Shown: positions 1 to 50,927 of the stretch, piece after piece
How the letters are laid out: every line of letters begins with the position of its first letter
Position numbering within the stretch: the stretch's first letter is position 1
DNA from: a virus
DNA: 50,927 nt
Reading direction: 5' to 3' (one strand)
IMG/VR virus record: IMGVR_UViG_3300044632_001258
Span: 1 to 50,927 of that record
Program-made: the position numbers and the translations under genes
Notes under the pieces: model-generated
What the model was told of the DNA's origin: nothing
The model's database searches: none
Seen by the model: only the letters and a program-made list of their open reading frames with translations

Positions 1-234
1 GAGCCAATAAATTTTAATTATGTGGTAACTAGATTATTAGAATTTAAAGAAGGTACATTAAATGCTGGATTAACTTTTTGTGAACAGTTTGGTTTAAAAA
101 AAGAATTAGAAATTTTAAAAACAATTGATAGGAATGTTTTAAGAATGTCTGAACTTTATCCTAAACTTACATTAGATGATGGTGAGGGTATTCCATATTC
201 AGGACCAGATAAAGCGGTGCCTGAATCAAAATAG
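1..234 (+). CDS. Hypothetical protein, C-terminal fragment cut by the window edge
   Basis: The frame is open from base 1 to the TAA at 232-234, so the gene runs in from upstream and only its last 77 residues are visible. A GTG at 22 could be read as a start, but the open frame ahead of it makes an internal position more likely. The visible part is charged and looks helical, and it ends in a Gly/Pro-rich acidic tail (DDGEGIPYSGPDKAVPESK). I recognise no family. It is separated from the next gene by 54 bp without a clear terminator. Confidence 0.6.
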   Translation, partial: EPINFNYVVTRLLEFKEGTLNAGLTFCEQFGLKKELEILKTIDRNVLRMSELYPKLTLDDGEGIPYSGPDKAVPESK

Positions 235-277
235 GAATTATGAACACTCATTGTTGATGGGTTTGTTTTTTTTACTA

Positions 278-284
278 TATTTAC
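278..284 (+). promoter_or_regulatory. Weak TATTTAT-class promoter (TATTTAC)
   Basis: TATTTAC lies 4 bp before the ATG at 289. It differs by one base from the TATTTAT heptamer found at the same distance before many other genes here, so it is a weaker member of that class. Confidence 0.3.
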
Positions 285-288
285 TTAT

Positions 289-672
289 ATGAAAAAAATA
301 TTTTATTTGTTCGTTATTATATTCGCAACATCTTGTCAAACACTTAATTATCAAGTGCGAAATTATGAGGATGATGAGGCGTATTGGCAACCTGGTGAAT
401 TATTTTGGTCCCCACCTGTGCAACCTGAAAAACCACCAGTTTCTTCTGATGATTATTACGGAACATCAAAGTATCAAATTGCTCCATATACAAACTACTA
501 CGATTATAACTACTATAATCGACCATATGTATTTACTCCACACCAAGAAGTAATTTTTGTACCTAACCCAAAACCAACAATTCAGAATGGACAGGGACCA
601 ACAAACAAACCTACAAATAATAGAAGTGGTGGGACACAAACTGGCGGGACAACTCATATTAAAAGACCATAA
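289..672 (+). CDS. Putative lipoprotein, Tyr/Asn/Pro-rich
   Basis: The 127-residue product starts with a Lys-Lys signal peptide and a hydrophobic stretch ending in a lipobox-like ATSC at residues 13-16, so the mature protein probably begins with a lipidated Cys16. The rest is low in complexity: acidic and Trp-containing around 25-45, then Tyr/Asn-rich (YTNYYDYNYYNRPY), then a Pro/Asn/Gly/Thr-rich tail ending HIKRP. No enzymatic motif is visible. In a Bacteroidota phage such a protein could sit in the outer membrane of the infected host, for example in exclusion or lysis, but that is a guess. Confidence 0.6.
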   Translation: MKKIFYLFVIIFATSCQTLNYQVRNYEDDEAYWQPGELFWSPPVQPEKPPVSSDDYYGTSKYQIAPYTNYYDYNYYNRPYVFTPHQEVIFVPNPKPTIQNGQGPTNKPTNNRSGGTQTGGTTHIKRP

Positions 673-676
673 CGTA

Positions 677-683
677 TATTTAT
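677..683 (+). promoter_or_regulatory. TATTTAT-class (probable late) promoter
   Basis: TATTTAT sits 7 bp before the ATG at 691, within the usual spacing of this motif in the window. Confidence 0.45.
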
Positions 684-690
684 TATCTAT

Positions 691-1257
691 ATGAAACCAG
701 TTGATAAAGTAGTAATAAATTATTTAAGAAACAAATTTAAAATACCACACGATGTAGTTATTGATGTTAAGAGTGACCCATCTTCGTCTATTAAAACTAT
801 GAATTTTAAATTTGATTTAGCTAAAACGGATGTTAACAGTGGTGAGCCAGATGAATGGTACCAAAAATTTTTTCTAAAACCTAAAAAACTAAATGGAATG
901 CAATCATTTTTACACGATTGGAGTCGAAAGTTTGAACATCCAATAACGGAATTTTTGAAAATTGCTGGTATTGATAGAGAATATTATAGAGTAGTAAACG
1001 AACCTGTTAATTACGGGTTTTTGAACGAAGTTGGAGACAAAATTGAAAATGCAATTAAACAAACTGACTTTCCCGATATTACCATAGAGTTTTCAAAAGA
1101 TAGTGACCCTGATATTAAAATATTGTTTAAGGGATTTACAAACGAACAATTTGAAGATAAAGATATGTTCAAAGAATTTACAAGACAGTTGAAAGATGTC
1201 TTGGGGAATGAAGTTGATTTATCACCTTATATCTTATCATACAGAAGGGGAAAATAA
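691..1257 (+). CDS. Hypothetical protein, 188 aa
   Basis: A complete frame with ATG start, preceded by TATTTAT. The product is soluble and charged, rich in Lys, Asp and Phe, with no signal peptide or membrane segment. Patterns such as DITIEFSKDSDPDIKILFKG suggest alternating beta strands in the C-terminal half. I recognise no family. It shares its promoter type with the tagged proteins further on but lacks the (I/L)-x-E leader, so it may be a late protein of another kind. Confidence 0.6.
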   Translation: MKPVDKVVINYLRNKFKIPHDVVIDVKSDPSSSIKTMNFKFDLAKTDVNSGEPDEWYQKFFLKPKKLNGMQSFLHDWSRKFEHPITEFLKIAGIDREYYRVVNEPVNYGFLNEVGDKIENAIKQTDFPDITIEFSKDSDPDIKILFKGFTNEQFEDKDMFKEFTRQLKDVLGNEVDLSPYILSYRRGK

Positions 1258-1260
1258 TCC

Positions 1261-1291
1261 TTGATAATTTAAAACATTTATCGTATATTTG
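1261..1291 (+). promoter_or_regulatory. Bacteroidota-type promoter for the tRNA genes
   Basis: TTG at 1261-1263 and TATATTTG at 1284-1291 are separated by 20 bp and match the Bacteroidota TTG/TAnnTTTG promoter. The tRNA begins 17 bp downstream, so a short 5' leader is probably processed off. Confidence 0.7.
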
Positions 1292-1308
1292 TAAAAGATT
1301 TGAGATGA

Positions 1309-1382
1309 GCGCCCTTAGCTCATTCGGTTAGAGCAACTGACTCATAATCAGTGGGTGACAGGTTCGATTCCTGTAGGGCGCA
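1309..1382 (+). tRNA. tRNA with CAT anticodon (elongator Met or Ile2)
   Basis: A complete cloverleaf is readable. The acceptor arms GCGCCCT/AGGGCGC pair fully, the D-arm is TAGCTCA..GGTTAGAGCA, and the anticodon stem ACTGA/TCAGT has loop CTCATAA with anticodon CAT. The T-arm is CAGGTTCGATTCCTG and the discriminator is A. The paired first base excludes an initiator tRNA. CAT may be elongator Met or, if lysidine-modified, Ile for AUA codons; both fit an AT-rich phage and I cannot separate them by eye. CCA is not encoded. The gene is 6 bp ahead of tRNA-Leu and shares its promoter and terminator. Confidence 0.92.
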
Positions 1383-1388
1383 CAGAAT

Positions 1389-1473
1389 GGTTGGATGGTG
1401 GAATAGGTAGACACGCAAGACTTAAAATCTTGTGGACATTGTGTCCGTGCGGGTTCGATTCCCGCTCCGACTA
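1389..1473 (+). tRNA. tRNA-Leu (TAA anticodon)
   Basis: A class II tRNA with a long variable arm (GTGGACATTGTGTCC). The anticodon stem CAAGA/TCTTG holds loop CTTAAAA with anticodon TAA, the T-arm is GCGGGTTCGATTCCCGC, and the acceptor pairs GGTTGGA/TCCGACT with one terminal G-T pair. CCA is not encoded. TTA is likely to be the main Leu codon in this AT-rich genome, so the gene probably supplements the host tRNA pool. Confidence 0.92.
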
Positions 1474-1480
1474 CAACAAG

Positions 1481-1511
1481 ACCCCTTAGTATTTTATTAA
1501 GGGGTTTTTTG
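1481..1511 (+). terminator. Rho-independent terminator of the tRNA unit
   Basis: ACCCCTTA and TAAGGGGT form a stem around an AT-rich loop, followed by a T-run at 1505-1510. It lies directly after the tRNA-Leu gene. Confidence 0.8.
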
Positions 1512-1539
1512 TTTTTGTTAATATTTATTTATACATTTG
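1509..1539 (+). promoter_or_regulatory. TAnnTTTG promoter, 4 bp before a start codon
   Basis: TTG at 1509-1511 and TACATTTG at 1532-1539 are 20 bp apart. The ATG at 1544 is 4 bp after the box, which predicts a leaderless message. A TATTTAT at 1522-1528 lies inside the spacer and may be fortuitous. Confidence 0.6.
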
Positions 1540-1543
1540 TATT

Positions 1544-1687
1544 ATGAAAAATCCATTAGAAAACCTTACAGATAAAGAACTTAATGAGTTGATAACTAAA
1601 ACAGATGTCCCAATGAAATGGGAGTTGGATAAAATCTTAAAAGTTAAAACTAGTGATAAGTCAAACAAGAATAAGACAGATTATTAA
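1544..1687 (+). CDS. Small protein, 47 aa
   Basis: A short frame from ATG 1544 to TAA 1685-1687, starting MKNPLENLTDKELNELI. It is highly charged and Lys/Asp/Asn-rich, with a helical N-terminal half. The well-placed promoter at exactly the spacing used by other genes supports translation. Its last 35 bp overlap the GTG start of the metallopeptidase gene in another frame, so the two may be translationally coupled. No function can be assigned. Confidence 0.55.
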   Translation: MKNPLENLTDKELNELITKTDVPMKWELDKILKVKTSDKSNKNKTDY

Positions 1688-2759
1688 GGAGGCAGCTGGT
1701 GTTCCTGATGATATTGATATGATGGTTAACATCTTAACCGACTTGGTTAAAGATGAGATTCGGGCATTTAAAGATAGTGGTAAACAACTTAAAGTTGGTG
1801 TGGCCGATGTTAAGAATTATGGTGACACTGAGTTTAGGTCGGGTGATATAAAAGTAGGTAAAGAAAAATCTTGGCAGTATGTTAAAAACTCACCACTCTT
1901 CAATAAGGAGTTGTGGGATAAGTTTCCCATGTATAAGAATAAAGTTACAATAAGTTTTAACATTTACCCTGATGAAGCATTAGATGTTAACAATATAAAA
2001 AAACCTACGATTAATGCTGTCCATATTTTTGATGCTGAAAAGATGGAGATTAAAGATAAGAAAGGTTTAGGTGGAACTTATAGTAGTGGAGCGTTTGAAT
2101 TTGAACTTACCATGGGAGATTCAAACTGGGATGACCTTGATACATTAAGCCCAAATCTGGATTCAGTAATTGCTCACGAGGTATTCCATTCTTATCAGTT
2201 GTTTAAGAGATATACGAAGTCAGGTCAAGTTGGTTTTGGTAAGGAACATACGTTAAACACTTTGGTAGGGTCTCTTAAAAAGGACTTCAATAAGGAGTTT
2301 AATTATTTTTTACACGTTCTTTATTTGTCGTTAAGGTTTGAGCATCAGGCTAGAATTCCTCAATCATTAAAAGTTCTTAAAAGTAAAAAAATTGAAAACT
2401 ATAATGACTTCATTGAAGCTATTAAAGATACTGACACTTACAAAGATGTTAAAATGTTAAAATCATTCTCGGCAGATAAGTTAATTAATGATTTGAGTCG
2501 TATGCAGAGTTTGGAAGATATCTTTAGAAAACAAATGGCTCAACAACATACAAAATTCGCACTTGAGAGTTGGAATGATATCTTGGAACGAATTGTTGAA
2601 CACGGAAAACAAAGTGGTATGACCAGTAATCCTTTCCGTGGAATGAGTCAGAAACTATTAAATGACCCTAAGTTATTCTTTAAACATTGGGAGAAAGTAT
2701 TTGATAGAAGGGGGGATGAATTATTTAGAAGTTTAACTAGATTATACGCATTGTTATGA
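1653..2759 (+). CDS. Tagged putative zinc metallopeptidase (HExxH)
   Basis: The 368-residue product has a clear zincin motif at residues 175-179 (AHEVFHSYQ), where the two His would bind zinc and the Glu would be the catalytic base. The third zinc ligand is not obvious. The start is taken as GTG 1653 because it keeps the leader MISQTRIRQIIKEAAG. There I11-K12-E13 followed by A14 fits the T4-type prohead protease site and resembles leaders of other proteins in this window. It probably acts as a packaged, injected protein that cleaves host proteins; the HExxH is seen, the packaging is inferred. Its TGA overlaps the start of the MKYVVTES gene. Confidence 0.6.
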   Translation: MISQTRIRQIIKEAAGVPDDIDMMVNILTDLVKDEIRAFKDSGKQLKVGVADVKNYGDTEFRSGDIKVGKEKSWQYVKNSPLFNKELWDKFPMYKNKVTISFNIYPDEALDVNNIKKPTINAVHIFDAEKMEIKDKKGLGGTYSSGAFEFELTMGDSNWDDLDTLSPNLDSVIAHEVFHSYQLFKRYTKSGQVGFGKEHTLNTLVGSLKKDFNKEFNYFLHVLYLSLRFEHQARIPQSLKVLKSKKIENYNDFIEAIKDTDTYKDVKMLKSFSADKLINDLSRMQSLEDIFRKQMAQQHTKFALESWNDILERIVEHGKQSGMTSNPFRGMSQKLLNDPKLFFKHWEKVFDRRGDELFRSLTRLYALL

Positions 2760-3169
2760 AATACGTGGTAACTGAAAGTCAGAAACAATTAATCTTTAAT
2801 AAGATTTATAACTATATTGACAATTTAATACCGTCAAATATGACAGTTGTTTATGATTATGATTCAGAGGAGGTAGTTGACTATGACCATACTTATGATA
2901 CGATTGATAAAATTGATTCAATTTCATTTTTAAATGATGAATATGATACTGAAATGAAAATTTATTTGAAAAACTATTGGAACGATACACCTTCAGGTGA
3001 AATAAGAAAAAATGATTCTCCGATGCTTTGGATTGATTTTCCTATAAAGGGTCAATTAGATGATATGTTTGGTAATCACTGGCATGAGCCTTTTCTAAAA
3101 TGGTTTTATTATAATTATAGTCACGAGTTACCTGATGGTGTAAAAATTAAAACAATTGAATCGTATTAA
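2756..3169 (+). CDS. MKYxxTES-tagged hypothetical protein
   Basis: This 137-residue protein begins MKYVVTESQ and overlaps the metallopeptidase stop by ATGA. Its C-terminal part (LDDMFGNHWHEPFLKWF..GVKIKTIE) aligns by eye with the protein at 42819 (LDGIFGEDKWEETFKEWF..MDVKTVK), which also follows a tagged gene by an ATGA overlap. The centre is very acidic and Tyr-rich. No known domain is recognised. The arrangement suggests a partner or accessory protein of the upstream gene product. Confidence 0.6.
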   Translation: MKYVVTESQKQLIFNKIYNYIDNLIPSNMTVVYDYDSEEVVDYDHTYDTIDKIDSISFLNDEYDTEMKIYLKNYWNDTPSGEIRKNDSPMLWIDFPIKGQLDDMFGNHWHEPFLKWFYYNYSHELPDGVKIKTIESY

Positions 3170-3193
3170 CCTGACAAAATGTCAGGTTTTTTG
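3170..3193 (+). terminator. Rho-independent terminator
   Basis: CCTGACAAAATGTCAGG forms a 6-7 bp hairpin followed by TTTTTTG. It closes the metallopeptidase/MKYVVTES pair and isolates dnaK. Confidence 0.8.
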
Positions 3194-3213
3194 TTTTGGC
3201 ACATTGTTTAATA

Positions 3214-3256
3214 ATGGGGTTCGGACTTGACTCCATAAAAAATAATCAATATTATT
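3214..3256 (+). promoter_or_regulatory. Two hairpins in the dnaK leader
   Basis: ATGGGGT at 3214-3220 can pair with ACTCCAT at 3230-3236 (one G-T pair), and AATAAT at 3241-3246 with ATTATT at 3251-3256. Both lie between the upstream terminator and the dnaK start, where no clear TAnnTTTG promoter exists. They could be control elements of dnaK or simply AT-rich chance pairing. Confidence 0.3.
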
Positions 3257-3275
3257 AAACAAATTAAATTAAACT

Positions 3276-5132
3276 ATGGGAAAAATTATAGGAATTGACC
3301 TTGGAACAACTAATTCGTGTGTTGCCGTAATGGAAGGTAACGAGCCAGTTGTGATTACAAACAGTGAAGGAAAAAGAACCACCCCTTCAATTGTTGCATT
3401 TATCAATGGTGGTGAAAGAAAGATTGGTGACCCTGCAAAACGTCAGGCGGTAACCAACCCTGAAAAAACAATTTCATCTATTAAGCGTTTTATGGGAACT
3501 GGATTTGATGAAAGTAAAAGTGAGGTAGGTAGAGTTCCCTACAAAGTGGTAAACAGTAAAGGTACTCCACGTGTTGAGATTGACGGTAAGGAGTATTCAC
3601 CTCAAGAAGTTTCGGCAATGGTTCTTCAAAAGATGAAACAGACTGCTGAAGATTATTTGGGTTCTGAAGTTACCGAAGCGGTTATCACGGTACCCGCATA
3701 CTTCAATGACGCTCAACGTCAGGCTACAAAAGAAGCAGGTGAGATTGCGGGATTGAAGGTAATGAGAATTGTGAATGAACCAACGGCAGCAGCTCTTGCG
3801 TATGGATTGGATAAACAATCTAAAGATATGAAGATTGTTGTGTTTGACTGTGGTGGTGGAACACATGACGTATCGGTATTAGAACTTGGTGATGGTGTAT
3901 TTGAGGTATTGTCTACTGATGGTGATACACACCTTGGTGGTGATGACTTTGACAATGTTATTGTTGATTGGTTGGTTAAAGAATTCCAAGACGAGAATGG
4001 ATTGGACTTGACCAAAGACCCAATGGCATTACAACGTTTACGTGAAGGGGCTGAGAAAGCGAAGATTGAATTATCATCTTCACCTTCAACTGAGATTAAC
4101 CTTCCATACATTATGCCAGTAGATGGTGTACCGAAACACTTGGTTCGTAGTTTGACTAAAGCAAAGTTTGAACAACTTGTTGACAGTTTGGTTCAAAGAA
4201 CTATTAAACCTTGTGAGTCAGCTCTTAAAAGTGCGGGACTTAAAACATCTGACATTGATGAAATCATCTTGGTTGGTGGTACAACACGTATTCCGGCAAT
4301 TCAGGAAGCCGTTAAGAAGTTCTTTGGTAAAGACCCATCAAAAGGTGTTAACCCAGATGAGGTAGTTGCGTTAGGTGCGGCAATTCAAGCGGGTGTATTA
4401 GCAGGTGATGTTAAAGACGTATTGTTATTGGATGTAACACCACTATCACTTGGTATTGAGACAATGGGTGGAGTATTTACAAAGTTGATTGATGCTAACA
4501 CAACAATCCCAACAAAGAAATCTCAAGTATTTTCAACCGCAGTTGACAACCAACCGTCAGTTGAAATCCACGTATTACAAGGTGAGAGAGCAATGGCGAA
4601 AGATAATAGAACTATTGGTCGTTTCCATTTGGATGGTCTTCCACCGGCAATGAGAGGTATCCCACAAATTGAAGTTACATTTGATATCGATGCTAATGGT
4701 ATTATCAATGTATCAGCACTTGATAAAGGAACAAATAAACAACAAAACATTCGTATTGAGGCGTCATCAGGACTTTCAAAAGAAGAAATTGAAAGAATGA
4801 AACAAGAGGCTGAAGCAAATGCTGAATCTGATATGAAGGCTAAAGAAGATGCTGACGTTATTAATCAGGCAGACTCAACCATATTCCAAGTCGAAAAATC
4901 TTTGAAAGATTTTGAAGATAAATTAACTGAAGAACAAAAGACGGAAATTGGTACACTTCTAACTGAACTTAAAGATTCACATTCTTCAAAAGATATTGAA
5001 AAGATTAAAACATCAATGGAGAATCTTAACACAAAGTTTCAAGGAATTGTTGCGGAAATTTATCAATCACAATCTCAACAAACATCTCCTGACCAAGAAG
5101 TATCGGATGTTGACTTTGAGGAAGTGAAATAA
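3276..5132 (+). CDS. dnaK: Molecular chaperone DnaK (Hsp70)
   Basis: Full-length Hsp70, 618 residues: ATPase domain with [10 protein letters not shown] (5-14), [11 protein letters not shown] (167-177), the linker-proximal [11 protein letters not shown], a substrate-binding domain, a helical lid and a C-terminus DVDFEEVK typical of Bacteroidota DnaK. It would bind exposed hydrophobic segments in an ATP-driven cycle, normally with DnaJ and GrpE, neither of which is seen here, so it presumably uses host partners. The phosphate-2 loop reads [10 protein letters not shown] (191-200) instead of the nearly invariant DLGGGTFDVS; Thr196 is kept. It has its own terminators on both sides. It may fold phage virion proteins or offset host stress. 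Confidence 0.97.
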
Positions 5133-5151
5133 TTATTCGTTTAAAATTTAT

Positions 5152-5179
5152 AAAAACCTCAAATATTTGGGGTTTTTTT
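5152..5179 (+). terminator. Terminator after dnaK
   Basis: AAAAACCTCAAA pairs with the sequence around TTTGGGGTTTTT, followed by more T. It lies about 20 bp after the dnaK stop. Confidence 0.75.
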
Positions 5180-5190
5180 ATTGGACACAA

Positions 5191-5197
5191 TATTTAT
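5191..5197 (+). promoter_or_regulatory. TATTTAT-class (probable late) promoter
   Basis: TATTTAT lies 12 bp before the ATG at 5210, directly after the dnaK terminator, so the downstream gene must have its own promoter. Confidence 0.45.
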
Positions 5198-5209
5198 AAA
5201 TAAAAATTT

Positions 5210-5587
5210 ATGAAAAAAATAGTTAGATTAACAGAATCGGATTTAGTAAAAATTGTTAAGAGAGTTCTCCAAGAACAAATTCTTCCTAAACCTGGTGAAA
5301 ACCCTGAATTTGATAAAGTTTTAAATAAAGTTAAAGATTGTTGTATGAAGGCAGGTATGAAAAACTTCCCAACAACTGAATGTGGACCTGTAATTTTGGC
5401 AGTTGTTATGGGACAAACACCTACTGATAAACAAATGGAGGCTTGTAATACGGCAGTTAAACGAGAAGCACCTAATGCGGTTTTAGAATGTGGAACTTGT
5501 ATTTTTCAATCAGTCTCAATGAGTGGAGGTAAATTACCTGATATGGGTAAACTACCATTCCCAAAATTTCCTTATAATAAGGCTTAA
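5210..5587 (+). CDS. LTESDL-tagged Cys-rich protein
   Basis: This 125-residue protein starts with a basic amphipathic leader, MKKIVRLTESDLVKIVKRV. L7-T8-E9 followed by S10 matches the (L/I)xE/(S,A,G) processing rule. The same leader (KLTESDLQRIVKKV) occurs on the minus-strand gene at 41179. The body holds about six Cys (CCMK, TECG, EACN, LECGTC), which suggests disulfides or a metal site, and ends in a Pro/Gly/Lys-rich tail. No catalytic family is recognised. It is a monocistronic unit between two terminators, and I infer a packaged small protein. Confidence 0.6.
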   Translation: MKKIVRLTESDLVKIVKRVLQEQILPKPGENPEFDKVLNKVKDCCMKAGMKNFPTTECGPVILAVVMGQTPTDKQMEACNTAVKREAPNAVLECGTCIFQSVSMSGGKLPDMGKLPFPKFPYNKA

Positions 5588-5607
5588 AAATAAGTAATAT
5601 TAATGAT

Positions 5608-5639
5608 AACCCCACTTGAAAGAGTGGGGTTTTTGTTTT
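5608..5639 (+). terminator. Rho-independent terminator
   Basis: AACCCCACT and AGTGGGGTT form a strong stem with a short AT loop, followed by TTTTGTTTT. Confidence 0.85.
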
Positions 5640-5644
5640 ATAAT

Positions 5645-5657
5645 TGTGACAGTCACA
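5645..5657 (+). promoter_or_regulatory. Inverted repeat, possible operator
   Basis: TGTGACAGTCACA is a near-perfect inverted repeat around one central base. It lies between a terminator and a gene with a rare good ribosome-binding site (AAAGGAG, about 10 bp before the ATG at 5688). The location suits a repressor or activator site. Confidence 0.35.
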
Positions 5658-5687
5658 GGGGTTCTTTGAAATAAAGGAGAAAATATT

Positions 5688-6062
5688 ATGGAAACAACTT
5701 ATTTTGTTTTAGGTGTACTCACGGTAGTTGCGGTAATTGTTGCCGGTGTGATTACTTGGGGTTTGCTTATGATTAATAAACAACAAACACAAATCAAAAA
5801 TTTACAAGAAGATATTCAAGGTTTGATGAGAACCATCTCAACTGAGATGGATTACACATCAAGAAGAATTGATACTGAACGAAGAAACATTTATGACGAA
5901 ATTGCAAATCGTAATAATGATATTCAAAAACAACTTGAATATGCTTTAAGAGCAATTCAAGAATCTGAAGAAAAATCGTCCAGGTATACTGACAAACGAA
6001 TTGATAAACTAATTGATACCTATTTTGATATCAAAAAAAATAAAGACCTTTTAAAAGGATAA
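5688..6062 (+). CDS. Membrane-anchored coiled-coil protein
   Basis: The 124 residues show one N-terminal hydrophobic segment (about 6-30, LGVLTVVAVIVAGVITWGLL) followed by a long charged helix with heptad-like spacing to the end (MINKQQTQIKNLQEDIQ...). Topology would be N-terminal anchor with the coiled coil in one compartment. Unlike its neighbours it has a Shine-Dalgarno-like AAAGGAG. No family is recognised. A role in membrane scaffolding or lysis timing is possible but not shown. Confidence 0.65.
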   Translation: METTYFVLGVLTVVAVIVAGVITWGLLMINKQQTQIKNLQEDIQGLMRTISTEMDYTSRRIDTERRNIYDEIANRNNDIQKQLEYALRAIQESEEKSSRYTDKRIDKLIDTYFDIKKNKDLLKG

Positions 6063-6095
6063 AATAATAATGAACCCTTGTGACTTTTTTAGACT

Positions 6096-6482
6096 ATGAA
6101 TAATAAATTTAATATCGCGGTTATTGCCCACGACAACAAGAAGGCCGATATGGTCGCCTTTATTATGAAGAGATTAGAGTTCTTCAAACGTAGGGCGAAC
6201 ATTTATGCGACAGGAACAACAGGTAAACACATTGAGTTTGCCGGTGTTAAAGTTAATAGGTTACAATCAGGACCTATGGGTGGGGATGCTCAAATTGCTG
6301 CGAAAATTGTGGATAAAGAAATTGACTATGTTATCTTCTTTATTGACCCATTATCTTCCCATCCTCATGAGGTAGATGTACAAATGGTTTTAAGGATATG
6401 TAATGTTACCGACACTCCAATTGCTACAAATTACTCAATGGCGAGTATGATGATAAATTATTTGGAAAGTGAGGAAGTTTGA
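6096..6482 (+). CDS. mgsA: Methylglyoxal synthase
   Basis: The 128-residue product aligns throughout with MgsA, which converts dihydroxyacetone phosphate to methylglyoxal and inorganic phosphate. Visible conserved elements are AHD (H12, D13), the phosphate loop ATGTTG (38-43), SGPMGGD with D64, FFIDPL with D84, and HPHEVD with H91. It lacks the C-terminal extension of E. coli MgsA, so it is a minimal form. In a phage it could release phosphate from triose phosphate or slow host glycolysis; this is inference. Promoter and terminator are not obvious; it may be read with the preceding gene. Confidence 0.93.
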   Translation: MNNKFNIAVIAHDNKKADMVAFIMKRLEFFKRRANIYATGTTGKHIEFAGVKVNRLQSGPMGGDAQIAAKIVDKEIDYVIFFIDPLSSHPHEVDVQMVLRICNVTDTPIATNYSMASMMINYLESEEV

Positions 6483-6492
6483 TGTATCTTTG
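6462..6492 (+). promoter_or_regulatory. TAnnTTTG promoter
   Basis: TTG at 6462-6464 and TATCTTTG at 6485-6492 are 20 bp apart. The ATG follows 15 bp later, longer than the 4 bp seen elsewhere. The -33 element lies inside the end of mgsA. Confidence 0.65.
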
Positions 6493-6507
6493 TAAAAAAT
6501 ATAATAT

Positions 6508-6723
6508 ATGAAAAAAGTTTTTAATTGGTTTTGGTTGATACTGTATTTCGCAATACCTGTGTATTTTACCATAGTATTATTTGTATCCGCTTTTGGATAC
6601 TGTGAATTAAATGAAATGATTGATTACCAATGGTGGTTATTCTTTTTTGCATTTGAGATTTGGTTTACCTCTGTCGCGGCAAAAAGAATTGATGAAGGTT
6701 ACGAAAGAATAAAAGGAGAATAA
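6508..6723 (+). CDS. Small membrane protein, 71 aa
   Basis: Two hydrophobic aromatic-rich segments (about 5-28 and 40-58) and a charged C-terminus (RIDEGYERIKGE) indicate a small two-span membrane protein. It starts the plus-strand operon that continues through the cREC and phosphoesterase genes, driven by the promoter just upstream. No family is recognised. Confidence 0.6.
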   Translation: MKKVFNWFWLILYFAIPVYFTIVLFVSAFGYCELNEMIDYQWWLFFFAFEIWFTSVAAKRIDEGYERIKGE

Positions 6724-6724
6724 A

Positions 6725-7174
6725 ATGAAAATTTATTTAGATGATGTAAGAACACCAAAAGATAAAGACTGGATGGTTGTTAGAAACTACCACGAGTTTG
6801 TAAATTTGGTTCAGAAATTGGGTATTAAAAATATTGGTACCATTTCATTGGACCATGATTTGGGGGACAGTGCTATGAATGAGTACCATACTAACGTATC
6901 ACCTAACTTCAAATTAGATTATGGTAACATCAATGAAAAGACAGGATACGACGCAGCTAAGTTTTTGATTAATGAGTTCTACTCTCAATATCCTGAAAGA
7001 TTGGATATGGATTATTGGACAAAAAAGAAAGAACCTATAATGTTTCCAATCGTGTTAACTCACTCAGCAAATCCTATTGGGTCTGCAAACATTATGGGTT
7101 ATATTAATAACTTTTTAATGAACGAAGTCAAACCACAAACTTGTGTTAGACACTCAATACCACACACCGTATGA
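6725..7174 (+). CDS. Cyclic-phosphate-processing receiver-like (cREC) protein
   Basis: The 149-residue product begins KIYLDDVRTPKDKDW with paired Asp6/Asp7, has ISLDHDLGD (D43, H44, D45) in mid-sequence, GYDAAKFL, and a late THSANPIGSANIMGYI. This order is that of the cREC family, a receiver-like domain predicted from comparative genomics to process 2',3'-cyclic phosphate RNA ends alongside RNA ligases and Pnk-type kinases. Such partners are present within 8 kb (RNA ligase at 9725, kinase at 14136, phosphoesterases at 7549 and 11953). Family match is strong; the biochemical role is prediction. Confidence 0.75.
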   Translation: MKIYLDDVRTPKDKDWMVVRNYHEFVNLVQKLGIKNIGTISLDHDLGDSAMNEYHTNVSPNFKLDYGNINEKTGYDAAKFLINEFYSQYPERLDMDYWTKKKEPIMFPIVLTHSANPIGSANIMGYINNFLMNEVKPQTCVRHSIPHTV

Positions 7175-7383
7175 CAAGTAGAATTGTAATTGATATTGAA
7201 TTGACGATTGACCAACGTATTGAAATCATAGAAAAGATTGACCAACACTTTGACATTCTTGATTTTGGAATTAATTCTAATTTTAATAAGGACACTCAGG
7301 ATGAAGATTTACATAAGTCAATTGACAATCTTTATCCTGGTGTTCCAAGAAAGGTAACTGCTTACTACATAATTAATAATTAA
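7171..7383 (+). CDS. Hypothetical protein, 70 aa
   Basis: A short acidic protein (starts MTSRIVIDIELTIDQRIEII) whose ATG overlaps the cREC stop by ATGA, implying coupled translation. Alternating hydrophobic residues at the start suggest a beta-alpha-beta fold. No family recognised. Confidence 0.55.
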   Translation: MTSRIVIDIELTIDQRIEIIEKIDQHFDILDFGINSNFNKDTQDEDLHKSIDNLYPGVPRKVTAYYIINN

Positions 7384-7388
7384 AAAAT

Positions 7389-7559
7389 ATGTTCTTCTTT
7401 ATTAAAGCTTTCTTTTTCATTTGTTCCTTGGTTGTTTTATTCTGTATTGGAGTAATAATTCTTGGAGAATATTTGGCTGGTAAGTTTGAAAGTAGTAACT
7501 TTGCTAAGTGGTGGAAAAAACATATCATCACTCAAATGCCGGAAGATTATGAAGATTAA
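7389..7559 (+). CDS. Small membrane protein, 56 aa
   Basis: ATG 7389 to TAA 7557-7559. The first 25 residues are strongly hydrophobic (FFFIKAFFFICSLVVLFCIG), followed by a short polar tail ending MPEDYED. It begins 5 bp after the previous stop and overlaps the next start by 11 bp, which fits the tight operon layout and supports it as real. Probably a single-span inner-membrane peptide. Confidence 0.55.
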   Translation: MFFFIKAFFFICSLVVLFCIGVIILGEYLAGKFESSNFAKWWKKHIITQMPEDYED

Positions 7560-8232
7560 AGTAACATTGATGTCAGATACTCACACAAAGGAAAGAAATG
7601 TCCTTGTGAATGGAGGTGACCTAATTTTGCATAGTGGTGACGTTATGAATTCAGGTTACGATTGGGAAGATTTATATGACTTCTTAAATTGGTTCAGTGA
7701 GTTACCATATAAGATGAAGGTATTTGTCCCTGGTAATCACGACAGATACATTGAGGACAAACCATTTGACGCTTGGAAGATGATTCGTGAGTTTAACGAC
7801 AAAGGTGTTGTTTGTTTGATTGATGACTATGTTGAGTTTGAGGGATTGAAAATCTATGGAAGTCCTTGGCAACCTGAGTTCTACAATTGGGCATTCAACT
7901 TACCACGAAACGGATGGGAGATTGAACAAAAGTGGAAAGACATTCCTGACGATACGGATATCTTATTAACTCACGGACCGGCTTGGGGTATCTTGGATAC
8001 AGTTGTTAATCGTCGTGATTTTAATCTTGGATGTGAGATGCTTTCAAAACGATTGGAAACATTACATCCTTTGATTCACAACTGTGGACATATCCATTCA
8101 GGTTATGGTTATGTTGAGAAGAACGGAACACACTTCTTCAACTCATCTGTGTTGGATGAACGTTATTCTCATAGCCAAAAACCTTTTGACATTACAATTG
8201 ATTTGGAAACTAAACAAATAGATATAATATGA
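7549..8232 (+). CDS. Metallophosphoesterase (MPPED/239FB-like)
   Basis: A 227-residue calcineurin-like phosphoesterase: SDTH (D10, H12), HSGD (D31), GNHD (62-65), LLTHGP and NCGHIHSGYG. The set of GSPWQPEFYNWAFN and THGPAWGILD is typical of the MPPED1/2 (239FB, UPF0046) branch rather than Mre11 or LpxH. The start at 7549 is chosen because homologous sequence begins there and it overlaps the small ORF in the usual operon style; an upstream ATG at 7462 would add 29 unrelated residues. Substrate unknown; a nucleotide or RNA-end phosphate is plausible given the neighbours. Confidence 0.88.
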   Translation: MKIKVTLMSDTHTKERNVLVNGGDLILHSGDVMNSGYDWEDLYDFLNWFSELPYKMKVFVPGNHDRYIEDKPFDAWKMIREFNDKGVVCLIDDYVEFEGLKIYGSPWQPEFYNWAFNLPRNGWEIEQKWKDIPDDTDILLTHGPAWGILDTVVNRRDFNLGCEMLSKRLETLHPLIHNCGHIHSGYGYVEKNGTHFFNSSVLDERYSHSQKPFDITIDLETKQIDII

Positions 8233-8498
8233 AAAAATCAAATTTTTATGTAGTACTGTTATTTACATTACTAACAATTATGGCGACGATGGTATCTTGT
8301 ACCGATGCGACGATGAGTAAGATGGGTGGATATGGAGATACCTTTACGGTTAAGGTTCTTGGACCTGACACAATTATCACCTACCATTCAACAGGCAAAG
8401 TGATTAGTGAAGAAAAATCTGATGGATATTATTTTACAAATCGTGAGAATGGAAAGTTGATTGAAGTGAGTGGTAACATCATAATCGAACAAGAATAA
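8229..8498 (+). CDS. Putative lipoprotein, 89 aa
   Basis: N-terminal KK, a hydrophobic helix and MVSC at about residues 21-24 form a signal peptide with lipobox. The remainder is beta-rich (FTVKVLGPDTIITYHSTGKVI). It overlaps the phosphoesterase stop by ATGA. Similar tiny lipoproteins are common in phages but I cannot assign one here. Confidence 0.55.
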   Translation: MKKSNFYVVLLFTLLTIMATMVSCTDATMSKMGGYGDTFTVKVLGPDTIITYHSTGKVISEEKSDGYYFTNRENGKLIEVSGNIIIEQE

Positions 8499-8590
8499 TG
8501 TTGGCACTCGGATGTTTACTATCGGGGATATGGACAGGAATGTTCATATCCTTTTTAATAACTAAACCTTTTTATAATAAAGAAAAATAA
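8498..8590 (+). CDS. Micro membrane protein, 30 aa
   Basis: ATG 8498 overlaps the last base of the preceding TAA, and the frame ends in TAA 8588-8590. MLALGCLLSGIWTGMFISFL is hydrophobic, with a basic end. Position between two tightly abutting genes supports it, but at 30 residues it could be chance. Confidence 0.35.
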   Translation: MLALGCLLSGIWTGMFISFLITKPFYNKEK

Positions 8591-8591
8591 T

Positions 8592-8729
8592 ATGGAAGAT
8601 TTAAAAAAATATATTACAGAAAAAAAACAACAAGCTGAAAGGTTAAGAGATAATACTTCACAAAAAGATTATTTTAAGGGACAAGTTGAAATTCTTGAAG
8701 AAATTTTGTTATATTTACAAAATGATTGA
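8592..8729 (+). CDS. Small helical protein, 45 aa
   Basis: ATG 8592 to TGA 8727-8729. Strongly charged amphipathic helix (MEDLKKYITEKKQQAERL), spaced 1 bp from the previous stop and overlapping the next gene by 8 bp. A short coiled coil is likely. No function is assigned. Confidence 0.45.
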   Translation: MEDLKKYITEKKQQAERLRDNTSQKDYFKGQVEILEEILLYLQND

Positions 8730-9324
8730 CAACATTGAATTGATTAAACCGTTATTGAACTTTGAAAACGAGGGTGATTTCTATATGCTCTACGTGTTCA
8801 AACGAAAGAAGGACCAACCTGAAGGTGAGAGGGACAATCACCAGTCAGTTCGTACCATCAAAACTTATTGTGTTGATAGTGTTGAGTATTTGGAAAAACG
8901 ATATGATGAGATTAAACAATTGTGTGAAATGTTTAAAGCTCGTGCATATATCCATGTTCAGAAACAAAACCATAAGGATGTCTCTTTGGAAATGATGGTG
9001 TCTTTGGCTGAAAGAATTCGTAACGGGCAGACTAATCAGAAAGGTTTATTTGATTCAGTTGTTGGACAGATTAAAACCTATGAAAAGAGATGGATTGTTG
9101 ATGTTGATAGTAAGGATAACAAAGAGTTATTAAAGGTTAAACTTGTAATTGATAGTTGTCCTCCTTTTGGGAAGGATAAAATCATAAGTGAAATTCCAAC
9201 CAAAAATGGTTATCATCTTATCACTGAAAGATTTGATGTGACGGAGTTCAGCAAACATTATCCTGATGTTGATATTCAGAAAAAAAATCCAACTTTATTA
9301 TATATCCCTAATTCATTATGTTAA
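8722..9324 (+). CDS. Hypothetical protein, possible primase-like (AEP) fold
   Basis: I take the start at ATG 8722 (MIDNIELI), which overlaps the previous gene; the longer frame from 8686 adds unrelated residues. The 200-residue protein contains RWIVDVD at about 130-140 and IPTKNGYHLIT further on. A D-x-D on a strand followed by K-x-G-x-H-L resembles the active site order of archaeo-eukaryotic primase-like proteins. That resemblance is only by eye and could be accidental. Its place beside RNA-repair-type genes is compatible with a nucleic-acid role. Confidence 0.5.
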   Translation: MIDNIELIKPLLNFENEGDFYMLYVFKRKKDQPEGERDNHQSVRTIKTYCVDSVEYLEKRYDEIKQLCEMFKARAYIHVQKQNHKDVSLEMMVSLAERIRNGQTNQKGLFDSVVGQIKTYEKRWIVDVDSKDNKELLKVKLVIDSCPPFGKDKIISEIPTKNGYHLITERFDVTEFSKHYPDVDIQKKNPTLLYIPNSLC

Positions 9325-9704
9325 TTTCATTTATCATTATCTTCATCCATTGGATTGCCGACTTTGTATTACAAACTGACTGGCAAGCTCAAAACAAAAG
9401 TAAAAACAACTTTGCATTGTTAAGTCATACATCAAATTATTCAATGGTGTGGTTGTTACCTATGTGTCTTATCTTTGGTAAAATGAAAGAAGGTGCAACA
9501 ACCGAATGGATTATTTGGTCAACACTTTATTTTGGAATGATTACTCTTGTTGCTCATACAATTACTGATTATTTTACCAGTCGTTTGAATAGTAAGTTGT
9601 GGTCATCAGGTAAAGTTCATTACTTCTTTGTCAGTATTGGTTTTGACCAAGTGTTACATTATGGTCAGTTATTTTTGACGTATTATTATTTGTTAAATCG
9701 TTAA
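9318..9704 (+). CDS. DUF3307 membrane protein
   Basis: 128 residues with about three to four hydrophobic segments and the DUF3307 signature: HWIADFVLQTDWQAQNK near the N-terminus, a His in LLSHTSNY, TLVAHTITDYFTSR, and FDQVLHYGQL near the end. The family is found in bacteria and phages of Bacteroidota and has no established function. The ATG overlaps the previous stop. Confidence 0.8.
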   Translation: MLISFIIIFIHWIADFVLQTDWQAQNKSKNNFALLSHTSNYSMVWLLPMCLIFGKMKEGATTEWIIWSTLYFGMITLVAHTITDYFTSRLNSKLWSSGKVHYFFVSIGFDQVLHYGQLFLTYYYLLNR

Positions 9705-9720
9705 TTTTTTTGTATATTTG
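9690..9720 (+). promoter_or_regulatory. TAnnTTTG promoter of the RNA ligase gene
   Basis: TTG at 9690-9692, 20 bp spacer, TATATTTG at 9713-9720, then 4 bp and ATG 9725. The box would lie inside the coding sequence if the upstream ATG at 9710 were used, so it also decides the start. Confidence 0.75.
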
Positions 9721-9724
9721 TCAA

Positions 9725-10786
9725 ATGAATGAAGTTCTAAACAAATATTTTGAGGAAGGGTTGGTGTATCTACAAGTACATCCGACTCTTCCTTTGACTA
9801 TATGGAACTATACCGAGACTGTTCAGTACGAAGGTAAGTGGGATGAGGTTACCCTACAAACTCGTGGGTTAGTCACTGACAACAAAGGTAAAGTTGTTGC
9901 CCGACCATTTAAGAAGTTCTTCAATATGGAGGAAGGTAAACACACTGAAACTCCTGACTTTGACGTTTACGATAAGATGGATGGTTCTTTAGGAATATTA
10001 TTTAACTACGAAGGTGAGTGGGTAATGGCGACTCGTGGTTCTTTTACTTCTGACCAAGCGGTTAAAGGGTTTGAGATGTTACAGAAATATGACTATCAAA
10101 AACTACATAAGGACTACACTTACCTATTTGAAATAATATATGATGAGAATCGTATCGTTGTGAAATACCCATACGAAGATTTGGTATTACTTGGGATGAT
10201 AAACACTGAAACTGGATATGAGGTTGATTTGTATGGTGAAGGTGTTGATGTTAGATTTAAGAACTTAATCAATAACCTTGGTTTCAAAGTTGTTAAAAAA
10301 TACGATGGAATTCGGGATTATTCCGAATTGAAGGGAATGATAAAGCATGATGAGGAAGGGTTTGTTGTTCGTTTCTCTAATGGTGATAGAATGAAAGTTA
10401 AGGGTGAGGAGTATCTTCGTCTACATAAGATAATGACCAATGTTTCTACCACTGCGGTGTGGGAAATGTTGAGTGAGGGTAAAGATGTGTTGGAGTTATT
10501 GAAAGATGTCCCTGATGAATTTTATCAAAAGATAAAGATGTATGTTGCGGATTTAAGATACCATCACTATCGTTATGGGGATTATGCTTACAAGATATAT
10601 TCATACTTCCGTTATGGTAAGTATGGGGACAGAGAAACTGAACCATCAAAGAAGGAGTTTGCGTTACACCTACAAGGAAATGATACACACCCAAAGATAA
10701 AAGCATTATGTTTTTTGATGTGGGATGGAAAGAGTACTGATAAAGTAATATGGAATTATTTAAAACCCGAATATAAAAAGTTATGA
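9725..10786 (+). CDS. RNA ligase, T4 Rnl1-like
   Basis: The 353-residue product has the nucleotidyltransferase motifs of Rnl1-type ligases: KMDGS with the likely adenylated Lys84, an upstream RG and FKKFFN (63-67), TRGSF (103-107), motif IIIa YLFEIIYDENRIV with E136, motif IV EGFVVRF and motif V MKVKGEEY. It joins 5'-phosphate and 3'-hydroxyl RNA ends using ATP. In T4 the enzyme repairs tRNA cut by host anticodon nucleases together with Pnkp. Here a Pnk-like kinase (14136) and a cREC protein (6725) are nearby. Start chosen from the promoter spacing. Confidence 0.92.
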   Translation: MNEVLNKYFEEGLVYLQVHPTLPLTIWNYTETVQYEGKWDEVTLQTRGLVTDNKGKVVARPFKKFFNMEEGKHTETPDFDVYDKMDGSLGILFNYEGEWVMATRGSFTSDQAVKGFEMLQKYDYQKLHKDYTYLFEIIYDENRIVVKYPYEDLVLLGMINTETGYEVDLYGEGVDVRFKNLINNLGFKVVKKYDGIRDYSELKGMIKHDEEGFVVRFSNGDRMKVKGEEYLRLHKIMTNVSTTAVWEMLSEGKDVLELLKDVPDEFYQKIKMYVADLRYHHYRYGDYAYKIYSYFRYGKYGDRETEPSKKEFALHLQGNDTHPKIKALCFLMWDGKSTDKVIWNYLKPEYKKL

Positions 10787-11061
10787 AAAAAATTATCTTC
10801 TCATCAACCACACTTATCCTTTTGGTTGTTGGAACCATTATGTCATTACTAATAATCTCATCTTATCAAAAAAGTAATGGGTATTGGTATAAAGAGGCTC
10901 ACTATGCCATTAAAGTTGAGAGACACGTCCCAAGAAATGTTCACGAAGAAATGAACTTGTATTATGACATTACACTTGAGAATGGTGTAACTATGAAGTC
11001 ACTCAAACACGTATCTGTTGGTGATACAATTTATTTTGATATGTATAAAGTTGGAAAATAA
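10783..11061 (+). CDS. Membrane-anchored small protein, 92 aa
   Basis: An N-terminal hydrophobic anchor (about 5-28, FSSTTLILLVVGTIMSLLII) precedes a soluble domain with beta-type pattern (YYDITLENGVTMKSLKHVSVG). It overlaps the ligase stop by ATGA. It resembles in layout the protein at 22653 (anchor, then a domain ending in a GDxxxF/Y motif). Function unknown. Confidence 0.6.
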   Translation: MKKIIFSSTTLILLVVGTIMSLLIISSYQKSNGYWYKEAHYAIKVERHVPRNVHEEMNLYYDITLENGVTMKSLKHVSVGDTIYFDMYKVGK

Positions 11062-11081
11062 AAATTGTTGTTGTATCTTTG
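11051..11081 (+). promoter_or_regulatory. TAnnTTTG promoter, 4 bp before ATG
   Basis: TTG 11051-11053, 20 bp spacer, TATCTTTG 11074-11081, then CACA and ATG 11086. Confidence 0.75.
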
Positions 11082-11085
11082 CACA

Positions 11086-11325
11086 ATGAAAGCAAAACTT
11101 GAATTTGATTTAGATGACTTTGATGACAGAATGGCTCACATGCGTTGTGTAAAGGCGACTGACATGGCATCTATCTTGTTTGAAATGACTACCAATGCCC
11201 GTAAAAGAATAACTATGGGTTATGATGGGACTGATGAGTATTACAGAGGAGTTGATGTTGTTTTTGAAAAGTTACGAGAACTAATGGAAGAACATAATAT
11301 TGATATAGACGAATTAATAAGATGA
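11086..11325 (+). CDS. Hypothetical phage protein, 79 aa
   Basis: Starts MKAKLEFDLDDFDDRMAHMR; an N-terminal beta strand then acidic helices, ending ELMEEHNIDIDELIR. This KAKLEFDL-type opening is common in short phage proteins of unknown function. The ATG at 11086 is preferred over the ATG at 11065 because the promoter box lies between them. Confidence 0.65.
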   Translation: MKAKLEFDLDDFDDRMAHMRCVKATDMASILFEMTTNARKRITMGYDGTDEYYRGVDVVFEKLRELMEEHNIDIDELIR

Positions 11326-11930
11326 TGACAAAATTTGCTAACACTTTCATTGAAAGTATGGAAAAATTGATAAACCGTCAAAGATGGTATTGGAAGACTT
11401 GGGACTTTTTCAGATATGACATACCAAGATTTTTCCGTAATCTTTGGTTGTTCCGTAAGAACTTATGGAATCACACTTGGTATAATGGTGACGGCTCTAT
11501 CTTACCTTGGGTGAAAACTGCGGTTGATGATATGGCTTACAAAATGGAGAGATATGGACACGAAATTAGTGAGAGTCGTATGAAGAAAGTTGAAAAGATG
11601 AAACGACTTTCATACCTGATTGATGTTTGTGTTCACGATTCTTTTATTGATGTTGCTGAGAAGGAATTGGGAATGGAAATGATTTACCACGAGTGGGAGT
11701 TTGTACCTGCGGAAGGATACGAGGACTCTTATGAACTTGTGGACAAAGATACTCCTGAAGAGAAAGAACATAACGGTAAAATTATAAATAGAGCACACGA
11801 AATTCAGAAAGAATATTGGGAAGAACTTTGTTATATTATTAAAGGACCTGACTACGACTCAATCCGAGAGTCAGGTGAAGATTTTTATGAAAAACTTGAT
11901 GGAAGTGACATTAGAGGTTGGTGGGATTAA
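11322..11930 (+). CDS. Hypothetical phage protein, 202 aa
   Basis: Overlaps the preceding stop by ATGA. The region RYDIPRFFRNLWLFRKNLW followed by HTWYNGD is Trp/Phe/Arg-rich, then acidic helices with KKVEKMKRLSYLIDVC. This pattern is familiar from conserved phage proteins of unknown function, but I cannot name a family. No signal peptide. The C-terminus is acidic and ends RGWWD. Confidence 0.6.
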   Translation: MMTKFANTFIESMEKLINRQRWYWKTWDFFRYDIPRFFRNLWLFRKNLWNHTWYNGDGSILPWVKTAVDDMAYKMERYGHEISESRMKKVEKMKRLSYLIDVCVHDSFIDVAEKELGMEMIYHEWEFVPAEGYEDSYELVDKDTPEEKEHNGKIINRAHEIQKEYWEELCYIIKGPDYDSIRESGEDFYEKLDGSDIRGWWD

Positions 11931-11948
11931 AAATTATTAATATATTTG
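11918..11948 (+). promoter_or_regulatory. TAnnTTTG promoter, 4 bp before ATG
   Basis: TTG 11918-11920 (inside the end of the upstream gene), 20 bp spacer, TATATTTG 11941-11948, then AGGT and ATG 11953. Confidence 0.75.
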
Positions 11949-11952
11949 AGGT

Positions 11953-12651
11953 ATGATTTTAAGAATTGAAAAAGATATAAAGGGAGTATTCCCAAACATT
12001 TGGATATGTTCTGACCCGCACTACAACCACAAAAACATTTGTAGAGGGACGACTAATTGGAGAACTGAGGACAATCAGGTACCTGAAGAACAAACTCGTG
12101 ACTTCCCAACACTTGAAAGGATGAACGAGTCAATCCTAAATGGGATTAACTGGAATGTTGGACAGGACGATGTATTGATTTGTCTTGGTGACTGGTCATT
12201 TGGTGGGTTTGAGTTTATCAAACAATTCCGTGATAGAATTGTATGTAAGAATGTTCACTTGGTATTGGGTAACCACGACCATCACATTGAAAGAAACAGG
12301 GAGAATATTAAATCAATATTCAGTTCTGTTTCAGAATACTTACGAATTGTTGTGATGGAACCTGTGAAGAAAAACGAATCAAAGCGTCACGAGTTCGTAT
12401 GTATGCACTACCCAATCCAAAGTTGGGATGGATTAAATAAAGGGATTATTCACCTTCACGGACATGTTCACTTACCAAATGAAAGAAAGTTTGGTAAAGG
12501 AAAGAAAATGGATGTTGGGTTTGATGGACATCCTGAATTTCGCCCTTATAATTTGCTCAGGGAGATTGTACCACTAATGAATAAACGAGAGATGTTGTCG
12601 GACATGCCAAACGACCATCATCTTGAAAGATTGTTAAACGCTGATAAATAA
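11953..12651 (+). CDS. Calcineurin-like metallophosphoesterase
   Basis: 232 residues with SDPHYNHKNI (D21, H23), ICLGDW, LGNHDHH, CMHYPI and LHGHVH, the complete metal-binding set of the superfamily. The HYNHKNI opening and small size fit the phage/bacterial predicted phosphoesterase group (COG4186-like) rather than the MPPED type at 7549. Substrate unknown. It has its own strong promoter and heads an operon of small genes to about 14.1 kb. Confidence 0.88.
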   Translation: MILRIEKDIKGVFPNIWICSDPHYNHKNICRGTTNWRTEDNQVPEEQTRDFPTLERMNESILNGINWNVGQDDVLICLGDWSFGGFEFIKQFRDRIVCKNVHLVLGNHDHHIERNRENIKSIFSSVSEYLRIVVMEPVKKNESKRHEFVCMHYPIQSWDGLNKGIIHLHGHVHLPNERKFGKGKKMDVGFDGHPEFRPYNLLREIVPLMNKREMLSDMPNDHHLERLLNADK

Positions 12652-12652
12652 T

Positions 12653-13381
12653 ATGATTGAAAGGCTGATTAAAAACAGAACTCCATATCTCGGTAAGATA
12701 AAATTGAAGTTTGAGAAACATCCATACTATTCAAGTAGTCAGGATGGTAAATTAAATAAAGTTCACCTTAATTTAGGGTTCACCAAATTGGTTTCTAGGT
12801 TCATACCAAATAAAGTTATGGACGGCTCAAATGTTGACCCTGAAAAAGTTAAGTTGATTGAGAAATATACTGGTGGTGTTATCGGAACGCATTCTTTTGG
12901 AAAGGATGATGAATACACTTTGGAGGATTCCTTTTTAACAAAGGACGGAAAATACATTGGTGGTATTGATACTGCTTGGTGGTATTTTAATAACGGAATG
13001 ACTGTTTGTGAAGAATATCCACACGGGGTTGCAGTTGCTTGGAACACTCCAAGATTGGAGGACACCGTAGTTAATGGTCAAGATGGGATTAAAGGTTATT
13101 ATGGTTACACTCATCGTGGTGGAGCTTTGTTTACAATCGGTGATAGAATCTTTGATGAGAAGTATAATCCAGTTGTTGAAGATTACAATGAGAAAGAGTT
13201 TAAAAAGTGGTGGAAAAAATACACCAAGTCATATAAAAAGGGTGATGACTTTGATAAAAAATGGATTTATAATGAGGGAATTAAATCAGTAATACCATTC
13301 AACAAACGAGGAAAACATATGATTAAAAATTGGTCAGACGCAAGAACTGCGGCGATTAATATGTCAAAATATCTATCATAA
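12653..13381 (+). CDS. Hypothetical protein, 242 aa
   Basis: Begins 2 bp after the phosphoesterase. The sequence is Gly/Trp/Tyr-rich with DGKYIGGIDTAWWYFNNGM, PHGVAVAWNT and a C-terminal Lys-rich segment (KEFKKWWKKYTKSYKKGDD). The mix of short strands and aromatic residues suggests a globular beta-rich domain with a basic tail. I recognise no family. Co-transcription with the phosphoesterase is likely. Confidence 0.6.
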   Translation: MIERLIKNRTPYLGKIKLKFEKHPYYSSSQDGKLNKVHLNLGFTKLVSRFIPNKVMDGSNVDPEKVKLIEKYTGGVIGTHSFGKDDEYTLEDSFLTKDGKYIGGIDTAWWYFNNGMTVCEEYPHGVAVAWNTPRLEDTVVNGQDGIKGYYGYTHRGGALFTIGDRIFDEKYNPVVEDYNEKEFKKWWKKYTKSYKKGDDFDKKWIYNEGIKSVIPFNKRGKHMIKNWSDARTAAINMSKYLS

Positions 13382-13581
13382 TGACAGGTAAAGTATATAA
13401 AACAACAAAGGGTTGGTTCGTTGAAACTAAAACCAATGAAATCATACCAGTACACCCAAAAAGTGAATTGGATGAAAAAAATAGTGGTAATAAAGTTGAC
13501 TTTGATATTGTTGAAGAAGACAATAATGGAATGAGTTATACTGAGACATATGTACTAATAAAATATGCAAAAATACTATGA
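13381..13581 (+). CDS. Hypothetical protein, 66 aa
   Basis: Its ATG follows the preceding TAA with a one-base overlap. Short beta-rich sequence (MTGKVYKTTKGWFVETK) with a small barrel-like pattern. No function recognised. Confidence 0.55.
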   Translation: MTGKVYKTTKGWFVETKTNEIIPVHPKSELDEKNSGNKVDFDIVEEDNNGMSYTETYVLIKYAKIL

Positions 13582-13739
13582 AAATAATACCATTCTTTGA
13601 TTTAACTTGGAGTGACGATTTCAAGCAAGTTGGGTTAATTCCAACAATCTTTGTAACTAAAAGTTATGGAAACCGATATAACCTATGTGTAAACTTTTTA
13701 TGTTTTGATTTTGGATTATGGATAATAAAAAGAAAATAA
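13578..13739 (+). CDS. Small protein, 53 aa
   Basis: ATG 13578 overlaps the previous TGA (ATGA) and the frame ends in TAA 13737-13739, overlapping the next gene by 22 bp. Contains YNLCVNFLCFDFGLWIIKRK at the end. The FLCFDFGLWI type tail is reminiscent of short phage proteins placed between early genes. Function unknown. Confidence 0.5.
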   Translation: MKIIPFFDLTWSDDFKQVGLIPTIFVTKSYGNRYNLCVNFLCFDFGLWIIKRK

Positions 13740-14119
13740 ACGTCATTGAAGATTTAAAGGGTAAGTATGAATATTACCTTACTGTTGGTAAACTCAAAAA
13801 GTTTTTGGAGGAACATCCCGAACTACCTGATGATGCACTTGTTCTAACCCAAAGGGTTGAAGATGTTTATTACGAAAAGAATGGATGGGGAGTTGTTTTG
13901 AAGGAAGGTGAACATTATGATAATGTTAGAACTTATAACATCCGAATGGAAGAAGAAATCCGTAGAAGAAAGAACGGAGAACACCCAAAGTATGATATGG
14001 AAGACCCATCAAAATATATTCAGGAATTAACTGATGATTTAAAAGACCAATATCATCCGGCTTTCTGTTGTTTGAAATATAAGGATGATGATAATCTTTA
14101 TTTGGATTTACATTATTAA
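13718..14119 (+). CDS. Hypothetical protein with LTVGxLKxFL motif, 133 aa
   Basis: The segment YYLTVGKLKKFLEEHPELPDDALVL is a short helix-plus-PDDA element that recurs in many phage and bacterial small proteins (TVxELxxxLxxLPDDAxV). The rest is highly charged and ends in an acidic tail. No enzymatic residues can be named. Confidence 0.6.
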   Translation: MDNKKKINVIEDLKGKYEYYLTVGKLKKFLEEHPELPDDALVLTQRVEDVYYEKNGWGVVLKEGEHYDNVRTYNIRMEEEIRRRKNGEHPKYDMEDPSKYIQELTDDLKDQYHPAFCCLKYKDDDNLYLDLHY

Positions 14120-14131
14120 TTCGTATATTTG
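14102..14131 (+). promoter_or_regulatory. TAnnTTTG promoter, 4 bp before ATG
   Basis: TTG 14102-14104, 19 bp spacer, TATATTTG 14124-14131, then CATT and ATG 14136. Confidence 0.75.
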
Positions 14132-14135
14132 CATT

Positions 14136-14522
14136 ATGAAAACACTTTATATCGTAAGAGGTTTACCAGGAAGTGGGAAAAGTACTTTCGCACAAACACT
14201 TGAATGTCCTGTATTTGAAGCTGATATGTTCTTTGTTAACTCACAAGGTGTATACAACTTTGACTTTACAAGAATTAAAGATGCGCACGCTTGGTGTCAG
14301 GAAATGGTTGAGGACCATATGTTCAATCAACACGAGAAGATTGCCGTGTCAAACACATTCACACAGGAGTGGGAAATGAAATCGTATTACGATATGGCAA
14401 ATACATATGGGTACAAGGTATTCTCAATCGTTGTTGAGAATCGTCACGAAGGAGAGAATGTTCATGGAGTTCCTGCCGACAAGTTGGAAATAATGAAAAA
14501 CCGTTTTGAAATAAAACTTTAA
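14136..14522 (+). CDS. P-loop kinase, polynucleotide-kinase/N4BP2-like
   Basis: 128 residues with a Walker A motif RGLPGSGKST (8-17), EADMFF (28-33) as the likely acceptor-side acidic element, VSNTFTQEWEM (71-81) and NVHGVPADKLEIM near the C-terminus. This is the AAA_33 / NEDD4-binding-protein-2-type kinase pattern, related to the kinase half of T4 Pnkp. It lacks a phosphatase domain. The likely role is phosphorylation of 5'-OH RNA or DNA ends, fitting the RNA ligase 3.3 kb upstream. Start set by the promoter; an ATG at 14085 would place the box inside the gene. Confidence 0.82.
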   Translation: MKTLYIVRGLPGSGKSTFAQTLECPVFEADMFFVNSQGVYNFDFTRIKDAHAWCQEMVEDHMFNQHEKIAVSNTFTQEWEMKSYYDMANTYGYKVFSIVVENRHEGENVHGVPADKLEIMKNRFEIKL

Positions 14523-14529
14523 AAAAGTT

Positions 14530-14559
14530 TTGGTATTTATAAAAAACGCAGTATATTTG
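14530..14559 (+). promoter_or_regulatory. TAnnTTTG promoter for a non-coding RNA
   Basis: TTG 14530-14532, 19 bp spacer, TATATTTG 14552-14559. Transcription should begin close to 14564. No long frame follows. Confidence 0.65.
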
Positions 14560-14563
14560 TATT

Positions 14564-14714
14564 GTGAATCTCGGATGAAAATGACAGCACTTGAACGAAT
14601 GAGTCAGGTCCTTAATACACTCAAAAAGTGGTGTCCGAGTGGGTAAGTTGGTCCAACCCTACCAACCGTATCAGAACGAAAAACTGAAGCCCTCACAGAA
14701 ATGTGGGGGTTTTT
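14564..14714 (+). ncRNA. Candidate structured small RNA, about 150 nt
   Basis: Between a clear promoter and a strong terminator lies about 150 nt without a credible gene (the longest frame is 23 codons from 14574). Several stems are visible: CTCGGAT (14570-14576) with GTCCGAG (14633-14639), 7 pairs including one G-T; nested inside it CACTT (14588-14592) with AAGTG (14626-14630); then GTTGGT (14647-14652) with ACCAAC (14661-14666); then the terminator hairpin. The multi-stem layout argues for a structured RNA. I do not recognise it as tmRNA, 6S or RNase P RNA. Confidence 0.55.
14690..14714 (+). terminator. Terminator of the candidate ncRNA
   Basis: CCCTCACA (14690-14697) pairs with TGTGGGGG (14702-14709; one T-G pair), followed by TTTTT. 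Confidence 0.8.
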
Positions 14715-15294
14715 AATTTCTTGGGTTTGGATATAATTTTAATTTGGATTGGTATTTTTTACCATAGAACTGCGCTCCCTTAATTTGGGTAACTAATGTA
14801 AGGTCATATCTTGGATTTTTACCGTATTGTTTGTCGAACTTAACAATCATATGGTAGTTTGAACCATCGGCAGATGACATCTCAACGATATCATTATCTT
14901 TAATTCTTCCTATTAGAATTTGTTCGGCAATTTTGTCTCTGTTATTATATATTAAATCAATTCCTTCTAATGTATTAGGATTAACTATTTTTGGGTCGTA
15001 GTGTTTACCCTTTTCTTTATATTCAGGGTCCGACAATCTATAGATTCTTTTAATGTAGTGTTCTTTAGGGTTAATTACAAACTCAACAGTTTTATCTTCA
15101 CCTGTTCTTTTATCTTTGAAGTTACCCACAAATGGATTAATTCTTCTCAATCTACGAGAAATGATTTCTTTACTAATATTTAACTCAACAGGGTTGATTT
15201 GTTCTTTTAATAAATCATTAACATTACCAACAACTTTTATTTCAACTTTGTTATTAACGAATTCTCTTAATATTTCTCTAATTAACAATTCCAT
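14713..15294 (-). CDS. Hypothetical protein with ILRE leader, 193 aa
   Basis: Minus-strand gene with TATTTAT 6 bp before its start. The leader MELLIREILREF resembles the tag LIRKVLTE of other proteins, although the residue after LRE is Phe, not a good protease site. The body is basic and beta/alpha-mixed, with VEFVINPKEHYIKRIYRL and a Lys-rich C-terminus (GKKYQSKLKLYPNP). No domain recognised. It stands alone on the minus strand, convergent with the ncRNA. Confidence 0.6.
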   Translation of the reverse strand: MELLIREILREFVNNKVEIKVVGNVNDLLKEQINPVELNISKEIISRRLRRINPFVGNFKDKRTGEDKTVEFVINPKEHYIKRIYRLSDPEYKEKGKHYDPKIVNPNTLEGIDLIYNNRDKIAEQILIGRIKDNDIVEMSSADGSNYHMIVKFDKQYGKNPRYDLTLVTQIKGAQFYGKKYQSKLKLYPNPRN

Positions 15295-15300
15295 TGTTAA

Positions 15301-15307
15301 ATAAATA
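15301..15307 (-). promoter_or_regulatory. TATTTAT-class (probable late) promoter, minus strand
   Basis: ATAAATA on the plus strand is TATTTAT read on the minus strand, 6 bp before the start codon at 15294. Confidence 0.5.
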
Positions 15308-15320
15308 TTTATGATTTAGT

Positions 15321-15351
15321 TTGGTGGAGTAAATATTTCACCATATATTTG
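15321..15351 (+). promoter_or_regulatory. TAnnTTTG promoter
   Basis: TTG 15321-15323, 20 bp spacer, TATATTTG 15344-15351. The first ATG (15362) is 10 bp downstream. Confidence 0.65.
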
Positions 15352-15361
15352 TAGAACCAAA

Positions 15362-15517
15362 ATGATAACACAATCTTTAAAACATAGAACAATGAAAACT
15401 ATTGAGGTTACAATGCAAGAGATATGGATGGCGACTCGTCCAATCGTTCAAAAGAGTAAGAAGGACTATACTCGTAAGCGTAAACACAAGAACCAATCTT
15501 GGGATAAGAATGACTAA
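15362..15517 (+). CDS. Small basic protein, 51 aa
   Basis: ATG 15362 to TAA 15515-15517, with a second possible start at 15392. The C-terminal half is very basic (KSKKDYTRKRKHKNQSW), which suggests nucleic-acid binding. It overlaps the next gene by 8 bp and has a good promoter. A plus-frame shadow beginning with TTG at 15402 in another register is not preferred. Confidence 0.5.
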   Translation: MITQSLKHRTMKTIEVTMQEIWMATRPIVQKSKKDYTRKRKHKNQSWDKND

Positions 15518-15836
15518 CGAGTATATTATCTGTGCGGCGATATGGTATAAAGAATTACCGACACAAACATTCTTACCAAAGAACCTTGATAAAGGTGTGG
15601 TAGTTTGTGGACACAGACACGGACATTGTATTGACATAATGAAAACACTTGGTCAGTTACGAAGTGTTGTTAAGGGACCTGATTCCGTTGGTGATTACGA
15701 ACAGGGATTCCTTTCAAATAAAAACAAATTCTACGACAGGTTCGAATCAATGAGGTTAGCAATTGAGGCTGGTCAAGTGGAATATGACAAACTGTATAAC
15801 CCAAGGATAGGGTTATTCTCCGAAGATTTATATTAA
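15510..15836 (+). CDS. Conserved phage/bacterial protein of unknown function, 108 aa
   Basis: Starts MTNEYIICAAIWYKELP at ATG 15510. Other elements are VVVCGHRHGHCIDIM, QGFLSNKNKFYDRFESMRLA and the end LFSEDLY. This order (ICAAIWY, CGHRHxxCI, GFLTSxNRFVDRxEA, LxSEDLY) is one I know from many phage proteins of unknown function. The conserved Cys/His residues could bind a metal. It ends 4 bp before a strong terminator. Confidence 0.75.
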   Translation: MTNEYIICAAIWYKELPTQTFLPKNLDKGVVVCGHRHGHCIDIMKTLGQLRSVVKGPDSVGDYEQGFLSNKNKFYDRFESMRLAIEAGQVEYDKLYNPRIGLFSEDLY

Positions 15837-15840
15837 GACA

Positions 15841-15866
15841 AACCCATCGAATTCGATGGGTTTTTT
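15841..15866 (+). terminator. Rho-independent terminator
   Basis: AACCCATCGAATTCGATGGGTT is a perfect palindrome followed by a T-run. Confidence 0.88.
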
Positions 15867-15914
15867 GTTAACATATAATTCATATTCTATTAATACTCCA
15901 TGTCTTTACTTTTC

Positions 15915-15921
15915 TATTTAT
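15915..15921 (+). promoter_or_regulatory. TATTTAT-class (probable late) promoter
   Basis: TATTTAT 4 bp before the ATG at 15926, directly after a terminator. Confidence 0.5.
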
Positions 15922-15925
15922 TGGT

Positions 15926-16633
15926 ATGGAATTAAACAAACTTCTTACCATAGTTATTCCTTGTAAAAACGAGGGAAAGACAATAGACCAAACATTAACT
16001 CTGTTAAATTTCCAAGAGGGAATTGAATATGTTAGAGTTATTGTTGCGGATAACTCTGATGATGATTATACGACATATCATTTAGAACAAAGAAACAGGG
16101 ATTACTTTGACCTGAGGATAATACAAGGAGGGTTACCTTCCAAAGCAAGGAATAACGGAGCTGAACAATCTGAAACACCATACATTCTATTTTTAGATTC
16201 GGATATATTTTTGAATGACCCAAAGTTAATCAAAGGTTGTTTAGATAACATGGTTAATGGGAGATTGGACTTGGTAACCTGTAAAGTTAGAAGTTCAACA
16301 GGTAAATACAATTATGTTTTCAGGGTATTTGATTTAATCCAAATAGTTTTCAGATTAATTACACCATTTTGTTTAGGTGGGTTTATGATGGTCAGAACTT
16401 CAACGTTTAATAGAATTGGAGGTTTTGATGAATCGGCCAAAGTTGCTGAGGATTATCTGTTTTCAAAACAAATAAAGACAAACAAGTTTAAAATTTATGA
16501 CTCAGTTGTTTTAACACCACCAAGAAGATTTGAAAACAAAGGACTTTGGTATATGACAAAGTTAATGATTGGTTCATTTTTAAATCGTAATAATAAAAGT
16601 TTCTTTGAAGATGGTCAAAATTATTGGGGATGA
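15926..16633 (+). CDS. Family 2-type glycosyltransferase
   Basis: 235 residues with the GT-A fold opening LTIVIPCKNEGKTIDQTL, a nucleotide-binding VIVADNSDDD, SKARNNGAEQ, the metal-binding LDSDIF (about 91-96), and GGFDESAKVAEDYLFSKQI as the C-terminal acceptor motif with ED. A hydrophobic stretch around 140-155 may contact membrane. It would transfer a sugar from a nucleotide donor, perhaps to host surface glycans or to a phage component; dTDP-sugar genes rfbA and rfbB are elsewhere in the window. Translationally coupled to the following LpxH-like gene. Confidence 0.88.
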   Translation: MELNKLLTIVIPCKNEGKTIDQTLTLLNFQEGIEYVRVIVADNSDDDYTTYHLEQRNRDYFDLRIIQGGLPSKARNNGAEQSETPYILFLDSDIFLNDPKLIKGCLDNMVNGRLDLVTCKVRSSTGKYNYVFRVFDLIQIVFRLITPFCLGGFMMVRTSTFNRIGGFDESAKVAEDYLFSKQIKTNKFKIYDSVVLTPPRRFENKGLWYMTKLMIGSFLNRNNKSFFEDGQNYWG

Positions 16634-17346
16634 ATAACTATAAGACAATTATAATGAGTGATTTACATCTTGGAGCAAGACAATCACAAACAGATAAGAT
16701 AATAGAATTCTTGGATAATAATTCTTCTGATATATTAATATTAAATGGTGATATTATTGATGGGTGGGCACTTAAAGGTAACGGTAAATGGACACCAAAT
16801 TGTACCAAAATATTCAGAAAATTTATGAAGATGTCAGAGAAAGGAACTAAGGTTATTTACATACGAGGTAATCACGATGATTTTTTAAAGGATTTTATCC
16901 CATTCAAATTAAATAACATAAGGATTGTTAGAAAATATGTATATGTTGGTATTGATGGTAGAACTTATTTTTGTTTTCACGGAGATGTTTTGGACTTTGT
17001 AATTATGGAGGCAAGGTGGTTAGCGGTGATTGGTGGATATTCTTACGATATTGTCATTAAGTTCAATACGTTTTATAATAAGGTACGAAAGTGGTTTAAT
17101 TTACCATATCATTCTTTAGCAAATACAATTAAACAATCTGTTAAAGGGGCTATTAACTTTGTATCTGATTTTGAGACAAATGCTAAAGCGCTTGCCAATC
17201 AAAAGGGATATGACGTTGCGGTATGTGGACATATCCATCAGCCAAAGATGGAAATTGATTATATGAATTCTGGAGATTTTTGTGAAAATTCAACATGTTT
17301 GGTTGAACATTTTGATGGAACATGGGACATAATTAATATGTCCTAA
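16630..17346 (+). CDS. LpxH-like UDP-2,3-diacylglucosamine pyrophosphatase family phosphoesterase
   Basis: 238 residues starting MNNYKTIIMSDLHLGAR (D11, H13), with NGDIIDGW, RGNHDDF, CFHGD and VCGHIHQPKM. This is the LpxH/YbbF-type layout, with the long Arg/Lys-rich insertion between HGD and GHIH. LpxH cleaves UDP-diacylglucosamine in lipid A synthesis; in phages and many bacteria related proteins have other or unknown substrates. Start at 16630 is chosen because it overlaps the glycosyltransferase stop (ATGA); an ATG at 16624 would add two residues. It probably acts with the glycosyltransferase on the envelope. Confidence 0.85.
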   Translation: MNNYKTIIMSDLHLGARQSQTDKIIEFLDNNSSDILILNGDIIDGWALKGNGKWTPNCTKIFRKFMKMSEKGTKVIYIRGNHDDFLKDFIPFKLNNIRIVRKYVYVGIDGRTYFCFHGDVLDFVIMEARWLAVIGGYSYDIVIKFNTFYNKVRKWFNLPYHSLANTIKQSVKGAINFVSDFETNAKALANQKGYDVAVCGHIHQPKMEIDYMNSGDFCENSTCLVEHFDGTWDIINMS

Positions 17347-17360
17347 TTAAAGTTTTATTA

Positions 17361-17367
17361 TATTTAT
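17361..17367 (+). promoter_or_regulatory. TATTTAT-class (probable late) promoter
   Basis: TATTTAT followed by 5 bp and ATG 17373; it heads the two-component gene cluster. Confidence 0.5.
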
Positions 17368-17372
17368 AAAAT

Positions 17373-18959
17373 ATGACAAAAAATACAAAAATATATTTAC
17401 TTCTATCAATTATCATAATGTCTGTTTTCTTTGTCGTTAAAACATCTGTTTTACTTGAAATTCAGGAATCAACAAGAGTAACAAGAGGTGTTGAATATAT
17501 TTGTTTCTTACTATTTATCCCACTTTTCACATTAATAATTCGTGGAATCACTGGTGAGCAAACCAAAAAACTTGACGAGACAGATAAGTTTATTGACAAA
17601 GCCGCAATTATATCCATCACAGATAGAAAAGGTAGAATAACTTATGTTAACGATAAGTTTGAACAGGTTTCAGGATGGAAACTTGAAGAAGTTATTGGTA
17701 AAGACCACTCAATCGTAAACTCTGGGTTACAACCTGATGGATACTGGGGTAAGATGTATGAAACGGTTATGAAGGGTGAGATATGGAATGACATTGTTTG
17801 TAATAAAGCTAAGGATGGTAGTTTATATTATGTTGATACCTATATTAGAGCTAGATTTGATGCTAATGGTAAATTAGAAGGGTTCTCCTCCATTAGACAA
17901 GACATTACCGATTTAAAGACAAAAGAATTGGATATTAGAAACAGAATGAACGCTATTAACAAATCTAATGCGGTGATTGAGTTTGATTTATCAGGGAATA
18001 TAATTTACGCTAACCAAAACTTTTGTAATGTTATGGGTTATACTCTAAAAGAATTAAAGGGGAATCACCACCGTATATTCTGTACGGAAGAATATTCAAA
18101 ATCAGATGAGTATAAAGAATTTTGGTCTAAGTTAAAAAATGGAGACTTTGTATCTGCACAGTTTAATAGAATTAAAAAAAATGGTGAAGAAATTTGGTTA
18201 CAGGCAACATATAATCCAATTTTTGACAATAATGGACAGTCAGTTAGAGTTATGAAAATTGCGGTAGATATTACCGACAAAGTTTTACAATCAAAAGAGA
18301 TTGAAAGAAAAAATACCTATTTAGAACATGCTGCTAAAATATTAAGACACGACATGCACTCTGGTATTAACACATATATGCCAAGAGGTGTTAACTCATT
18401 AGAAAGAAGATTAACTCAAGAAGATATAGTTAATCTTAAAATTGAAGCCCCACTTAAAATGATTAAGGAGGGACTTAAACATTCACAGAAAGTTTATAAA
18501 GGTGTTTATGAGTTTACCAATCTTGTTAAGAAAGATGTGGTACTAAATAAAGACGAGTGTAATATCAAAGTGATTCTTGACGATTACTTATCATCAACGG
18601 CATATGCTAGTCAGGTAATATTAGATGATAATCTACCAACAATTGAATTGAATGAACCATTGTTCTGTACCGCGGTGGATAACCTAATCAGAAATGGTTT
18701 AAAGTATAACGACTCAGCAACAAAGTTTGTTAAGATATATTCTGAGGGTGATTTCATTTATATCCAAGATAATGGCAGAGGAATTACTCAAGAGGATTTT
18801 AATCATTTATCTAAACCTTATACAAGAAAAGAAGGACAGAAAGAATCAGGAACTGGTTTGGGTCTCAATATCTGTGTTGCAATTTTAGAAGAGCACGGAT
18901 TTGAAATCACTTGTGAAAAAAATAAAATTGGAACTAAAATGAAAATTAAAATAAAATGA
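17373..18959 (+). CDS. Membrane PAS-PAS sensor histidine kinase
   Basis: 528 residues. Two membrane spans (about 7-27 and 41-58) with almost no periplasmic loop; PAS 1 (about 72-180, with KDHSIVNSGLQPDGYW and SSIRQDITD); PAS 2 (about 195-302); a dimerisation helix with LRHDMHSG and likely phospho-His326; and an ATPase domain with N-box DNLIRNGLKYND (436-447), DNGRG (466-470) and GTGLGL (493-498). It should sense an intracellular or redox/ligand signal and autophosphorylate. The C-terminal 215 residues are closely similar to those of the kinase at 19597. A full sensor kinase is unusual in a phage. Confidence 0.9.
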   Translation: MTKNTKIYLLLSIIIMSVFFVVKTSVLLEIQESTRVTRGVEYICFLLFIPLFTLIIRGITGEQTKKLDETDKFIDKAAIISITDRKGRITYVNDKFEQVSGWKLEEVIGKDHSIVNSGLQPDGYWGKMYETVMKGEIWNDIVCNKAKDGSLYYVDTYIRARFDANGKLEGFSSIRQDITDLKTKELDIRNRMNAINKSNAVIEFDLSGNIIYANQNFCNVMGYTLKELKGNHHRIFCTEEYSKSDEYKEFWSKLKNGDFVSAQFNRIKKNGEEIWLQATYNPIFDNNGQSVRVMKIAVDITDKVLQSKEIERKNTYLEHAAKILRHDMHSGINTYMPRGVNSLERRLTQEDIVNLKIEAPLKMIKEGLKHSQKVYKGVYEFTNLVKKDVVLNKDECNIKVILDDYLSSTAYASQVILDDNLPTIELNEPLFCTAVDNLIRNGLKYNDSATKFVKIYSEGDFIYIQDNGRGITQEDFNHLSKPYTRKEGQKESGTGLGLNICVAILEEHGFEITCEKNKIGTKMKIKIK

Positions 18960-19600
18960 GAAAGGTATTGTTAGTATTATTATTTGTGTTGTTTGGAATG
19001 ATATCCTATTCACAGACAAAATACCCAATTAAAACCATCTTCAGAGGAGATTCTGTTGTTATTTTAACAATTCAGCAATCTGACAATATTAATAAGATGA
19101 TTGAAAAAAACTCAAGATTAATAAAAGAAAATAATGCGAAAGTTCAGGAGTATGTGGGTAGAATTAAAGTACTTGAACAAGAGACTAATAACCAAAAAGC
19201 TGATATTGATAGTTTGTCTAACGCTCTATTAGAGTGTCTGAATAGTTTAGAAGTGGTGCAGTATAATTCAGATACATTATTAAAGCAATATGATGAATTA
19301 AACCTAACAATCTATGAAATGGCGGTTGGACCAACACTTCTCTATACATTACCTCCATATAAAGATGTTTTATTTTTAAATCTTAAACATTTCAATATGT
19401 TTATTGATTCCGATGGGTCATTAATACTTGAACGTATGACTCCGTCTCAAATGAAAAAATACGATAAGTGGAGAGAGACATATGGAAATGAATCTTTAAT
19501 GTATATTGATTATCAAAAAGTAATTAGGTTCCGAAATTTCCAAGACGAATTACTTGAAAGAGTTATATGGAAAAATAAATTTAATTACGATAGTAAATGA
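18956..19600 (+). CDS. Secreted coiled-coil protein, 214 aa
   Basis: Overlaps the kinase stop by ATGA. A signal peptide (RKVLLVLLFVLFGMISYSQ) is followed by YPIKTIFRGDSVVILTIQQ, then a heptad-type coiled coil (about 40-105) and a C-terminal domain containing FRNFQDEL. The GDSVVILTIQQ segment resembles GDTGVFFNKQQ in the spanin-like protein at 24745, so the two may be paralogues. It probably lies in the periplasm between the two kinases' membrane parts, and could be an extracytoplasmic sensor or scaffold for them. Confidence 0.65.
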   Translation: MRKVLLVLLFVLFGMISYSQTKYPIKTIFRGDSVVILTIQQSDNINKMIEKNSRLIKENNAKVQEYVGRIKVLEQETNNQKADIDSLSNALLECLNSLEVVQYNSDTLLKQYDELNLTIYEMAVGPTLLYTLPPYKDVLFLNLKHFNMFIDSDGSLILERMTPSQMKKYDKWRETYGNESLMYIDYQKVIRFRNFQDELLERVIWKNKFNYDSK

Positions 19601-20916
19601 AAAGAATAATTATTGTTTTACTCACACTATTTTGTTTCATTAATGTTAACGGACAAGATACTTTAATTGATGGAATTAACGCAAGTTGGATAGACCCTGA
19701 AACTCAAACAGACAGTATGGTTGTATCTGAAATGAGAATTAGGGATTTAATTCCTGATAAGATTATACCAAGTTGGATTGAACCTGATAAAATATTTGAC
19801 AACCCAAAAGAATTAAGTCAGGAAGATGTGAAACTTTTGGAAGCGGATGTTAAATTTATGACTGACCTTCCACAGAGTTATGATGAGTTACCTAAAGAAG
19901 ATTTACAGAAAGTATTAACTCAAATTGACAATAAGATTACTGAATTAAGACAAGAGATTGATAATTTAATTAAGGCAAGAGCAAACGAGGAACTTATTAA
20001 AACAAAGAAAGGAACATTAACTGGATTAGAAAAGGAAAAGAATATCATCAACTTAACATTAACAGGTGGTGAACTTAAAGACGCAAATGGTAACTTGATT
20101 GGGCAGAACGATGAGTTAAAGATACAACAGGACAAACTTAAAAGATATCTTTATATTGCGTTAAGTGGTTTGGCGTTACTTGGTTTAGTAGTTGCGGTTG
20201 TGTTACAAAGAAAGAGAATACAGGTTCAAGACGTTGAGATTGAAGAACAACTTAATGATATTGCCAAGAAGAATAGTTACCTGGAACACGCAGCTAGAAT
20301 CATCAGACATGATATGCACTCCGGTATTAACACATATATGCCAAGAGGTATTACATCATTAGAAAAGAGATTAACTACTGAAGACATCCAAAGATTAAAG
20401 ATTGAGGGTGCGTTAAAGATGGTTAAAGAAGGGTTAAGTCATACACAAAGAGTATACAAGAGTGTTTATGAATTCACAAATCTTGTTAAACAAAATGTGG
20501 TATTGAATAAAACTTTGGTTAACACTAAAGATTTGATATGGAAATACATTTCACCAAATTCTTATAGTTCACAAGTTGAGATATCCGATTTAACCGATAT
20601 GGAAGTTAACGAAACTTTATTCTGTAATGCGGTTGAAAACTTAATTAAGAATGGACTGTCATATAATGATAGTGAAGTTAAAAGAGTTAAAATATATAAC
20701 GAAGAAGAATATTTAATAGTTGAGGACAACGGTAGAGGGTTCTCACAAAAAGATTTTGAAAAACATTTAACAAAGTATTCAAAGAAGGCGGATGTCACTG
20801 GTGACGAAAAGGGTCTTGGATTGAATATATGTGTTGCGATATTAGAAGAGCATGGTTTCAAATTAACTTGTGAGAAAATTGAAAGTGGGACCAAAATGAA
20901 AATAAAAATAAAATAA
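19597..20916 (+). CDS. Histidine kinase with periplasmic coiled-coil domain
   Basis: 439 residues. Signal peptide (1-19), a periplasmic region with repeated W-I-(D/E)-P motifs (31-34 and 60-63) and a coiled coil (about 105-155), a membrane span (about 185-204), then IIRHDMHSG with phospho-His238, ENLIKNGLSYND, DNGRGF and GLGLNICVAILEEHGF. The cytoplasmic half matches the kinase at 17373, but the sensor half is completely different: extracytoplasmic instead of PAS. So two inputs appear to feed one output. Start overlaps the previous stop by ATGA. Confidence 0.88.
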   Translation: MKRIIIVLLTLFCFINVNGQDTLIDGINASWIDPETQTDSMVVSEMRIRDLIPDKIIPSWIEPDKIFDNPKELSQEDVKLLEADVKFMTDLPQSYDELPKEDLQKVLTQIDNKITELRQEIDNLIKARANEELIKTKKGTLTGLEKEKNIINLTLTGGELKDANGNLIGQNDELKIQQDKLKRYLYIALSGLALLGLVVAVVLQRKRIQVQDVEIEEQLNDIAKKNSYLEHAARIIRHDMHSGINTYMPRGITSLEKRLTTEDIQRLKIEGALKMVKEGLSHTQRVYKSVYEFTNLVKQNVVLNKTLVNTKDLIWKYISPNSYSSQVEISDLTDMEVNETLFCNAVENLIKNGLSYNDSEVKRVKIYNEEEYLIVEDNGRGFSQKDFEKHLTKYSKKADVTGDEKGLGLNICVAILEEHGFKLTCEKIESGTKMKIKIK

Positions 20917-20931
20917 AAGAGAAAGAAAAAA

Positions 20932-21363
20932 ATGATTGATTCAATCTTATTAGTGGATGACGAGGATTTATTCCACTTGGTTTTTGAGGACAGTTGCTCC
21001 TTGTTAGACATTACATTGTCATTAAAGAGTTTGAATAGTTCAGACGAAGCTGCTAAATTATTTGCCGATTGGCAGAAGAAATCTGACGGAAGACCAGAGT
21101 GTGTTTTTGTTGATTTAAACATTATAGGTTCATCATTTGATGGTATTGAGCTTATCCGTAAGGTTAACTTTGAATATGGTAACCACGTAGTGATTGGTAT
21201 TATATCTTCAAGTAATGAACCTGAAGAACAGGCTAAAGCAGTTCAGGCGGGAGCTCAGTTTTGGATTATTAAGTCCGATGATATTGAACCAAGATTGGAA
21301 GAATTCAAAAAAGATTACGAAGGATACAAAAACAGAACCGCACCGTTTAAAGTTTACAAATGA
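20932..21363 (+). CDS. Stand-alone response regulator receiver
   Basis: 143 residues forming one receiver domain: acidic cluster D9-D10-E11, phospho-acceptor D61 in VFVDLN, the switch Ser in ISSSNE (92-94) and Lys114 in WIIKSDD. There is no DNA-binding or enzymatic output domain, so it probably works by protein contact, perhaps with the coiled-coil membrane protein encoded next (ATGA overlap). It should be the phosphoryl acceptor from both kinases upstream. Confidence 0.88.
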   Translation: MIDSILLVDDEDLFHLVFEDSCSLLDITLSLKSLNSSDEAAKLFADWQKKSDGRPECVFVDLNIIGSSFDGIELIRKVNFEYGNHVVIGIISSSNEPEEQAKAVQAGAQFWIIKSDDIEPRLEEFKKDYEGYKNRTAPFKVYK

Positions 21364-22046
21364 TTGTTTTAAGTAAAGATACTAAAAAAGAACTAATTGA
21401 ACTCCTTCAATCCAAGAACATTGGGTTGGAGGGGAACATAGTTAAACTTATTGACCCTGAGGGTGATGATGAGTTTAAAACTTATTTAAAACAATGTGTT
21501 GATAAAGATATTGCTGCGAGGAGAAAACGTTTGGAAATGACAAAACAAGTCCAAACACAAAATGCTGAATTAACCAAACTTAATGAGGCCAATCAGACAA
21601 TGATGGAAGAACTCCAAGAAACATTAAAAAATGTTGAGGAGTCAAAACTAACATTTGAAGTTCAAAACAGAGAACTAAATGAATGGAAACAAGAGAATTT
21701 AAGATTGACAGATGAGCTCCAACAGGAAATGGCTAAATCAGAACAAGCAAGAATTATTGCTGAAAACGCAAAGAACGAAGCGGAAAACAATTTAGATTTA
21801 ATTCAAAAGAAAACTCAATTTGAGTTGATTAACAATATTGTTAGAGTTGCTCTTTATGTAATCATTGGTGTTGGAACCATAACCACTGGAATATATGTTT
21901 ATTCTATGACAATAGGGATGGATACTGACATCATCGGTTCCACTTGGAGTAATATGTTTGGTATCCTGTTAACAAACAGTTTCAGTATAGTGGGAACAAT
22001 ACTTGGGGTGAAGTATGGAGCGAGTCCTAACAAAGAAGATAAATAA
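21360..22046 (+). CDS. Coiled-coil protein with two C-terminal membrane spans
   Basis: 228 residues, start overlapping the response regulator stop by ATGA. Residues about 50-155 form a long coiled coil (RRKRLEMTKQVQTQNAELTK...); two hydrophobic segments follow (about 158-182 and 195-215), then a short basic tail. A soluble helical rod attached to a membrane hairpin could transmit the receiver's state to the membrane. Candidate output module of the two-component cluster; no family recognised. Confidence 0.65.
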   Translation: MIVLSKDTKKELIELLQSKNIGLEGNIVKLIDPEGDDEFKTYLKQCVDKDIAARRKRLEMTKQVQTQNAELTKLNEANQTMMEELQETLKNVEESKLTFEVQNRELNEWKQENLRLTDELQQEMAKSEQARIIAENAKNEAENNLDLIQKKTQFELINNIVRVALYVIIGVGTITTGIYVYSMTIGMDTDIIGSTWSNMFGILLTNSFSIVGTILGVKYGASPNKEDK

Positions 22047-22064
22047 AAAATAAAAATAAAAAAA

Positions 22065-22604
22065 ATGAGTAGATTAAAAAGAATGTTATTTGGAGAAACA
22101 CCATACGTTAAGGTGGAAGATAAAAACCGTTTCTATTATATGTTGCAACAGATGCAATCTAATAGATGGAAAATTACAGGGATTATTTTATTCTTGTTCT
22201 TTTTCATAATTTTTGGTATCAATATGGCAGTTATGTTCCAAGTTGAGATTGCTGAAAACTGGAAAGAAATGTTGTTGATTTTATTTGGAGCCTTTGTAGG
22301 TAACTTGAATAAGGTTGTTGACTATTGGTTCAACTCTGAAGACAGAGATAAGATGCTAATCCAAAAGGTTGATGAAGAAGACGGAAGTAGTTTATCAAAT
22401 GTAAGTGAATTCCCAACAACCCCAAGACCTCCACAGGAACCAATTATTATTGTAAGACAGGAACCAACTCCTGAACCTGCACCGTATGTGGAACCTGAGG
22501 TATATAATGAAGAAGTGTTACCATATGAAGAACCACTACCGTATGAGGAACCATTGATAGATGAAGGGGAAGAAACCCCACCATCAGAAGAAGAAAATAT
22601 ATAA
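22065..22604 (+). CDS. Two-span membrane protein with acidic Pro/Glu tail
   Basis: 179 residues. Two membrane spans (about 38-60 and 66-86) joined by a short loop, and a long C-terminal tail rich in Pro and Glu, with repeats of the type (L)PYEEPLPYEEPL. The size, two-span hairpin and charged tail are compatible with a holin or a membrane effector. Its location before the lysis cassette and after the response regulator would link sensing to lysis, but that is speculative. A terminator follows. Confidence 0.6.
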   Translation: MSRLKRMLFGETPYVKVEDKNRFYYMLQQMQSNRWKITGIILFLFFFIIFGINMAVMFQVEIAENWKEMLLILFGAFVGNLNKVVDYWFNSEDRDKMLIQKVDEEDGSSLSNVSEFPTTPRPPQEPIIIVRQEPTPEPAPYVEPEVYNEEVLPYEEPLPYEEPLIDEGEETPPSEEENI

Positions 22605-22610
22605 TAAAAG

Positions 22611-22636
22611 AACCCGGTTGACATACCGGGTTTTTT
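22611..22636 (+). terminator. Rho-independent terminator after the two-component cluster
   Basis: AACCCGG and CCGGGTT form the stem, followed by TTTTTT. Confidence 0.85.
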
Positions 22637-22652
22637 AATTTACATTTATATT

Positions 22653-23027
22653 ATGAATAAAAAATATAAAATACTTTTTGTTATTTGTGCGGTGTTGTTA
22701 ATACTAATATCTACACTAATAATTTTGCGTAAACCAAATACTGAACCTGTAACTCCCAAAAATGAATTTAAAATTCATAAAAATATTACCGAACCTACCA
22801 TTGTTGATACTCTAATAGCTGCGGAACCCAAAAGTAATGTTTGGCCAATTAGAGTGGAAAGTGTTCAAAAATCATATGAAAAGAATACACCTAAATGGCA
22901 AGTAATTGCTGAGAATGGTTTGATGTATTATACTAATAAGAAACCTAAGGTTGGTGATATTGCATTTTATATTAACGATAATGATGATATAACTGATAAA
23001 TATGGTAGAGTGGAAAGAACAAGATAA
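22653..23027 (+). CDS. Membrane-anchored hypothetical protein, 124 aa
   Basis: An N-terminal anchor (about 6-25, ILFVICAVLLILISTLIIL), a Pro/Glu/Thr-rich linker, and a C-terminal domain with WQVIAENGLMYYTNKKPKVGDIAFY. A CATTTAT, one base off the TATTTAT motif, lies just upstream. The layout resembles the anchored protein at 10783. Function unknown. Confidence 0.55.
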   Translation: MNKKYKILFVICAVLLILISTLIILRKPNTEPVTPKNEFKIHKNITEPTIVDTLIAAEPKSNVWPIRVESVQKSYEKNTPKWQVIAENGLMYYTNKKPKVGDIAFYINDNDDITDKYGRVERTR

Positions 23028-23214
23028 GGATAACTTTATTGGACTATACAAGAATTACATTCTTCGGGTAGAACAGATGGGGTCACAAAAATGGTGGTGG
23101 GCAGTGTATAAGGATAATGAGGACTTATGTTATGACAACCCTTTTACAAGAAACGCTGAATATGGAAAAAAACTTGCAGAACAATGTGTCCGAGAGGACG
23201 AAAGTGGGAGTTAG
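23002..23214 (+). CDS. Hypothetical protein, 70 aa
   Basis: Starts within the end of the preceding gene (26 bp overlap). Contains GLYKNYILRVEQMGSQKWWW and NAEYGKKLAEQC, giving a strand-strand-helix pattern. Unknown function. Confidence 0.5.
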   Translation: MVEWKEQDKDNFIGLYKNYILRVEQMGSQKWWWAVYKDNEDLCYDNPFTRNAEYGKKLAEQCVREDESGS

Positions 23215-23338
23215 ATTCCCTAATGAATCTTTTTTTGAGGAGATAGAAATTAATATTGTAAATTTTAAACCCGATAAACATTTTTCTGACGAAATTTTTG
23301 GGTGGTATAACGGCACTTACATCTCAATAAAAAAATAG
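23162..23338 (+). CDS. Hypothetical protein, 58 aa (start uncertain)
   Basis: An overlapping frame; the C-terminal part (FPNESFFEEIEINIVNFKPD..WYNGTYISI) looks like real protein sequence. The start may be ATG 23162 or a later GTG near 23186 or 23204, since the first 16 codons overlap the preceding gene. Unknown function. Confidence 0.4.
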   Translation: MEKNLQNNVSERTKVGVRFPNESFFEEIEINIVNFKPDKHFSDEIFGWYNGTYISIKK

Positions 23339-23357
23339 CATTTAGTCTTTTTTATAA

Positions 23358-23364
23358 TATTTAT
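23358..23364 (+). promoter_or_regulatory. TATTTAT-class (probable late) promoter of the endolysin operon
   Basis: TATTTAT lies 17 bp before the ATG at 23382, longer than usual. A late promoter would suit a lysis operon. Confidence 0.45.
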
Positions 23365-23381
23365 TATAAAAATTAAACATT

Positions 23382-24218
23382 ATGTTATTAAAAATTGGTT
23401 CAAACGGAGAAGATGTAAAGAAACTCCAAGCAAAATTAGGATTAACTGCCGATGGTATTTTCGGTAACGGAACTGCTGCCAAAGTTAAAGAATGGCAAGC
23501 ATCAAACGGATTAACCGCTGACGGTATTGTTGGTGAGGGAACTTGGTCAAAGATGTTTGGGGTTACGACTCAACAATCTCAGGTGATAAAAGAAGATGTT
23601 GTAATTCCTGTTAGTTCAGAGTTTAAATTACAGAATTTGAAGGGACATATTCCTGATGCAGTAATTGCTCAAATTCCTGACACTGCTAAGAAATTTAATA
23701 TTACTAATCCTTTGAGATTGGCTCATTTTTTAGCTCAGTGTGGTCATGAGTCAGGTGGATTTAAGGCAGTACAAGAGAATTTAAATTATTCTGCAGATGG
23801 ACTTAAAAAAATCTTTGGTAAGTATTTTCCTGGAAATCTAAATGAATCATACGCAAGACAACCTGAAAAGATTGCATCTCGTGTTTATGGTGGAAGAATG
23901 GGTAATGGTGATGAGTCAACAGGTGAAGGATTTAAATTTCGCGGCAGAGGATATATCCAATTGACTGGAAAATCAAACTATACGAACTTTGCAAAATTCA
24001 TTGGAGAGGATACAGTATCTAATCCTGATTTAGTTGCTACCAAATATCCATTGGCCTCTGCGGCATTTTTCTTTGACTCTAACAAACTTTGGTCTATTTG
24101 CGATAAGGGTGCGGATGACGCCACAGTAACTGCGGTAACTAAAAGAGTTAATGGAGGTACCATTGGATTACCTGATAGAATTAAACACTTCAAAGAATAT
24201 TACAATTTATTAAAATGA
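23382..24218 (+). CDS. Endolysin: peptidoglycan-binding domain plus GH19 lysozyme/chitinase-like domain
   Basis: 278 residues. Residues 1-60 are a PG_binding_1 domain (SNGEDVKKLQAKLGLTADGI..GEGTWSKM). A linker follows, then a GH19-type catalytic domain (about 82-278) with GHESGGF (catalytic Glu123) and GEGFKFRGRGYIQLTGKSNY (second Glu182), the family signature. It should cleave the glycan backbone of peptidoglycan at lysis. No signal peptide is present, so release through a holin is expected. It is followed directly by a membrane protein and overlapping spanin-like genes. Confidence 0.93.
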   Translation: MLLKIGSNGEDVKKLQAKLGLTADGIFGNGTAAKVKEWQASNGLTADGIVGEGTWSKMFGVTTQQSQVIKEDVVIPVSSEFKLQNLKGHIPDAVIAQIPDTAKKFNITNPLRLAHFLAQCGHESGGFKAVQENLNYSADGLKKIFGKYFPGNLNESYARQPEKIASRVYGGRMGNGDESTGEGFKFRGRGYIQLTGKSNYTNFAKFIGEDTVSNPDLVATKYPLASAAFFFDSNKLWSICDKGADDATVTAVTKRVNGGTIGLPDRIKHFKEYYNLLK

Positions 24219-24517
24219 GAAAATTTATACAAAATAAAATTGCCGATATTAAGAAGTTTTCTTTCGCTGAGATGACATCAAACTCAAACGGAAAAACATC
24301 TGGAAGTGGGACTATGGGTATCTATATAACTGCGATAGGTGGTATTTGTTTCTTAATGGGATGTGTTGATAAAATGTTTTTAAATAAAGATATTGATGTT
24401 ATAACACAGTCAATAATCTTCACAGGTATCGGAGCAACTCTTTTAGGGTACAGAAAATCAAAAGATAATACTGAAGTAATTGTAAAAGAAGAATCAAATG
24501 AAGAAATCATTAATTAA
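24215..24517 (+). CDS. Holin-like membrane protein, 100 aa
   Basis: Start overlaps the endolysin stop by ATGA. Two hydrophobic segments (about 34-52 and 64-80), a cytoplasmic-looking N-terminal helix, and a charged C-terminus (EESNEEIIN). Size, topology and position fit a class II-type holin. No sequence family recognised. Confidence 0.6.
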   Translation: MRKFIQNKIADIKKFSFAEMTSNSNGKTSGSGTMGIYITAIGGICFLMGCVDKMFLNKDIDVITQSIIFTGIGATLLGYRKSKDNTEVIVKEESNEEIIN

Positions 24518-24824
24518 ATATTGGAAAGAAATAACTATTGGACTAGTTTTTATTTCTATGTTGGTCACTATTATTGTTTTATTTAATAAACCACAAGTTA
24601 CTGTAACTATTGAAGACACTAAGAGAATTGAGATGTTAAGAGACTCAGTTAATGTTTTAAACAGACAGATGAGTGATTTAAGAGTTGCTTATGATAATAA
24701 ACAAGGTGAAGTAATCACCAAAATTAAATACATTAAAGAAGAAAATGCTAAAGAAATTAGTAATCTTGGCAAGCTTAATCTTGTTCAGCGTGACAGCGTT
24801 TGGTCAAGTTTTGAAGCCCCATAG
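24498..24824 (+). CDS. Inner-membrane spanin-like protein (Rz type)
   Basis: 108 residues with an N-terminal anchor (about 11-29, ITIGLVFISMLVTIIVLF) and a periplasmic-type coiled coil (about 45-95, RIEMLRDSVNVLNRQMSDLR). It overlaps both the holin-like gene and the following secreted-protein gene, the geometry of Rz/Rz1 spanin pairs. The function is inferred from topology and position, not sequence identity. Confidence 0.6.
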   Translation: MKKSLIKYWKEITIGLVFISMLVTIIVLFNKPQVTVTIEDTKRIEMLRDSVNVLNRQMSDLRVAYDNKQGEVITKIKYIKEENAKEISNLGKLNLVQRDSVWSSFEAP

Positions 24825-25185
24825 AATTGTATATGAAGGTGACACAGGAGTGTTCTTCAATAAACAACAAGAGTTACTGTTGTTAACCATTATTAAAACT
24901 GAAAAGTCCCAAAAGAAAGAGATTGAACAGTTATATATTTACAAAAATAATTGTGATGACCAACTATTAAAAGAACAAAAACATTCTGAGGACTTAAATC
25001 GTGCGTTTACAAGTATGGAGACAGAAGCTAAAACACAAAGAGATAAGTACCAAGAAGAGGTTGTCAAACATACTGAGACTAAATTGAAACTTGAAAAACA
25101 AGAAGGTAAAGTAAAAACCTTTAGAAACATTGCAATTGCTGAGGGTATTGGTTTAATTGGTATACTTTTTTTAGTTTTACGTTGA
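24745..25185 (+). CDS. Secreted coiled-coil protein with C-terminal anchor, spanin-like
   Basis: Begins inside the preceding gene in another frame (80 bp overlap). Signal peptide (LKKLVILASLILFSVTAFGQ), coiled coil (about 50-120) and a C-terminal hydrophobic segment (IAIAEGIGLIGILFLVL). It could span the periplasm and act in outer-membrane disruption together with the 24498 product. GDTGVFFNKQQ recalls GDSVVILTIQQ of the protein at 18956, so paralogy is possible. Confidence 0.6.
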   Translation: MLKKLVILASLILFSVTAFGQVLKPHRIVYEGDTGVFFNKQQELLLLTIIKTEKSQKKEIEQLYIYKNNCDDQLLKEQKHSEDLNRAFTSMETEAKTQRDKYQEEVVKHTETKLKLEKQEGKVKTFRNIAIAEGIGLIGILFLVLR

Positions 25186-25197
25186 TTATATAATCAA
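25182..25197 (+). terminator. Palindrome at the end of the lysis operon
   Basis: TTGATTATATAATCAA is a perfect 16-bp palindrome overlapping the stop codon, followed by TATTTCTTATT. It may be a weak terminator; it has no GC-rich stem. Confidence 0.35.
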
Positions 25198-25217
25198 TAT
25201 TTCTTATTAATTCTTTT

Positions 25218-26195
25218 ATGAAAATTTTAGTAACAGGTGGACTCGGTTTTATCGGGTCCAATTTTTTTAATCATATGAAAGAAAAATACCCAAATTATGA
25301 GTTGGTTATTTTAGATTCTGAAACATATGCGTCAGATAAGAAAAATATTAAAGACCATTTTAGAACTAGAATTATAAGTTTTGATATTCTTGAAAGGGAC
25401 AGACTATTCAAGTTTTTTGAAAATTATAAATTTGATGTTGTGGTACATTTTGCGGCTGAATCACATGTAGATAATTCAATTAGTAATCCATTAAAATTTG
25501 TTAATACAAATATTGTTGGAACTATAAATTTATTAGATGCTTCATTGAAAAATAACATTAAATTATTTTATCACATATCAACTGATGAAGTTTTCGGACA
25601 TCTTGGACCGACAGGTTCATTTGATGAAAAAACATCCTACGACCCAAGAAGTCCATATGCTGCTTCAAAAGCATCGTCTGACCATTTTGTTAGGGCTTAT
25701 TACCATACGTATAATTTACCGATTATCATTTCGAATTGTTCGAACAATTATGGGCCAAATCAACATGATGAGAAATTCATACCTACTGTCATTAAAAAAA
25801 TATTGAAAGGGGAAAACATTCCAATATATGGTAATGGAACAAATGTTAGAGATTGGTTATTTGTAATGGACCATGTTGATGCTATTGATAGAATATTACA
25901 TAATGGTAAAATTGGTGAAACTTACTGTGTTGGTGGAGATAATGAAATAAGTAATATTAGATTGGCTAAAATAATTTGTGATAAAATTGATAATTTAAAA
26001 GATTGGGAACAAAATTCTCATGAGTTAATTACTTTTGTTGAAGATAGAAAAGGGCATGATTTTAGGTACTCAATAGATTATTCAAAGTTAAAAAAGACAC
26101 TTGCTTGGGAGCCAAAAACTAATTTTAGTGATGGAATTGATATTACCATAGATTATTATGTTAAAAAATTTGGTGAAGAAAAAAATTTAAACTAA
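25218..26195 (+). CDS. rfbB: dTDP-glucose 4,6-dehydratase
   Basis: 325 residues, extended short-chain dehydrogenase: NAD-binding TGGLGFIGSNF (6-16), AAESHVDNS (79-87), catalytic STDEVFG (T122, D123, E124) and YAASKAS (Y147, K151), and NCSNNYGPNQ. It converts dTDP-glucose to dTDP-4-keto-6-deoxyglucose, the branch point to rhamnose and related sugars. The partner rfbA is at 30824; later pathway genes rfbC and rfbD are not in the window, so the sugar made is unknown. Confidence 0.93.
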   Translation: MKILVTGGLGFIGSNFFNHMKEKYPNYELVILDSETYASDKKNIKDHFRTRIISFDILERDRLFKFFENYKFDVVVHFAAESHVDNSISNPLKFVNTNIVGTINLLDASLKNNIKLFYHISTDEVFGHLGPTGSFDEKTSYDPRSPYAASKASSDHFVRAYYHTYNLPIIISNCSNNYGPNQHDEKFIPTVIKKILKGENIPIYGNGTNVRDWLFVMDHVDAIDRILHNGKIGETYCVGGDNEISNIRLAKIICDKIDNLKDWEQNSHELITFVEDRKGHDFRYSIDYSKLKKTLAWEPKTNFSDGIDITIDYYVKKFGEEKNLN

Positions 26196-26200
26196 ATTTG
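26170..26200 (+). promoter_or_regulatory. TAnnTTTG promoter
   Basis: TTG 26170-26172, 20 bp spacer, TAAATTTG 26193-26200, overlapping the rfbB stop. ATG 26215 is 14 bp downstream. Confidence 0.55.
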
Positions 26201-26214
26201 TAAAAAATAAAAAT

Positions 26215-26373
26215 ATGAAAGGAAGAACATCTTTAATGGATATCATTTTAGTTAGTGTTATTGGTTATTTTGTTTTGAGGTCAATTAAGTTACTCAAAAA
26301 TGACCCAAATAATACATCTGCAGAATCCAACGTAATGAAAATGTTGGAAAAAATATCAGACAAAATTAAGTAA
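26215..26373 (+). CDS. Small membrane protein, 52 aa
   Basis: ATG 26215 to TAA 26371-26373. MKGRTSLMDIILVSVIGYF is a membrane segment, followed by a polar helical tail (NVMKMLEKISDKIK). Own promoter upstream. Function unknown. Confidence 0.55.
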   Translation: MKGRTSLMDIILVSVIGYFVLRSIKLLKNDPNNTSAESNVMKMLEKISDKIK

Positions 26374-26389
26374 AATCAAAAAAAAGTAT

Positions 26390-26397
26390 TATCTTTG
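26390..26397 (+). promoter_or_regulatory. TAnnTTTG promoter, 4 bp before ATG
   Basis: TATCTTTG followed by TAAA and ATG 26402. No TTG is seen at the standard upstream distance. Confidence 0.55.
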
Positions 26398-26401
26398 TAA
26401 A

Positions 26402-26608
26402 ATGAAACGAGGAATAAAACTAATTCACCCTGATTTTGGGACTATAATTGATAAGGAGTTTTCGGACAAAATACAGTTCAAACTTTTTATGGATTTACTT
26501 AATTTATCATTAAACAATGATAGGGTGTTCAGTATATATGATGGTAAAGACGATTTATTCCACATCCCAAATCACATAGTTAAACAATCAATTATTTTTA
26601 CTTACTAA
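26402..26608 (+). CDS. Hypothetical protein, 68 aa
   Basis: Starts MKRGIKLIHPDFGTIIDKEF. Short globular protein of mixed strands and a helix (FKLFMDLLNLSL). Promoter spacing supports the start. Unknown function. Confidence 0.6.
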   Translation: MKRGIKLIHPDFGTIIDKEFSDKIQFKLFMDLLNLSLNNDRVFSIYDGKDDLFHIPNHIVKQSIIFTY

Positions 26609-26609
26609 T

Positions 26610-27047
26610 ATGAAAAATTTACTTTTTATTTTATTTGTTTTGGTTGGATTGACTTCATGTGTTAAAGATGAGGAATATAATACAAATATTTCTCCATATC
26701 AGAACTATGATGTAACTATTGATGAAAGTCAAATGAATGTACCTGGATTTAGTAATACTACTTGGGTCATTACTCAAATAACTTATACTAATTTTATCTC
26801 TGAGGAAAGAACTGATACATTAACATTTACTGTTCAAAATAACTACTCATTTAATAGTCAACCGTCTACGTACTATTTTTACTCAACTCCATCCAACTAT
26901 AAATTGGAATTATATGATACACCTTGGGGTAATTTAGTTGGTACGTTGTATAATTACAATATGAATTATGGTGTGATTGAAGGTTTAACATTTGTTGATT
27001 TGATGGATAACACTAAAACTTATAAAGTTTGGATGTATAAATTGTAA
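26610..27047 (+). CDS. Putative lipoprotein, 145 aa
   Basis: Signal peptide with lipobox LTSC at about residues 14-17 (LFVLVGLTSCVKDEE), then a beta-rich Tyr/Thr/Asn domain with NTTWVITQITYTNF and repeated short strands. This looks like the small surface lipoproteins common in Bacteroidota (lipocalin-like pattern W-x-I..T..F). It may alter the host outer surface, for example in superinfection exclusion. Confidence 0.6.
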   Translation: MKNLLFILFVLVGLTSCVKDEEYNTNISPYQNYDVTIDESQMNVPGFSNTTWVITQITYTNFISEERTDTLTFTVQNNYSFNSQPSTYYFYSTPSNYKLELYDTPWGNLVGTLYNYNMNYGVIEGLTFVDLMDNTKTYKVWMYKL

Positions 27048-27050
27048 AGT

Positions 27051-27100
27051 CTTTGTTTTACAAAGTGGTGGACTGACTCTATCCGAGTTGGGCTCTTACG
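27051..27100 (+). other. Structured intergenic segment
   Basis: After the lipoprotein stop there are short hairpins: CTTTG/CAAAG (27051-27065) and ACTC/GAGT in the middle. The words AAAGTGGTG and TCCGAGT-GGG recur in the candidate ncRNA at 14.56-14.71 kb. It may be part of the 3' end of the lipoprotein message or an RNA fragment. Confidence 0.3.
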
Positions 27101-27125
27101 AAGGGTGTATTTTTACACCCTTTGT
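27101..27125 (+). terminator. Rho-independent terminator
   Basis: AAGGGTGT and ACACCCTT pair around ATTTTT, followed by TTGTTATATTT. Confidence 0.7.
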
Positions 27126-27127
27126 TA

Positions 27128-27134
27128 TATTTAT
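27128..27134 (+). promoter_or_regulatory. TATTTAT-class (probable late) promoter
   Basis: TATTTAT directly after a terminator and 5 bp before ATG 27140. Confidence 0.5.
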
Positions 27135-27139
27135 ATGAT

Positions 27140-27436
27140 ATGGCTAAAATTAAAATTACACAAAAACAATTAGATAAGATTAGAGAGTCTATCGGTACCA
27201 ATCATGATGGGAACAAGATGACTAAACAACAATTGTTCACAATTGCGACTCTTGCTTATAAAATGTGGGAGAATCTATCTGATGACGACCAATTAGAGGA
27301 TTGGATGACTTCAAAAGTTGCTCAGACCGAACAAAGTATAATTGCTGTCACTAAGGCTTATTTTTATGATGAGGTTGAGGAGAAAATTGATGGGATGAAA
27401 ACTTTGAATCCTGGTGATATTGTTATTGGTCAATAA
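27140..27436 (+). CDS. Tagged-type hypothetical protein, 98 aa
   Basis: Start at ATG 27140 (MAKIKITQKQLDKIRESIGT), placed by the promoter; an ATG at 27122 lies upstream of the box. The leader ITQKQLDKIRES resembles MKYxITES/LTESDL tags, and I14-R15-E16 followed by S17 fits the (I/L)xE/S rule. The body is acidic and helical (YKMWENLSDDDQLEDWM). A late promoter and leader suggest a packaged protein, but the leader match is weaker than for the 42-50 kb genes. Confidence 0.55.
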   Translation: MAKIKITQKQLDKIRESIGTNHDGNKMTKQQLFTIATLAYKMWENLSDDDQLEDWMTSKVAQTEQSIIAVTKAYFYDEVEEKIDGMKTLNPGDIVIGQ

Positions 27437-27437
27437 T

Positions 27438-27468
27438 TTGATTCTTCACTAATTCCGCATTATCTTTG
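27438..27468 (+). promoter_or_regulatory. TAnnTTTG promoter, 4 bp before a GTG start
   Basis: TTG 27438-27440, 20 bp spacer, TATCTTTG 27461-27468, TGGG, then GTG 27473. Confidence 0.75.
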
Positions 27469-27472
27469 TGGG

Positions 27473-27700
27473 GTGAAGAAGTATATCCACGTAAATCAAC
27501 ACAAAATAAGGGCTAACAAAAAGAACAATACGTTAGACCCTGTCATTACCATTAAAGAAGGTAGAAAGAACACATATTGTTCCGAGGTTGAAATCTTGGG
27601 ACCTAGTCGTGTTGTGTATGGTGGTAATGATAAAACATTACTATCTTGCGGTGCTCGTGTGATTATTGAAACTGAATCTGAAATAAATATAATACGATGA
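27473..27700 (+). CDS. Conserved phage protein of unknown function, 75 aa
   Basis: GTG start fixed by the promoter spacing. KYIHVNQHKIRANKK, DPVITIKEGRKNTYCSEVEI, LGPSRVVYGG and LSCGARVIIET form a short all-beta domain whose pattern (N-Q-x-I-R-x-N-K-K, GPSRVVY, CGARV) I know from many phage genomes. Function unknown. Confidence 0.75.
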   Translation: MKKYIHVNQHKIRANKKNNTLDPVITIKEGRKNTYCSEVEILGPSRVVYGGNDKTLLSCGARVIIETESEINIIR

Positions 27701-27792
27701 ATAGACAAAATAATGAAACTGATTTGACAGGTTTGGTAATAATGATTATTGTTTTCACAATTACACTTTTGGTAACTTTATTTTCAGTTTAA
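27697..27792 (+). CDS. Micro membrane protein, 31 aa
   Basis: Starts with ATGA overlap on the preceding stop and ends TAA 27790-27792, 1 bp before the next gene. MNRQNNETDL is polar, and the rest is one membrane span (VIMIIVFTITLLVTLF). Tight packing supports it. Confidence 0.45.
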   Translation: MNRQNNETDLTGLVIMIIVFTITLLVTLFSV

Positions 27793-27793
27793 T

Positions 27794-28291
27794 ATGGCAA
27801 CATTAGAGACACAATATTGGAATTTTTTAGAAAAAAATCCTAAATCTACTCTTACATTTGAGGAGTGGAAACAAAAATGGGCCGATGATATGGGACCCAT
27901 ATTTGAAAAATTAAATAATCCACCAATTGAATGGAACCTATATCAGAGATATGCAGATAGTTTCATAGGTTACGAGGACATCCCAAGTTTTGAATGGTTT
28001 AAACACGAACTGGAACACAATGAAGAGTTCAGGGAGAAGTATGGGGATGAAGACTCCATATATTGTCCTGTATGCTCGGGATGTGGTGAAGATGGTTGTT
28101 GTAAGGTAACAATGTGTAAAATGAGTCCTGATGGGAGTTATTGTGAAACTTACTTAAAAGATTTGAAGGTTGCGTATAAGATGGACGAGTGGTTTATGTT
28201 AAATTTGTATGAGTCATTGACCGAAGAACAACGAAAACAATACGATGAGGTTTACGAACAAATATTAGATGAAGTATATGGAAAAAATTGA
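27794..28291 (+). CDS. Hypothetical protein with Cys cluster, 165 aa
   Basis: Acidic, Trp-rich protein with CPVCSGCGEDGCC at about 91-103 followed by MCKMSPDGSYC, a likely zinc-binding cluster. N-terminal sequence FEEWKQKWADDMGPIF is helical. A zinc-ribbon-like role in protein or nucleic-acid binding is possible. No family recognised. Confidence 0.6.
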   Translation: MATLETQYWNFLEKNPKSTLTFEEWKQKWADDMGPIFEKLNNPPIEWNLYQRYADSFIGYEDIPSFEWFKHELEHNEEFREKYGDEDSIYCPVCSGCGEDGCCKVTMCKMSPDGSYCETYLKDLKVAYKMDEWFMLNLYESLTEEQRKQYDEVYEQILDEVYGKN

Positions 28292-28520
28292 TAAACTACA
28301 CAACGAACTTGAGGAAATTGAAATGGTTCGTTATAGAATGGAGAATGAAGGTATCCATTATTGTTTCAAACATTACTCATCATTCAAAGAAGTTCAGGAT
28401 GAAAAGTTCCACGAACTGAGAAGAAAGTATTTGGAGATATCTCACGAGCTTGAGGAGTATGTCCATTCAAAGATTAACACATTAAGAAATGAGATTGATG
28501 GATTGGAAGACATCATTTAA
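28278..28520 (+). CDS. Small coiled-coil protein, about 80 aa
   Basis: MEKIDKLHNELEEIEMVRYR opens an almost fully helical, charged sequence. Start may be ATG 28278 or 28269 (three residues longer); both overlap the end of the previous gene. Function unknown. Confidence 0.55.
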   Translation: MEKIDKLHNELEEIEMVRYRMENEGIHYCFKHYSSFKEVQDEKFHELRRKYLEISHELEEYVHSKINTLRNEIDGLEDII

Positions 28521-28546
28521 ATAAGGAAAAAAAGAAATAAAAAGTT

Positions 28547-28837
28547 ATGAATAACGAAATTGAAATAAAACCAGTATCCGAAATGGAAGCTGACACAAGA
28601 CAAATTTGTGAGATACGATTTGATTGTTTGGTAAAAATGCATGATGTTGCGTTTATGAAGTATGAGGGAATGTGGGGGCGAGAGAAACAATACACAACAC
28701 CTCAATGGTTTAGAGTAAATCACGTTATAACATTAGATGCGATTAAACATTCTGACCCATATACATTAGGAATGAGAATTAAAGAAATGTATCATCAATT
28801 AGAAAAAACAATAGAACAATATGAACGGGTTAGATAA
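28547..28837 (+). CDS. Hypothetical protein, 96 aa
   Basis: Begins MNNEIEIKPVSEMEADTRQI after an A-rich, weakly Shine-Dalgarno-like stretch (AAGGAAAA well upstream). Mostly helical, with WGREKQYTTPQWFRV in the middle. It overlaps the start of the thymidylate synthase gene by 17 bp, so it is likely co-translated with it. Confidence 0.55.
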   Translation: MNNEIEIKPVSEMEADTRQICEIRFDCLVKMHDVAFMKYEGMWGREKQYTTPQWFRVNHVITLDAIKHSDPYTLGMRIKEMYHQLEKTIEQYERVR

Positions 28838-29879
28838 ACAATACCAAACATTACTCCAAACCATTTTAGATTTTGGGGTGGAGAAGAAAGACAGAACTGG
28901 CACAGGAACCAAATCAATTTTTGGTTACACCATTCGTCATAATATGAAAGATGGATTTCCACTTCTTACAACCAAGAAGATGGCTTGGAAACAGATTGTA
29001 ACTGAGTTGTTATGGTTTTTAACAGGTGATACCAACATCAAGTACCTTGTTGATAATAATTGTCATATTTGGGATGGTGATGCTTATAAGAGGTATTCGG
29101 TTATTGCCGGGGTATCAACCCAAGTTGAGACATTAACAAAAGAAGAGTTCATCAACAAAATCAAAACTGATGATGAGTTTGCTTATAAGTGGGGTGATTT
29201 AGGTCCTGTGTATGGTAAGCAATGGAGAAGTTGGCATACAGGTTGGGATGTAGTTGAAGATAAGAGTAAAGAGGCAGGTGTAAGAAGGATTGAGTACGGA
29301 ATAGACCAAATTACATACCTAATCAACGACCTTAAAACAAGTCCTGACTCAAGGAGAATGATGGTTAATGCTTGGAATGTAGGTGAATTAGACCAAATGG
29401 TTCTTCCACCTTGTCATTATGGATTTCAAGTTTATACAAGAGAGTTGAGTTTGGAAGAACGGTATGTTTTATATTTTGAAAAATTAGACCCTACAATGGT
29501 TCCACTTGAACTTCAAGTTCCTAATATACAAGAGTACTTTGATAACTTAAATGTACCTAAACGAGCAATCTCTTTAATGTGGAATCAAAGGTCGGTAGAT
29601 ACATTCTTAGGTTTACCATTCAACATTGCAAGTTATGGATTGTTATTGACTATGATTGCTGACGAAGTGAATATGGTTCCTGACGAATTGATTGGTAACT
29701 TGGGTGATACTCACATTTACCTAAATCATATTGAACAAGCGAAAGAACAGATTGGTAGAGAACCATACGACTTACCAAAGGTTAGTGTTAGAGATGGAAT
29801 ATTCTGTAGTTCAGTCAATGATGTTATTTTGGAGAACTACCAATCACACCCAACAATTAAAGCACCATTAAGTAATTAA
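28821..29879 (+). CDS. thyA: Thymidylate synthase (ThyA type)
   Basis: 352 residues. Conserved elements are DRTGTGTKSIFG (24-35), LLWFLTGDTNIKYL (64-76), GPVYGKQWRSW, SRRMMVNAWNVGEL, LPPCHYGFQ with catalytic Cys198, NQRSVDTFLGLPFNIASYG and GDTHIYLNH. It methylates dUMP using methylene-tetrahydrofolate. It is about 90 residues longer than E. coli ThyA because of two insertions, about 88-124 and about 208-250, before and after the core motifs. The position usually reading RSCD is RSVD here. Supplies dTTP for phage replication. Confidence 0.95.
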   Translation: MNGLDKQYQTLLQTILDFGVEKKDRTGTGTKSIFGYTIRHNMKDGFPLLTTKKMAWKQIVTELLWFLTGDTNIKYLVDNNCHIWDGDAYKRYSVIAGVSTQVETLTKEEFINKIKTDDEFAYKWGDLGPVYGKQWRSWHTGWDVVEDKSKEAGVRRIEYGIDQITYLINDLKTSPDSRRMMVNAWNVGELDQMVLPPCHYGFQVYTRELSLEERYVLYFEKLDPTMVPLELQVPNIQEYFDNLNVPKRAISLMWNQRSVDTFLGLPFNIASYGLLLTMIADEVNMVPDELIGNLGDTHIYLNHIEQAKEQIGREPYDLPKVSVRDGIFCSSVNDVILENYQSHPTIKAPLSN

Positions 29880-29882
29880 CCT

Positions 29883-30038
29883 ATGACCGCAACATTAGAA
29901 CCTGTAACTCATATTGACACATCAGATGTTTTATATGATACAAAAATGAAACATCTATGTGTTTATCCACAAGGTGTAGAGACCTTTGACGAGGAGTATA
30001 TTAAAAAGAATTGTTTAAAGATTGTAATCACAGAATAA
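29883..30038 (+). CDS. Small protein, 51 aa
   Basis: ATG 29883 (3 bp after thyA) to TAA 30036-30038, 1 bp before the next gene. Starts MTATLEPVTHIDTSDVLYD and ends CLKIVITE. Tight spacing on both sides supports it. Unknown function. Confidence 0.5.
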   Translation: MTATLEPVTHIDTSDVLYDTKMKHLCVYPQGVETFDEEYIKKNCLKIVITE

Positions 30039-30039
30039 T

Positions 30040-30234
30040 ATGGGCGATTTCACAAACATATTAAATCGTATTAAAACTCAATTAGATAATGTTAATTACG
30101 ACAACGGAGATGTCTCTGATGTTGGAAATGAGATTGGTATTGTCTTGGGTGATTTTATCACAACTGAAAGTGAATTACAAGATTTTATTACAGGAATAAG
30201 ACACGGAATGTCATTAACAAATGGAACACACTAA
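30040..30234 (+). CDS. Hypothetical protein, 64 aa
   Basis: MGDFTNILNRIKTQLDNVNY: acidic, helical, overlapping the next gene by 14 bp. This type of small acidic protein between early genes is common in phages; no function recognised. Confidence 0.5.
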   Translation: MGDFTNILNRIKTQLDNVNYDNGDVSDVGNEIGIVLGDFITTESELQDFITGIRHGMSLTNGTH

Positions 30235-30637
30235 AAGATACCCCGATAATGTTGTATGGAGTGAAGAACGTGGATACTACGCTCATCTATTACCATACGC
30301 AACAAATGTCGGAGCACCTGTGATTATTCCTGATAACATATCAACTTGGAAGAACGAGAAGATACTGAAGACAAACCATTACTTCAACAAGAAGTATGAG
30401 GAAATTAAAGAACAATATAGTAAATTAGTTGAAGAGTTTGAATGGAACCAAATGGTTTATTCTTCAAACTACAACTTTCAACCCATTGTTGGTGAAAAAT
30501 ATTATTTGTATCGTAGAAATAATGGTGAAACTTTCTTATCATTAATCCAACCAACACAGTGGAAACAAGAGTTCATCGGAGAATTTGAGTTGGACTCTGA
30601 TAATAAATGGAAAAAAATTGAATATGGAAAACAATAA
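30221..30637 (+). CDS. DUF2452-like protein, 138 aa
   Basis: LLPYATNVGAPVIIPDNISTWK, NHYFNKKYEEIKEQYSKL, VYSSNYNFQPIVGEKYYLY and TFLSLIQPTQW follow the order of the DUF2452 family (related to eukaryotic C1orf50), found also in Bacteroidota and phages. The function of the family is unknown. The start overlaps the preceding gene. Confidence 0.75.
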   Translation: MEHTKRYPDNVVWSEERGYYAHLLPYATNVGAPVIIPDNISTWKNEKILKTNHYFNKKYEEIKEQYSKLVEEFEWNQMVYSSNYNFQPIVGEKYYLYRRNNGETFLSLIQPTQWKQEFIGEFELDSDNKWKKIEYGKQ

Positions 30638-30827
30638 TTGGGAAGTAAAATGGGTAACAAACGAAATTGCCCGAGGACTTGATTACTGGTCAAGACAAGA
30701 GAACGAGAGTATGTCATTATATAAAGTTGAGGTTGGAGGTAAAACAATCTCAATTGATGAAACTATGACAATTACTCCAATTACTTTAAATGGTAAAAGA
30801 ATAAAGATTACAGTCACAGAGGAATGA
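30624..30827 (+). CDS. Hypothetical protein, 67 aa
   Basis: ATG 30624 overlaps the previous stop. [20 protein letters not shown], then beta-rich ([20 protein letters not shown]). It overlaps rfbA by ATGA at its end. No function recognised. Confidence 0.55.
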
Positions 30828-31708
30828 AAGGGATAATACTCGCAGGAGGTTCAGGAACAAGATTACATCCGCTTACATTATCAGTGACCAAACAATTGTT
30901 ACCTGTATATGATAAACCGATGATTTATTATCCACTTGCAACATTAATGTCAATGGGTATAAATGATATTCTTATCATATCCACGCCACAAGATAAACCA
31001 CTATTCCAAAATCTATTGGGTGATGGAAGTCAGTTGGGAATTAGTTTAAGTTATGAGATTCAGGAGAAACCAAATGGACTTGCTGAAGCGTTTATAATCG
31101 GAGGGAAATTTATTGGTGATGATTCGGTTTGTTTAATTCTTGGTGACAATATCTTCTATGGTATTGATACCGATAAGGTAAAGGAACAGATTAAGAAATT
31201 GAGTAAAGAAATAGTTGTTGGAGCGTTAATATTTGGTTATCAGGTTAATGACCCTGAAAGATATGGCGTGTTGTCTTTTGATAAGAAAGGGAATGTCACA
31301 GGTATTCAAGAGAAACCAAAGAAACCAAAATCAAACTATGCAGTTCCAGGTTTATATTTCTTTGACAATTCAGTAGTTAAAGTTGTACATAATGTTAAAC
31401 CATCCGAGAGAGGTGAACTTGAAATCACAGACGTTATTCAACACTATTTAGATTGGGAGTTGTTGAGTGTACATAAGTTACCACGAGGTGTTGCTTGGCT
31501 TGATACGGGAACATTTGAGTCATTAAATCAAGCCGGACAATATGTTGAGACCATTCAAGAAAGACAAGGTCTTATGGTCGGTTGTATCGAAGAGATTGCT
31601 TACAATAATGGGTGGATTGACGTTGGTCAGTTAGAGAAACATGCCGAGAAATACTCAAAAAATTCATACGGAAAATATTTAAAAAAACTTTCAACAATCA
31701 TTGAATAA
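30824..31708 (+). CDS. rfbA: Glucose-1-phosphate thymidylyltransferase
   Basis: 294 residues with [13 protein letters not shown] (6-18), [16 protein letters not shown], the metal-binding [27 protein letters not shown] and [13 protein letters not shown]. It couples dTTP and glucose-1-phosphate to dTDP-glucose, the substrate of RfbB encoded at 25218. Length is that of bacterial RfbA. The pair is split by about 4.6 kb of other genes including thyA, which would also raise dTTP. Confidence 0.95.
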
Positions 31709-31735
31709 AGTTGGTAATTATGTTATCATTTCACT

Positions 31736-32044
31736 ATGAAAATCTTTAACTTTAATATCGGAAACAATGAAGTAAACTCTTATTTGAAATCTGTTTGGAC
31801 TGACGAATCAATGCAACATAAAAGTTATCGTCATCTTGGATTCTTTTCATCAAGACATTTGAGTGGTGTGTTCCACACCAATAAAAAAACAGGTAAGAAA
31901 TTAAAAAGTACAACATATAGTTTTGGTATTGATTTAATATGGATTAGATATTGGATTTCATTTGTGATTGGTAGCGAGTATAAGTACGAAACCCCAAAGA
32001 AGAACAATAAAAAAAAATACATTCTAGACATTTATAACGATTAA
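31736..32044 (+). CDS. Hypothetical protein, 102 aa
   Basis: Starts MKIFNFNIGNNEVNSYLKSV; basic, aromatic-rich, with a hydrophobic beta-type centre (YSFGIDLIWIRYWISFVIG) and a Lys-rich end. It might sit on a membrane. Only a weak promoter-like sequence (TATCATTTC) is upstream. Unknown function. Confidence 0.55.
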   Translation: MKIFNFNIGNNEVNSYLKSVWTDESMQHKSYRHLGFFSSRHLSGVFHTNKKTGKKLKSTTYSFGIDLIWIRYWISFVIGSEYKYETPKKNNKKKYILDIYND

Positions 32045-32045
32045 T

Positions 32046-32219
32046 ATGAACAACGAAGAACTTGTAGAAGAATTGTTATGGGAATCCCACAAGAAAGGTT
32101 TGGGTATTGAAGTTTTGGATAAAGCCAAAGAATTACAAACCACTATGAAATTATCTTGGGTTGATGCCGTATCTAAGGCATACACTGACTTAGATGTTGA
32201 AAACTACGAAATTGATTAA
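32046..32219 (+). CDS. Small helical protein, 57 aa
   Basis: ATG 32046 to TAA 32217-32219. MNNEELVEELLWESHKKGLG, then KAKELQTTMKLSWVDAVSKA: two or three amphipathic helices. It is placed between two genes with 1-4 bp gaps. The EELLWESHKKG style is seen in short phage proteins. Unknown function. Confidence 0.55.
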   Translation: MNNEELVEELLWESHKKGLGIEVLDKAKELQTTMKLSWVDAVSKAYTDLDVENYEID

Positions 32220-32223
32220 TGAT

Positions 32224-33243
32224 ATGATATATAAATTTGAATACATTTGGTTAGATGGTTATAAACCTGAACCAAATTTAAGAAGTAAAACAAAGGTAAT
32301 TCAAACTGAGAGTGAGCCTACTTTGGAGAACTTACCTATTTGGAGTTTTGATGGGTCATCAACCAAACAAGCTGAAGGTAACTATTCTGATTGTATGTTA
32401 CAACCTGTTAAGATGATAAAGGACCCACAAAGGAAGAATTCATATTTGGTACTTTGTGAAGTATTAAATTCTGATTTAACTCCACATCCATCTAACCACA
32501 GGTCACAATTAAAAGACGACCCGAATATGTGGGTTGGGTTTGAACAAGAGTATTTTATATACGACGGAGATTTACCTCTTGGACATACTAAAGGATTGAT
32601 GAAACCCCAAGGAGAATACTATTGTGGTATTGGAACAGAGAATGTTTCAGGACGTAATATCGTTGAACACCATTTGGATATTTGTTTAGCTGCAGGACTT
32701 AACGTTACAGGGATTAATGCTGAAGTGGCTCTTGGACAATGGGAGTTCCAAGTAATGGGAAAAGGAACATTAGACTCTTGTGACCAATTGATATTCTGTC
32801 GTTACTTATTACAACGACTTGTTGAAACATATAATACAAGAGTTGACTATCATCCAAAACCACTACAAGGAGATTGGAACGGTTCAGGGTTACATACGAA
32901 CTTCTCAACAAAGTATATGAGAGAAATTGGAGGTAAACCATACTTTGATATGTTATTCTTTGTAATGGAACAAAATCATTCAAAACATATTGAGAACTAT
33001 GGTTCTGATAATCAAATGAGATTAACAGGTAAACACGAGACACAATCGATTGATAAATTTAGTTGGGGAGTTTCTGACAGAGGAGCGTCGATTAGAGTTC
33101 CACAGACAACCGAAAAGAATAATTGGAAAGGGTATATTGAAGACAGAAGACCCGCGTCAAATGCTAATCCGTATCTTATTATGAAATCAATATCTGAAAC
33201 AGTTAATTTGGTTGAAACTAATTTTAAAATGGTTAATGTATAA
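32224..33243 (+). CDS. glnA: Glutamine synthetase, GSII (eukaryotic-like) type
   Basis: 339 residues from ATG 32224 (MIYKFEYIWLDGYKPEPNLR). Conserved parts are PIWSFDGSSTKQAEGNYSD (beta-grasp domain), LVLCEV, VGFEQEYF, GLNVTGINAEVALGQWEFQ, GSGLHTNFST, GSDNQMRLTGKHET and DRGASIRVP with DRRPASNANPY. The compact length and FDGSSTxQAxG motif are of type II, not the 450-residue bacterial GSI. It makes glutamine from glutamate, ammonium and ATP, needed for purine and pyrimidine synthesis. An upstream ATG at 32194 is inside the previous gene and is not preferred. Confidence 0.93.
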   Translation: MIYKFEYIWLDGYKPEPNLRSKTKVIQTESEPTLENLPIWSFDGSSTKQAEGNYSDCMLQPVKMIKDPQRKNSYLVLCEVLNSDLTPHPSNHRSQLKDDPNMWVGFEQEYFIYDGDLPLGHTKGLMKPQGEYYCGIGTENVSGRNIVEHHLDICLAAGLNVTGINAEVALGQWEFQVMGKGTLDSCDQLIFCRYLLQRLVETYNTRVDYHPKPLQGDWNGSGLHTNFSTKYMREIGGKPYFDMLFFVMEQNHSKHIENYGSDNQMRLTGKHETQSIDKFSWGVSDRGASIRVPQTTEKNNWKGYIEDRRPASNANPYLIMKSISETVNLVETNFKMVNV

Positions 33244-33686
33244 TGGAACTTATCACTACTTACATATGTAAAAAAAGTGATATTGGTGTTCACGACAATA
33301 TGTTTGGTGGGACAATTATGTCATTGATTGATGACTCGGCCGCATCATACGCCGCACAGATATGCGATACTACTAGAATGGTAACAATTAAGATTGATGA
33401 GTTAATCTTTAAGAGTCCTGTTAAAATTGGTAGTTTACTTAAAATTTATGGTAAAGTTGAAAAGTTTGGCACGACATCAATTAAGTTGTATATTGAAGTT
33501 AGAAAACATAATGTACATACTGGCAAACAAGATGCGGTAACACAAACATTTATCACATTTGTAAGAATTGATGGTGATGGTAAAGCGATTCCAATCCATG
33601 AACACGTTAAAATACGGTATTACGACAGATTAGAAAAATATGGGAAGGGACTTCTATCTTTAGAAGAGAAAGAAAAAAATGATTAG
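33243..33686 (+). CDS. Acyl-CoA thioesterase, hotdog fold (YciA-like)
   Basis: 147 residues: VHDNMFGGTIMSLIDDSAAS (17-36) with the hotdog helix and likely catalytic Asp, VTIKIDELIFKSPVKIGSLL, IYGKVEKFGTTSIKLYIEV, and FVRIDGDGKAIPI. This is the YciA/BACH pattern hydrolysing acyl-CoA. The start codon shares a base with the glutamine synthetase stop. A phage copy might change lipid metabolism or free CoA; unknown. Confidence 0.85.
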   Translation: MELITTYICKKSDIGVHDNMFGGTIMSLIDDSAASYAAQICDTTRMVTIKIDELIFKSPVKIGSLLKIYGKVEKFGTTSIKLYIEVRKHNVHTGKQDAVTQTFITFVRIDGDGKAIPIHEHVKIRYYDRLEKYGKGLLSLEEKEKND

Positions 33687-33984
33687 TGAGTTAAGACCTC
33701 AAGACATTTTGTATTTAAAATACATAAGGGACAAAGTTTTGGTAAAATATAGTTTACCACTTGCTTGTGTTTCTATTGAGTTCATGGATGATGAGTTTTA
33801 TAGATTGATTTTCCCAATGAGGGAATTCCCATTTGAAGTTTTTATGTATAGATATGAAATAATTGATAAATTATACGAAGAATTAAAAAGTTTAACTGAG
33901 GTGTTCTCAACTAAACGACTACATTTTATGAAAGTATATGTAGATTACAGACCAAAAAATAAAAATTTATTATATTTAATTTAA
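33679..33984 (+). CDS. Hypothetical protein, 101 aa
   Basis: Overlaps the thioesterase gene by 8 bp. Basic/acidic mix with repeated aromatic strands (YRLIFPMREFPFEVFMYRYE) and helix YEELKSLTEVF. No function recognised. Its TAA shares a base with the next ATG. Confidence 0.55.
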   Translation: MISELRPQDILYLKYIRDKVLVKYSLPLACVSIEFMDDEFYRLIFPMREFPFEVFMYRYEIIDKLYEELKSLTEVFSTKRLHFMKVYVDYRPKNKNLLYLI

Positions 33985-34757
33985 TGGAAAATGAAGAAAA
34001 AATAGAACTTCTTAAAAATAAAATAATCGCATTCTTTTATAAAAAAGGGGTTGAAGAAGTTAATGTACAAAATAAAGTGATGATGTTAAATGGTACACTT
34101 AATTTTAATAACATATTAAAATTTGAAATTAATGGGGTAGAATACCCATTACCACAAACATCTTTATTTAATTTGGAACTTGACTATGTGAAAAGTCAGT
34201 TTGGGGTTTTTACATTTGTTAATGTTTATGAATATGATTCTAATGGTAATCCTATTGAAAAATTAGTTTGTGAATTCATTTTAAAGGGTGAGGATAAAAT
34301 AATTAATTCAGTAAATTCTGAATTGGCAAATGCTTTAGGATTCTCAATACCTGTCACATTAAATTATGAGGACATTTTAAGAAAGTATTCAGTTGTTAAG
34401 ATGGATGACACTATCAAATATAGACTGAATACTAACATAGGTAACGTTGTTACGATTAAAAATTTTCCAATTAACGAACACAGTAATTGGTTTATTAAAT
34501 CATTGAATAATGAATATCAGGTTAGAGAAACTATTTTAAATGGATTTTCAAGCATTATGTACTACCAATTAATAGATGATAGTGAAGCGTTGAGATATAG
34601 TTTTCAAACTTTTAATAATTCAGGTGTAAGAGAAACAATGTTAAATAATTTTGATTCCCCATCATTTTATGGTGAGTTGAGTAATGTTTGTCAGTTAGAA
34701 CTAGAAGAACGTTTTTTAGGTAGAATTGATATGACTCAGTTATTGAAATTTAATTAA
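33984..34757 (+). CDS. Hypothetical protein, 257 aa
   Basis: Acidic protein rich in Asn, Ile and Leu with strand-type sequences (GVFTFVNVYEYDSNGNPIEKL). RETILNGFSSIMYY and later RETMLNNFDSPSFYGEL look like an internal duplication of about 50 residues (about 178-235). No motif or family recognised. Confidence 0.55.
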   Translation: MENEEKIELLKNKIIAFFYKKGVEEVNVQNKVMMLNGTLNFNNILKFEINGVEYPLPQTSLFNLELDYVKSQFGVFTFVNVYEYDSNGNPIEKLVCEFILKGEDKIINSVNSELANALGFSIPVTLNYEDILRKYSVVKMDDTIKYRLNTNIGNVVTIKNFPINEHSNWFIKSLNNEYQVRETILNGFSSIMYYQLIDDSEALRYSFQTFNNSGVRETMLNNFDSPSFYGELSNVCQLELEERFLGRIDMTQLLKFN

Positions 34758-34758
34758 T

Positions 34759-34926
34759 ATGATTCATGAAGTATTGTCTATACTTTTTTGGGTTGTTTTG
34801 TGTAGATTAACAATAATTTCTTTTAAAAAAGAAAAACCTACTAATGAGGAAGAGGTTAATAGTTTTTTTGTTCATTTAATACTTACCACTGTCATCTATT
34901 TAATCATTAAGTGGTTATTTTACTGA
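34759..34926 (+). CDS. Small membrane protein, 55 aa
   Basis: ATG 34759 to TGA 34924-34926. Two hydrophobic segments (MIHEVLSILFWVVLCRL and FVHLILTTVIYLIIKWLF) joined by a charged KKEKPTNEEEV loop. Placed 1 bp after the previous stop. Unknown function. Confidence 0.5.
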   Translation: MIHEVLSILFWVVLCRLTIISFKKEKPTNEEEVNSFFVHLILTTVIYLIIKWLFY

Positions 34927-34934
34927 ATTCTGCG

Positions 34935-34941
34935 TATTTAT
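34935..34941 (+). promoter_or_regulatory. TATTTAT-class (probable late) promoter of ppk2
   Basis: TATTTAT followed by 5 bp and ATG 34947. Confidence 0.55.
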
Positions 34942-34946
34942 TTTAT

Positions 34947-36059
34947 ATGAAAAAAGTTTTAAATGAAATCAAAAAAATTCAATCGTTAATTGGTTTACAA
35001 TCTGATGTTTTGATTAATGAAGATGAAGCTTCTACAGAAACAAGGATGAAAATAATTAAGTCACTCCTTTCTGCAAATAACATATTAAAAAACAAAATAG
35101 AAAAAAGTTTACAAAATATTGTAAATTTATCTAACGAACAGATAATAAATTTTGATTTACTTGAAAGAGGAATTAGAAAGGTTCTGAAGATGAAAGGGGA
35201 TAAAGAAAAAAACATCCAAACTTATTTGGATAAAGTTTTTAATTCCTTAAAAAAAAGAGAACCAAATTCTTACGAAGGAGATATTGAAAATGAAGATTAT
35301 GGTTTTGAAATTGAGGAACCTTCAATCTTATCTAAAAAAATATATAAAAAAGAATTATACTATCTTCAGGTTGAGTTATTAAAATTACAAGAATGGTTAA
35401 ATAAGACAGGTAAGACTGTTATTCTTGTTTTTGAAGGTAGAGATTCTGCAGGTAAGGGTTCCACAATTAAAAAGTTTACTGAAAATTTAAATCCAAGATA
35501 TTTTAATATTATTGCGTTAGGTATACCAACACCCGAAGAAAGGAAAGATTGGTATGGTAGATATTCATCTAAAATCAAAAATGGAATGATTAACTTTTTT
35601 GATAGAAGTTGGTATAATAGAGGATTAATTGAACCTGTTATGGGTTATGGTACCGAAGAAGAGTATAATAATTTTATGGACTCAGTTACTGACTTTGAAA
35701 GTAAATTAGTTGAAAATGGAGATTATTTATTCAAACTATGGTTCTCAATCGATAAAGAAACTCAAAAAAGAAGATTTGATATCCGTCAGAAGTCTCCACT
35801 TAAACAATGGAAATATTCTCCAAATGATTCTAAAATGCAAGATTTATGGGATAGATTTACAGAATTCAAAGAAAGATTATTTGATAAAACATCAACAGTA
35901 AATCATCCTTGGATTGTCCTTGATTCAAATGATAAAAGAATTTCAGGATTAAATGCTATCAGATATATTTTACAAAATATCCCTTATGATAATAAAAATA
36001 CTGAACTTTTGGATAAGGAATTTCCAGAAGCGATGTACATACTAAAACCCGAAGAATAA
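34947..36059 (+). CDS. ppk2: Polyphosphate kinase 2 with tagged N-terminal extension
   Basis: 370 residues. The PPK2 core (about 130-365) has Walker A EGRDSAGKGST (163-173), the lid, and FDRSWYNRGLIEPVMGY (218-234). It would transfer phosphate between polyphosphate and nucleotides. The first 130 residues are an added helical region beginning MKKVLNEIKKIQSLIGLQSD, then VLINEDEAS; this resembles the ENIQRIKEMMGL leader at 44526 and PLINEDS at 43224. I-N-E followed by D is not a perfect protease site. The start is taken from the promoter; a frame start at 34911 would lie upstream of it. The enzyme may be a virion component. Confidence 0.85.
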   Translation: MKKVLNEIKKIQSLIGLQSDVLINEDEASTETRMKIIKSLLSANNILKNKIEKSLQNIVNLSNEQIINFDLLERGIRKVLKMKGDKEKNIQTYLDKVFNSLKKREPNSYEGDIENEDYGFEIEEPSILSKKIYKKELYYLQVELLKLQEWLNKTGKTVILVFEGRDSAGKGSTIKKFTENLNPRYFNIIALGIPTPEERKDWYGRYSSKIKNGMINFFDRSWYNRGLIEPVMGYGTEEEYNNFMDSVTDFESKLVENGDYLFKLWFSIDKETQKRRFDIRQKSPLKQWKYSPNDSKMQDLWDRFTEFKERLFDKTSTVNHPWIVLDSNDKRISGLNAIRYILQNIPYDNKNTELLDKEFPEAMYILKPEE

Positions 36060-36060
36060 T

Positions 36061-36579
36061 ATGAGTCTTAATTTAGAAAATTTAAAAACAGGTGATGTCT
36101 TACATTGTAGAGGTAAAAAATTAATCAGTAAGATGATAAGATGGGCAACAAAGTCACAAATAAATCACACTGCAATGTTTATTTGGATTTGGGATGAGCC
36201 TTATATTATTGACGCTCAAGATAATGGTGTAAACGTTAAGCCATTTAAAAATTGGGTTGAAGAATATCAGTATGAGTTTATTGTACAAAGAAAACCAAAA
36301 CCAATTGCCGAGAAAAAAATTGCAACAAAGGCGATGAGTAAAGTTGGTTTAACTGCTTATGATTTTGAAGGTTTAATTATTAAACAACCAATTGAATTAA
36401 TAACAGGAAAGTGGCGTAAAAAACAATCCAATCACGAAGAAGATAAAATGTATTGTTCAGAATTTGTATCTTGGGTTTACAGATTGGAAGATTCGTATAG
36501 AATGTCGCCTAAAGATTTTTTAGAATATTGTAAAGAAAATAATTGGGAAACAATTTACAATACTGGTGTTGATTTATGA
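36061..36579 (+). CDS. YiiX-like permuted papain-fold amidase/peptidase
   Basis: 172 residues. GDVLHCRGKKLISKMIRWAT followed by NHTAMFI (His36) and, late, MYCSEFVSWVYR (Cys132): this His-before-Cys order is the circularly permuted NlpC/P60 (YiiX/YebB) arrangement. Family members act as amidases or lipid-amide hydrolases; the substrate here is unknown. The gene starts 1 bp after ppk2 and overlaps the next by ATGA, so it belongs to a late-type operon. It may act on host peptidoglycan or lipids at entry or exit. Confidence 0.82.
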   Translation: MSLNLENLKTGDVLHCRGKKLISKMIRWATKSQINHTAMFIWIWDEPYIIDAQDNGVNVKPFKNWVEEYQYEFIVQRKPKPIAEKKIATKAMSKVGLTAYDFEGLIIKQPIELITGKWRKKQSNHEEDKMYCSEFVSWVYRLEDSYRMSPKDFLEYCKENNWETIYNTGVDL

Positions 36580-37562
36580 ATGAGGAAACTAAAAAATTAA
36601 AAAAAATAAATCACGTACTCAAATCTTTAATAAAGGAAGGGAATATTAAAAGTTTGAGATTATTAGATGACGAAGAGTTTTATTCTGTAGTCGCTGAAGT
36701 AACATACCCTTATTCAATTAATCCTGAAATAGTTGAAAACATTATTGAAAATTTTTTAGAAAAAGTTAATAATGAATGGATTAGAATTGATAAAGACATT
36801 AGTTATATTGATTTAATTTTTATTGAAGAAATGGAAAAATTAAATGAATCAGTTAGTACTAAAAGAAAAAAAATAACTGAAAATGAAATTATGAAACTTG
36901 AAAAAATGTTGAATAAGTTCATGCCGAATTATTTTGAGTGGTGGGTTAACTGTAAAATTACTTTTTGTGATTATAGTAAAGTGTTTGATACTATAATTCT
37001 TGAAACTGAATTAAAAGTTTTAGATGAGTGGGCATACGAAAGTTTCAGAGAATATTACAACACAACCAATTTTCCTAATATTCCTGAAGATGAATTAGTT
37101 TTGGAGGAGATAATCGGAAGTAAATTATCAAAAGATATTAACGAAAAAATTAAAGCAATTATTCAATCTGTTTTGGGTGAAATTGTTGAAGTATTAATTT
37201 TTGACGCAGTGATTGTTGAGTTAGTTGAAAGAGATAATGTCCCTGATAAAATACTTGATGAACAGTTAACTAAACCAAACAACAATAGTATTTTAAAAGA
37301 TTATAAAAAAATAATTTTTACAGGTAATACTCACCAAGAACTTGGACTTAGTCGTATAGAAACACCCCAAAGTCTATTAGATAAAATAAATAAAAATTTT
37401 TCAGTTCCTGTTTTTAGAATAAATTCTGCGGGATATGATTTTCCTGTTTATAGATTAGAAGGTAAATTTGAACATAATGGTAAAAAATATACCATTGATT
37501 TAAGACCTGAAAAAGGTCCTAATTTTGCGTTAATTGGTACAATAAAGATTCCAATAAATTAA
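36576..37562 (+). CDS. Multi-unit hypothetical protein with internal tag, 328 aa
   Basis: Overlaps the amidase stop by ATGA. An N-terminal unit (1-85) is followed by KLNESVSTKRKKITENEIMK at about 88-107, where L89-N90-E91 is followed by S92. The next segment (LEKMLNKFMPNYFEWWVNC) resembles the start of the 46857 protein (LNESQLRIFNKVLNKKL..FPWWFEG). A further unit begins near NNSILKDYKKIIFTGN (about 250). It reads like two or three separate small proteins joined in one frame with a processing site in between. Function unknown. Confidence 0.6.
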   Translation: MNEETKKLKKINHVLKSLIKEGNIKSLRLLDDEEFYSVVAEVTYPYSINPEIVENIIENFLEKVNNEWIRIDKDISYIDLIFIEEMEKLNESVSTKRKKITENEIMKLEKMLNKFMPNYFEWWVNCKITFCDYSKVFDTIILETELKVLDEWAYESFREYYNTTNFPNIPEDELVLEEIIGSKLSKDINEKIKAIIQSVLGEIVEVLIFDAVIVELVERDNVPDKILDEQLTKPNNNSILKDYKKIIFTGNTHQELGLSRIETPQSLLDKINKNFSVPVFRINSAGYDFPVYRLEGKFEHNGKKYTIDLRPEKGPNFALIGTIKIPIN

Positions 37563-38236
37563 TATCGTATTCTTTGGCCACTAGGGTCGTAAAACATTAC
37601 ATCTAAATCAAGATACATATATTCTTTATTTGTTAGTAAAGTATTAGTCCAAATATAGTCCATTGCTGAGTCGTATTTGTTATCAAGATAATCAGAGAAT
37701 GATTGTTCATTGAATAAGAAATCTAAAATATCAAATAATCTTTTGTTAGTTTCTGCCGGCTCACCATCATAGTGAGAGTCAATTAGTTGAATTTTAATTT
37801 GTATTCTGTTCCCATCACCTCCAGACGTTACGTCAACAAATTCAGATATTATCTCAGAATCAAAATCACCGTACCAAATGTTGGTAATGTCTGAAACTAA
37901 ACTCATCATTATCCTTGTATCGACTCTATTTAAATACACTTCATCTATACTAACCTCATCAAAGTAGAATTTAAAAAATTGTTTTAAGTAGTAAAAACTT
38001 GAAGGACCTGGTGTAGATTGAGGAGGTATGAATTCAGTAAAAAAAGATATTACATCATTAAAAAATTCAATAACTACATATGGATTGTATGATAAGTTAT
38101 TTGGGTTTGATATGTATACATTAATTAAGTTTTTTGACTCATCATATTCTGATTTATATGTTAACCCACCAATATTAACTTTGTTGTTTTTAATAAGTGT
38201 GTTATAGAGTTTTTGAACTAATTTATTATCCACCAT
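37559..38236 (-). CDS. Hypothetical acidic protein, 225 aa
   Basis: Minus-strand gene, convergent with the previous one (4 bp overlap at the stops), with TATTTAT 6 bp before its ATG. Opens MVDNKLVQKLYNTLIKNNKV; later FFNDVISFFTEFIPPQSTPG and YMYLDLDVMFYDPSGQRIRY. Its leader has no (I/L)xE site. Helical N-terminus with strand-rich middle; no family. Confidence 0.6.
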   Translation of the reverse strand: MVDNKLVQKLYNTLIKNNKVNIGGLTYKSEYDESKNLINVYISNPNNLSYNPYVVIEFFNDVISFFTEFIPPQSTPGPSSFYYLKQFFKFYFDEVSIDEVYLNRVDTRIMMSLVSDITNIWYGDFDSEIISEFVDVTSGGDGNRIQIKIQLIDSHYDGEPAETNKRLFDILDFLFNEQSFSDYLDNKYDSAMDYIWTNTLLTNKEYMYLDLDVMFYDPSGQRIRY

Positions 38237-38242
38237 AATATG

Positions 38243-38249
38243 ATAAATA
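38243..38249 (-). promoter_or_regulatory. TATTTAT-class (probable late) promoter, minus strand
   Basis: TATTTAT read on the minus strand, 6 bp before the start codon at 38236. Confidence 0.5.
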
Positions 38250-38286
38250 TACTTTAAAGTTAATTAATTTATTGTTAATATTGGGT

Positions 38287-39294
38287 ATGATTAATTATGC
38301 GGATGTAATTGTGGACCTTCAGGCGGGGGACACAGGGAAAGGTAAGGTATGTAATACTTTAAGTCAAACCCCAAATGAATATACACATGTTGTAAGATAT
38401 AATGGAGGTGGAAATGCGGGTCACACTATATATAAAAAAGGTAAAAAGATAGTAACTCATTTTATTCCATCAGGAATTGTGAATGGTGTTAAGTCAATTA
38501 TTGGTCCAGGTTGTGTTGTTAACCCAATTAGTTTATTCCACGAGATTCAGCAACTTGAGGCAAGTGGTGTTGAAGTTATGGGTAAGTTATTCATTGATAA
38601 AAGGGCTCATATTATTAGACCTGAACACACAACCGAGGACTCCAAAGACCAAGAGATTGGAACGACTAAAACAGGTAATGGACCTGCATATCGTGATAAA
38701 TATTATCGTAAGGGAGTTAGAGTTGAACACGCGGAATTACTTGAACAATATGTTTGTGATATCTATGAGGAATTCCATGGTAAAGATGAGGTAAAGATTT
38801 TATTTGAAGGGGCTCAAGGATTTGAATTGGATATTGATTGGGGTGACTACCCTTACGTTACATCATCTCATTGTACAGTAGGTAGTGCAGTTCTTAATGG
38901 AGTTCCACCCCAAAGAATTAGAAAGGTTTATGGAGTTTGCAAGGCATATAATACATATGTTGGAGCAAAACAATTTGAAGGACCTACTAAAATATTTGAA
39001 AAAATTAGGGAGGTTGGTAATGAATACGGCTCAACTACAGGAAGACCAAGACAAATTGGTTGGACTAATTTAGATGACTTAATTAAGGCTGCAAATATTA
39101 ATGGAGTTACTAACTTAGTTGTAAATAAGGTTGATGTACTTGAGAAAGTAGGTACCTTTATGTTAATATATAAAAAACAATTAATAAGTTTTGTACATAA
39201 AGAATTTTTTAAAATATTTTTTGAAAACAACATTAAACAGAATTGTCCTTTGGTTAGAGAAATAATCTTTTCTGAAAGTGCTGAAACAATCTAA
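38287..39294 (+). CDS. purA: Adenylosuccinate synthetase, short (archaeal/phage-like) form
   Basis: 335 residues from ATG 38287 (MINYADVIVDLQAGDTGKGK). Matches to PurA: GDTGKGK (14-20, catalytic Asp15 kept), GGGNAGHTIY, HFIPSGIV, GPGCVVNP, IGTTKTGNGPAYRDKYYRKG and TTGRPRQIGWTNLDDL. It joins IMP and aspartate using GTP, first step to AMP. It is about 90 residues shorter than bacterial PurA and in this resembles archaeal PurA and the phage 2-aminoadenylate enzyme PurZ. The retained Asp argues for a PurA activity, but PurZ-type use of dGMP should be tested. TTG starts upstream are not preferred. Confidence 0.88.
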   Translation: MINYADVIVDLQAGDTGKGKVCNTLSQTPNEYTHVVRYNGGGNAGHTIYKKGKKIVTHFIPSGIVNGVKSIIGPGCVVNPISLFHEIQQLEASGVEVMGKLFIDKRAHIIRPEHTTEDSKDQEIGTTKTGNGPAYRDKYYRKGVRVEHAELLEQYVCDIYEEFHGKDEVKILFEGAQGFELDIDWGDYPYVTSSHCTVGSAVLNGVPPQRIRKVYGVCKAYNTYVGAKQFEGPTKIFEKIREVGNEYGSTTGRPRQIGWTNLDDLIKAANINGVTNLVVNKVDVLEKVGTFMLIYKKQLISFVHKEFFKIFFENNIKQNCPLVREIIFSESAETI

Positions 39295-39303
39295 AAAGGT
39301 TAA

Positions 39304-39310
39304 TATTTAT
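39304..39310 (+). promoter_or_regulatory. TATTTAT-class (probable late) promoter
   Basis: TATTTAT 7 bp before ATG 39318. Confidence 0.5.
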
Positions 39311-39317
39311 TTAAGTA

Positions 39318-40481
39318 ATGAAAGATTTAATTAAGAAAGTTTTAACGGAACATTTGTTAACGGAGGGTGACCACCCAATACTTTACGATAAATATGAATT
39401 TGATGGTGCTAGTGTGTCACATTTTAAAACTGGAACCAATGTTTTTTTAGATAACAGTGTGAATATTGTAAATGACACATTCCAAGATACTGAATGTATT
39501 GAAAATACTGATATATGTATTCCATTCACTACTTTAGTACATGGTAGTAACGAATACAGAGTACCTCAATGGGATAAGGACGGAAAACAAATCCTTAAAA
39601 TCTCAATTAACGGTAATTTATATTTGACTTTAAAAGATTTTGAGAAGTACCTAAAAGGATATGATTTAGGTAGTTCTGATATGAATTTAGATGATATTGC
39701 TGCAAGAATAAAAACTGAAAAATTATTTTTATCGACACTTAATGAAATAATGGAAAACATTTATTCAAAATTAAAAAGTGACGATGGTGAGCCATTATTT
39801 GGTGAATCAGTTAAGGATGATAAATGTAAAACTAACCGTGGGGTTATTAATTTCAGAGGAGTTAAGTATGGTGTTGGATATAAGTTAGTTTCAGACTGGT
39901 CAATATTAAATTATTTCAATACAAATTCAGGTGTGATTAAATTCTTATTAAGAGAATATATGAATGTAACTGAAGTTAACCTTTCTGACTTCACTAAAAA
40001 CTTTAAAGATGAACAAACAAAATTTATAAATTGGATTAAAAAAAACCAAGTTTATCTTTTTGGTCCTGAATCTCAGTTTTTGGATAAGATGGAAAGAATA
40101 AATCTAACCTCATTAAATTCAGGTATCCAAAGAGAACAACAAGCGGTAATGATATTAATGAAGTTACATAATCTTGGTGAGGAAGGGATAACAGAGTACT
40201 GTCCTGGGTCAATCGAGGACACAATATATGGTAGAGATGTGAGAATAAACTTAGAGACTCCAATTTATTATCAGATAAAACCACTTAATGGTTTAATTAA
40301 AAAAACTGAAAATGGGTACCTTGTTCCAACTCACAGTATGAAAAGATATCCTAAGACTGTGGATAAATTTATTTTTGTTGGTAAAAATGGTAAGTACATT
40401 ATTTTCCAAAATGAAAATTATGAAGTTTCCAAAAAGGGGGATTTTGTGACTTTTAAAAATGAACCAATAACACAAAACTAA
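39318..40481 (+). CDS. Tagged protein with possible PD-(D/E)xK nuclease domain, 387 aa
   Basis: The leader MKDLIKKVLTEHLLTEGDHP contains LTE twice; L14-T15-E16 followed by G17 is an exact (L/I)xE/G site. The long middle is of unknown type. Near the C-terminus QREQQAVMILMKL (271-283), EDTIYGRDVRI with D307 and PIYYQIKPLNG with Q319-x-K321 follow the order Glu-Asp-(Gln)xLys of restriction-type nucleases. This is recognition by eye and moderate at best. If correct it would be an injected nuclease for host DNA or competing elements. It is convergent with the next minus-strand gene. Confidence 0.55.
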   Translation: MKDLIKKVLTEHLLTEGDHPILYDKYEFDGASVSHFKTGTNVFLDNSVNIVNDTFQDTECIENTDICIPFTTLVHGSNEYRVPQWDKDGKQILKISINGNLYLTLKDFEKYLKGYDLGSSDMNLDDIAARIKTEKLFLSTLNEIMENIYSKLKSDDGEPLFGESVKDDKCKTNRGVINFRGVKYGVGYKLVSDWSILNYFNTNSGVIKFLLREYMNVTEVNLSDFTKNFKDEQTKFINWIKKNQVYLFGPESQFLDKMERINLTSLNSGIQREQQAVMILMKLHNLGEEGITEYCPGSIEDTIYGRDVRINLETPIYYQIKPLNGLIKKTENGYLVPTHSMKRYPKTVDKFIFVGKNGKYIIFQNENYEVSKKGDFVTFKNEPITQN

Positions 40482-41179
40482 ATTGGGAATACATTAACGT
40501 CTATAAATTGCCAATTTGTGTCAATAAATGTTTTAGTATCTACAATAGGACTTAAACAATCCCAGATTGGGTCCTCAAACAAAATTCTGTCTTCATTTTT
40601 GATATCAAATATGAATTCTTCAAAGTCTTTGGGGTCCATCATATAATATTTACCAGTAATTAAGTTGTCGACAAATACTGAGTTTGTTTTGAATCCGACA
40701 TCAATTACAAATCTTTCACCATCTGATTCAATATAATATTCCAAATCTGAACAGTCGTAATGACCTTCTATTGTATAAATTATATTTTTATTATTTCTAT
40801 ATTTTATTGTTGCTTTTTTATTATGAATACATTCTTTCATTTTTTTTGAGTGACCGACATCTAAATAAAAATCTGTCATACCATCATTAATTACATCAAA
40901 TACTATTAATTTATTTAAAATTGTATAATTACTTAAATTAGTTCCGGCTAAAGATTGTATATTAGATATAAAATCATCTTGAAAACTGGCATATAGATTT
41001 GCAAGTGTATACGGTAAGTCATTTGGATTATATATTTCGATTAAAGGTACCTCATAATCAAAATTGTCTATACTTACCGTTACTTTTTCTTTAGAATTAA
41101 TTAATTCTATTCCATAAAAATCCCAAGACTTAAAAAAAGTATCAAATACTTTTATAAATCTATTAATTTCTTTAATCAT
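40478..41179 (-). CDS. Hypothetical protein, 233 aa
   Basis: Minus-strand gene starting MIKEINRFIKVFDTFFKSWD, whose ATG shares a base with the stop of the tagged gene at 41179-41478, so the two form an operon. It is rich in Asp, Ile, Tyr and Asn with many short strands (YNPNDLPYTLANLYASFQDD) and ends WQFIDVNVFPI. No family. Comparable in size and composition to the protein at 37559 but not clearly homologous. Confidence 0.6.
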   Translation of the reverse strand: MIKEINRFIKVFDTFFKSWDFYGIELINSKEKVTVSIDNFDYEVPLIEIYNPNDLPYTLANLYASFQDDFISNIQSLAGTNLSNYTILNKLIVFDVINDGMTDFYLDVGHSKKMKECIHNKKATIKYRNNKNIIYTIEGHYDCSDLEYYIESDGERFVIDVGFKTNSVFVDNLITGKYYMMDPKDFEEFIFDIKNEDRILFEDPIWDCLSPIVDTKTFIDTNWQFIDVNVFPI

Positions 41180-41478
41180 TAAAATTCTGGACTCATTATA
41201 CGTTTTAGCTCATCTAAGTTTTTAGGGTATATAACGTTAGTGACTAAACCTTTAGAATCTTTGGTATATGTTTTAATTCTATCGGAAATTTCAACATATT
41301 GTGCGGAACCATCAGGATTTTTAAATTCAAATTTATTTGAATTTATTTTTGTGATACCTTTACCTTTTTGTGACGAAAGAAAATTTACAATATCTTTATA
41401 ATCACTAACTAATTGTTCATTGACTACTTTTTTAACTATTCTTTGTAAATCTGATTCTGTTAACTTTATAATTTTCAT
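41179..41478 (-). CDS. LTESDL-tagged small protein, 99 aa
   Basis: Leader MKIIKLTESDLQRIVKKVV closely matches the 5210 protein; L6-T7-E8 is followed by S9, an exact site. The body is basic (SSQKGKGITKINSNKFEFK) and beta-rich, about 90 residues after cleavage. Driven by TATTTAT 13 bp upstream. Function unknown; probable packaged protein. Confidence 0.62.
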   Translation of the reverse strand: MKIIKLTESDLQRIVKKVVNEQLVSDYKDIVNFLSSQKGKGITKINSNKFEFKNPDGSAQYVEISDRIKTYTKDSKGLVTNVIYPKNLDELKRIMSPEF

Positions 41479-41491
41479 AATGTTTTTTATT

Positions 41492-41498
41492 ATAAATA
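41492..41498 (-). promoter_or_regulatory. TATTTAT-class (probable late) promoter, minus strand
   Basis: TATTTAT on the minus strand, 13 bp before the start codon at 41478 and directly downstream of a minus-strand terminator. Confidence 0.45.
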
Positions 41499-41512
41499 CT
41501 AAATAGATGAAA

Positions 41513-41545
41513 TAAAAAACCCCCTTTTGGGGGTTTTCTTTTTAT
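41513..41545 (-). terminator. Rho-independent terminator, minus strand
   Basis: CCCCC/GGGGG hairpin with loop AAAA, followed on the minus strand by TTTTTTATTT. On the plus strand it also has a T-run, so it may act both ways. It ends the 41548 gene. Confidence 0.8.
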
Positions 41546-41547
41546 TC

Positions 41548-41796
41548 TTACAGACCGTACACTTCTCGGTATTTAACTCCTAAAAGTTCTTTAGCTTTGT
41601 TAATTGCTTGTTCTTTATTTTGGAGTCCTTTTTCTACCATTTTTTTAGAGTGATATATGATGTAATCAGTTGAGATAACCTCACCAATTGACCATTTATT
41701 TTTACTCTCTTTTGCTGGTTTTAGATTGTCTTTTGCATAGACATCATAAAACCCTACCTTACAGATGTAACGACCTTTTGCTGAACTTTTTGCCAT
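41548..41796 (-). CDS. Hypothetical basic protein, 82 aa
   Basis: MAKSSAKGRYICKVGFYDVY begins a Lys-rich small protein ending KELLGVKYREVYGL. Strand-rich N-terminus with a C-terminal helix (NKEQAINKAKELL). No family. A long AT-rich leader without a clear promoter lies upstream. Confidence 0.55.
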   Translation of the reverse strand: MAKSSAKGRYICKVGFYDVYAKDNLKPAKESKNKWSIGEVISTDYIIYHSKKMVEKGLQNKEQAINKAKELLGVKYREVYGL

Positions 41797-41856
41797 AGTT
41801 TTTATTTTTATTTTGTTTGATAAATTTAAATGAAATTTTTTTTAATATCAATAGGT

Positions 41857-42300
41857 TTAAGATATAGAATTACTCAGAGCTATTTGAATATTTGAATATT
41901 CTTTGTTACCTGTGACTTCTTCTCCGCAATATTCAGGAAGTTTTTTTAATTCTTTTTCAAATTCAATTTCCACCCAACACTTACCGTTATCTAATACGTC
42001 TATATCTACTTGATTTCCGTCAAATTTTGTTTTGTATCTTGTTTTTTCTAATTTAACATCTGTAGAATTATAAAGTTCTAATGCTTCATTTATTGGAATT
42101 TCATATTCGTATTCTAATTTAGTTACCTCATCTATTTTTGATTTATAAGTAATGGTTGCGGTGATGGTTTTTCCTTCAATAATCCTAACACGAAGGTGTT
42201 TCTTACCTTTAACCATTAGATAACCTTGTTTAATTCTGACACCTTTTAAATCTTCAAAAACAGGGTATTTCAGTTTAAATTTTCTCTCTTTCTCTATCAT
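41857..42300 (-). CDS. CYTH-domain triphosphatase
   Basis: 147 residues starting MIEKERKFKL, with the ExExK signature E3-E5-K7. LRVRII, ATITYKSKI, the Glu/Lys-rich KLEYEYEIP, EKTRYKTKF, VDIDVL and CWVEIEFEKEL follow the tunnel-fold order. CYTH enzymes hydrolyse triphosphates such as inorganic tripolyphosphate, thiamine triphosphate or RNA 5' ends. With PPK2 in the same region, a polyphosphate-related role is plausible. Start fixed by TATATTTG 4 bp upstream. Confidence 0.85.
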   Translation of the reverse strand: MIEKERKFKLKYPVFEDLKGVRIKQGYLMVKGKKHLRVRIIEGKTITATITYKSKIDEVTKLEYEYEIPINEALELYNSTDVKLEKTRYKTKFDGNQVDIDVLDNGKCWVEIEFEKELKKLPEYCGEEVTGNKEYSNIQIALSNSIS

Positions 42301-42304
42301 AGTA

Positions 42305-42312
42305 CAAATATA
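42305..42312 (-). promoter_or_regulatory. TAnnTTTG promoter, 4 bp before ATG, minus strand
   Basis: TATATTTG on the minus strand, then TACT and the ATG at 42300. No TTG at the standard distance. It makes the CYTH gene an early-type gene inside a late-type region. Confidence 0.55.
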
Positions 42313-42336
42313 GTTAAAAATTACTATTAAATATAA

Positions 42337-42343
42337 TATTTAT
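42337..42343 (+). promoter_or_regulatory. TATTTAT-class (probable late) promoter
   Basis: TATTTAT 17 bp before ATG 42361; divergent from the CYTH promoter. Confidence 0.4.
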
Positions 42344-42360
42344 AAAAGAATATTAAAAAA

Positions 42361-42822
42361 ATGGGGATAGAAAAAATAATCAAACAAGTTTTGAAAGAGG
42401 AATTTACTAGTCAAATGTGTCAATCTCCTGAAGTTAATAAAAAATTCAAGGAGTTCAAAATCTATCGTCTTGGGTACTGTAGAAAGTTGGTTTTTGATGG
42501 CGAATTAAAGAAAATAAAAGATATACAAAAAGAGACTGGTAATATCATACAGAAAGGACCTTATAAAGGTGGGAATAAATCTGAGGTATTGAAAAAATTA
42601 AATGATAACTATAACCAAAGATTGAATGAAAAATGTGGAGGGGTAATTTTTATGGGTAAAGAACCGGATTTAGATAGAACTCCAGGAGTAGACCCTTGCA
42701 AGATTCCATCAGTTATAAATGATTACAAAAACCCAAATGTTCGTAGGTCTTACAATAAATACATGGGATACCCTGAAAATGAAGACATATTCAGTGGAGG
42801 ACCAATCTCACCAATGATATGA
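42361..42822 (+). CDS. Tagged Cys-containing protein, 153 aa
   Basis: Leader MGIEKIIKQVLKEEF is an amphipathic helix with L-K-E followed by E, so similar to but not an exact protease site. The body holds scattered Cys (QMCQS, GYCRK, EKCGG, DPCKI) and a basic middle, with a Pro/Tyr/Asn-rich end (NPNVRRSYNKYMGYP). Its stop overlaps the MKYVITES gene by ATGA, exactly as in the 1653/2756 pair. Function unknown. Confidence 0.6.
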   Translation: MGIEKIIKQVLKEEFTSQMCQSPEVNKKFKEFKIYRLGYCRKLVFDGELKKIKDIQKETGNIIQKGPYKGGNKSEVLKKLNDNYNQRLNEKCGGVIFMGKEPDLDRTPGVDPCKIPSVINDYKNPNVRRSYNKYMGYPENEDIFSGGPISPMI

Positions 42823-43202
42823 AATACGTAATCACAGAATCCCAACATGGGAGGTTAAAGAACTATATGATATCATATTTTGATATACTGTTCCAGCCTG
42901 ATTCAATTCATTATACTCATCCGTATGTTTACGATTATGAAGGGAATGAAACTGAAGACCGAAACGTGTTTGAATTTTATTATGGTAACTATATGGATGA
43001 GGATTTTGTCTTCACTTGGTATGGTAGTGATTACTATGATGAGGATGAGGATTATGACTTAAAAGTAATATCACCAATAGTACAAGTTGCAATTGATAGG
43101 TCATATGAACTTGATGGTATTTTTGGAGAAGATAAATGGGAAGAGACATTTAAAGAATGGTTCAAAGAAACTTTCGGGATGGATGTTAAAACCGTAAAGT
43201 GA
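42819..43202 (+). CDS. MKYxITES-tagged acidic protein, 127 aa
   Basis: Starts MKYVITESQHGRLKNYMIS; I5-T6-E7 followed by S8 is an exact site. The middle is extremely acidic and Tyr-rich (GSDYYDEDEDYD). The C-terminal third (LDGIFGEDKWEETFKEWF) matches the 2756 protein, so they are paralogues. Function unknown; probably paired with the product of the preceding gene. Confidence 0.62.
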   Translation: MKYVITESQHGRLKNYMISYFDILFQPDSIHYTHPYVYDYEGNETEDRNVFEFYYGNYMDEDFVFTWYGSDYYDEDEDYDLKVISPIVQVAIDRSYELDGIFGEDKWEETFKEWFKETFGMDVKTVK

Positions 43203-43205
43203 TTA

Positions 43206-43212
43206 TATTTAT
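43206..43212 (+). promoter_or_regulatory. TATTTAT-class (probable late) promoter
   Basis: TATTTAT 11 bp before ATG 43224. Confidence 0.45.
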
Positions 43213-43223
43213 ATAAAAAGACT

Positions 43224-43694
43224 ATGGAATATTTAAAAAAGTTTTATGATTTATTAGGGACTGAAATGGGTAATGTTAGACCATTAATTAATGAAGACTC
43301 ATTACCTATTGAACCTAAACTTGATGTTGAACCATCAAAATATGTGACACCAAACAGAGGACATATTATGACTAAATTTGGTATAATAACAGTAAATAAT
43401 GATTTAAATTTAACAGTTAATGGTAAAGTTTTAAGTCTTGGTATAAGAAGAAAGTCTGGTGTGAATCCATTTGGTGGTATTGGAATTGATGAATTAAATG
43501 TGATGAGCGCTAAAGAAAATGGTAACAATATTACTTTAACATTAAAATTAAAATCTTCAACAGAACGAAAACAGACTAACTTTACATTAGACTTACCTGA
43601 AGACAAAATCAAAAACGTATCAGTAGATGGTAAAAATATTACAGTTACTAGTGGTGATGAAACGTTTTACGTAAGTCTAATCAGAAACAAATAA
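43224..43694 (+). CDS. Tagged-type beta-rich protein, 156 aa
   Basis: Leader MEYLKKFYDLLGTEMGNVRP then LINEDSLPIE, similar to VLINEDEAS in the PPK2 extension; I-N-E is followed by D. The rest is strand-rich with Asn/Gly turns (KFGIITVNNDLNLTVNGKVL, LTLKLKSSTERKQTNFTL), like a beta-sandwich. Convergent with the small gene at 43701. Function unknown. Confidence 0.58.
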   Translation: MEYLKKFYDLLGTEMGNVRPLINEDSLPIEPKLDVEPSKYVTPNRGHIMTKFGIITVNNDLNLTVNGKVLSLGIRRKSGVNPFGGIGIDELNVMSAKENGNNITLTLKLKSSTERKQTNFTLDLPEDKIKNVSVDGKNITVTSGDETFYVSLIRNK

Positions 43695-43700
43695 AAAACT

Positions 43701-43943
43701 TTACGGTTTATTTTTTAAAACTGTTTCTAAAATCTCAATTGTTTCTTTATCTTTTTTTGTCTTTTTATTTTTAGACTTGAGCTCTTTAAGTGCTAAAACT
43801 AACTCTTCTTTGTTATTTGACTCTTTTCTAATTTGACGATGTCCCGTACACTTGGACATATGTAATTCATTCTCAAGCTCCAAAATACGAGACTCAAGGT
43901 ACTTGATTCGTTGTTCGTATTGGTATGTAGTTGAGTTGTTCAT
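43701..43943 (-). CDS. Small coiled-coil protein, 80 aa
   Basis: MNNSTTYQYEQRIKYLESRI and then LELENELHMSKCTG form a helix; the C-terminus is Lys/Glu-rich (KELKSKNKKTKKDKETIEIL). A promoter-like TATCTTCG lies about 8 bp upstream of its start. Function unknown. Confidence 0.55.
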   Translation of the reverse strand: MNNSTTYQYEQRIKYLESRILELENELHMSKCTGHRQIRKESNNKEELVLALKELKSKNKKTKKDKETIEILETVLKNKP

Positions 43944-43964
43944 ACAGAATACGAAGATACGACA

Positions 43965-43971
43965 TATTTAT
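43965..43971 (+). promoter_or_regulatory. TATTTAT-class (probable late) promoter
   Basis: TATTTAT, 5 bp, ATG 43977. It excludes a TTG start at 43971. Confidence 0.5.
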
Positions 43972-43976
43972 TGAAT

Positions 43977-44408
43977 ATGAAAGAATTAATCAGGAAAGTT
44001 TTGACCGAATCACGAGAGGTGAAAACTAATGACTTTACAGGACTTGAAAAAGTTATTGTAAAAGATGCTGAAAAACTCATTAAAGATTATCCTTATTTAG
44101 ATTCGGTTTACGGAGTTAATTCTATTGAAGAAGTTGGTGATAACTTAGAAGGTAGAGTTATTGTTAAGTTAAAACCTGGACTAAGTAAGTATTTCAGGAA
44201 AAGTAATAGTGATTATGACGAAGTTAATAATTTTTATATATATTATGGCATACAAGTTCATAATACAATACCAAAGGATTTATCAGACTCTGCTGACATT
44301 TATACATTTGAAGCAAGGTTAGAGGATTCACTTAATCCCAAACTTGGGTTAAATACTAAAAATGGAAAATTCAACGTGTATTTCATTTTACTACCTATAC
44401 GAGAATAA
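43977..44408 (+). CDS. LIRKVLTES-tagged protein, 143 aa
   Basis: Leader MKELIRKVLTESREVKTND; L9-T10-E11 followed by S12 is an exact (L/I)xE/S site, giving a mature protein of about 132 residues. The body alternates strands and helices (DNLEGRVIVKLKPGLSKYF, YYGIQVHNTIPKDLSD). No family recognised. Monocistronic, followed by a terminator. Confidence 0.62.
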   Translation: MKELIRKVLTESREVKTNDFTGLEKVIVKDAEKLIKDYPYLDSVYGVNSIEEVGDNLEGRVIVKLKPGLSKYFRKSNSDYDEVNNFYIYYGIQVHNTIPKDLSDSADIYTFEARLEDSLNPKLGLNTKNGKFNVYFILLPIRE

Positions 44409-44460
44409 TGTTGATTTATAAAAGAAACGGGCTTAGGACCGCTGTAGTTTAGGCTACATT

Positions 44461-44494
44461 AACCCCACTGAATTCGCTACTCGGTGGGGTTTTC
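44461..44494 (+). terminator. Rho-independent terminator
   Basis: AACCCCAC and GTGGGGTT pair around an imperfect loop, followed by TTTC and AT-rich sequence. The 50 bp before it (44409-44460) hold only short chance hairpins. Confidence 0.75.
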
Positions 44495-44513
44495 ATTTTA
44501 TGATATGTTTGTA

Positions 44514-44520
44514 TATTTAT
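44514..44520 (+). promoter_or_regulatory. TATTTAT-class (probable late) promoter
   Basis: TATTTAT, 5 bp, ATG 44526. It excludes the longer frame from 44484. Confidence 0.5.
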
Positions 44521-44525
44521 TTAGT

Positions 44526-45668
44526 ATGAACTTACAGGAAAACATACAAAGAATTAAAGAAATGATGGGATTAACCGAAGTAGTTAATATTTCCGATGAC
44601 TCATACCTGTCAATGAATATTAAAAACTTCCCAAAGTATAAAAAGGAAGTTGTTGAATTACTTAAAGATAAATTAAATAATTCAGATAAAGATTTTATTA
44701 CGTTTAAAAATTCTGTAATAGTTGGATATGATGATAATAAAATACCAATCTTATCAGATGATTTAAAAGTTGATAATAGATTTTTAAATTATATGGTGTC
44801 AATGGGAAGTAAAAAATTCAACTCATTGTTACATAGTATTTTTTCTGATTATTTTGGTATTGAACAACAAACTAATAATACTCAATCGGCGGTTGCCAAT
44901 TGTGACCCATCAAATTTTACAATAGTTGGGCCTTTAGTTGCTAAAGACGATAAAATGCTTATGAGTTATTGGATTAGTCAAAAAGGTGGTAAAGTATATA
45001 AAATTAGATTCCCTAAAGAATGTGAATCTGAATTATCTTTAGGTGATAGAGGAACATATGTTACAGTTGAGCCAGTTCAAAATAGAACACATTTCCCAAA
45101 AGGAATTCCTGAAAGTTTAAGAGGGAAAAAACTTGGAACACTTATATATCTTGCAATGATAAAAAAATTGGGTTATGTTACAAGTAGTATGGGTAATAGT
45201 GCTGAAATAAGAATGGTGTGGCAAGACATATTAACGAACCCGAAATATGAAAATGATGTGATGTCACTTATCTTACAAAAACAAATTCTTGTGTTTGACA
45301 AAAATACTAATGAAGATGTTAAAAGTATCTTCAATGAGTTTGTGTCAGATAAATTCACAGACAAGAAATCAGTTAGAATTTCACCAGCACTTAAAGAAAT
45401 ATTGGGAGAAGATTTCACCAATTGGTATAATAGTTTAGAACAAAATCCTGAAGATTCTATTGAGGATAACATAAAAAAATACGAAGGAGAAATTCCGAAA
45501 GGAGGGGATACCGTCGTAGATACAACCACAAATAAAATATATTCTTTTAATGGGGAATGGGAAGACAAGGGTAAACAATTAATCCAATTATCAAGTGATA
45601 AATTTGAATCATTGTTGTTACCTGCTGAAGAAAAGAAAAGATTTAAAGTAATACATAGAAGTACATAA
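44526..45668 (+). CDS. ENIQRIKEMMGL-tagged protein, GNAT-like segment, 380 aa
   Basis: Leader MNLQENIQRIKEMMGLTEVV, a third tag style; L16-T17-E18 is followed by V, not an ideal site. In the middle, HFPKGIPESLRGKKLGTLIY and LAMIKKLGYVTSSMGN resemble the acetyl-CoA-binding R-G-x-x-L-G and following strand-helix of GNAT acetyltransferases; this is weak evidence. The C-terminal part has EIPKGGDTVVDTTTNKIYSF, a short beta domain. It could be a packaged host-modifying enzyme. Confidence 0.55.
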   Translation: MNLQENIQRIKEMMGLTEVVNISDDSYLSMNIKNFPKYKKEVVELLKDKLNNSDKDFITFKNSVIVGYDDNKIPILSDDLKVDNRFLNYMVSMGSKKFNSLLHSIFSDYFGIEQQTNNTQSAVANCDPSNFTIVGPLVAKDDKMLMSYWISQKGGKVYKIRFPKECESELSLGDRGTYVTVEPVQNRTHFPKGIPESLRGKKLGTLIYLAMIKKLGYVTSSMGNSAEIRMVWQDILTNPKYENDVMSLILQKQILVFDKNTNEDVKSIFNEFVSDKFTDKKSVRISPALKEILGEDFTNWYNSLEQNPEDSIEDNIKKYEGEIPKGGDTVVDTTTNKIYSFNGEWEDKGKQLIQLSSDKFESLLLPAEEKKRFKVIHRST

Positions 45669-45680
45669 TATGAACCTACA
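45665..45680 (+). repeat. Leader-start repeat, copy 1
   Basis: ATAATATGAACCTACA occurs here and again at 48774-48789, each time just after a stop codon. It encodes the beginning MNLQ of the 44526-type leader. Confidence 0.6.
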
Positions 45681-45732
45681 GGAACAAATATCAAGAATAC
45701 AATCAATTAATAATGTATTTATCATAATATGA
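45670..45732 (+). pseudogene. Orphan ENIQRI-type leader (20 codons)
   Basis: ATG 45670 to TGA 45730-45732 reads MNLQEQISRIQSINNVFII. The first ten residues match the leader of 44526 (MNLQENIQRI), but no body follows; instead the TATTTAT promoter and start of the next gene lie inside its end. It looks like a leader left behind after loss or replacement of its gene. It might also be a translated leader peptide. Confidence 0.5.
45716..45722 (+). promoter_or_regulatory. TATTTAT-class (probable late) promoter
   Basis: TATTTAT 6 bp before ATG 45729, inside the orphan leader. Confidence 0.45.
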
Positions 45733-46058
45733 TACTAACTTCTGAAAGAGCTGAAAAATTATTTAATTCGGATTATATTAAAAAAATATATCCGATGATT
45801 GATAAGATTGATGCTGAAGTTGTATGGGATGGGGACGAAGATTTTCCTTTTTATAAAATTTATTTAACAGTAAAGTTAAACGACCCAACAATAACAAGTA
45901 AAAATATGTACGATAAGGGATTTGACCCACATTATTTGTATCAGGAGCATTTAAAGTACCTACTACAATTTTTAAGTATTAACTCAAATACCTCAACGAT
46001 AGAACAAGTGTATATTAAAACATTAGGACCTGATGGGGAGGAAATAAATTATTACTAA
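45729..46058 (+). CDS. Hypothetical protein, 109 aa
   Basis: MILTSERAEKLFNSDYIKKI is a helical opening like MKYxITES tags but without the Glu site. The body has VVWDGDEDFPFYKIYLTVKL and a helix DPHYLYQEHLKYLLQFL, giving the same strand-then-helix pattern as the MKY-tagged proteins at 2756 and 42819. Its stop is 1 bp before the next ATG, so it starts a four-gene operon to 48.8 kb. Confidence 0.58.
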   Translation: MILTSERAEKLFNSDYIKKIYPMIDKIDAEVVWDGDEDFPFYKIYLTVKLNDPTITSKNMYDKGFDPHYLYQEHLKYLLQFLSINSNTSTIEQVYIKTLGPDGEEINYY

Positions 46059-46059
46059 T

Positions 46060-46845
46060 ATGAGATTAAAAGAAGAAATATCGGATAATAATTTAAGTGG
46101 TAGATTAAAATTAGAAAAAATAATTGCATCATTTGTTAAAGGAACATTTGACAAAAATATCTTGACTAATAATTTCCATGATGTTGAGGTTAATATTTTT
46201 AATACTGATTATGGAACACAATGTCATGTTACCGTTTTAATGAAAAATTCTTTTTCAGGTGAAGAGTCAGATAGATTTCATAATAGTTTGAGGAATGTTA
46301 GGTCAGTCATTCGTGATGTTTTTCCTGAGTTTAACGCAGGGATAAGTTTTAACACTGAAACACTTGAGTCCTATAACAAAGGTAAATGGTGGTATGAGGA
46401 AAAAAAGAAACCAATCAAAGAGAGTGAGAATAAGATATTAAATCTTATTGAAAGACAAGGACTATTTAATTTTCTTAATATATCTGAATTAAATCCATAC
46501 CAACTGGGTAAGACGTTTGATTTAGACGCTCTACCGAAAGGTGTTAAATACCAATTCTTGGACGATACTTCGGAACATTTAGTTAGTCAATGGATAAGTG
46601 ATTATGTTAGTGGTGATAAACTATCATCTTTAATGTATCAAACTAAAACTATTAGTGGTAAAAGAAATTATGAAATACAGTATTTCGGTGGGGGAGGTGT
46701 GACAGGGGAAAGATTTGATAATGAAGGACAGTATCGTGGACTTATAAATTTGGCCTACTCACAATTACCTGAACACATATTTAATAATTTATATGAAATT
46801 GTATTGTACGAAGTGTATTATAATGGTATATACAAACAAAATTGA
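46060..46845 (+). CDS. Two-unit hypothetical protein with internal tag, 261 aa
   Basis: The first unit (1-115, starting MRLKEEISDNNLSGRLKLEK) ends in a Trp/Lys region, then KKPIKESENKILNLIERQGL at 116-135 holds I119-K120-E121 followed by S122, an exact site. The second unit opens KILNLIERQGLFNFLNISEL, similar to KILKLIDELGLWNAKEALGI at the start of the 47905 protein. So it looks like two packaged-type proteins fused in one frame. No domain recognised. Confidence 0.58.
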   Translation: MRLKEEISDNNLSGRLKLEKIIASFVKGTFDKNILTNNFHDVEVNIFNTDYGTQCHVTVLMKNSFSGEESDRFHNSLRNVRSVIRDVFPEFNAGISFNTETLESYNKGKWWYEEKKKPIKESENKILNLIERQGLFNFLNISELNPYQLGKTFDLDALPKGVKYQFLDDTSEHLVSQWISDYVSGDKLSSLMYQTKTISGKRNYEIQYFGGGGVTGERFDNEGQYRGLINLAYSQLPEHIFNNLYEIVLYEVYYNGIYKQN

Positions 46846-46856
46846 AGAATGATACA

Positions 46857-47912
46857 ATGAAAGAGCCTGCAGAATTAAATGAATCACAATTGAGAATATT
46901 CAATAAAGTATTGAATAAAAAGCTATCTCAAAATTTTCCTTGGTGGTTTGAAGGTATTGAACTATCTCGTGCGGGAATGAATGATGGTCAAAACTACTTG
47001 TATATGGATGGTGACATTTATGTTGATGCTGATTGGGTAGGCGCACAATGGAGAAAATATAATGATTATAGACCAGTACCTGAATTTGGGACTGATTATG
47101 ATGAATACACTTTTGGAGATTTGGTCGGAATAAACGACGGTTGGCTTGATACACTTAAAGAAATATTCCTATCAGTATTCTATTCAATACACGGAGTTAA
47201 ATACCCAAGATATTTATCATTTAGTTGGCTTATGGTTAAACCTGTTGAAACTAAAGAACAGATGAAAGAAAACAATTTTTTAAAAGAACATATTAGAAAA
47301 ATAATACAAGAAGAAGTTAGTAGAAAATTCTTGAAACCAAATGAGAAAACTGAAAAACTTATATTAGATAAATTGAATAAGATTTTTTCAGATATGAATA
47401 TGTATCACACTGAAAGTTATAAAACAAGACACGATATTGAGTTTTGTAAAAATGGTAAAAAAATGATGAATTTAGCATTGTTTTTTGAAGAAACTGATGA
47501 CCGCAGACCAACATCTGAAAGAAAATTCATGGAGTCATCTTTATTTATACCCAAAGAGTTTGTTAACGATATATTAAACTATATACCTATTAGAAAAAAT
47601 TATCTTATTTACTTAATTGAAGAATGGTTTGAAGATAATTTTCTTGATGATGTGATAAATGAAATGGGTAGGGATGATATATCTATTGATGAATTATCAT
47701 TTATGGACAGAGTTGATGTATGTGTTCCACCAATCACTGAGATACCTGAAGGAGTTACTCAAGATGAGATGATTGAGGTTATTATGAAAAATACACTATG
47801 GCGTAAAAAAGATTTATTGGCGTTAGAAGAAAGAGAATCTGGGTCTATAGAACGGATGTATTTACAAAAACTTCATAGTAATGAAATAAACAGATTAAGT
47901 AATAATGGCTAA
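46857..47912 (+). CDS. Two-unit tagged protein, 351 aa
   Basis: Start at ATG 46857 (MKEPAELNESQLRIFNKVLN); a TTG at 46842 would add five residues. L7-N8-E9 followed by S10 is an exact site. The first unit (1-125) has NFPWWFEGIEL and YTFGDLVGINDGWLDTLKEI. A second leader-like helix, FLKEHIRKIIQEEVSRKFLK (141-160), precedes the second unit. The first unit resembles the middle of the 36576 protein. Overlaps the next gene by 8 bp. Confidence 0.58.
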   Translation: MKEPAELNESQLRIFNKVLNKKLSQNFPWWFEGIELSRAGMNDGQNYLYMDGDIYVDADWVGAQWRKYNDYRPVPEFGTDYDEYTFGDLVGINDGWLDTLKEIFLSVFYSIHGVKYPRYLSFSWLMVKPVETKEQMKENNFLKEHIRKIIQEEVSRKFLKPNEKTEKLILDKLNKIFSDMNMYHTESYKTRHDIEFCKNGKKMMNLALFFEETDDRRPTSERKFMESSLFIPKEFVNDILNYIPIRKNYLIYLIEEWFEDNFLDDVINEMGRDDISIDELSFMDRVDVCVPPITEIPEGVTQDEMIEVIMKNTLWRKKDLLALEERESGSIERMYLQKLHSNEINRLSNNG

Positions 47913-48777
47913 AGGAAAAGATAAAATATTAAAGTTAATTGACGAGTTAGGTCTTTGGAATGCTAAAGAAGCTTTGGGTATTTCATTAACCAAAATTGTT
48001 AAATTAGTTGGGTTAAAGATTCATCCAGGTTTGGCTAGTGAAATAATAATTGAAGGTATTAATAATGAAACCCTACCAACAGAATATAAAGAATTTAAGA
48101 TTTCAACAAATTCTGATGGCGTTGTTTATTGGGAAGGTAAATTTTATGGGGACCACTTCTTAGCTGATATGGTTGAAACAATATGGATAATGGCAACACC
48201 ATTTTGGGATGGTGAAAGTTACACTCCAGTCGAAACTGATTGGTATTCGTTGGTTGATGGGTCTAAAAATACACTTATTGCTGAAATTGAAGGAGGTGGT
48301 GATTACTTTGAAACAATTAGTGATAAGGTTTTTTTTGATAGTGTGGAAGAGTTACATAATTGGTATAATGAGTATTATTTACCACGTGTGTATAAAATAA
48401 TTATGAATAACTTCTTACTTAGTCTACGACAAGATATGGATGATAGGTTAGATGACAATATGGGTTATAGTCCTATAAGAGAAAGTATTGTTAGAGTATT
48501 AAGAGAAGAAAGTGAAGGTGATGGTAATGTAGAAAAATTTATAAAAAAGGCCACAAAGATAATTAATACAATTAAAATTCCTGCGGTGAAACGTGTTGGG
48601 TTTGATTATGATGAAATGATGGATGGATATCACGTTAATATATTTTTTGATAGACAATTTGCAATAGATAATCCCAAAAATTTCAATAAAGTAAAACAAA
48701 AAGCAGTCCAAGAAATTGGTTCAACCGTTACAAGTTATTTCCCGTTTAAATTTTTATTTTATTTACATTACGAATAA
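47905..48777 (+). CDS. Two-unit hypothetical protein with internal tag, 290 aa
   Basis: Opens MAKGKDKILKLIDELGLWNA, matching the second unit of the 46060 protein. At 189-203 SPIRESIVRVLREES contains I191-R192-E193 followed by S194, an exact site in a basic amphipathic helix. The last unit (about 205-290) has IINTIKIPAVKRVGFDYDEM and GYHVNIFFDRQF, a strand pattern similar to the first unit of 46060 (HDVEVNIFNTDYGTQCHVTV). Unknown function. It ends at the second copy of the MNLQ leader repeat. Confidence 0.58.
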   Translation: MAKGKDKILKLIDELGLWNAKEALGISLTKIVKLVGLKIHPGLASEIIIEGINNETLPTEYKEFKISTNSDGVVYWEGKFYGDHFLADMVETIWIMATPFWDGESYTPVETDWYSLVDGSKNTLIAEIEGGGDYFETISDKVFFDSVEELHNWYNEYYLPRVYKIIMNNFLLSLRQDMDDRLDDNMGYSPIRESIVRVLREESEGDGNVEKFIKKATKIINTIKIPAVKRVGFDYDEMMDGYHVNIFFDRQFAIDNPKNFNKVKQKAVQEIGSTVTSYFPFKFLFYLHYE

Positions 48778-48789
48778 TATGAACCTACA
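48774..48789 (+). repeat. Leader-start repeat, copy 2, at a strand switch
   Basis: ATAATATGAACCTACA again follows a stop codon directly. The coding similarity to MNLQ leaders stops after the fourth codon, and 9 bp further on lies the stop of the first gene of the inverted MKY array. This looks like a recombination junction. Confidence 0.55.
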
Positions 48790-48797
48790 AATTTTAT

Positions 48798-49133
48798 TTA
48801 ATTGTAATCATCAGAATCGTAATCACAATCAGAATAGAATCGGCCCAATGACTCAAACCCGTATCTATATTTAAACCATTCACCAACCAAGAGTAACGCA
48901 TCATCTAATGATATTGGAAAGAAGTCGGAAATTCTTGTAATTAAATCACAACTTACAAATGCGTCATCATAATTAACATGTGTGGATATTAATGGATATT
49001 GGCTTTCTCGCCAAGACGATTCAGATTCCCAAAGGTATAAGTCACCCCTATCTTCAACTGAAAAGAAGTTTTGGGTATCCAAATACTTAAAGATTAAGTT
49101 ATTTAAATGTGATTCTTTTATAAGGTATTTCAT
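48798..49133 (-). CDS. MKYxIxES-tagged protein, array member 1, 111 aa
   Basis: MKYLIKESHLNNLIFKYLD has I5-K6-E7 followed by S8. The sequence then follows the array pattern KYLDxxxF, a strand region, ITRISDFFPISLDDALLLVGEW, and an acidic tail (DCDYDSDDYN). It is homologous by eye to the 49173, 49912 and 50644 proteins. Function unknown; probable packaged protein. It is the last gene of the minus-strand operon. Confidence 0.62.
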   Translation of the reverse strand: MKYLIKESHLNNLIFKYLDTQNFFSVEDRGDLYLWESESSWRESQYPLISTHVNYDDAFVSCDLITRISDFFPISLDDALLLVGEWFKYRYGFESLGRFYSDCDYDSDDYN

Positions 49134-49172
49134 TGTTCGGTATGTATTATCTTATTTGGTTCTCAACCTTTC

Positions 49173-49520
49173 TTATATTTCCCATTTAGATGGTATTCTC
49201 AACGACCATTCTGAATTCATTATATGATATAACATTTCCCCTTCCAAATTTAGTTTATTTTTAACCCATTCTCCAATAGCTCTGGCTGATTTATATGTGG
49301 AAAGAGAAAAGAAAGAGGAAACCTCATCAACCAAATTTTTATATATAAAATACAACTCTTCATTATGATGACGACCACCATATTTAATTTGAGCAAACCC
49401 GTCATCATCAGGGTGTTTAAAGTATGTACTGGCACCAATTTTAGATATTTCAAAATCTTGATTATCCAAGTATTTGAATATTGCTTTATCTCGTTGTGAT
49501 TCGGTGATTAGGTATTTCAT
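49173..49520 (-). CDS. MKYxITES-tagged protein, array member 2, 115 aa
   Basis: MKYLITESQRDKAIFKYLDN: I5-T6-E7 followed by S8, exact site. Then KYLDNQDFEISKIG, FAQIKYGG, LVDEVSSFFSLSTYKSARAI and GEWVKNKLNL. It is closest to the partial protein at 50644 (LDNQDF..YAQIRY..GEVSSFFSM..REAIGRWVGETL). Start overlaps the 49517 gene stop by ATGA. Confidence 0.65.
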   Translation of the reverse strand: MKYLITESQRDKAIFKYLDNQDFEISKIGASTYFKHPDDDGFAQIKYGGRHHNEELYFIYKNLVDEVSSFFSLSTYKSARAIGEWVKNKLNLEGEMLYHIMNSEWSLRIPSKWEI

Positions 49521-49888
49521 GAGAATGTTACACTTTTAACTGATTTAACTTCGTAGTCGGGGAAGTATTCATTAAATACATCTGACAGAATGAAATCGCT
49601 GTGAACCCACCAAATTGGATGGGGAAAGGCCTCACCATATATATTATCAAGTTGTCTACTATAATATAATTCACCACTTTGTTTTATATACATCATCATT
49701 AGTTTTCCTTCAGAGTCGAATAAACCAATTCTAAATTCACTTTCATCATATGAATCAACCAAATTTACAAAATAAGGAACAAACTTATGTTTAAGTTTCT
49801 CATATTTTTCAGCGTACTCAATATTTCTCCAAGTTCTTTCAAGCTCGGTAATTAACTTATATTGTGATTCTGTTATAATGTATTTCAT
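49517..49888 (-). CDS. MKYxITES-tagged protein of a different body type, 123 aa
   Basis: MKYIITESQYKLITELERTW carries the exact I-T-E/S site, but the body (YEKLKHKFVPYFVNLVDSYD, then HPIWWVHSDFILSDVFNEYF) is not that of its neighbours; its last third resembles the IFG..W..F pattern of the 2756/42819 proteins. Same leader with a different body is direct evidence of modularity. TATTTAT lies 6 bp upstream. Confidence 0.62.
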   Translation of the reverse strand: MKYIITESQYKLITELERTWRNIEYAEKYEKLKHKFVPYFVNLVDSYDESEFRIGLFDSEGKLMMMYIKQSGELYYSRQLDNIYGEAFPHPIWWVHSDFILSDVFNEYFPDYEVKSVKSVTFS

Positions 49889-49894
49889 GTAGTG

Positions 49895-49901
49895 ATAAAT
49901 A
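49895..49901 (-). promoter_or_regulatory. TATTTAT-class (probable late) promoter, minus strand
   Basis: TATTTAT on the minus strand, 6 bp before the start at 49888. Confidence 0.5.
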
Positions 49902-49911
49902 TCTTATTATT

Positions 49912-50277
49912 TTACTTAACTATTAATCTGTAAGACATGTCACCATTTCCAGTATCATTAACATCATCATAATTAATTTTAAGATTTAGTTTATCACCGA
50001 CCCAATCCGCAATAACTTTTAATAATTTAGATTTAGGTATAGGTAAAAATAAAGTTACCAACTCAATTAATTCACGACTAACATATAACCAATCTCTAAC
50101 TTCACCAAAGGCATTTAAGTGATAGACACTTATTTGTGCGGTGTCATCTGATTCACTATTTAAAAAATAAATGTAATTGTTAAATTTTTTACCATTATCC
50201 ATTATAATAAAATCATGACTGTCCAAATATTTTCGTACAACATTTTCTAATTTAGATTCTGTGATAATGTATTTCAT
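49912..50277 (-). CDS. MKYxITES-tagged protein, array member 3, 121 aa
   Basis: MKYIITESKLENVVRKYLDS: exact I-T-E/S site. Then HDFIIMDNG, TAQISVYHL, ELIELVTLFLPIPKSKLLKV and ADWVGDKLNL, the same body plan as members 1, 2 and 4. Start overlaps the upstream stop by ATGA. Function unknown. Confidence 0.65.
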   Translation of the reverse strand: MKYIITESKLENVVRKYLDSHDFIIMDNGKKFNNYIYFLNSESDDTAQISVYHLNAFGEVRDWLYVSRELIELVTLFLPIPKSKLLKVIADWVGDKLNLKINYDDVNDTGNGDMSYRLIVK

Positions 50278-50630
50278 ATGTATAAATCAAGAAATTGTTC
50301 CATAGTTATTCCAAGAGCGTAGATACCAAGTAAATTCATAAAGTCGGACTCTTCATACCCATCACCTTTATTATCAAGAATCAATGGGAGGTTTGAACTA
50401 TAATTCATTTGATATAATACCTTACGATTATTATCCAATTCTATAAGATACATCGGACCATAGTTATCACCTAATTGTCTTCTTCGTAAACCATCGTAAG
50501 TAAAATAGAAATCAAAATCATTCAGTATTTTATATACGCTCGGGTCAAGCTCCACACGACCTGTGAGGTCAATATTAAACTTGTTTTTAATAAATGTTTT
50601 TAATTTAGATTCAGTGATTAATAGTTTCAT
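50274..50630 (-). CDS. MKLLITES-tagged protein, 118 aa
   Basis: Start chosen at ATG 50630 (MKLLITESKLKTFIKNKFNI), 6 bp after TATTTAT; a longer frame to 50705 has no leader. I5-T6-E7 followed by S8 is an exact site. The body (DPSVYKILNDFDFYFTYDGL, GPMYLIELDNNRKVLYQMNY) is unlike the other array members and ends with a helix FMNLLGIYALGITMEQFLDL. Function unknown. Confidence 0.62.
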   Translation of the reverse strand: MKLLITESKLKTFIKNKFNIDLTGRVELDPSVYKILNDFDFYFTYDGLRRRQLGDNYGPMYLIELDNNRKVLYQMNYSSNLPLILDNKGDGYEESDFMNLLGIYALGITMEQFLDLYI

Positions 50631-50636
50631 GTTATT

Positions 50637-50643
50637 ATAAATA
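50637..50643 (-). promoter_or_regulatory. TATTTAT-class (probable late) promoter, minus strand
   Basis: TATTTAT on the minus strand, 6 bp before ATG 50630 and 1 bp after the stop of the partial upstream gene. Confidence 0.5.
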
Positions 50644-50927
50644 TTAATTAGACGGAATCTGCATCCACTCAGATTTAATATTATTGGCCCACAAACAATA
50701 ATCAATATCTACCTTTAAGGTCTCCCCAACCCATCTACCGATAGCTTCCCTAGCATCATAACCTTGCATAGAAAAGAAAGAAGATACCTCACCAATTAAT
50801 CCTGTATATATGACACATTTTCTATCCTTTTTAAAATATCTAATCTGAGCATATTCATCACCTTCTGAATTTACAAAGTATACACCATCAACCTTCTCAA
50901 TCTGAATAAAGTCCTGATTGTCAAGGT
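50644..50927 (-). CDS. Array member 4, C-terminal part of a tagged protein (runs off the 3' edge)
   Basis: Open from the window end to TAA at 50644-50646, about 94 residues. It begins in LDNQDFIQIEKVDGVYFVN and continues with YAQIRYFKKDRK, GEVSSFFSMQGYDAREAIGR and WVGETLKV. This matches the 49173 protein over its whole visible length, so a leader MKYxITES..KYLDNQDF should lie just outside the window. Confidence 0.65.
   Translation of the reverse strand, partial: LDNQDFIQIEKVDGVYFVNSEGDEYAQIRYFKKDRKCVIYTGLIGEVSSFFSMQGYDAREAIGRWVGETLKVDIDYCLWANNIKSEWMQIPSN

Follow-up and report, generated by a model that had tools for sequence, protein, structure and literature searches.

Short, interchangeable leaders, probably capsid-targeting tags, on many unrelated proteins of giant viruses of Bacteroidota

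The stretch of viral DNA analysed here (the window) comprises 50,927 nucleotides, positions 1 to 50,927 of the IMG/VR record IMGVR_UViG_3300044632_001258, and is a fragment of a larger phage genome. Eighteen of its proteins carry short N-terminal leaders with an [ILVM]-x-E site, and three further tags lie inside proteins. The leaders fall into several classes, here called A to D. The tagged genes and related features are given below, with an arrow marking the predicted cleavage position and TATTTAT denoting a motif upstream of the gene.

1653..2759 (+), tagged protein of 368 aa, metalloprotease-like HEVFH, leader MISQTRIRQIIKE↓A; orthologues keep [IL]xE↓AxGVP after leaders of other lengths
2756..3169 (+), tagged protein, class B leader MKYVVTE↓S
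5210..5587 (+), tagged protein, class A two-site leader MKKIVRLTE↓SDLVKIVKRVLQE↓Q; TATTTAT upstream
14713..15294 (-), tagged protein, looser class D leader MELLIREILRE↓F, assigned by eye; TATTTAT upstream
34947..36059 (+), tagged PPK2 polyphosphate kinase, class C two-site leader MKKVLNE↓IKKIQSLIGLQSDVLINE↓D, PPK2 domain at residues 128-351; TATTTAT upstream
39318..40481 (+), tagged protein, class D leader MKDLIKKVLTEHLLTE↓G; orthologous bodies in the related genomes G013 and G017 carry other leaders; TATTTAT upstream
41179..41478 (-), tagged protein, class A two-site leader MKIIKLTE↓SDLQRIVKKVVNE↓Q; TATTTAT upstream
42361..42822 (+), tagged protein, class D leader MGIEKIIKQVLKE↓E; TATTTAT upstream
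42819..43202 (+), tagged protein, class B leader MKYVITE↓S
43224..43694 (+), probable tagged protein, leader ending PLINE↓D (compare LINE↓S of the capsid protein), assigned by eye; TATTTAT upstream
43977..44408 (+), tagged protein, class D leader MKELIRKVLTE↓S; TATTTAT upstream
44526..45668 (+), tagged protein, class C leader MNLQE↓NIQRIKEMMGLTE↓V; distant homologues carry class D leaders; TATTTAT just upstream of the start
46060..46845 (+), two-domain protein whose second domain is the body of a separately tagged protein in the related genome G003 (291201); internal IKE↓S near residue 121
46857..47912 (+), fusion of two tagged proteins, with MKEPAELNE↓S at the start and an internal class D tag at residues 136-153
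47262..47315 (+), internal tag MKENNFLKEHIRKIIQE↓E; in record L226 the corresponding half is a separate protein starting with a class D leader
47905..48777 (+), two-domain protein with an internal tag; record L230 encodes the second half alone with a MKIIITES leader
48469..48519 (+), internal tag SPIRESIVRVLREESEG, coordinates approximate
48798..49133 (-), tagged MKY-family protein, MKYLIKE↓S
49173..49520 (-), tagged MKY-family protein, MKYLITE↓S; modelled, first helix begins at residue 7
49517..49888 (-), tagged protein, MKYIITE↓SQYKLITE↓L on a body unrelated to that at 49173; TATTTAT upstream
49912..50277 (-), tagged MKY-family protein, MKYIITE↓S
50274..50630 (-), tagged protein, MKLLITE↓S, with its ATG at 50630

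An initial annotation of the sequence had proposed about twenty such proteins at 34947-50927, with leaders of three styles, and had inferred that they are packaged and injected with the phage DNA. Direct reading of the leaders confirms the observation, with some corrections. MKYVVTES at 2756 has VTE rather than ITE, MKYLIKES at 48798 has IKE, and the leader at 34947, NEIKKIQSLIGL, is a loose form of the type seen at 44526, ENIQRIKEMMGL. The remaining leaders are MKYVITES (42819), MKYLITES (49173), MKYIITES (49517 and 49912), MKLLITES (50274), RLTESDL (5210), KLTESDL (41179), LIKKVLTE (39318), and LIRKVLTE (43977), with looser forms at 1653 (GTG start), 14713, and 42361. The interval originally given is too narrow, since tagged genes also lie at 1653, 2756, 5210, and 14713, and "about twenty" is an undercount for the whole phage.

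The strict motif [IL]xE[SAG] falls within residues 1-20 of 12 of the 88 called window proteins, while shuffled N-termini give a mean of 2.05 and a maximum of 9 in 2000 trials. Two of these 12 (27140 and 32046) are not convincing leaders, and two true ones (1653 and 50274) were missed because their start codons were called differently. A test that uses no motif, the comparison of residues 2-26 of all proteins with unrelated bodies, gives 7 pairs scoring at least 40 in the window and 0 for internal segments. Leader HMMs with decoys count 14 tagged proteins among window proteins of at least 95 aa; the figure of 18 comes from hand curation.

Relatives of up to 322 kb carry many more. In four related genomes, G001, G003, G013, and G017, N-terminal similarity between proteins with unrelated bodies yields 89, 67, 102, and 36 pairs scoring at least 40, against 0-2 in internal control segments, and the decoy-controlled leader HMMs count 45, 42, 37, and 33 tagged genes, respectively. 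Because the HMM counts partly select for Glu, the corresponding site figure of 214/221 is not independent evidence. In phage T4, the pairwise test gives one N-terminal pair at that score, the known capsid-targeted IPII/IPIII, against 0-1 in its controls. The leaders are phage-specific, with at least 119 stretches in viral contigs and 3 in 257 Gb of prokaryote genomes. Searches of deposited phages with the window's DNA and with a tagged protein gave nothing useful, and the class A and class C leader consensus peptides found no deposited phage; only the leader class of Flavobacterium phage immuto did so, in its own records.

Among PPK2 proteins, the first site is present in 37/37 and the second in 36/37. 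Of 194 class A genes chosen without using the second site, 187 have it, 162 of them with the second Glu exactly 13 residues after the first. P2 is free, and LTE is encoded in 26 ways, so selection acts on the protein. A head-cluster protein has leaders of about 5 to 45 residues, yet [ILVF]xE↓(Q/A) is found at the junction in 22 of 23 N-termini. Junction sites stay fixed while leader length varies. A tag is often a short helix between two sites, although some members of the MKY family have only one.

The leaders are also modular. Orthologous bodies carry different leaders, and in PPK2, YkuD, C39, glucosaminidase, and PG-binding proteins the Pfam domain begins after the leader (at residues 128, 68, 29, 33, and 21, respectively). 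A structure prediction for PPK2 was of low confidence (mean pLDDT 67) and is used only for the leader/linker layout. In the small MKY family, the model places the start of the first helix at residue 7, so that the tail of the tag is outside the fold but the helix continues into it; this model has no PDB fold match. Most of the window cargo has no Pfam or PHROG match. Where cargo can be recognised, it is mostly cell-wall enzymes (PG_binding, M23, VanY, YkuD, glucosaminidase, and GH19).

The 51-kb window has no prohead protease, but 9 of 10 large relatives found through the tagged PPK2 gene have a gp21-type (S77) protease (E 1e-22 to 1e-26). Of 25 records of 70 kb or more recruited only by a degenerate leader DNA pattern, the same 15 have both S77 and a gp23-type capsid protein, including all 4 over 290 kb. 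The T4 gp23 cleavage site, LTE65↓A, aligns with LINE↓A/S in four capsid proteins of this clade and with VSE↓A in immuto. In addition, tagged genes share the upstream TATTTAT motif with portal, core, and protease genes; in G001, it precedes 32/45 tagged genes and 59/269 others (p=2e-10). In immuto, the two best matches of the scaffold's C-terminal 16 residues among 46,453 windows are two leaders, with scores of 48 and 41 against 26 for the next. The resemblance of class C tags to the scaffold tail is weak in the window's own clade, where 0.4-3.5% of random blocks score as well, and so tail copying is only a lead outside immuto.

Together, these results argue with good confidence that the leaders are capsid-targeting propeptides. 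In this model, a short amphipathic tag, often flanked by two [I/L/V/M]-x-E sites, is made late on many unrelated proteins, binds the prohead core, and carries the protein into the prohead, where the S77 protease cuts after Glu and leaves the mature protein inside the head. The cargo (cell-wall hydrolases, peptidases, PPK2, ParB-like, and many unknown proteins) would then probably be ejected with the DNA. Packaging and cleavage are strongly supported, although without virion proteomics or N-terminal sequencing they, like core binding, remain inferred. Injection and the function of the cargo are the weakest inferences, and injection is only plausible; cell-wall hydrolases are unexpected cargo for delivery to the cytoplasm.

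An alternative, unlikely but the strongest of those considered, is that the tagged proteins enter the prohead and are cut but act there as core or assembly helpers, or stay in the head, and are not delivered into the host. Some tagged or junction-site proteins do lie beside portal and capsid genes and are conserved, and the exact role of T4 IPIII, in head assembly and/or host takeover, is reported to be unsolved (PMC9026906). However, 127 of 165 tagged body families are found in one genome only, unlike assembly parts, recognised bodies are enzymes, and T4 IPI acts in the host (PMC9026906). It is less likely still that the leader targets late-made proteins to the cell envelope or a membrane for lysis or remodelling, with no connection to the capsid. 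The abundance of cell-wall enzymes and the presence of the upstream motif at an endolysin gene would fit this idea. Yet PPK2 and ParB-like bodies are cytoplasmic types, the tag ends at a protease-like site matching the maturation site of the capsid protein, two immuto leaders copy the scaffold tail, and the ordinary endolysins of G001, G017, immuto, and the window are untagged. The possibility that the leaders are part of folded domains or mark a single family related by descent finds support only in the MKY family, whose 23 aligned members are related throughout and whose helix starts inside the tag; it is disfavoured by the 165 separate body families, the different leaders on orthologous bodies, and the start of known domains after the leader. 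Finally, although TATTTAT lies just upstream of many of these starts, an RNA-level or translation signal of late genes is disfavoured by the coding diversity of LTE in the class A genes, where the amino acids stay fixed, and by the internal and probable C-terminal tags.

The arrangement resembles the T4 capsid-targeting sequence of IPI-III and Alt, cut by gp21 (reviewed in PMC9026906), in its N-terminal leader, L/I-x-E cleavage rule, S77 protease, gp23-type capsid protein, and cargo unrelated to the leader; T4 Alt also has a C-terminal propeptide. It differs in scale, with 33-45 or more tagged genes per genome compared with 3 internal proteins plus Alt, and in its several leader classes, two-site tags, internal tags, and swapping of leaders between orthologues. 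In phiKZ, 201phi2-1, and SPN3US, many head proteins are cut after Glu by gp175/gp245-type proteases, with N-terminal propeptides that have redundant sites and with ejected proteins (PMC9026906, PMC10052503). However, the phiKZ motif is S/A-x-E, while P3 is I, L, V, or M here; 201phi2-1 has 19 processed proteins and SPN3US 9, and the portions of these accounts consulted do not describe a shared interchangeable tag on unrelated bodies. In P1, the N-terminal 30 residues of DarB send a foreign protein into the head and the cargo counters restriction, but no consensus between the N-termini of the Dar proteins was found (PMC9024508), whereas a shared consensus exists here. The bS21-encoding freshwater Bacteroidetes phages (PMC9723584) very probably belong to the same clade, given the same head-gene cluster, genome size up to 331 kb, and predicted hosts. 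G003 also has a small minus-strand ORF at the described position, judged by eye from position and sequence to be bS21. Leaders or packaged cargo are not mentioned in the portions of that work consulted, and no description of these leaders was found in the literature examined.

If the tags work as inferred, they turn hundreds of unknown jumbo-phage genes into predicted virion cargo that can be read from sequence alone, and offer a rule for packing chosen proteins into the heads of phages of Bacteroidota. They would also point directly to early host-takeover and counter-defence proteins, since T4 IPI and the P1 Dar proteins act against restriction. A broader hypothesis, which we consider only slightly more likely than not, is that Bacteroidota-infecting T4-type jumbo phages run a general protein-delivery system, in which an exchangeable tag, mimicking the scaffold and flanked by two prohead-protease sites, is placed at the start, inside, or at the end of 40-60 rapidly turning over proteins per genome that are packed in the head and injected as a large effector set. 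Tags at C-termini are rare: a search by similarity gave little above background, but a search by pattern gave 2-4 per large genome against about 0-0.5 expected, suggesting that such tags are probably real but few.

The window is a 50,927-base virus record with no other contig. When all of its open reading frames were translated, the short N-terminal leaders that the initial annotation had described on many unrelated proteins were found at the positions assigned to them, with small corrections. The strict motif [IL]xE[SAG] lies within the first 20 residues of 12 of 88 called proteins, compared with a mean of 2.05 and a maximum of 9 in 2000 shuffling trials.

The leaders are also detected by a test that uses no motif at all, in which residues 2-26 of all proteins were compared pairwise, leaving out pairs with related bodies. 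In the window, 7 pairs score at least 40, compared with 0 for internal segments. In four large relatives, G001 (321 kb), G003 (294 kb), G013 (322 kb), and G017 (295 kb), the counts are 89, 67, 102, and 36, respectively, against 0-2 in internal control segments, although a few of these pairs are ordinary signal peptides, which form their own clusters. The same test on phage T4 gives one N-terminal pair at that score, the two MKTYQEFIAEA internal proteins IPII and IPIII, with 0-1 in its controls. Thus, the method finds the known system and shows how much larger the present one is.

HMMs for five leader classes, thresholded so that at most two of 4152 decoys pass, find 45, 42, 37, and 33 tagged genes in G001, G003, G013, and G017, respectively, and 14 in the window, among proteins of at least 95 aa. 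The 221 tagged proteins fall into 165 body families, 127 of which are seen in one genome only. Further genes that have the shared upstream motif discussed below possess leader-like starts that the HMMs missed, suggesting, as an estimate by eye, that the true number may be nearer 60 per genome. In L189, L162, and L156, there are tandem arrays of up to seven genes of the MKY family (small tagged proteins named for the start of their leader), with the leader as their most conserved part.

The tagged PPK2 gene led to 65 relatives. Of the ten large records tested, nine have an S77 prohead protease and six have a gp23-type capsid protein. A DNA pattern for the class A leader alone recruited further records; of 25 that are at least 70 kb, the same 15 have both S77 and gp23, including all four over 290 kb, while those without are fragments of at most 130 kb. 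In G003, the gene order is portal, core protein, protease, scaffold, and capsid protein. A small ORF on the minus strand within this head cluster (G003 66230-66415) lies at the position described for phage bS21 (PMC9723584), an identity judged by eye only. Alignment of T4 gp23, whose LTE65|A site is established, with the capsid proteins places LINE|A or LINE|S (four proteins of this clade) and VSE|A (Flavobacterium phage immuto) in the same column. This is the rule L/I-x-E reported for T4 gp21 (PMC9026906) and the pattern seen at the ends of the leaders.

The sites are conserved while their surroundings change. In 37 distinct PPK2 orthologues, a first [ILV]xE lies near residue 4-7 (near 7-9 in two) in all, and a second [ILVM]xE lies at residues 15-25 in 36; the residue between is free, and the loop before the second site has insertions. 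For a protein encoded beside the portal, leaders range from about 5 to 45 residues, but the junction [ILVF]xE|(Q/A) is present in 22 of 23 distinct N-termini. The metalloprotease-like family of the window gene at 1653 shows the same behavior, with [IL](K/R/N)E|A-x-GVP. Among 194 class A genes chosen only by LTE and the residues just after it, 187 carry the second site, 162 of them with the second Glu exactly 13 residues after the first. LTE is encoded in 26 ways in these genes, so the protein, not the RNA, is conserved. The tag therefore typically consists of a site, a helix of about 13 residues, and another site.

The same body can carry different leaders. Examples are G013|80572 (class A) and G017|188042 (class B), whose class letters were assigned by eye; window 39318 (class D), G013|118104 (class B), and G017|178526; and an endolysin that is tagged in G013 and untagged in G001, G017, immuto, and the window. 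Tags or tagged domains also occur inside window proteins:
46060, a protein whose second half matches a separately tagged protein in G003.
46857-47912, a protein with a tag inside.
47905-48777, a protein with a tag inside.
For the last two, other phages (L226, L230) encode the second half as a separate protein that begins with a leader. A few proteins have a tag at the C-terminus, just as T4 Alt has a C-terminal propeptide (PMC9026906). In addition, a large unknown protein family of 396-595 aa (G001 285490, G017 245877, G013 306427, and G003 195629) has tag-like sequences at the start, in the middle, and at the end, and is possibly a core protein.

Tagged genes also share an upstream sequence, TATTTAT, which sits mainly 11-13 or 20-24 bases before start codons, for example in the window at 5210, 34947, 39318, 43977, and others, and genome-wide in G001. 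It precedes 32 of 45 tagged genes against 59 of 269 others in G001 (p=2e-10), 24/42 against 50/263 in G003, 27/37 against 58/250 in G013, and 8/14 against 8/54 in the window. The untagged genes that have it include portal, core, protease, and scaffold genes, long structural-looking genes, and an endolysin. Without transcript data, TATTTAT looks like the late promoter of this phage clade, which would give nearly leaderless messages.

A possible link to the scaffold comes from immuto, a cultured relative with S77. The C-terminal 16 residues of its presumed scaffold, VSEQVSRWQKLAGIIK, match best, out of 46,453 windows, the leaders LSEQFRRMQKLAGIIT (score of 48) and LSEQFKRMQFLAGIIT (41); the next score is 26. 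In the clade of the window under study, however, the scaffold tail resembles class C tags only weakly. Thus, mimicry of the scaffold tail is a good lead for how tags enter the prohead core, but not a general result.

The class A DNA pattern is largely specific to phages, being present in at least 119 stretches of viral contigs but in only three of all the prokaryote genome contigs searched (257 Gb). Two of those three are phage-like contigs in one bin, with leaders of the form LTESDLHRIVKES. In the phage-like contigs L400 and L401, from a MAG named Alphaproteobacteria UBA3650, the tag extends to another phage group, and the bin contains a gp23-like fragment.

Together, these independent lines, all of them computational, support well the interpretation of the leaders as T4-like capsid-targeting sequences. 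Cleavage and packaging are predicted with high confidence, whereas delivery into the host is likely but open. In this interpretation, the system functions like that of T4 and has every defining feature that could be settled here; what is new is the scale and the modular, repeated use of the tag.

Known domains of the cargo start after the leader: PPK2 at residue 128, YkuD at 68, C39 at 29, glucosaminidase at 33, and PG_binding at 21. Among 115 tagged bodies, Pfam recognizes mainly cell-wall enzymes (PG_binding_1 in four, M23 in two, VanY, YkuD, glucosaminidase, and GH19), together with a C39 peptidase and PPK2. Models of defence systems give only weak hits, and one tagged protein has a weak, below-cutoff match to phiKZ internal head proteins (E 0.0013). 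The predicted structure of an MKY-family protein (mean pLDDT 84) has its first helix starting at residue 7, with residues 1-6 outside the fold; no solved fold matches this model, but unnamed phage proteins do. In the PPK2 model, which is of low confidence, the leader is a separate helix joined by a loop, also of low confidence, that holds the second site. DnaK, thymidylate synthase, glutamine synthetase, PurA, and sugar-nucleotide enzymes, recognized by eye from their sequences in the window, carry no leader. The window also encodes two histidine-kinase-like proteins and a response-regulator-like protein in a row (17373-21363) in a phage genome.
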